IMG/VR virus record: IMGVR_UViG_3300002140_000041
Location: 1-21,941 of that record
Direction: 5' to 3' (one strand)
DNA length: 21,941 bases
From: a virus
Below the pieces are notes generated by a model. The model saw nothing but the letters and a program-made list of their open reading frames with translations. It was not told where the DNA came from and did no database searches. Below, in pieces: positions 1 to 21,941 of this stretch (position 1 is the stretch's first letter; each line of letters begins with the position of its first letter). The position numbers and the translations under genes were made by a program.

Positions 1-3
1 ATT

Positions 4-240
4 TTGAATGAACATATCAAACGCCTAGCAACTATATGCTGGGAGAGACAACTAGACGGTAAGCTGCACTTTGACCATGAGAAGTTTGCTGAATTAATCG
101 TCAGTAAATGTGTTGAACTGATGGATGAAAACTACAGGGGTGATATGTACACAGGGGATGTGTATGACTCTGAGTATAACAACTGTATTAATGAACAGGT
201 TGAAACGTTACAAGATTATTTTGGAGAAACAAATGACTGA
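4..240 (+). CDS. Conserved small phage protein, unknown function (may be 5'-partial)
   Basis: This 78-residue acidic protein begins at a TTG in the pattern MNEHIKRLA and carries KFAELIVSKC near residues 28-37. A similar N-terminal MNE-x-IK start followed by a KFAELIV motif recurs in small hypothetical proteins of many tailed phages (recalled from the family, not searched). The frame stays open to the first base of the window, so translation could begin upstream; TTG is preferred because the MNEHIK start looks native. Its last 8 nt overlap the next gene (shared ATGACTGA), so the two are probably translationally coupled. No enzymatic motif, signal peptide or membrane segment is visible. By position it belongs to the early, host-interaction part of a T7-like genome, but no function is assigned. 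Confidence 0.6.
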   Translation: MNEHIKRLATICWERQLDGKLHFDHEKFAELIVSKCVELMDENYRGDMYTGDVYDSEYNNCINEQVETLQDYFGETND

Positions 241-553
241 ATTAACTGATAAAGAGATATTAGATTTTGTAGCAACGAATCTAACACTACGCAAAGAGGA
301 CGGTCACATTGTGCTTGACAGCGTTTTTTGTAATGTAGAGGGTGATGTAAAGGGTAATATTTTGGGTGATGTTTTTGGTGATGTTGGTGGCGATGTTGGT
401 GGCGATGTTGGTGGCAATGTTGATGGCAATGTTGATGGTAGTGTTTTGGGTAATGTTGATGGTAATGTCGGGGGCAATGTTGGTGGTGTCGGTGGTAATG
501 TAAAGAGTAATGTTGGGGGTAGTGTTGCTGGCACTGTTTTTGGCAATGTCTAG
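233..553 (+). CDS. Tetrapeptide-repeat (x-G-D/N-V) protein interrupted by an amber codon
   Basis: The start ATG lies behind a GGAG and overlaps the previous gene. Residues 1-33 are an ordinary N-terminal domain (MTELTDKEILDF...). From residue 34 onward the protein is about eighteen imperfect x-G-[D/N/S/T]-V units encoded by 12-bp repeats; one unit is a residue short. Translation stops at TAG (551-553), giving 106 residues. The same frame then continues with further units (GDV, FGNV) to a TGA at 599-601, overlapping the next start exactly as this gene overlaps its predecessor. TAG therefore looks like a nonsense change in a gene that originally ended at 601. TAG is a genuine stop elsewhere here (RNA polymerase, PhoH), so whole-genome recoding is unlikely. 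Regular Gly/Val spacing suggests a beta-solenoid-like fold, which is inference. Function unknown. Confidence 0.65.
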   Translation: MTELTDKEILDFVATNLTLRKEDGHIVLDSVFCNVEGDVKGNILGDVFGDVGGDVGGDVGGNVDGNVDGSVLGNVDGNVGGNVGGVGGNVKSNVGGSVAGTVFGNV

Positions 554-574
554 GGCGATGTTTTTGGTAATGTT
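332..574 (+). repeat. Degenerate 12-bp tandem repeat encoding x-G-D/N-V units
   Basis: Short imperfect tandem repeats of the type GGTGATGTTGGT / GGCAATGTTGAT run through this stretch, about twenty units. They keep a 12-bp period, apart from one 9-bp unit near 482-490. The array crosses the TAG at 551 without losing phase and ends just before the start of the next gene. Reverse-strand open frames across it are compositional shadows. Confidence 0.85.
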
Positions 575-593
575 AACGGAAAGAAGGTAACAA

Positions 594-1118
594 ATGACTG
601 ATGAAGAACTACAGCAAGCAATTGAGGAGCTGAACGACACGAAGGCAGAGCAACTGACTGATGAAGAGTTTGCAGCATTAGCTGATGCGTATGGTAAGGA
701 GCATTATTGGAAAGCCGTTGCAGCAGACCAAGCCATGACGATTGCGATGATGAAGAGTGAGCAGGAGCCTGTGGAGTCTTGCAACGGAATGCCCGCTTAT
801 GAGGGGCTGCTATCAAAAACACAACGCAAACAACTAACGCAAGAACTTAATGCGCCTCTGACGCTAAATGGAGTTGCTTTGTATCCACAGTCAGAGTGGG
901 TAGGGCTGACTGATGAGGAGATTGCAGAGGAACGGGATGCTGAACTGCGGGTGTGTGTGAAAGAGTTCTTTGAGAAGTACCTGAACCGGGTAGAAGAGAG
1001 CGACAGCGGTACAGAGTTCTACCCAATAACTGTTAGCTGCTGCCGAGCGCTCATGCATGAACCCTTGAACGCCTTACTATCCAAAATGTCCGCGCTATCT
1101 GGCGCTAAACCAAAGTAA
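594..1118 (+). CDS. Hypothetical acidic phage protein
   Basis: A 174-residue acidic protein whose ATG sits in the sequence AACAAATGACTGA, nearly the same junction as at 228-240. It starts MTDEELQQAIEEL and repeats a similar acidic helix-forming phrase twice: LTDEEFAALADAY at residues 21-33 and a GLTDEEIAEERDAEL stretch around residue 104. The middle phrase EWVGLTDEEI is familiar from phage hypothetical proteins, but I assign no function. No membrane segment or catalytic signature is visible. It is followed by an 89-bp gap with two hairpins. The AAGGAAG/GGTAACA leader gives only a moderate ribosome binding site. Confidence 0.65.
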   Translation: MTDEELQQAIEELNDTKAEQLTDEEFAALADAYGKEHYWKAVAADQAMTIAMMKSEQEPVESCNGMPAYEGLLSKTQRKQLTQELNAPLTLNGVALYPQSEWVGLTDEEIAEERDAELRVCVKEFFEKYLNRVEESDSGTEFYPITVSCCRALMHEPLNALLSKMSALSGAKPK

Positions 1119-1141
1119 AACAACTGAGAGTTCCACAGATT

Positions 1142-1190
1142 GACTTCAGCCGCCTGACTTGGCTGATGTCTCTCTGGGGCATTTTCCCCA
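1142..1190 (+). other. Two consecutive hairpins in the leader of the next gene
   Basis: GACTTCAGCC (1142-1151) and GGCTGATGTC (1161-1170) form an inverted repeat with 9 of 10 complementary positions and a 9-nt loop. It is followed by TGGGG/CCCCA (1175-1179 and 1186-1190) around a 6-nt loop. Neither is followed by a T-run, so a classic terminator is not supported. They could be a processing site or leader structure. Confidence 0.4.
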
Positions 1191-1207
1191 AGACCAAAGG
1201 AGACAAC

Positions 1208-1444
1208 ATGTCTATTGAGTACTGCGTTGACATAAAAGTCATACAGGAAGCTTGGCTGATTGAGTTCACGCTGCCAAACGGCGACGAACCACGGACGTTC
1301 AGGGTTGATCAGGACTACAAAGTAACACCCATGACACCATCGGCGGTTGAGTGGCTGGAAAATATAATCAATTCGGAAATGCTTACCGAAAGCATAAAGT
1401 ACACTATGGAACGAAACTTAGCGTGTTTCTACATAATCCTTTAA
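1208..1444 (+). CDS. Hypothetical small protein
   Basis: A 78-residue protein starting at the ATG that follows a strong AAAGGAG (1196-1202), preferred over an in-frame upstream start at 1166 that has no ribosome binding site. It reads MSIEYCVDIKV, then a beta-rich segment (WLIEFTLPNGDEPRTFRV), then a helical C-terminal part with W-L-E-N. It is the last gene before the lysogeny region. No recognisable domain, so function is unknown. A good ribosome binding site and ordinary composition support it being real. Confidence 0.6.
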   Translation: MSIEYCVDIKVIQEAWLIEFTLPNGDEPRTFRVDQDYKVTPMTPSAVEWLENIINSEMLTESIKYTMERNLACFYIIL

Positions 1445-1481
1445 CTACCAAGGGGGGCAGTCGAGTATGTTTACAAAATTA

Positions 1482-1571
1482 TCTGGAATCGAGGTATTTA
1501 TTGAGGTTGGTCGAGCGGGTTGGAGGTATCTGATACCCTCGTTCTTAGTTCATAATTCTGGGATCGAGGTA
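1482..1571 (+). promoter_or_regulatory. Repeat cluster upstream of the regulator/integrase operon (candidate operator)
   Basis: Two 15-bp direct repeats, TCTGGAATCGAGGTA (1482-1496) and TCTGGGATCGAGGTA (1557-1571), differ at one base and start 75 bp apart. Between them lies a perfect odd-centred inverted repeat, GGTATC-T-GATACC (1525-1537). The GAGGTA core therefore appears three times directly, with an inverted near-copy. This lies within a gene-poor stretch (1445-1623) just before a DNA-binding regulator gene. An autoregulatory operator is the simplest reading, but no promoter boxes are clear. Confidence 0.4.
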
Positions 1572-1623
1572 AACTGGCTCTATACAGTAATAACCCTTAG
1601 CAGGGTGAGGAAGGCAATATGTC

Positions 1624-1941
1624 ATGGTGAAAATTCAGGATATGACGAATTTGGTGAATCGATTGATCACAATAGACAGTGACATGTCGGTGACGAAGTT
1701 AGCAGTGCTTCTAGAAGTACACAACGCTGGTCAGACGACACCTAGCAAGGTCGCTGACGGTTTAAATTTAACCTTGGCTACCTCCAGTAGGCATTTGTCC
1801 TATTGGAGCGCATGGAACCGTCAGAAGCGCACAGGTAAGGGCGCTATTGAGTACACAGAGGACGTGATGGATCGCAGGCTTCGCTACGTCTCTTGTACCG
1901 ATGCTGGTAAAAAATTAGTCAAAATGATATTGGGAGAATAA
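1624..1941 (+). CDS. Putative winged-helix (MarR-like) regulator next to integrase
   Basis: A 105-residue protein with a predicted winged-helix layout: helix SVTKLAVLLEVHNAG (about 22-36), TTPSKVADGLNLTLATSSRHL as the helix-turn-helix (about 38-58), a wing-like region ending in RRLRYVSCTDAG, and a last helix KKLVKMIL. The recognition-helix pattern followed by 'T-x-A-G-x-K-L' near the C-terminus resembles MarR-type regulators; this is a motif reading only. The start is chosen 9 nt after GAGGAAGG. The integrase begins 2 nt after its stop, so they form one operon. A role in lysogeny control, or as a recombination directionality factor, is plausible from position but not demonstrated. Confidence 0.6.
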   Translation: MVKIQDMTNLVNRLITIDSDMSVTKLAVLLEVHNAGQTTPSKVADGLNLTLATSSRHLSYWSAWNRQKRTGKGAIEYTEDVMDRRLRYVSCTDAGKKLVKMILGE

Positions 1942-1943
1942 CC

Positions 1944-2972
1944 ATGAGTATTGTTGAAAGACGCGGCAGGTTCTACGTGACCATCGGGACGGGTGACAAG
2001 CGCTACCGAGGTTCGGCATCCACATTGAGGGCTGCTGAGACATTGGAACGTCGTGAACTTACCGTTCGGGGAATGTTGCCTAACATTAAGAGTTCACCTC
2101 AAAAACCAAAGGTTGCACATACGGTAAGCACAGCTGGTGTAACACTTGAGAAGTTGTTTGACATCGCATTGAAAACCGTCTGGGCGGATGCGAAGTCGAA
2201 GGACAAACTCAAGGGAACCACTCGCGGAATCCTAAACGTCATTGATCACCGTATGCACCCGAAGGATGTGACAACACAGGTGCTACGGGATGCCACAGTG
2301 CGGCTGGCGGAGCTTGGCAATACTGGGGCGACGATCAACCGTAAACTGTCGGCAATTTCAGTCCTATTGAGGATTGCTGAAGAGGACGGAATTATTGATC
2401 GGCGACCTAGGCTCCCAAGGCGCAAAGAGTCTGAGCATCGCATTCGGTTTATGAACTCTCACGAAGAGAAGAAGTGCTTTGACTGGTGTGCCGAAACTGG
2501 CGCGATTGATCTGGCTGACTTCATTGCATGTGCAATAGATAGCGGGTTCCGCCGCAGTGAGCTTTTGAATGTCAGGTTTGATCAGTTCTATAACGGCATG
2601 CTGCACTTAGAACACGGTGAGACCAAGACCAACAAAGCCAGAGCGGTTCCAACGACCAAGAGGGTCAAGGAGATCATTGAGCGTAGACGGTTGAGCGGCT
2701 TGCTTGGCATCTTTGAGGACTTCACTGATTCACAGCTACGCCGTCATTGGGAGCTTATGGTCGATAAGCTGGGGTTCGCTAAAGACCCTCAGTTTGTCGT
2801 ACACATGCTGCGCCACACATGCGCCAGTCGGCTTGCCATGAAGGACAAGAACTCAGCGTTTATAAAAGCGTGGATGGGGCATGCCAGTATCCTCACAACC
2901 GAGCGGTACATGCACCTAGCACCTGATACACTCAGCGCCGGGACATCGGATTTAGAAGGCTTTGTTTTGTGA
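1944..2972 (+). CDS. int: Tyrosine-family site-specific integrase
   Basis: A 342-residue tyrosine recombinase that would integrate and excise the phage DNA. Visible catalytic residues: R203 in SGFRRSELL, K228 in the GETKTNKAR beta-hairpin, H287-x-x-R290 in HMLRH, H313 in WMGH, and nucleophile Y322 in TTERYMH. The N-terminal 45 residues (short beta strands rich in R/K/G) fit an arm-binding domain, and about 65-165 fit the core-binding SAM-like domain. Length is normal for the family and the gene is intact. The start follows GGGAGAA. The gene lies directly upstream of an intact tRNA-Leu and repeated TGCCA sites, the usual int-attP arrangement. Integrases between the early genes and RNA polymerase are known in P-SSP7-like and HTVC019P-like phages. 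A copy of the GGTTGCACA motif lies inside the gene at 2111-2124. Confidence 0.95.
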   Translation: MSIVERRGRFYVTIGTGDKRYRGSASTLRAAETLERRELTVRGMLPNIKSSPQKPKVAHTVSTAGVTLEKLFDIALKTVWADAKSKDKLKGTTRGILNVIDHRMHPKDVTTQVLRDATVRLAELGNTGATINRKLSAISVLLRIAEEDGIIDRRPRLPRRKESEHRIRFMNSHEEKKCFDWCAETGAIDLADFIACAIDSGFRRSELLNVRFDQFYNGMLHLEHGETKTNKARAVPTTKRVKEIIERRRLSGLLGIFEDFTDSQLRRHWELMVDKLGFAKDPQFVVHMLRHTCASRLAMKDKNSAFIKAWMGHASILTTERYMHLAPDTLSAGTSDLEGFVL

Positions 2973-3069
2973 TGTGCCACTATGGCATTTCGCAATGGCA
3001 CATCCCTAACCCTATGTTTCTATTAGGAATTATGTATATAGTTGCCATTGTGAGATGCCATGAATGGCA
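2971..3069 (+). repeat. Cluster of six TGCCA/TGGCA sites (candidate integrase arm sites)
   Basis: TGCCA or its complement occurs at 2975, 2983, 2996, 3043, 3056 and 3065, six times in 95 bp. The outer pair forms a perfect 9-bp inverted repeat (GATGTGCCA at 2971-2979, TGGCACATC at 2996-3004) that overlaps the integrase stop. A second pair forms TGCCAT-GA-ATGGCA (3056-3069, with the first T at 3056). There is no T-run, so this is not a standard terminator. Similar GGCACA copies lie on the other side of the tRNA. Integrase or excision-factor arm binding is inferred. Confidence 0.5.
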
Positions 3070-3164
3070 AATTCCATGCTAAGTTATTGTTTTAATTGGA
3101 GAACGGAGGTCTTAAAACCCGCTGTGTCCGCGATGTTAAATGCATCCAAGGTAGCAGCACACAA

Positions 3165-3252
3165 GCGACTGTGGTGGAAACAGGTATACACAACAGACTT
3201 AAAATCTGTCGGGCTAACGCCCATGCGGGTTCGATTCCCGCCAGTCGCACCA
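3165..3252 (+). tRNA. tRNA-Leu (anticodon UAA), CCA encoded; probable attP core
   Basis: An 88-nt class II tRNA with all helices intact: acceptor GCGACTG/CAGTCGC, D-arm GTG/CAC enclosing the conserved GG, anticodon stem ACAGA/TCTGT with loop CTTAAAA (anticodon TAA), long variable arm GGGC-TAAC-GCCC, T-stem GCGGG/CCCGC with TTCGATT loop, and encoded ACCA. The layout closely follows bacterial tRNA-Leu(UAA). It sits 192 bp downstream of the integrase stop in the same orientation. In pelagiphage relatives attP overlaps a host tRNA gene, so this is the likely attachment site. Unusually the whole tRNA is present rather than only its 3' half, so it may also be expressed as a functional phage tRNA. 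The exact crossover point cannot be seen here. Confidence 0.93.
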
Positions 3253-3296
3253 AACCCCCCTCTAAAGAATAGTTTTTATGAGCAAACCAAAGCAAT

Positions 3297-3310
3297 GGTT
3301 GCACATTAAG
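3297..3310 (+). promoter_or_regulatory. GGTTGCACA element, copy A (weak candidate phage promoter)
   Basis: GGTTGCACATTAAG shares the nonamer GGTTGCACA with copies B, C and D, but the following AAGGAAAAG block is degraded to AAGCGAC. It lies between the tRNA and RNA polymerase, 39 bp before copy B. It may be a decayed copy. TTGCAC could alternatively be a sigma-70 -35 box, but no well-spaced -10 follows. Confidence 0.35.
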
Positions 3311-3335
3311 CGACATGAATATACCAATTGGGAAG

Positions 3336-3358
3336 GGTTGCACACAAGGAAAAGAAGC
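3336..3358 (+). promoter_or_regulatory. GGTTGCACA element, copy B (candidate phage RNA polymerase promoter)
   Basis: This 23-bp element matches copy C at 21 of 23 positions: GGTTGCACA, one variable base, AAGGAAAAG, one variable base, AGC. The stretch CACACAAGGA resembles the initiation part of T7-type promoters (CAC, AT-rich bases, then GG), with possible starts at G3348. It lies 176 bp before the RNA polymerase gene, which would give autogenous transcription. No open frame begins suitably behind it, so a ribosome-binding role alone does not explain it. Confidence 0.55.
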
Positions 3359-3390
3359 TGTGAGTGGTAATGTCTTTGCATACCCCGAAA

Positions 3391-3410
3391 TGGCACAAAA
3401 AGGCACAAAA
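3391..3410 (+). repeat. GGCACAAAA direct repeats (candidate second integrase arm)
   Basis: TGGCACAAAA at 3391-3400 and AGGCACAAAA at 3401-3410 are back-to-back copies. The first shares TGGCACA with 2996-3002 on the other side of the tRNA. Sites on both sides of the presumed attP core fit P and P' arms. Evidence is limited to sequence similarity. Confidence 0.35.
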
Positions 3411-3498
3411 GTCTCCTTAGGATCCTAAAGACCTAAAGACAACTAAAGAAACAAAAGACTCCTTAGGATCCAAAAGACCTAAAGAGAACTAAAGAAAC
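3407..3498 (+). repeat. 46-bp tandem repeat (two copies) just upstream of RNA polymerase
   Basis: Copy 1 (3407-3452) and copy 2 (3453-3498) match at 43 of 46 positions. Each contains CCTTAGGATCC and then several CTAAAG words (CCTAAAGA, AACTAAAG). In copy 1 TTAGGATCCTAA (3417-3428) is a perfect 12-bp palindrome. CTAAAG-rich short repeats resemble the CCTAAAG heptamers flanking the T7 terminal repeats, where they are linked to concatemer processing. Here, however, they sit next to gene 1, about 35 bp before its start. The role is unknown; packaging, replication or regulatory binding are all possible. Confidence 0.85.
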
Positions 3499-3533
3499 TA
3501 AATTCGACGTCGTCGATAAAGAAAGAGAAATCT

Positions 3534-6047
3534 ATGGCAACCCAAGATACTCAAGACCTTATGCAACTTCAGATAAGTCTGGAAGAAGGCATGTCAGCAA
3601 GAGGCGTTAAGCGCTTCTGGAAAAACCTAAACGATGCCAAAGAGGCAGGGCGAGAGGATGAGACAAGCTATGGTCAAAAGATCATCAGTGGTCGCATGGA
3701 TGTCTTATCCAAAGCGATAGGCACTTGGTTGTCTGAAGCCAATAGCGGCAAAGGGGGTCGATCTTCTATCGCTGCTGGCTTGCTTAAAGGCGCTGACACA
3801 AGGAAGGTTTCTTTCCTCGCGATGAAGGCGGTTATGAGTTGCGTATCAAAGACCAAAACCATCCAATTTGTTGGTATGGCTATCGGCTCTCTGATCGAAA
3901 CCGAGTACCGCATGCAAGCCGTGAGAGATGTCGAAGAGGCGGGCTACAAGAGGCTCCTAAAGGAGGCTACAAAGCGCGGCAGTACATTTCATAGACGTAT
4001 GTATGCCATTAGGGCTTCAGACGCTGTAGCGGGGTTTTCAGCATGGAGTAAGACAGACCGTCTTCACCTTGGCGTAAAGCTGCTGGACATCATCATGGAG
4101 ACCATAGGTTTGGTTGAAGTTACCCATGTCAAATTGGGTCTCAAAAAGTCCGCCAACATCGTTAGGGCTTTGCCAGAAACTTTAGAGTGGATTGACAAGC
4201 GCAACAACTTTGTTCAACACCTGCGCCCGGTCTACGAACCGATGGTTGTTCAGCCAATGGATTGGACATCGCCGCTAGGTGGTGGCTATGTCAGTAGTTG
4301 TATCGAACCCCTGCGGTTGGTCAAGGTTAAAAACAGCGGCTACTTTGAGGAGCTTAAAAACGCTGATATGCCGATGGTCTACAACGGTGTCAATGCATTG
4401 CAAAGAACGCCGTGGCAGATCAATACGGAGGTCTACGAGGTGATGAACCACCTCTGGGAAACCAGCTCTGACCTTGGGGGTATACCGCCCAAAGATGGCT
4501 TGCCTTTGCCGCCCATACCGCATGACATCGATACGAACGAAGATGCCCGTAAAGCGTTTAGGCGTGACACCGCTAAAGCCCATCAACTGAACGTCTCCTT
4601 GATGGGTCAGCGCATTGGTTTCCAACTGGCTATCGACATCGCCTCACGTTACAAGGGGTTCCGAAAGATAGCATTTCCGTATCAGCTTGATTTCAGAGGC
4701 AGGGTTTACGCTGTGCCGCATCTAAACCCTCAGGGTGCTGACTACCAAAAGGGTCTTTTGCGTTTTGCGAATGGCAAACCATTGGGTTCTGAAGGTTGGA
4801 AGTGGTTAGCAATGCATGGCGCTAACTTGGCAGGTAACGACAAAGTCAGCTTGGAAGACCGTGTTAACTGGGTTCTCGAAAATGAATCAGAGATATGTGC
4901 CATAGCAGCGGATCCGTATGGTGAAAAAGGCTGGGCAAATGAAGTTGGCGGTATGAAGATAGATAAGCCGTGGCAGTTCCTTGCATTTTGCAAAGAGTGG
5001 GCTGGCTATGTAGCGCAGGGTGAGAGCTTTATATCTAAGCTACCTGTGGCGCTAGACGGCTCCGCCAGCGGCATCCAACATTTCTCCGCCATGCTCAAAT
5101 CTGAGACAGGCGCTTGTGTCAACCTGACCCCGGCTGACAAGCCATCAGATGTGTATGGGATGGTCGCAGCGCAGTGTGTTGAGCAAGCGAACCAAGACCT
5201 TGTGAGCGGTACAGAAGATTCATTGATGCATAACGACCTTGGGGTTCCTTACATCCTTGAGGGAACTAAGACGTTAGCTGCTCAGTGGTTGAAGTTTGGA
5301 ATCACCCGCAAGACCTGTAAGCGCCCAGTGATGACACTGAGCTACGGTGCTAAGGAGTTTGGGTTCAAGGATCAGGTCATGGAGGACATCCTGAAGCCAG
5401 CCTACGCAGCCGCAGGTACGGGCGGTGGATTTCCGTTCCAAGCAGATGGGTACAGGGCGGCAATCTACATGGCTAAGGTGTTGTGGAAGTCAGTTGCTAC
5501 AACATTGGTAGCTCCTGTCCAAGCGATGGAATGGTTGCAGGGTGCTGCGTCACTGGTGGTTCAAGAAGGTCTGCCAGTTAGCTGGACGACACCGATTGGG
5601 TTCCCTGTTCAGCAAAGCTACATGAACATGGAAGCTAGGAGAGTAAAGACGCACTTGTCAGGAAAGCTTGTCTACATATCCATGAACGACGAGACGGACT
5701 CACTTGACAAGCGCCGTATGAAGTCAGCCATTTCTCCGAACTTTATCCATTCTTGTGACGCAGCCCATCTACTTAAAACGGTATCGGACGCACGGGATCA
5801 GGGCATTACTAACTTCGCCATGATTCACGATTCGTTCGGCACGTTGGCGGCAGACACTGAGCACTTGTTCAGAATCGTTAGGGAATCATTCGTAGAGATC
5901 TACACACAGGTCAATGTGTTGGACAACTTTCGAATAGAAATTGAGAACCAGTTGAGCGAGGAGTCGAGGCACAAGCTTCAACCACTGCCAGCTTTTGGAA
6001 GTTTGGATATTCAAGGAGTACTTGAGTCCAAATATTGTTTTGCCTAG
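3534..6047 (+). CDS. Single-subunit DNA-dependent RNA polymerase (T7 gp1 family)
   Basis: An 837-residue T7-type RNA polymerase (T7: 883) that transcribes the phage middle and late genes. Visible landmarks: DFRGRVYAVPHLNPQG (T7 DWRGRVYAVSMFNPQG region); motif A LDGSASGIQHFS with catalytic D508 (T7 D537); motif B TRKTCKRPVMTLSYGAKEFGF, with K596 and Y604 matching T7 K631 and Y639; motif C MIHDSFGT with D766 (T7 D812). The C-terminus ends in -FA, as the T7 'foot' does. The region aligned to the T7 specificity loop (between GFPVQQSY and SPNFIHS) differs at the promoter-reading residues, so T7 promoters should not be recognised. The start follows AAAGAGAAA. The gene is intact and ends in TAG. A palindrome and a GGTTGCACA element follow immediately. 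Confidence 0.98.
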   Translation: MATQDTQDLMQLQISLEEGMSARGVKRFWKNLNDAKEAGREDETSYGQKIISGRMDVLSKAIGTWLSEANSGKGGRSSIAAGLLKGADTRKVSFLAMKAVMSCVSKTKTIQFVGMAIGSLIETEYRMQAVRDVEEAGYKRLLKEATKRGSTFHRRMYAIRASDAVAGFSAWSKTDRLHLGVKLLDIIMETIGLVEVTHVKLGLKKSANIVRALPETLEWIDKRNNFVQHLRPVYEPMVVQPMDWTSPLGGGYVSSCIEPLRLVKVKNSGYFEELKNADMPMVYNGVNALQRTPWQINTEVYEVMNHLWETSSDLGGIPPKDGLPLPPIPHDIDTNEDARKAFRRDTAKAHQLNVSLMGQRIGFQLAIDIASRYKGFRKIAFPYQLDFRGRVYAVPHLNPQGADYQKGLLRFANGKPLGSEGWKWLAMHGANLAGNDKVSLEDRVNWVLENESEICAIAADPYGEKGWANEVGGMKIDKPWQFLAFCKEWAGYVAQGESFISKLPVALDGSASGIQHFSAMLKSETGACVNLTPADKPSDVYGMVAAQCVEQANQDLVSGTEDSLMHNDLGVPYILEGTKTLAAQWLKFGITRKTCKRPVMTLSYGAKEFGFKDQVMEDILKPAYAAAGTGGGFPFQADGYRAAIYMAKVLWKSVATTLVAPVQAMEWLQGAASLVVQEGLPVSWTTPIGFPVQQSYMNMEARRVKTHLSGKLVYISMNDETDSLDKRRMKSAISPNFIHSCDAAHLLKTVSDARDQGITNFAMIHDSFGTLAADTEHLFRIVRESFVEIYTQVNVLDNFRIEIENQLSEESRHKLQPLPAFGSLDIQGVLESKYCFA

Positions 6048-6049
6048 TA

Positions 6050-6065
6050 CTTACCACGTGGTAAG
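6050..6065 (+). promoter_or_regulatory. Perfect 16-bp palindrome after the RNA polymerase gene
   Basis: CTTACCACGTGGTAAG is a perfect palindrome with no loop, centred on CACGTG. It starts 3 nt after the RNA polymerase stop and ends 4 nt before promoter-like copy C. With no loop, a dimeric protein-binding site is more likely than an RNA hairpin. It could be an operator acting on the adjacent promoter; the binding protein is unknown. Confidence 0.5.
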
Positions 6066-6069
6066 CAAA

Positions 6070-6092
6070 GGTTGCACATAAGGAAAAGGAGC
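6070..6092 (+). promoter_or_regulatory. GGTTGCACA element, copy C (candidate phage RNA polymerase promoter)
   Basis: This 23-bp element is nearly identical to copy B (21 of 23). The segment CACATAAGGA resembles a T7-type initiation region, with a likely start at G6082 or G6083. It precedes the small gene at 6099 and the ssDNA-binding-protein operon. The 3' part AAAAGGAG also serves as a Shine-Dalgarno sequence for the ATG at 6099, so part of its conservation could be translational. Confidence 0.6.
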
Positions 6093-6098
6093 CAGTAA

Positions 6099-6242
6099 AT
6101 GCACGACACAGAAACCAGCGCTTTGGCGCAAGCAATCTTCACATGGGAATCAGGCCGACACATCAGCCTAGTTCTCGCCACAAAACTAATGGAGGAGGGT
6201 TATGACCTTCCTTCACTTGAAAACCATTATTTCAATCAATGA
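6099..6242 (+). CDS. Small hypothetical protein ahead of the ssDNA-binding protein
   Basis: A 47-residue frame beginning MHDTETSALAQAIFTWESG and ending HYFNQ. Its ATG lies 8 nt behind AAAAGGAG, and its TGA overlaps the next start as ATGA. It therefore has the same coupled architecture as clear genes nearby. It has one predicted helix (TWESGRHISLVLATKLMEEG) and no membrane or catalytic motif. Placement as the first gene after the RNA polymerase recalls the small T7 gene 1.x/2 proteins, but no homology is claimed. Function unknown. Confidence 0.55.
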   Translation: MHDTETSALAQAIFTWESGRHISLVLATKLMEEGYDLPSLENHYFNQ

Positions 6243-6841
6243 CAACAGTAAACAAACGATTCGTAACACCTGCGGGTACTGCGTTATACCCACGCTTAAA
6301 TGAACCAGATTTCAAGTTCAATGAGGCAGGTGAGTACAAAACAGGTCTGGTAATCCCAGCTGCTGATGCTCAGGAATTCATCGGAATCCTTGAGGGTCTA
6401 TACGACGAAGCTCAAGAGACGATCAAGGCAGAACAGCCCGGAAAAAAAATCAAGAAGGCTGACCCACCTTGGACAATCCAAGACGACGGCAGCTTGATGG
6501 TTCGCTTCAAGATGCGCGCCAAGATCAAGACCAAAGCTGGTCGTGAGATGTCGCTCACACCGGTCATCGTAGATGCCAAGGGAACGCCTTGCGACGTTCA
6601 GGTAGGTGGTGGTAGCCGCATCAAGGTTGCGTTCACCACAGCCCCGTATCACACCGCCCTCGTAGGCGCTGGCTTGTCCATGCGACTCCAAGGTGTGCAG
6701 GTTCTCACGTTGTCTCAAGGCGGCGGTATGGACTTGGGCTTCGGTGTTGAAGAGGGCTTCACTGCCCAACCTGAAGTTGCTCAGAAGTCAGCACCAGCAA
6801 AGGCTCCTGCCCGTGATGAAGAAGAAGACGCAGACTTCTAA
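6239..6841 (+). CDS. Single-stranded DNA-binding protein (T7 gp2.5-like)
   Basis: A 200-residue protein (T7 gp2.5: 232) expected to coat ssDNA and contact the polymerase and primase-helicase. The N-terminal 150 residues form a beta-rich OB-like region (FVTPAGTALYPRLNEPDFKF..., then IKVAFTTAPYH... and GLSMRLQGVQVLTL). The tail is Ala/Pro/Lys linker followed by acidic DEEEDADF, ending in phenylalanine exactly as gp2.5 does; that acidic-aromatic tail mediates protein contacts in T7. Its order, RNA polymerase then SSB then endonuclease, is the T7 order. Its end overlaps the endonuclease start by 26 nt. Confidence 0.9.
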   Translation: MTTVNKRFVTPAGTALYPRLNEPDFKFNEAGEYKTGLVIPAADAQEFIGILEGLYDEAQETIKAEQPGKKIKKADPPWTIQDDGSLMVRFKMRAKIKTKAGREMSLTPVIVDAKGTPCDVQVGGGSRIKVAFTTAPYHTALVGAGLSMRLQGVQVLTLSQGGGMDLGFGVEEGFTAQPEVAQKSAPAKAPARDEEEDADF

Positions 6842-7241
6842 GGAGACATTGGAATTCGGGTTCACGTTAGGTTTCCGCAGCGGCTTGGAAGAGTCCGTTG
6901 CGGAATCATTAACAAAGCGTGGTGCGGACTACCTGTACGAACAGGTGGTGCTGCGCTTCACTAAACCCTCTAAGGCATGCCGCTACACACCGGACTTTGT
7001 GTTGGCTAACGGGATCATTGTTGAGACTAAAGGACGCTTCCTGACCGCTGATCGGCAGAAGCACATTTTAGTTAAAGCACAGTATCCCGAACTTGACATC
7101 AGGTTTGTATTCAGTAACAGCAAGACCAAGATTTCCAAGGGATCCAAAACAACATACGCAGACTGGTGCAAAAAGCACGGCTACCAGTTCTCAGATAAAG
7201 ATATTCCCGATTCATGGATCGCGGAAAAGGCACATGGCTAA
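6816..7241 (+). CDS. Endonuclease I, Holliday-junction resolving (T7 gp3-like)
   Basis: A 141-residue protein (T7 gp3: 149) that cleaves branched DNA during replication and helps degrade host DNA. The catalytic set is visible: a Glu in SGLEESVAESL, Asp in YTPDFVL, and Glu and Lys in VETKGRF, matching T7 E20, D55, E65 and K67. The start ATG at 6816 lies inside the SSB tail and gives MKKKTQTSKETLEFG. An upstream in-frame start at 6693 would only add an SSB-shadow sequence. It overlaps the amidase start by 8 nt. Position between SSB and lysozyme is as in T7. Confidence 0.93.
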   Translation: MKKKTQTSKETLEFGFTLGFRSGLEESVAESLTKRGADYLYEQVVLRFTKPSKACRYTPDFVLANGIIVETKGRFLTADRQKHILVKAQYPELDIRFVFSNSKTKISKGSKTTYADWCKKHGYQFSDKDIPDSWIAEKAHG

Positions 7242-7665
7242 ACGTAAAGAAACTAAATATATCGCGGTGCATTGCGCTGCTACTCCTGCCGGGATGGACA
7301 TTGGGGTTAAAGAGATCGACCGCTGGCATCGCCAGAAAGGGTTCCTGAAGGTGGGTTACCACTTCGTTATCCGCCGTACTGGTCAGATCGAACTAGGTCG
7401 AGATGAAGATGAGATCGGCGCACATGTGCAAGGCTACAACGCCGTGTCCATTGGTGTGTGTCTAGTGGGCGGCGTAGATGCAGATGATGTGTCTAAAGCT
7501 GAGAACAACTTTACTAAAGAACAGTTCTCAACGCTGCGAACGCTGCTCGAACGTCTCCAGATTCAATACCCAGATGCGGAAGTCCTAGGACACCGTGACT
7601 TCCCAGACGTTGCCAAGGCTTGTCCATCTTTTGATGTTCGAGCTTGGCTTAAATCAACCAACTAA
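7234..7665 (+). CDS. N-acetylmuramoyl-L-alanine amidase / lysozyme (T7 gp3.5-like)
   Basis: A 143-residue zinc amidase (T7 lysozyme: 151) that cuts peptidoglycan amide bonds for lysis. Zinc and catalytic residues match T7: H13 in YIAVHCAA (T7 H17), Y42 in VGYHF (Y46), H120 in LGHRD (H122), K128 (K128) and C130 (C130). In T7 this protein also binds and inhibits the RNA polymerase; that second role is possible here but not visible in sequence. No signal peptide is present, so it would need the holin at 19256 for access to the wall. The start is the ATG at 7234 within the endonuclease end. A terminator follows 5 nt after the stop. Confidence 0.96.
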   Translation: MAKRKETKYIAVHCAATPAGMDIGVKEIDRWHRQKGFLKVGYHFVIRRTGQIELGRDEDEIGAHVQGYNAVSIGVCLVGGVDADDVSKAENNFTKEQFSTLRTLLERLQIQYPDAEVLGHRDFPDVAKACPSFDVRAWLKSTN

Positions 7666-7670
7666 CAAAC

Positions 7671-7690
7671 GGGGCGCAAGCCCCTTTTTT
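7671..7690 (+). terminator. Rho-independent terminator after the amidase gene
   Basis: GGGGC-GCAA-GCCCC followed by six T residues: a 5-bp GC stem closed by a GNRA-type tetraloop. It would end transcripts of the SSB-endonuclease-amidase group. The T-run ends one base before the primase-helicase ATG at 7692, so primase-helicase expression requires readthrough, or a start further upstream. Confidence 0.85.
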
Positions 7691-7691
7691 C

Positions 7692-9314
7692 ATGGAACAA
7701 ACCGACAGTGACTTCCTACAGCATGAGCCTTGTCCCAGCTGTGGATCAAAGAACAACCTTGCCCGTTACACCGATGGTCACGGCTACTGCTTCGGCTGTC
7801 AGCACCATGAAAAAGGTGACGGGTCAGTACCAACAATTCAGAAAGCAAAGATGAGTAGCGATTTCATAAGCGGCGACTTCGCTGCATTAAGCAAGAGAAG
7901 AATTACGGAAGAGACCTGTCGCAAGTTTGGTTACCGAGTTGGCATGACAGAGGATGGACGCAAGGTTCAACTCGCACCCTATTTCGATAAGGACGGTGCG
8001 ATGGTTGCCCAGAAGGTACGCACTGCATCCAAGGATTTCTGGGCTATTGGAAAGCTCAGTAGCGGACAGTTGTTTGGTCAACGTCTGTGGGCAGCAGGTG
8101 GTAAACGGATCATCGTCTGCGAAGGTGAGATAGACGCGATGTCAGCCTCTCAGGCGCAGGGAAATAAGTGGGCGACAGTGTCAGTACCCACGGGATCCTC
8201 AGGCGCTAAGAAAGCCTTAGCTGCGAACCTGGAGTACCTTGAGTCGTTCAATGAAGTGGTGTTGATGTTTGACCAAGACACCGCTGGGCAGGAGGCTGCC
8301 GCTGAGTGTGTGACTTTGTTCACACCCGGCAAGGCGAAGGTTGCAACCCTGCCACTTAAAGATGCCAACGACATGCTGGTAGCTCGTAGAGAAGATGAGC
8401 TTGTCAGGGCAATCTGGGAAGCAAAGACCTACAGACCCGATGGCATCGTCACGGTTAGTGATGTGCTTGAGCAAATCAGTAAGCCATTAGAAACCGGGTT
8501 CCCATGGTTCCTCGAAACGCTTACCAAGCTGACCCACGGTAGAAGGCTTACGGAGGTGTACGGGGTGGGCGCAGGTACGGGTGTCGGAAAAACCGACTTC
8601 ATTACCCAGCAGATTGCCTACGACGTTCAGGTGCTGAAGATGAAGGTAGGCGTGGTGTTCCTTGAGCAACAGCCTAGCGAGACAGTCAAGCGGATCAGCG
8701 GGAAGATCGCAGGTAAGCGCTTCCATGTACCCGGCGAGGACTGGACAACAGAGGAACTCATAAGCACCGCCAAGGGGCTTGAGGAATACCTGTACATGTA
8801 CAACTCGTTTGGTGAAACAGACTGGGCAGTTGTCAAAGCAAAGATCAGATACCTCGCGGTGTCTGAGGGTGTCCAACTCTTCTATGTGGATCACCTGACA
8901 GCCATGGCGAACACAGAATCCGAACGCGAAAGTTTGGAAAAAATTATGAAGGAACTTGCGGGTTTAGCTAATGCCCTACAGGTCGTAATCACCTTCGTTT
9001 CCCACCTATCTACACCATCAGAAGGTCGCAGCCATGAGGAAGGCGGCAGGGTCTCTATCAAAAACTTCAAGGGCAGTAGATCCATAGGCTTCTGGAGTTA
9101 CTTCATGTTCGGTCTTGAGAGAGACCAGCAACACGAAGATCCATTAATCAGTTCAACAACAACGTTTCGCGTTCTCAAGGATCGATTCACAGGCCAAGCA
9201 ACTGGCTCATTGATCTACCTTGCCTACGACCCAGTGACTGGTCGGCTATCCGAGACAGTCAAACCTATATCTAAATCGGAGTTCAAAGATGAAACAGTAC
9301 AACAAGATTTCTAA
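7692..9314 (+). CDS. DNA primase-helicase (T7 gp4-like)
   Basis: A 540-residue bifunctional protein (T7 gp4: 566). The N-terminal zinc-binding primase domain has C14-x2-C17 and C33-x2-C36. The TOPRIM region shows CEGEIDAMSA and LMFDQDTAGQEAA (acidic metal ligands). The helicase domain has Walker A GAGTGVGKTDF with K300, then VVFLEQQPSE, a Walker B-like LFYVDHLTAM and a VSHLSTP segment as in DnaB-type hexameric helicases. It unwinds DNA and makes RNA primers for the polymerase at 9503. The start directly abuts a terminator T-run and lacks a good ribosome binding site. MEQTDSDFLQHEPCPSC matches the family N-terminus, so this start is kept. The end overlaps the next gene by 26 nt. Confidence 0.96.
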   Translation: MEQTDSDFLQHEPCPSCGSKNNLARYTDGHGYCFGCQHHEKGDGSVPTIQKAKMSSDFISGDFAALSKRRITEETCRKFGYRVGMTEDGRKVQLAPYFDKDGAMVAQKVRTASKDFWAIGKLSSGQLFGQRLWAAGGKRIIVCEGEIDAMSASQAQGNKWATVSVPTGSSGAKKALAANLEYLESFNEVVLMFDQDTAGQEAAAECVTLFTPGKAKVATLPLKDANDMLVARREDELVRAIWEAKTYRPDGIVTVSDVLEQISKPLETGFPWFLETLTKLTHGRRLTEVYGVGAGTGVGKTDFITQQIAYDVQVLKMKVGVVFLEQQPSETVKRISGKIAGKRFHVPGEDWTTEELISTAKGLEEYLYMYNSFGETDWAVVKAKIRYLAVSEGVQLFYVDHLTAMANTESERESLEKIMKELAGLANALQVVITFVSHLSTPSEGRSHEEGGRVSIKNFKGSRSIGFWSYFMFGLERDQQHEDPLISSTTTFRVLKDRFTGQATGSLIYLAYDPVTGRLSETVKPISKSEFKDETVQQDF

Positions 9315-9516
9315 TCAACAACTAGCAGTTGTGACCCACATGACTTTGGCTGGTTCAATCACCCGCCGCGAAGCTTGGGTTGACCACGGCATCGCAAACC
9401 TCACCGCCGTTATCTCAAAGCTGCGTATAGCTGATTTCCATATCCGTATGCGACGACGCATCCACCCTGTCACGCTTCACAGCTACGCAGAGTACTCACT
9501 AGATGCTACTGTTTGA
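9289..9516 (+). CDS. Small winged-helix/HTH DNA-binding-like protein, paralogue 1
   Basis: A 75-residue basic protein with a compact helix-turn-helix pattern: helix QQLAVVTHMTLAG, then SITRREAWVDHGIANLTAVISKLR, the usual 'G-x-hT-x-x-EA-...-I-x-x-LR' plan of small phage HTH proteins, then a basic segment RMRRRIHP. It starts behind GGAG, overlaps the primase-helicase by 26 nt, and overlaps the DNA polymerase start by 14 nt, so it is coupled to replication genes. A similar protein follows the polymerase at 11290. DNA binding is inferred from the pattern; its target is unknown. Confidence 0.65.
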   Translation: MKQYNKISNQQLAVVTHMTLAGSITRREAWVDHGIANLTAVISKLRIADFHIRMRRRIHPVTLHSYAEYSLDATV

Positions 9517-11290
9517 CATAGAGACCAACGGACTATTACCTGAAGTAAGCACTCTTCACTGCATCGCAACCTACGATACACAGACATCTGAAGCGCGGAT
9601 CTACTCCTCGCTTGCTGGTGATCTAGAGACCGGAATCAGAAGCATCATGGATGCCCCCCTCATTGGGGGACACAACGTGATCAAGTACGACATCCCCGTT
9701 CTCCAGAAACTGTACCCCCACACATTCAAGATTGACCCAGCAAAGGTGTTCGACACACTGATCGCTGCACGTCTGATATGGACAAACATCAAAGACACCG
9801 ACGCGGGTTTACTCCGCCAAGGTAAGCTGCCCGGCAAACGTTTCGGAAGCTTCGCACTAGAAGCATTCGGCTACAGGCTGGGCGAGATGAAGGGAGAGTA
9901 TTCGGGAGGTTGGGAAACAGTTAACCAAGACATGATTGACTACTGTATTCAGGACGTTCAGGTCACCACAAAACTCTGGGAAAAGATTAAGTCAAAGAAC
10001 TATCCGAAGACCGCACTCACTCTTGAGCATGAAGTCGCATGGCTGATTGCACAGCAGGAGCGCAACGGCTTTTGTTTTGATGAAGCCGCAGCAGTAACTC
10101 TATTTACAAAGTTACTGAAGCGTCAGTCAGAGCTACAGCTTGAGCTTGAAACGTTCTTCGGATCTTGGGAGTCCCCACTCCCTGACTTCATTCCAAAGCG
10201 CGCTAACAAAACCAAAGGTTACCTCGCAGGGGTTCCGGTCAAGCGCAGTCAAACAATCGTATTCAATCCACAGTCACGTCTGCATATTGCTGACAGGCTC
10301 ATGGCTTTGTACGGCTGGACACCGACTGTGTTTACCGATGGTGGATCAGTGAAGGTGGACGAGACCGTCATCGGCTCACTGACATACCCGCCATGCCCAA
10401 TTCTTAACGAGTACCTAACGGTCGAGAAGCGTTTATCACAACTCGCAAACGGCAAACAAGCTTGGATGCGTGTAGTTAACAAAGGAAAAATACATGGCTC
10501 AGTTACGACGAACGGCGCTGTTACTGGGAGGGCGACCCATAGCTATCCCAATATTAGCCAAGTCCCAAACAGCGGCTCTCCTTATGGCTCCGAGTGTCGC
10601 TCCCTCTTCACCGTCCCCGAAGGTTGGTTCCTTGTTGGCAGCGACCAATCCGGCCTCGAATTGAGATGTCTTGCCCACTTCCTTGCAAGGTTGGACGGTG
10701 GGCAATACGCAGAGGCTGTGGTCAACGGGGATGTCCACACGCTTAACCAACATGCAGCAGGTCTAGCAACCAGAGCTGAGGCTAAGACATTTATTTATGC
10801 TTGGTTGTACGGCGGCGGTGATGAGTTGGTCGGCAACATCGTTGGTGGTGGGGACAAGGAAGGACGCAAGATAAAGTCTCGCTTCCTGAAGGCTAACCCA
10901 TCCATCAAAGAACTCCGCAATGCTGTTGTGTTCAAGGCAGAGAACGAGAAGAAGTTAATCGGTTTGGATGGCAGAACCATTCACATACGTGCAGCCTTCA
11001 GTTCTCTCAACGCACTCCTTCAGGGTGCTGGTGCAGTCCTCTGTAAGAAGTGGATCGTGCTGGTTGAGCGAGAGCTTAGTAAGACCCTGAAGCACGGGTG
11101 GGACGGCGACTACGTGCTGTGTGCTTGGTCACACGATGAGACCCAGCACGGCTGTAGGACTCTAGAGATCGCCGAGTACGTAGCCAAGGTCTGCTGCGAA
11201 CAAGCAGTCCAAGCAGGACTGGCATTTAACTTCCGATGCGCCACGGCTGGCGAAGCAAAGATCGGAAAGAACTGGGCGGAGACACATTGA
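9503..11290 (+). CDS. DNA polymerase, family A with 3'-5' exonuclease (T7 gp5-like)
   Basis: A 595-residue replicative polymerase (T7 gp5: 704). Exonuclease: Exo I D5-I-E7, Exo II HNVIKYD63, Exo III YCIQD151, all acidic residues present, so proofreading should be active. Polymerase: motif A SDQSGLELR with D381 (T7 D475), motif B RAEAKTFIYAWLYGGG, and motif C SHDET with D545 (T7 D654). The distance from Exo III to motif A is 230 residues against about 301 in T7. The shortfall is about the size of the 76-residue T7 thioredoxin-binding insertion, so that domain is probably absent. The start at 9503 matches the family N-terminus. It is flanked by two small HTH genes. Confidence 0.97.
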   Translation: MLLFDIETNGLLPEVSTLHCIATYDTQTSEARIYSSLAGDLETGIRSIMDAPLIGGHNVIKYDIPVLQKLYPHTFKIDPAKVFDTLIAARLIWTNIKDTDAGLLRQGKLPGKRFGSFALEAFGYRLGEMKGEYSGGWETVNQDMIDYCIQDVQVTTKLWEKIKSKNYPKTALTLEHEVAWLIAQQERNGFCFDEAAAVTLFTKLLKRQSELQLELETFFGSWESPLPDFIPKRANKTKGYLAGVPVKRSQTIVFNPQSRLHIADRLMALYGWTPTVFTDGGSVKVDETVIGSLTYPPCPILNEYLTVEKRLSQLANGKQAWMRVVNKGKIHGSVTTNGAVTGRATHSYPNISQVPNSGSPYGSECRSLFTVPEGWFLVGSDQSGLELRCLAHFLARLDGGQYAEAVVNGDVHTLNQHAAGLATRAEAKTFIYAWLYGGGDELVGNIVGGGDKEGRKIKSRFLKANPSIKELRNAVVFKAENEKKLIGLDGRTIHIRAAFSSLNALLQGAGAVLCKKWIVLVERELSKTLKHGWDGDYVLCAWSHDETQHGCRTLEIAEYVAKVCCEQAVQAGLAFNFRCATAGEAKIGKNWAETH

Positions 11291-11493
11291 TGTCAATACC
11301 CGAAGTTCTAAAGCAAGCATACCTAACCCCCTTCACAGTCCAGTCCAACTTTGCACGACGCAACGCGGTTCACATCGCGCTGCTGGCAAGCACTGGTTAC
11401 CTGACAACTGTGGAGGGGAAGGAGCTATTTGGAAAGACATGGCGCTGTACTGCGCTTGCACTCACAACCCTTAAAAACGAGAACTACCTTTGA
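11290..11493 (+). CDS. Small winged-helix/HTH DNA-binding-like protein, paralogue 2
   Basis: A 67-residue protein whose ATG overlaps the DNA polymerase stop by one base (TGATG). From residue 25, AVHIALLASTGYLTTVEGKELFG and then TALALTTLKNENYL follow the same plan as the gene at 9289 (hydrophobic helix, G-x-hT, acidic/E position, hydrophobic recognition helix, L-x-x-x-hydrophobic end), but with few identical residues. It lacks the basic C-terminal tail of the other copy. It probably binds DNA, but its function is unknown. Alternatively it is an unrelated small helical protein, since the similarity is modest. Confidence 0.6.
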   Translation: MSIPEVLKQAYLTPFTVQSNFARRNAVHIALLASTGYLTTVEGKELFGKTWRCTALALTTLKNENYL

Positions 11494-11840
11494 CTAACTT
11501 AACAAGCATAAAAATATTTGGTAAACCCTTTGAAGTGAAGTTCCTTGAGGACGACTTTGAATCCAACACCCTTGGGCTGTGTAGATCTGTAGGCAACTCA
11601 ATCACCATTCTTGAGGGCATGACACCAGCAGAAGAGTTGGACACCGTCCTCCACGAATTACTGCATGCGATAAGCCATGTGATGAGTGTTCCGTTCCCTA
11701 ACCAAGAAGCCGAGGAGGTCGTAGTTCACATGATTGGGACAGGTTTAGCCGGTGTGTTCTTGGACAACCCAAGTCTGCTTGCGTACATCGCACAGACCAT
11801 CAAGAAAGTACAGGCTCCCCGTGTCAACAAAAAGAAATAA
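11490..11840 (+). CDS. Putative small zinc metallopeptidase-like protein (HExxH)
   Basis: A 116-residue protein starting at TTG in the overlap with the preceding gene (TTGA). It contains LDTVLHELLHAISHVM with the zincin signature H55-E-L-L-H59 inside a helix, and a following helix EAEEVVVHMIGTGLAGVF whose E74-E76 could supply a third zinc ligand, as in minimal gluzincin/ImmA-like folds. The beginning (IKIFGKPFEVKF) looks like a beta-hairpin. No signal peptide or transmembrane segment, so it would act in the cytoplasm. Small HExxH proteins occur in phage replication regions, but their substrates are mostly unknown. The catalytic role is inferred only from the motif. Confidence 0.65.
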   Translation: MTNLTSIKIFGKPFEVKFLEDDFESNTLGLCRSVGNSITILEGMTPAEELDTVLHELLHAISHVMSVPFPNQEAEEVVVHMIGTGLAGVFLDNPSLLAYIAQTIKKVQAPRVNKKK

Positions 11841-12015
11841 GTGCACCCTGTGTACCGATACCTTCAGCCTAAAAGATGAAGGTGGGATCCAAGCTGAGTT
11901 TGGTATCCGACCCGTCACCTTCTGCCAGACATGCACCATCTCATTAATCAAGATGGTTGACTTGCTGTTGGAGGGGGACGACGAGGAAGTACCAGAGGGT
12001 ACGGTTTACCAATGA
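11821..12015 (+). CDS. Small two-CxxC (zinc-ribbon-like) protein
   Basis: A 64-residue frame from a GTG at 11821, with C8-x2-C11 and C35-x2-C38 separated by 23 residues, the spacing of a zinc ribbon or knuckle pair, then a hydrophobic helix SLIKMVDLLLEG and an acidic tail GDDEEVPEGTVYQ. It overlaps the upstream gene by 20 nt and the thyX start by ATGA. GTG is chosen because it is the closest start before the first cysteine; earlier in-frame starts would only repeat the shadow of the previous gene. The ribosome binding site is weak. Function unknown; nucleic-acid or protein binding is a guess. Confidence 0.6.
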   Translation: MSTKRNKCTLCTDTFSLKDEGGIQAEFGIRPVTFCQTCTISLIKMVDLLLEGDDEEVPEGTVYQ

Positions 12016-12656
12016 TTGTCAGTGCACCAAAAGTCCAGTTCCTAGACAAGCTTGGTACAGACCTGACTATCGTGAACGCTGCCCGTGTGAGCTTTGAGAA
12101 AGAGTCCGAGCTAGAGAACGGGTTCCTAAAGCTATCAGACGAGAAGCTGCTCCGCTACTTAGCTCTGCACAACCACACGTCACCCTTCAACCATGCGTTC
12201 CTACAGTTCCGTGTGACCGCACCGCTCTTTGTTGCACGTCAGTTGGTCAAGCACAAGTTCCTCGTATGGAACGAAGTGTCACGCCGCTACGTCGATACAG
12301 AGCCAGACATCTACATCCCAAAGGTGTGGAGAAAACGTGCAGCCAATGTCAAGCAGGGCAGTAGTGACCAGCCAGCAGACCTTGGTAGTTCATCACCAAC
12401 CAATGCGGTGCTTCAACTCTTGATTGAGTTCGACGCATTGCTTGAGCGTGGTGTGTGTCCTGAGCAAGCCCGGATGATCCTCCCCCAGAACATGATGACC
12501 TCTTGGTACTGGAGTGGATCGCTTGGAGCCTTCACTGACATGGTCAACCTAAGACTTGGTGAGGGCGCACAAGAAGAAGCTGGCGACGTTGCCCGTCTTA
12601 TCAAAACCCATATCGAAGCTGCGTTCCCCGTCGCTTCTAAATACCTTATCAAATGA
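12012..12656 (+). CDS. thyX: FAD-dependent thymidylate synthase ThyX
   Basis: A 214-residue flavin-dependent thymidylate synthase that methylates dUMP to dTMP using methylenetetrahydrofolate, NADPH and FAD. The ThyX signature RHR-x7-S appears as K80-H-K-x7-S90 within KHKFLVWNEVSRRYV; the NEVSRRY part is typical. The N-terminal NAARVSFEKES segment and the later PQNMMTSWYWSGSLGAFTDMVNLR region (dUMP/FAD contacts) also fit. The K for R substitutions keep charge and are seen in phage versions, as far as I recall. It supplies dTTP alongside the ribonucleotide reductase at 13584. Its start overlaps the previous stop, and its end overlaps the exonuclease start (ATGA). Confidence 0.95.
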   Translation: MIVSAPKVQFLDKLGTDLTIVNAARVSFEKESELENGFLKLSDEKLLRYLALHNHTSPFNHAFLQFRVTAPLFVARQLVKHKFLVWNEVSRRYVDTEPDIYIPKVWRKRAANVKQGSSDQPADLGSSSPTNAVLQLLIEFDALLERGVCPEQARMILPQNMMTSWYWSGSLGAFTDMVNLRLGEGAQEEAGDVARLIKTHIEAAFPVASKYLIK

Positions 12657-13405
12657 CAACAACAACAATTACAGGGTTGGTCGATGCCGACATCATCGCC
12701 TATCAAGCAGCCGCAGCAGTAGAGCAACCCTTTGATTGGGGTAACGGTCTGTGGACTCTCCATGCTTTTGAGAATGAAGCTATCGCCCATCTTGAGAACG
12801 CCATCACAACCATCAAGGAAGTGACAGGTGTAAGTAACTTACTGATGGCACTGACCAGTATCAACAACTGGCGTGTGGATGTACTACCTACGTACAAGAT
12901 GAACCGGAAGAAGACTCGTAAGCCGATCCTCTTGCCGTTCCTGCGTCAGTACCTTGTAGACAACTACACCACGTTAGCTATCCCACGTCTTGAGGGTGAC
13001 GACATCCTTGGGATCCTATCGACAACTCATGCACCTGCGTTGATCATCAGCCTCGACAAGGATCTGAAGACAGTGCCGGGTGACCACTACCACCTGACCA
13101 CCCGTGAGTTGTCACATGTCAGCGAAGACGAAGCTAACTACAACCACTTCTTCCAGACCCTGACAGGTGATACGACCGATGGTTACACAGGGTGTCCGGG
13201 CATCGGCCCAGTCAGTGCAGCAAGGTTACTCGAAGGTCTTTCTTACGAAGACATGTGGGCTGTGATCGTTAAGGCATTTGCCAAAGCAAAGCTTCCTGAA
13301 TCAGCAGCCATCCAACAAGCAAGAGTCGCACGTATCTGCCGCGCCTCTGACTTCAACCAAATAACCCAAGAAGTAATCCTATGGAATCCACCACATATCA
13401 GGTAG
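12653..13405 (+). CDS. 5'-3' exonuclease (T7 gp6-like, FEN/PIN-like family)
   Basis: A 250-residue exonuclease that removes RNA primers and degrades host DNA in T7-type phages. Metal-binding clusters are visible: LVD11-A-D13 near the N-terminus, LEGDDILG with E114, D116 and D117, SLD135-K-D137, and D173 and D176 in GDTTDGYTG. It is followed by the helix-hairpin-helix (H3TH) CPGIGPVSAARLL at 181-193. Order after DNA polymerase is as in T7 gene 6. The start overlaps thyX by 4 nt. The C-terminus overlaps the next gene by 25 nt. Confidence 0.94.
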   Translation: MTTTTITGLVDADIIAYQAAAAVEQPFDWGNGLWTLHAFENEAIAHLENAITTIKEVTGVSNLLMALTSINNWRVDVLPTYKMNRKKTRKPILLPFLRQYLVDNYTTLAIPRLEGDDILGILSTTHAPALIISLDKDLKTVPGDHYHLTTRELSHVSEDEANYNHFFQTLTGDTTDGYTGCPGIGPVSAARLLEGLSYEDMWAVIVKAFAKAKLPESAAIQQARVARICRASDFNQITQEVILWNPPHIR

Positions 13406-13596
13406 GCGGCTCTCACTACAACGACAAAGACAAAGCCATGCAGCCGTGGCTAATCATTGAAGCGTGGGAACTCGACTTCTGGCAAGGCAACGCACTTAAA
13501 TATCTCCTTCGCTACCCATACAAGGGTGGTGTTGAGGATCTACGCAAGTGCAAACACTACATCGAATACCTCATTGAACGCGAATGCAACAAATAA
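13381..13596 (+). CDS. DUF3310 family protein
   Basis: A 71-residue protein with the full DUF3310 pattern: GGSHYNDKDKAMQPWLIIEAW at the N-terminus, then DFWQGNALKYLLRYPYKGGVEDLRKCKHYIEYLIE. The family (sometimes annotated 'nucleotide kinase' without proof) is common in T7-like phages near nucleotide-metabolism genes. Here it sits between the exonuclease and the ribonucleotide reductase, overlapping both. It is small, soluble and helical, with no nucleotide-binding P-loop, so a kinase role is not supported. Biochemical function unknown. Confidence 0.88.
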   Translation: MESTTYQVGGSHYNDKDKAMQPWLIIEAWELDFWQGNALKYLLRYPYKGGVEDLRKCKHYIEYLIERECNK

Positions 13597-15557
13597 CAAA
13601 CACACCATCTCTCCGCGCACAAGTAATCACACGTCGCACATATAACCGACCGCTTATAGAAGGCGGCTTTGAATCTTGGGAACAAACAGTAGACCGTGTT
13701 ATGGAACATCAAGCATGGTTATGGACACGAGCCAAACCTGCTAATGATTTCTGGAAAAGCAGTCAGCTTGATGAACTAGATGAACTACGCACCCTTATGC
13801 TGGAACGTAAGGTGTTGACATCCGGTCGCACCCTGTGGCTAGGGGGCACTGAGGTGGCTAAGAAGCGTGAGGCAAGCCAGTTTAACTGTAGCTTCACAAA
13901 CGTAGAGACAGTGATGGACTGCGTGGATACCCTTTGGTTATTGCTGCAAGGCTGTGGTGTAGGCTTCCGACCCATTGTTGGTCAGTTGACTGGATACCAG
14001 AAACCAATCCCTAAGCTAACTGTTAAGCGCAGTGAACGTACCGCCAAAGGAGGTGTGGCACATAACGAGGAGACATTTGATGCAGCAACCGGAGTGTGGA
14101 CAATCAAGGTTGGCGACAGTGCCGAAGCTTGGGCAAAGTCCATCGGTAAGCTGGTCGCTCATAAGTTTCCCGCCCGTGAACTTGTACTCGATTTCTCCGA
14201 GATCCGACCAGCTGGCGATAGGCTTGCTGGGTACGGCTGGATAAGCTCAGGTGACGCTTCGCTGTGCAAGGCATACACAGCTATACATAAGCTGTTGAAC
14301 CGCCGTGCAGGGTCTCTGTTGACACGCATGAACATCCTCGACTTAGTCAACTGGATGGGTACTGTACTGTCGTCACGCCGTAGCGCTGAGATCGCCTTGT
14401 TTACTTTCGGTGAAGATGAATGGGAGCAGTTCGCTGTTGCTAAGAAAGACTTCTGGATTGCCAACGAACAACGCGCTCAGTCCAACAACTCTCTGGTGTT
14501 CAACACTAAGCCTTTGAAGACAGAGCTTGAGAAGATCTTTGGTTTGATGGTTGCCTCAGGTGGCAGCGAACCCGGCTTTATTAATGGACAAGCAGCAACC
14601 AAACGTGCGCCATGGTTCAAGGGTTCTAACCCATGCGTTGAGATCTTGTTGGGAAACAAATCGTTCTGCAACTTGACCGAGATAGACCTGAATAAGTTTC
14701 ATGGTGACAGTGCTGGACTGCGTCGTGCGGTTGAGATTGCAGCCCGTGCTAACTACCGCCAGACCTGCGTGAACCTTCGCGACGGTATCTTGCAAGAAGC
14801 ATGGCACATGAACAACGACTTCCTGCGTTTGTGTGGTGTGGGCTTGACTGGTATAGCTACCCGTCCAGACCTACAAGCCTATGACTATGCAGAACTACAA
14901 CGCACAGCGACCAGTGCTGCTTATGCAATGGCGGATGAGCTTGGAACCCCACGTCCAAAGAACATCACGACCGTCAAGCCAAGCGGTACATTGAGCAAGA
15001 TCATGGACACAACAGAAGGTGTGCATAAGCCATTGGGCAAGTACATCATCAACAACGTTGTCTTCAGCAAGTTTGATTTAGTGGTTCCAAAGTTGCGCGG
15101 CGCTGGCTACAAAGTCTTTGACCATCCGTTTGATAAAGAGTCAGTCTTAGTTGCACTGCCTGTCAAGTGGGACACGGTTGAGTTTGATGTCAACAAGGGC
15201 ATGGAAGTGAACCTTGAGTCAGCCATTGATCAGCTGGAGCGTTACAAAATGCTGATGACCAACTGGTGTCAACAGAACGTATCGGCAACCATTAGCTATG
15301 ACGCAGACGAAGTGCCTGTCATTGTGGATTGGTTACTGGACAACTGGGATAACTACGTCGGTGTCAGCTTCCTGTTCCGCAACGACCCAACCAAGACCGC
15401 TGCCGACCTTGGCTACCCATACCTGCCACAGGAGGTGGTTACCAAAGAGGTGTACGAAAAGTACGTTGCCAACATTGTTGACTTCGAGCTAGACGAGACC
15501 ACCGTGTCAGACACGTTAGACGATGACTGTGCCACTGGCGCATGTCCTATCCGCTAA
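13584..15557 (+). CDS. nrdJ: Adenosylcobalamin-dependent (class II) ribonucleotide reductase
   Basis: A 657-residue monomeric-type class II ribonucleotide reductase, making deoxyribonucleotides from ribonucleotides with a B12-generated radical. Active-site spacing matches the Lactobacillus leichmannii enzyme: C102 in QFNCSFTN, C351 and E353 in SNPCVEI, C362 in SFCNLTEI (C351/E353/C362 spacing equals C408/E410/C419). The C-terminal redox pair is C649-x4-C654 in CATGACPIR, spaced like C731/C736. No class I small subunit or class III activase is nearby, which supports class II. The host or environment must supply cobalamin. It overlaps the DUF3310 gene by 13 nt and is followed by a strong hairpin. 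Such genes are known auxiliary metabolic genes of aquatic podoviruses. Confidence 0.95.
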   Translation: MQQITNTPSLRAQVITRRTYNRPLIEGGFESWEQTVDRVMEHQAWLWTRAKPANDFWKSSQLDELDELRTLMLERKVLTSGRTLWLGGTEVAKKREASQFNCSFTNVETVMDCVDTLWLLLQGCGVGFRPIVGQLTGYQKPIPKLTVKRSERTAKGGVAHNEETFDAATGVWTIKVGDSAEAWAKSIGKLVAHKFPARELVLDFSEIRPAGDRLAGYGWISSGDASLCKAYTAIHKLLNRRAGSLLTRMNILDLVNWMGTVLSSRRSAEIALFTFGEDEWEQFAVAKKDFWIANEQRAQSNNSLVFNTKPLKTELEKIFGLMVASGGSEPGFINGQAATKRAPWFKGSNPCVEILLGNKSFCNLTEIDLNKFHGDSAGLRRAVEIAARANYRQTCVNLRDGILQEAWHMNNDFLRLCGVGLTGIATRPDLQAYDYAELQRTATSAAYAMADELGTPRPKNITTVKPSGTLSKIMDTTEGVHKPLGKYIINNVVFSKFDLVVPKLRGAGYKVFDHPFDKESVLVALPVKWDTVEFDVNKGMEVNLESAIDQLERYKMLMTNWCQQNVSATISYDADEVPVIVDWLLDNWDNYVGVSFLFRNDPTKTAADLGYPYLPQEVVTKEVYEKYVANIVDFELDETTVSDTLDDDCATGACPIR

Positions 15558-15569
15558 CTTAAACCAACA

Positions 15570-15605
15570 GCACCCTGTCTATAGGCTAGTCCTAGGACGG
15601 GGTGC
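15570..15605 (+). terminator. Strong stem-loop between ribonucleotide reductase and PhoH genes
   Basis: GCACCCTGTC (15570-15579) pairs with GACGGGGTGC (15596-15605) over 10 bp (one G-U). Inside, TAGG/CCTA (15582-15585 and 15591-15594) adds a further helix around CTAGT. It is very stable, but the only T-rich stretch (TCACTTTT) begins about 5 nt downstream, so it is not a textbook intrinsic terminator. It could be a terminator for the phage polymerase, an RNase III site or a 3'-end protector for the reductase transcript. Confidence 0.55.
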
Positions 15606-15635
15606 GCCCATCACTTTTACATTGAGCAATTGCAT

Positions 15636-16340
15636 ATGACTAAGAACCGCCAACGGGATAGTGATCAGAAGCCCGGTCGCTACGTCGCTGACAAATTTAA
15701 AACACGCACCGTACACCTAGAAGCCAAGACTGATCGGCAGCAGGAGTACATCGAAGCGCTGGAAGATTCAGAGCAAGTAATTGTTACCGGCAGTGCTGGT
15801 ACAGGTAAGACATACATTGCAGCCTCATGGGCAGCAAAGATGTTCCTAGAGAACAAGATCAAGAAGATCATCCTCACACGTCCTAACGTTGCCTCAGGTC
15901 GCTCACTGGGCTTCTTTCCGGGAACGATGGAAGAGAAGATGGCTCCTTGGGTTATCCCGTTTACCGACGTGATCACCAAGCATTTGGGAACCGCTGCATA
16001 CGAGATAGCTGTGAAGCGTCGCAACATTGAGATCGTCCCATTTGAGGTCATGCGTGGTCGCACATTCGATGACTCATTCGTGATCCTAGACGAAGGTCAG
16101 AACACAACTCCCAGCGAGATGAAGATGTTCTTGACACGTATCGGAGACGGCACTCGCATCGTTATCAACGGTGACGTTCGCCAGACAGATCTGAAGACAA
16201 CTTCAGGTCTAAAGACAATCATCGACATGGCTTACCACCAACGAATGGATGTGCCTCACATTGAATTTACTTCAGACGACATCGTGCGTTCAGGTATCTG
16301 TGGCATGTGGGTACGGGCGTTCGATGCGGTAGGTATTTAG
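15636..16340 (+). CDS. phoH: PhoH-like P-loop ATPase
   Basis: A 234-residue PhoH family ATPase with Walker A VTGSAGTGKTYIA, then a LTRPNVASGRSLGFFPGTMEEKM segment characteristic of PhoH, Walker B VILDEGQN, and a later sensor-like INGDVRQTDL. phoH is a frequent auxiliary gene in marine and freshwater phages; its role (RNA metabolism or phosphate stress) is unsettled. The ATG at 15636 is chosen over a TTG two codons earlier. The ribosome binding site is weak (TTGAGC). The last G of its TAG stop is the first base of promoter-like copy D, so the structural operon starts right at its end. Confidence 0.94.
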   Translation: MTKNRQRDSDQKPGRYVADKFKTRTVHLEAKTDRQQEYIEALEDSEQVIVTGSAGTGKTYIAASWAAKMFLENKIKKIILTRPNVASGRSLGFFPGTMEEKMAPWVIPFTDVITKHLGTAAYEIAVKRRNIEIVPFEVMRGRTFDDSFVILDEGQNTTPSEMKMFLTRIGDGTRIVINGDVRQTDLKTTSGLKTIIDMAYHQRMDVPHIEFTSDDIVRSGICGMWVRAFDAVGI

Positions 16341-16355
16341 GTTGCACATTAGGAG
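16340..16355 (+). promoter_or_regulatory. GGTTGCACA element, copy D (candidate promoter of the structural genes)
   Basis: GGTTGCACATTAGGAG overlaps the PhoH stop codon. CACATTAGGAGG resembles the T7 late-promoter core CACTATAGGGAG (8 of 12). If transcription starts at G16352, the leader to the ATG at 16361 is only 9 nt, and the same GGAGG acts as Shine-Dalgarno. It stands at the boundary between metabolic and virion genes. Confidence 0.55.
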
Positions 16356-16360
16356 GCATC

Positions 16361-16549
16361 ATGGCTAAAACTAAGGTTATCCCTCCAGTCCCTCAAGCAC
16401 TCCTTGAGGTACTAGAAACTAATTTCCCTGACAAGTGTCCCGCGACATATCTGACTCTTGAAGAGATCCGATTTATGCAGGGACAGTTGTCGGTCGTTAG
16501 GTTATTGCGTACAGCGTATGACCAACAAAACAAAAACATAATGGAGTAA
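16361..16549 (+). CDS. Hypothetical small protein at the head of the structural module
   Basis: A 62-residue protein starting 5 nt after GGAGG. It reads MAKTKVIPPVPQALLEVLE, then NFPDKCP and EEIRFMQGQLSVVRLLRTAYDQQNK. The C-terminal 'EEIRF-x-x-GQ-x-SVV-x-x-L' pattern recurs in small proteins of T7-like phages before the portal gene (recalled, not searched). It is probably a single helical unit with no membrane segment. Function unknown. Confidence 0.7.
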   Translation: MAKTKVIPPVPQALLEVLETNFPDKCPATYLTLEEIRFMQGQLSVVRLLRTAYDQQNKNIME

Positions 16550-16554
16550 TTAAT

Positions 16555-16782
16555 ATGTGTATTGGTTCCACGCCAAAAGCACCAGCGGCTCAAGCACCTA
16601 CCCCCACCCCAGCACCAGCGGCTCCACCACCAATCTTGCAGACTTCAGTTAATGAAGCTAACAAGAACGGTGGTTTATCAGAGTCAGGAAAGTTGGGTAC
16701 AAAGGGTTTGCGTATTGATCGTACCCAAGTTGCCATGGGCGGCTTAGGTGGCGCTACTGGCTTAAACATCCCTCGCGGTTAA
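16555..16782 (+). CDS. Pro/Ala-rich T7 gp7.3-like virion protein
   Basis: A 75-residue low-complexity protein. An MCIGSTP start leads into an Ala/Pro-rich segment (residues 8-28), then a linker and a C-terminal LRIDRTQVAMGGLGGATGLNI. Short proteins of this composition, ending LRIxR...GGxxGxxI, precede the portal gene in T7-like phages and correspond in position to T7 gene 7.3, a small virion/tail assembly protein. Sequence is too simple for firm homology, so assignment relies on placement and composition. Start ATG follows GGAG at a short distance. Confidence 0.65.
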   Translation: MCIGSTPKAPAAQAPTPTPAPAAPPPILQTSVNEANKNGGLSESGKLGTKGLRIDRTQVAMGGLGGATGLNIPRG

Positions 16783-16794
16783 TAGGGGCAGGGA

Positions 16795-18339
16795 TTGGAA
16801 AACAACAAAACATGCGCTTCCATTTATGGACAGCTAGAATCCAGCCGCCAACCTTTCTTAGACCGAGCTAGAGAGTGTTCGTTGTTGACGATCCCTGCAC
16901 TGATCCCACGTAGTGGTCACACAGGCACATCTAAACTAACGACCCCATGGCAGGGCATTGGTGCGAGGGGTGTAAACAACCTTGCATCCAAGCTCCTGTT
17001 GGCGCTCTTCCCACCGAACACTCCGTTCTTCCGTCTGGCAATCGACGACTTCACACTCGAAAAATTGACACAGCAAGAAGGCATGAGAGCCAAGGTTGAA
17101 GAAGGTCTGAATAAGATTGAGCGATCAGTCATGGCAGAGATCGAAGGTTCGGCATTACGTGTCGGCGGCTTCGAGGCTCTCAAGCATCTCTTGGTCTCAG
17201 GCAACGTACTGATGTACCTGCCCACTGAAGGTGGTGTACGTGTATTCCACCTAGACCGCTTTGTAACCAGACGTGACCCAATGGGTAATGTGCTGGACAT
17301 CATCGTCAAAGAGAACGTTAGTCCCCTAACGATTCCTGAGGAGATGAGGGCAGCAGTGCTTGGCGAAGGTGATGACAGTACAACCGTAGACAAGAGCATT
17401 GAGATGTTCACTCACGTATGGCGCGACGGTAAAAAGTGGCGTGTGTACCAAGAGGTCAAAGGTCTCAGAGTCCCCGGATCTGATGGCGACTATCCAATCG
17501 ATAAGTCCCCATGGGTTCCTGTGCGGTTCTCTAAGATCGACGGTGAAGACTACGGTCGTGGCTATGTTGAAGAATACTTAGGTGACCTGAAGTCACTCGA
17601 AGGTTTGACACAGGCAATCGTTGAAGGCTCCGCAGCCGCTGCCAAGCTGGTGTTCCTAGTGAACCCCAACGGCACTACGGACAAGGCTGACCTAGCTTCT
17701 AGTGAGAACGGTGCATTCGTCGATGGCAATGTCCAAGACGTTAATGTCCTGCAACTCCAGAAGTTCAACGACTTCCGTGTAGCCCACGACACCATCAACG
17801 GTATCACTGAGCGCCTGAGTTATGCATTCATGCTGAACTCTGCTGTGCAACGCAGTGGAGACCGTGTGACTGCCGAAGAGATCCGGTTCATGGCTAGTGA
17901 ACTTGAGGATGGTCTGGGTGGTATCTACTCAATCCTGTCTCAAGAGATGCAGCTGCCATTAGTAAAACGCTTGATGTTTGCAATGGAGCGTCAAAAGCGT
18001 CTGCCAGCTTTACCTGACGGTACGGTATCGCCAGTGATCGTCACAGGCATGGAAGCACTTGGACGTGGACACGATCTAAACAAGCTAAACATCTTCTTAC
18101 AGAACCTCTCACCACTAGGCCCACAAGCTCTAGCTGAGTACATGAACATAAGTGATTACATCACCCGTGTCGGTACGTCTTTAGGCATTGATATGAAGGG
18201 TCTCATCAAGTCCCAAGAAGAAGTTGATGCAGCCCGACAGCAAGCCCAAGAAGCACAGATGATGCAACAGATGGCAGTGCCAGGAATGCAAGAGGCAAGC
18301 AAGATGATGCAACAAGGAATAGCTAATGAAAACAAGTAA
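16795..18339 (+). CDS. Portal / head-tail connector protein (T7 gp8-like)
   Basis: A 514-residue portal (T7 gp8: 536) that forms the dodecameric DNA gate at one capsid vertex. The start is TTG behind GGGGCAGGGA. Recognisable stretches are the N-terminal RARECSLLTIPALIPRSG, then WQGIGARGVNNLASKLLLALFPP, RYSGRGYVEEYLGDL-like DYGRGYVEEYLGDLKSLE, and ERLSYAFMLNSAVQRSGDRVTAEEIRFMA, all typical of T7-like connectors. The C-terminus is Gln/Met-rich (QQAQEAQMMQQMAVPGMQ), also usual. It is followed by a small overlapping gene and the scaffold. Confidence 0.95.
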   Translation: MENNKTCASIYGQLESSRQPFLDRARECSLLTIPALIPRSGHTGTSKLTTPWQGIGARGVNNLASKLLLALFPPNTPFFRLAIDDFTLEKLTQQEGMRAKVEEGLNKIERSVMAEIEGSALRVGGFEALKHLLVSGNVLMYLPTEGGVRVFHLDRFVTRRDPMGNVLDIIVKENVSPLTIPEEMRAAVLGEGDDSTTVDKSIEMFTHVWRDGKKWRVYQEVKGLRVPGSDGDYPIDKSPWVPVRFSKIDGEDYGRGYVEEYLGDLKSLEGLTQAIVEGSAAAAKLVFLVNPNGTTDKADLASSENGAFVDGNVQDVNVLQLQKFNDFRVAHDTINGITERLSYAFMLNSAVQRSGDRVTAEEIRFMASELEDGLGGIYSILSQEMQLPLVKRLMFAMERQKRLPALPDGTVSPVIVTGMEALGRGHDLNKLNIFLQNLSPLGPQALAEYMNISDYITRVGTSLGIDMKGLIKSQEEVDAARQQAQEAQMMQQMAVPGMQEASKMMQQGIANENK

Positions 18340-18460
18340 GAAAAAACCTGTGGAAGTAGAAGTGCCTGAGCCAGAAGCTCTGGTCACTCCAGCCCCACAG
18401 GAAACCCAAACTAACAAAAGGATTGTCCGTCCTGACGGTCGGATCATTGAACAGCACTAA
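18326..18460 (+). CDS. Small basic/acidic hypothetical protein between portal and scaffold
   Basis: A 44-residue frame with ATG inside the portal end (14-nt overlap) and TAA sharing its last base with the scaffold start (TAATG). It reads MKTSKKKPVEVEVPEPEALV, then a Pro/Gln/Thr linker, and RIVRPDGRIIEQH at the end. The charged start, flexible middle and compact conserved-looking tail suggest a small virion or assembly accessory. The overlaps on both sides support translation. No homologue is recognised. Confidence 0.6.
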   Translation: MKTSKKKPVEVEVPEPEALVTPAPQETQTNKRIVRPDGRIIEQH

Positions 18461-19248
18461 TGTCAGAAACTGTAGTAATTAACGAGAAGCCAGCTGGCGA
18501 CGACCCGGAACACATCGCGAAGATGGTTGCCCTCGCCGATGGCGCAGCAACCCCAGCGGCAGACTCCCGCCCAGAGTGGTTACCTGAGAAATTCAAGTCA
18601 GCTGAAGAGATGGCTAACGCCTATAAGTCTCTTGAGTCAAAGCTTGGAGTGAAGGAACCTGAGGCTCCTGTAGATCCTGTAGTCACACCAGATCCTGTGG
18701 ATCCTAATGCAGTCGTCCCTGACGATGCTGCATTGGCTAGTGAACTAAGTTCTAAGGGTTTGGATTTATCCAAGTTCGTAGCATCTTATGAAGCTAATGG
18801 TGAGATCAATCAGGCGGAGTATGACGAGCTTATTGCTGGTGGTTACCCACGCGACACAGTGGATCAATTCATTGAGGGACGTGTGGCTAAACGCCAGATA
18901 GACCTTCAGAATATCAAGTCGGTTGTGGGTGGTGATGCAGAGTTTGCAAGCATGTCCGCATGGGCATCTACTAATGCAAGCAATGAATCGCTCGCGTCTT
19001 ACAACAAGGCTATGGAGTCTAAAGACCAATCACTGATCAAGCTTGCCTTACAAGGTATGCATGCCCAATATAAGGATAGCCGGGGTTCAGAGCCGAAACT
19101 TCTAACTGGCGCTAACGGTACAACCGCTAGTGACCTCTATGAATCTGTACAGCAGATGACCACAGACATGAAGAGTCCGGCATACAAAACTGACCCCGCT
19201 TTCCGCCGCAAGGTAGAAGCAAAGATCTCCCGCTCCTCAATCTTCTAA
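18460..19248 (+). CDS. Capsid assembly scaffolding protein (T7 gp9-like)
   Basis: A 262-residue acidic protein (T7 gp9: 307). It carries the typical scaffold/assembly phrase RPEWLPEKFKSAEEMANAYKSLE (residues 37-59), a Pro/Asp/Val-rich disordered middle, and a helical C-terminal half. It acts transiently inside procapsids to guide capsid protein assembly. Its position between portal and capsid is as in T7, except that a holin gene intervenes before the capsid gene. Confidence 0.9.
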   Translation: MSETVVINEKPAGDDPEHIAKMVALADGAATPAADSRPEWLPEKFKSAEEMANAYKSLESKLGVKEPEAPVDPVVTPDPVDPNAVVPDDAALASELSSKGLDLSKFVASYEANGEINQAEYDELIAGGYPRDTVDQFIEGRVAKRQIDLQNIKSVVGGDAEFASMSAWASTNASNESLASYNKAMESKDQSLIKLALQGMHAQYKDSRGSEPKLLTGANGTTASDLYESVQQMTTDMKSPAYKTDPAFRRKVEAKISRSSIF

Positions 19249-19255
19249 GGCTCCT

Positions 19256-19666
19256 ATGGCTCCTCTAGTAGTGGGGGGTCTGTTTGAGATCGGCTCTAAG
19301 CTGATCGACAGGCTCTTCCCCAATCAGGCGGAGAAGGACAAAGCAACACTCGAACTATTGCAGATGCAAGCCACTGGCGAACTTGAGGAACTAAAAGTCC
19401 GCATGTCCGCTGTGGTTGCTGAAGCACAGAGTGATTCGTGGTTGGCTGCTAATTGGCGACCAATCACGATGCTCTCCTTCGTATTCATTATTTTTAACAA
19501 CTGGGTTCTATACCCGTACTTCAAAGCCTTTGGCTTGCCTGTGATCTATCTTGAGGTTCCTGTCAACGTATGGGACATCGTCGAGCTTGGTCTAGGTGGT
19601 TATGTAATCGGACGCTCCGGCGAGAAGATCGCTTCTTCTGTCGCTGAAGTTCTGAAGAATAAATAG
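19256..19666 (+). CDS. Holin of the 3TM / gene-transfer-agent type
   Basis: A 136-residue membrane protein: an N-terminal amphipathic segment (VVGGLFEIGSKLIDRLFP), a coiled-coil-like charged helix (QAEKDKATLELLQMQATGELEELK), then SDSWLAANWRPITMLSFVF and hydrophobic segments at about 70-89 and 104-119. The 'WLAANWRPITM' to 'ELGLGGYVIGRSGEK' block is the signature of the GTA-release 3TM holin family. It would permeabilise the inner membrane so the amidase at 7234 reaches peptidoglycan. T7's own holin (17.5) is far downstream among late genes; here it lies between scaffold and capsid. Confidence 0.88.
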   Translation: MAPLVVGGLFEIGSKLIDRLFPNQAEKDKATLELLQMQATGELEELKVRMSAVVAEAQSDSWLAANWRPITMLSFVFIIFNNWVLYPYFKAFGLPVIYLEVPVNVWDIVELGLGGYVIGRSGEKIASSVAEVLKNK

Positions 19667-19819
19667 TCGCACTTGCAATCCTTTGCGGTGGCTCTGCAAT
19701 AACAACAAAACTCATATCTCCCGTGATCCACTGAGGTGGGCAATCCTGTGGTTCGTTATGCGCGTTTGGAAAGTTGCTTCTCTTCTTTTCTCTCTCTCTA
19801 AAATCATTGGAAAAATAAA
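19667..19819 (+). other. Leader region upstream of the capsid gene
   Basis: A 153-bp non-coding gap, unusual in this compact genome and preceding the most highly expressed gene. It contains two related words (CAATCCTTTGCGGTGG near 19676 and CAATCCTGTGGT near 19741), a small CCAC-TGAG-GTGG hairpin (about 19727-19738) and a CT-rich tract (about 19782-19800). No GGTTGCACA element is present. A capsid promoter is expected here by analogy with T7 phi10, but I cannot identify one. The capsid Shine-Dalgarno is a modest TTGGAAAA. Confidence 0.5.
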
Positions 19820-20752
19820 ATGTCAAATGCTAATCCTAGCCGCCTTGGTCAAGAAAATCTTGCCGGCGATGCTAAATCTCTGTTCTTAAAAGTCTTCACT
19901 GGTGAAGTGATGACTTCATTCGCAGAAACCAATGTGGTTCTGCCTTACGTGCGTTCACGCACTATCACTAGCGGTAAGTCCGCTTCATTCGCAGTTGTCG
20001 GTCAAGCCGCAGCCGCATACCACGTACCCGGTACTGAAATCGTTGGTAAGAACATCGCCGCTGGCGAGGTTGTAATCACCATCGATGACTTGCTGATCGC
20101 TGATACCTTCATCTCAAACATCGACGAAGCGATGAACCACTACGATGTGCGTTCCGTGTACTCAACCGAGTTGGGTCGCGTGTTGGCTAAGACTTTGGAC
20201 AAGCACTTGATCCAGATGGGTGTACTCGCTTCACGCGCAGCTGCACGTATCGTTGGTGAAACAGGCGGCGCAACAATCACCACTGGTGGTTCAGTTGACC
20301 AGTTGGTTGCTTCATTGTTTGATGCTTCACAAATCTTTGATGAGAAAGACGTGCCTGATGAAGACCGCGTTGCTTTCATCCGTCCTGCTCAGTACTACGC
20401 CTTGGCACAAAAGACCGAACTCCTGAACAAGGATTGGGGTGGTGCTGGTGTATACGCAGATGCAAAAGTATTGCGCGTCGGCGGTATCACTTTAGTGAAG
20501 ACCAACCACTTGCCTAACACCGTTATCGCTAACGGTACTTTGGATGCTGGTACAGACAACAAGTACGCCGGTGACTTCACTGGTGTGCAAGCTTTGGTCA
20601 TGCAAAAAGGTGCCATCGGTTCCGTCAAATTGATGGATCTGGGAATGGAATCAGAGTACGACATGCGTCGTCAAGGTACTTTGATGTTGGCTAAGTACGC
20701 AATGGGTCACGGCCTGTTGAATCCACAAGCTGCCATCGAAATCAAACTCTAA
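19820..20752 (+). CDS. Major capsid protein (T7 gp10A-like)
   Basis: A 310-residue HK97-fold capsid protein of the T7 type (T7 gp10A: 345). Closely T7-like stretches include LFLKVFTGEVMTSFAET (T7 LFLKVFGGEVLTAFART), SGKSASFAVVG, ITIDDLLIADTFI and AMNHYDVRSVYS (T7 AMNHYDVRSEYT). No readthrough or frameshift extension comparable to T7 gp10B is evident: the gene ends in TAA and a terminator follows after 26 nt. Codon use looks biased towards GCT/GGT/GTT, as often in highly expressed genes. Confidence 0.97.
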   Translation: MSNANPSRLGQENLAGDAKSLFLKVFTGEVMTSFAETNVVLPYVRSRTITSGKSASFAVVGQAAAAYHVPGTEIVGKNIAAGEVVITIDDLLIADTFISNIDEAMNHYDVRSVYSTELGRVLAKTLDKHLIQMGVLASRAAARIVGETGGATITTGGSVDQLVASLFDASQIFDEKDVPDEDRVAFIRPAQYYALAQKTELLNKDWGGAGVYADAKVLRVGGITLVKTNHLPNTVIANGTLDAGTDNKYAGDFTGVQALVMQKGAIGSVKLMDLGMESEYDMRRQGTLMLAKYAMGHGLLNPQAAIEIKL

Positions 20753-20778
20753 TCTGAGCCGTAAGGTTTAGTTAGTCC

Positions 20779-20815
20779 AAGGGGAACTCCATAAAACGGG
20801 GTTCCCCTTTTTTTT
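20779..20815 (+). terminator. Rho-independent terminator after the capsid gene (T7 T-phi analogue)
   Basis: A 12-bp stem AAGGGGAACTCC / GGGGTTCCCCTT (one T-G pair) with the 7-nt loop ATAAAAC, running directly into eight T residues. T7 likewise has its main late terminator, T-phi, just after the capsid gene. It would lower expression of the tail genes relative to the capsid. The next start codon lies only 12 nt beyond. Confidence 0.93.
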
Positions 20816-20826
20816 AAAAAAGATAT

Positions 20827-21417
20827 ATGACCACTTCAACGACTCCGTTATCGGAACTTGAGGCGCTGAATCTAATCCTGTCTGTAATTGGTGAGTCGCC
20901 CCTAGCTAGTCTTGATGCTGTATCTGCATCTGCTGACGCTGTCTTGGCGAACCAAGTACTGAACGAGGTTAATCGCAGTGTTCAAGCTCATGGCTGGCAT
21001 TTCAATGTCGAAACAAATGTGACCCTCCATCCAGAGGCGAACTCCAAACAAATAGTTCTACCGGGCAACTGCCTTCGTGTAGATACCGTAGGCAACAGTG
21101 TGCAGACTGACATCGTGCAACGTGCCAGCACTGTCTACAACAAGACCAACAGAACCTATGTGTTCGATAAGTCAATCACGGTCGAGATGGTAACCCTTCT
21201 CCCGTTCGCCCAGCTTCCCCAAACAGCCCGTCAGTACATCGCGGTACGTGCTGCCCGTGTATTCCAAAGCAGAGCCGTAGGTTCAGACCTCTTGTTCCAA
21301 TTCACAGCGCGTGATGAGGTAGAGGCACATATAGAACTCAAGCGGTCTGAAGGTATCACTGGGGACTACAACATTCTCTCAGGCAGCTACTCTGTTGCCC
21401 GATCACTGGAACGCTAA
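20827..21417 (+). CDS. Tail tubular protein A (T7 gp11-like)
   Basis: A 196-residue tail adaptor (T7 gp11: 196) forming the ring between portal and nozzle. Recognisable features are SELEALNLILSVIGESPLASL at the N-terminus, VNRSVQAHGWHFNVETNVTL in the middle, and the C-terminal PQTARQYIAVRAARVFQSRAVG. It starts soon after the capsid terminator with no good Shine-Dalgarno (AAAAAAGAT only), so its expression depends on terminator readthrough or an unseen signal. TAA overlaps the next ATG (TAATG). Confidence 0.94.
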   Translation: MTTSTTPLSELEALNLILSVIGESPLASLDAVSASADAVLANQVLNEVNRSVQAHGWHFNVETNVTLHPEANSKQIVLPGNCLRVDTVGNSVQTDIVQRASTVYNKTNRTYVFDKSITVEMVTLLPFAQLPQTARQYIAVRAARVFQSRAVGSDLLFQFTARDEVEAHIELKRSEGITGDYNILSGSYSVARSLER

Positions 21418-21941
21418 TGTCTCTCATCTCTTCTTCAATTCCAAATTTAGTCAACGGTATATCTCAACAGCCCCCAACCCTTCGCTTAACCTCTCAAGCT
21501 GAAGTGCAAGAGAACGGTATTAGTACAGTTGCTAAGGGTATGAAGAAGCGACCGCCGACTAAGCACATTGCTCGACTAACAGGTACACAACTACAAGATG
21601 CGTACCTACACACCATCAACCGTGACAAGAACGAAAAGTACATCGTCGCTGTAACCAATGGAGCAATCCGTGTGTGGGATCTTCTTGGAACTGAACTAAC
21701 AGTCAACACACCGAACGGCGTGGCTTATCTGACATCATCCAGTCCTAAGACATCCTTCCGCACAGTGACGGTGGCTGACTACACGTTCCTAGTGAACAAG
21801 GGTGTGACAGTGACAAAGGCTACTGAGCTAACACCGTCCAGACCGTATGAAGGCTTGGTAAGCGTTACGGGTGGGAACTACGGCAAGGTCTATTCCATCA
21901 AGATAGATGGTGTGCAGGTTTCATCCTTCACCACCCGTGAT
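21417..21941 (+). CDS. Tail tubular protein B, nozzle (T7 gp12-like), 3'-truncated by window end
   Basis: The frame opens at ATG 21417 (overlapping the previous TAA) and stays open to the last base, giving the first 175 residues of a protein that is about 794 residues in T7. The start, SIPNLVNGISQQPPTLRLTS followed by QAEVQENGISTVAKGMKKRPPT, is the hallmark N-terminus of T7-like nozzle proteins. It forms the tail tube tip. The rest lies outside the window. Confidence 0.95.
   Translation, partial: MSLISSSIPNLVNGISQQPPTLRLTSQAEVQENGISTVAKGMKKRPPTKHIARLTGTQLQDAYLHTINRDKNEKYIVAVTNGAIRVWDLLGTELTVNTPNGVAYLTSSSPKTSFRTVTVADYTFLVNKGVTVTKATELTPSRPYEGLVSVTGGNYGKVYSIKIDGVQVSSFTTRD

Follow-up and report, generated by a model that had tools for sequence, protein, structure and literature searches.

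The closest described systems are the T7-like phage LUZ100, the Bordetella phage vB_BbrP_BB8 (Gyeongsanvirus; hereafter, BB8), and the T7, T3, and SP6 class of phage promoters. The phage promoters of LUZ100 were mapped by cappable-seq in places comparable to those described below, and repression of the promoter upstream of its RNA polymerase (RNAP) gene by a phage regulator was put forward as a hypothesis (PMC10134795). In T7 RNAP, N748 contacts promoter positions -10 and -11, R756 contacts -9, and Q758 contacts -8 (PMC5937735). A term search of the main text of the BB8 paper did not return the word "promoter" (PMC7073063). Here, we analyzed a 21,941-nucleotide stretch of viral DNA (hereafter, the window), in which the GGTTGCACA elements are very probably promoters for the phage-encoded single-subunit RNAP (3534–6047).

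Polymerase and neighboring genes

The window encodes a T7-like RNAP (3534–6047, + strand; Pfam PF00940, 2.7e-104; PF14700, 2e-16), and alignment with the T7, T3, and SP6 RNAPs places its specificity loop at residues 703–717 (5640–5684, + strand), with R746, K748, L756, and Y758 in T7 numbering. The surrounding genes have a LUZ100-type layout, with a regulator and an integrase adjoining the RNAP and a tRNA near the integrase. The transcriptional regulator (1624–1941, + strand) is a relative of the LUZ100 MarR-like regulator (phrog_9665, 1.7e-11; 22% identity over 92 aa to the LUZ100 protein, E 3e-8 in a single comparison); it matched no Pfam family, and a scan of contigs for it returned only the two near-identical contigs. 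It is followed by a tyrosine integrase (1944–2972, + strand; PF00589, 3.1e-17) and a tRNA-Leu (TAA) identified with ARAGORN (3165–3252, + strand), which is possibly the attachment-site tRNA.

Candidate promoters and their placement

Five copies of GGTTGCACA are present in the window (2111, 3297, 3336, 6070, and 16340), all on the + strand, whereas 100 dinucleotide shuffles averaged 0.31 copies and never exceeded 3. The preliminary description had listed four of these, which were all found in place, and had rightly expected well under one copy by chance, but it missed the fifth (2111), which lies in the integrase ORF. It had also taken T7-type promoters to start at GG, which is wrong: in the T7 register, GGTTGCAC occupies -12 to -5, with GG at -12/-11 and CAC at -7 to -5, followed by four bases and a purine at +1. 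Except for the intragenic copy at 2111, the copies lie at module starts, and their distances to genes agree with the proposed placement before the RNAP, the replication operon, and the structural operon. Over 23 bp, the 3336 and 6070 copies match at 21 positions, as had been reported.

To score the copies, we used a matrix trained on 18 sites from other phages (19 listed entries, one empty), which were chosen by the word [AG]GTTGC[AC]CA beside the RNAP and are thus independent of the window's genome, though not of the core word. Three copies scored above the maximum of all 100 shuffles (6070: 27.6; 3336: 22.1; 2111: 20.9), whereas the scores at 3297 (14.3) and 16340 (13.2) were equaled in 8 and 15 of 100 shuffles, respectively, and by this outside matrix alone do not exceed them.

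Two copies, 3336 and 6070, are almost certainly promoters. The former (-17 to +6: 3331–3353, + strand; 0/100 shuffles), which has its counterpart on the other side of the RNAP gene in the 6070 copy, precedes the RNAP ATG by 198 nt, with the predicted +1 (3348) at 186 nt. The latter (6065–6087, + strand; 0/100 shuffles), the top score in the window, has a predicted +1 (6082) 35 nt after the RNAP stop and 17 nt ahead of an ATG at 6099, before the replication genes, and has counterparts at the same place in BB8 (9751) and in the related genome G003 (10116). The copies at 3297 and 16340 are probable promoters, weaker than these two. The 3297 copy (3292–3314, + strand) has an intact core and lies 237 nt upstream of the RNAP ATG; its +1 is A (G in the relative G001), and the 39-bp tandem spacing to the 3336 copy is retained in G003 (7154/7193). 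The 16340 copy (16335–16357, + strand), located before the portal and head genes, has its GGTTGCACA starting on the final nucleotide of the phoH stop codon, and the predicted +1 (16352) lies 9 nt ahead of an ATG; a comparable placement is seen in BB8, where the 19070 copy extends over the end of a small gene that precedes the connector gene.

The copy within the integrase coding sequence (2106–2128, + strand) may be a promoter or a coding coincidence. Its codons AAG GTT GCA are kept in G003, but we rejected this as proof of a promoter because 127 of 259 identical residues share their codon anyway, and a three-codon run is therefore not unusual. We also set aside GGTTGCCCAGAAGG, which lies within the primase gene (8003) and whose score 63 of 100 shuffles attain; some relatives have a like stretch about equally far from the RNAP. 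Two further features adjoin the candidate promoters: a perfect dyad, CTTACCACGTGGTAAG (6050–6065, + strand), abutting the 6070 copy as a candidate operator or hairpin, and, in the RNAP leader (3399–3490, + strand), a tandem pair of 46-bp repeats with many CCTAAAG/CTAAAG words, a sequence type with leader enrichment. Across loci, near-perfect dyads are enriched upstream of promoters located downstream of the RNAP.

Conservation of the element in relatives

Diverged relatives carry the element at equivalent places, which is what the preliminary description had proposed to look for. In BB8 it occurs at 7058, 9751, 19070, and 40995, one of these copies preceding the RNAP start by 114 nt, and in G003 (RNAP 77% identical) it matches the window around the RNAP. 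The word RGTTGC[AC]CA was found beside the RNAP in 9 of 10 RNAP clusters with a K748-L756-Y758 member and in two of the 34 remaining clusters (Fisher p 7e-7); these two contain the near-variants KIF and KLW/MVY. A motif-first search of public viral contigs with GGTTGCACAWWAGGAWA gave 24 stretches. Two come from near-identical relatives of the window, and among the other 22 a related RNAP is encoded in the retrieved DNA of L120 only, which means that the motif has no diagnostic value by itself. A contig scan with a single protein added two loci, a Pseudomonas putida prophage (used) and a match of 36% over 83 residues (dropped).

Covariation of loop residues and promoter bases

We compared the two flanks of each RNAP gene with no motif given, drawing on the 80 relatives listed among 292 RNAP relatives found. 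After 12 of 89 RNAPs were dropped due to unusable flanks or missing loop residues, 77 loci were tested. Cross-locus pairing, the first null (passed by 36/77 loci), is contaminated by the CACAATTGGATA part that different phages have in common, and we therefore used dinucleotide shuffles in its place. In 63 of the 77 loci, a shared flank element scored above the 99% threshold of the shuffles, and the 14 without a significant flank pair include T7, T3, and SP6. The register was called automatically and left as called, differing from the by-eye choice in L103 and in LUZ100 and its kin.

The 63 passing loci were collapsed to 34 representatives, across which promoter bases track loop residues, in agreement with the earlier claim that specificity differs from that of T7 along with the loop. 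When 32 loop residues were paired with 13 promoter positions, coupling was strongest for 748/-11 (z 12.7) and 758/-8 (10.5), both of which are known T7 RNAP contacts (PMC5937735), and for 748/-10 (8.7), followed by 746/-7 (4.3) and the weaker 756/-9 (3.5). Couplings of 750/-3 and 768/-2 are similar in size to the last two and, to our knowledge, match no known contact. On a loop-free tree, all seven independent pairs differing at 758 (YFWM vs KR) differ at -8 as expected (p 0.016); independent pairs for 756/-9 and 746/-7 were not significant.

RNAPs with K748-L756-Y758, including that of the window, occur with GGTTGCAC, and a locus whose loop has the T3 residues (RDRQ; L107) carries ACCCTCAC, resembling the annotated phi1.05 promoter of T3. 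Two RNAPs that are 83% identical outside the loop differ in both respects: L049 (KKLY) has GGTTGCACAATTGG past the RNAP, and L059 (RKVK) has GGTTCCACAATTGG. As a code, Y/F/M at 758 would specify G at -8, K/R would specify C, and V/T would specify A; at 748, K/R would give -11 G, E would give C, and I/L would give A; R/K at 746 would give -7 C; and at 756, L would mostly give -9 T and R mostly C. Exceptions are an RSLK locus with -8 A and K758, Q758 with G once and T once, and D748 with -11 C (4), A (1), and T (1).

Alternative explanations

If the AAGGA/GGAG half were conserved only as a ribosome-binding site, the remainder being chance, the +1 positions of the 6070 and 16340 copies just before start codons (17 and 9 nt) and their AGGA or GGAGG would be accounted for. 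This fails because the copies upstream of the RNAP are far from its start (237 and 198 nt in the window; 114 nt in BB8) and the -12 to -5 half covaries with RNAP residues; the preliminary description had correctly judged that a ribosome-binding site does not explain that half, and we regard this explanation as highly improbable. Host sigma-70 promoters, with TTGCAC as the -35 box, are even less credible: TTGCAC shares TTG with TTGACA (3/6 positions), but a scan of 1–6300 found no sigma-70-like site on the + strand and two on the - strand, with 8.3 expected in shuffles, and a host promoter is not expected to track the loop of a phage polymerase.

The elements might also be operators bound by the regulator (1624–1941), not promoters. 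They flank the RNAP gene, where operators were proposed (PMC10134795), and dyads abut some of them. However, GGTTGCAC is asymmetric, every copy in the window and BB8 points with transcription, the covariation is with the RNAP loop, and the dyads are separate from GGTTGCAC. Furthermore, BB8 has the same element, and its gene 18 (5637–5915), which adjoins the integrase, has no match to the window regulator, making this a very unlikely explanation.

Proposed mechanism and its implications

The placement in relatives and the covariation thus favor promoters of the phage RNAP, as first proposed, with a corrected register and copy count and weaker copies at 3297 and 16340. The sequence, placement, conservation, and covariation of the elements are observed; where transcription begins, the positive feedback, and the regulator's repressing role are inferred. 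The specificity loop would read GGTTG at -12 to -8 (K748 at -11/-10, L756 at -9, and Y758 at -8), followed by CAC at -7 to -5, four mostly A/T bases that would melt, and a start at GGA. Through the two copies upstream of its gene the RNAP would amplify its own transcription, the copy after the gene (6070) would drive the replication genes, and the 16340 copy the head genes. Because the MarR-like regulator, integrase, and tRNA-Leu lie just upstream, the self-activating promoter probably serves as the lytic side of a switch between lysis and lysogeny, an arrangement also proposed for LUZ100.

Across environmental T7-like phages, we find it reasonably likely that a few loop residues give the promoter in a simple natural code, that promoters switched repeatedly in step with the loop, and that an autocatalytic self-promoter upstream of the RNAP is common. 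Such a self-promoter, termed peculiar in LUZ100, would make the RNAP autocatalytic and looks common among the relatives of the window. Contigs alone, with no transcript data, can supply dozens of natural, possibly orthogonal promoter-polymerase pairs; among them are similar polymerases that differ in loop and promoter at once (L049 vs L059). Specificity change in single-subunit polymerases would become testable with natural sequences, and the results are relevant to the onset of lytic transcription in temperate T7-like phages.

Comparison with known systems

The window holds a promoter-polymerase pair with a putative new specificity, of an already known promoter kind. Like the annotated T7 phi1.1A and T3 phi1.05 promoters, its elements have CAC at -7 to -5, four bases, and a purine start (phi1.1A has the same CAC-N4-(+1) register), but -10 to -8 is TTG, not ACT as in T7 or CCT as in T3. 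The SP6 promoter resembles the element at -12 to -10 (GGT). In contrast to the T7, T3, and SP6 class, the window also carries the element ahead of its own RNAP gene. BB8 shares GGTTGCACAWWWGGATA at four places, K748-L756-Y758, and a tyrosine integrase before the RNAP, whereas its RNAP is 55% identical and its genome has 59% GC. LUZ100 is likewise T7-like with temperate features, having a MarR-like regulator, an integrase, a tRNA-Leu, and phage promoters before and after the RNAP and near structural genes; however, its RNAP is 40% identical with D748-R756-L758, and seven of its eight annotated sites (phi1–phi8) carry ATTACCACACAGNNNTGG.

Predicted promoters in the window

The window (21,941 bases, 49.5% GC) comes from a T7-like phage and is probably a fragment, because close relatives measure 37–43 kb. 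The + strand encodes a regulator (1624–1941; match to phrog_9665), a tyrosine integrase (1944–2972), tRNA-Leu(TAA) (3165–3252), and a single-subunit RNA polymerase (RNAP; 3534–6047). Genes for a T7-type SSB, endonuclease, exonuclease, ribonucleotide reductase, PhoH, connector, scaffold, holin, major head, and tail proteins come next. The ribonucleotide reductase (13584–15557), adjoined by PhoH, matches the B12-dependent insertion domain PF21995, here in a T7-like phage, and an ORF near the left end (125–553) contains a repetitive GGDVGGNVDGNV-type stretch.

The word GGTTGCACA occurs five times in the window, always on the + strand (2111, 3297, 3336, 6070, and 16340); the chance expectation is 0.31, and five copies were reached in none of 100 shuffles. 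The preliminary description placed four copies correctly (3297, 3336, 6070, and 16340) and rightly reported identity at 21 of 23 positions between the 3336 and 6070 23-mers, but overlooked the copy inside the integrase (2111). When the elements are set in the register of phi1.1A, an annotated T7 promoter in which four bases separate CAC from +1, GGTTGCAC spans -12 to -5 and +1 follows after four more bases, which puts the predicted + strand starts at 3309, 3348, 6082, and 16352, and at 2123 for the integrase copy. The idea that GG marks the transcript start was not borne out, because this register places the element at -12 to -5, so that GG opens the recognised part instead.

Sites were scored with a matrix of 18 sites from other phages, which does not test the core independently because these sites were chosen by the core word [AG]GTTGC[AC]CA. 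The scores of 6070, 3336, and 2111 exceed all 100 shuffles, and those of 3297 and 16340 were matched by 8 and 15 of 100 shuffles, respectively. We regard 3336 and 6070 as near-certain and 3297 and 16340 as probable predicted promoters; 2111, within the integrase, may be another. In a related viral genome (G001; 42.9 kb), the matrix also picks a distal site at 40332 (score 15.6, matched by 7 of 100 shuffles).

Host transcription would supply a small amount of RNAP, which could start at 3348 (probably also at 3309) and amplify its own expression; starts at 6082 and 16352 would then serve the replication and head genes, respectively. Given that the regulator, integrase, and tRNA-Leu lie directly upstream, the self-activating RNAP promoter is likely the lytic arm of a lysis/lysogeny decision.

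Covariation of loop residues and promoter bases

Alignment to T7 RNAP identifies R746, K748, L756, and Y758 in the specificity loop of the window RNAP. Among 89 RNAPs (the best 80 of 292 viral-contig relatives, the contig locus L015, a P. putida prophage, the window, and six named phages) in 44 clusters at 80% identity, RGTTGC[AC]CA flanked the RNAP match, within 400 nt on its upstream side or 300 nt on its downstream side, in 9/10 clusters with a K748-L756-Y758 (KLY) member, counting one big cluster of mixed signatures as KLY, compared to 2/34 others (Fisher p = 7e-7). The sole KLY cluster without this motif near the RNAP is locus L077, which has S746, and the two non-KLY clusters with it carry the near-variants KIF and KLW/MVY.

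Covariation was also analyzed without a given motif, using, for each of the 77 loci in which both flanks were present, the best 20-mer pair common to the 400 nt upstream and 300 nt downstream of the RNAP; -7 to -1 and the start were lightly anchored, and -12 to -8 were left free. Pairs from 63 of these loci, many of them close kin, scored above the 99th percentile of 462 shuffled pairs, showing that a promoter-like element shared by both RNAP sides is common among relatives of the window RNAP, to which this statement is confined. The 14 loci below this threshold include T7, T3, and SP6; a stricter, yet contaminated, cross-locus null was passed by 36/77.

The 63 loci were collapsed to 34 representatives, and 32 loop positions were compared with 13 promoter positions (500 permutations, kinship ignored). 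Couplings were strongest for 748/-11 (z = 12.7), 758/-8 (10.5), 748/-10 (8.7), 748/-12 (6.6), and 758/-9 (5.7), and weaker for 746/-7 (4.3), the detection of which is disfavored by an anchor that favors C at -7, and 756/-9 (3.5). Couplings of like size at 750/-3 (4.9) and 768/-2 (4.5) match no contact known to us. Residue 746 of T7 RNAP contacts -7. Contacts described for the loop (739–770) in PMC5937735 are N748 with -10 and -11, R756 with -9, and Q758 with -8. Among the representatives, -8 is G in 11/11 with Y758 and C in 10/11 with K or R758, and -11 is G in 17/18 with K or R748 and C with E748 (5/5) or D748 (4/6). C occupies -7 in 29/30 with R or K746, and -9 is T in 9/10 with L756 and C in 7/8 with R756. 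The promoters of one phage pair (L010 and L014) read CACAATTAGAAG, which suggests A, not G, at +1.

On a tree of 63 RNAPs with the loop removed, -8 differed the same way in 7/7 independent pairs that contrast YFWM with KR at 758 (p = 0.016), and a mean of 6.9/8 pairs agreed on C at -8 when KR was set against all others. For 748 (KR vs. EDILQS), -11 differed the same way in a mean of 5.8/6 pairs (median p = 0.031); KR vs. ED alone gave three pairs, a number that puts significance out of reach. Neither 746/-7 (4 pairs: 2.0 same way, 2.0 no difference) nor 756/-9 (4 and 6 pairs) was significant on the tree, and the mismatched controls 758/-11, 758/-7, 748/-8, 748/-7, and 748/-3 showed no comparable trend. 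Two RNAPs that are 83% identical outside the loop, L049 (KKLY at 746, 748, 756, and 758) and L059 (RKVK), are followed by sites reading GGTTGCACAATTGG and GGTTCCACAATTGG, respectively; the L059 site upstream of the RNAP is more divergent.

Repeats, dyads, and hairpins

In the window, the RNAP leader includes a tandem pair of 46-bp repeats (3399–3490) in which CCTAAAG/CTAAAG is abundant. CCTAAAG is present in 10/34 RNAP leaders of the representatives (shuffles: mean 0.6, maximum 3) and CTAAAG in 15/34 (mean 2.4, maximum 8), compared to 2/34 leaders of the downstream promoter. A perfect 16-bp dyad (6050–6065) adjoins the promoter downstream of the RNAP. Dyads with 7/7 paired arms lie upstream of 5/42 downstream promoters (two of the five being the window and a near-identical relative), 0/41 upstream promoters, and 0.1% of random places. 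At two distal predicted promoters (G001 40332, oriented, and locus L008 1566), the predicted transcript opens in a hairpin, GGAGGCATAAG...CTTATGCTTCC (-16.2 and -17.2 kcal/mol, respectively), and shorter +1 hairpins occur at distal sites of L044, L048, L050, L055, L063, and L074.

Comparison with known systems

Among the papers listed by full-text searches on the GGTTGCACA promoter and on specificity loop covariation or coevolution, metagenomes, and T7-like promoters, none was seen, by title, opening of the abstract, or excerpts, to describe this promoter or a residue-to-base code; the searches covered few subscription papers, and novelty is not thereby proven. Two papers describe metagenomic RNAPs mined with promoters sought via a CACTA core (PMC13029058) and near-full orthogonality among the RNAPs of T7 and four Pseudomonas phages (PMC10138996). 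Locus L107, which has the T3 residues (RDRQ), yields ACCCTCAC, the same as the annotated T3 promoter phi1.05; the flank pair of L015, also RDRQ, was not significant.

The preliminary description proposed looking for the motif in relatives, and the element is indeed present in four places in Bordetella phage vB_BbrP_BB8 (MK984681) and around the RNAP of the viral genome G003. Of the named relatives in the phage collection, BB8 has the RNAP closest to that of the window (55% identical). It carries GGTTGCAC upstream (7058) and downstream (9751) of the RNAP, upstream of the connector gene where it overlaps the end of a small gene (19070), and past the terminase (40995), each copy being followed by A[AT][AT][AT]GGATA; none was found on the opposite strand of BB8. 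G003 (RNAP 77% identical) has the element on both sides of the RNAP and retains the 39-bp spacing of the upstream tandem pair.

The more distant Pseudomonas phage LUZ100 (RNAP 40% identical) has eight annotated phage-specific promoters. Of these (PMC10134795), phi1 lies upstream of the RNAP and is termed peculiar, phi2/phi3 lie downstream, phi4/phi5 further on, phi6/phi7 near the head genes, and phi8 at the right end. Their sequence is unlike that in the window (ATTACCACACAGNNNTGG in 7/8 sites), as expected for an RNAP of another specificity. The window regulator weakly matches the MarR-like regulator of LUZ100 (22% identity, 92 aa), and the lytic-arm role suggested for the window would parallel the lysis/lysogeny hypothesis put forward for that phage.
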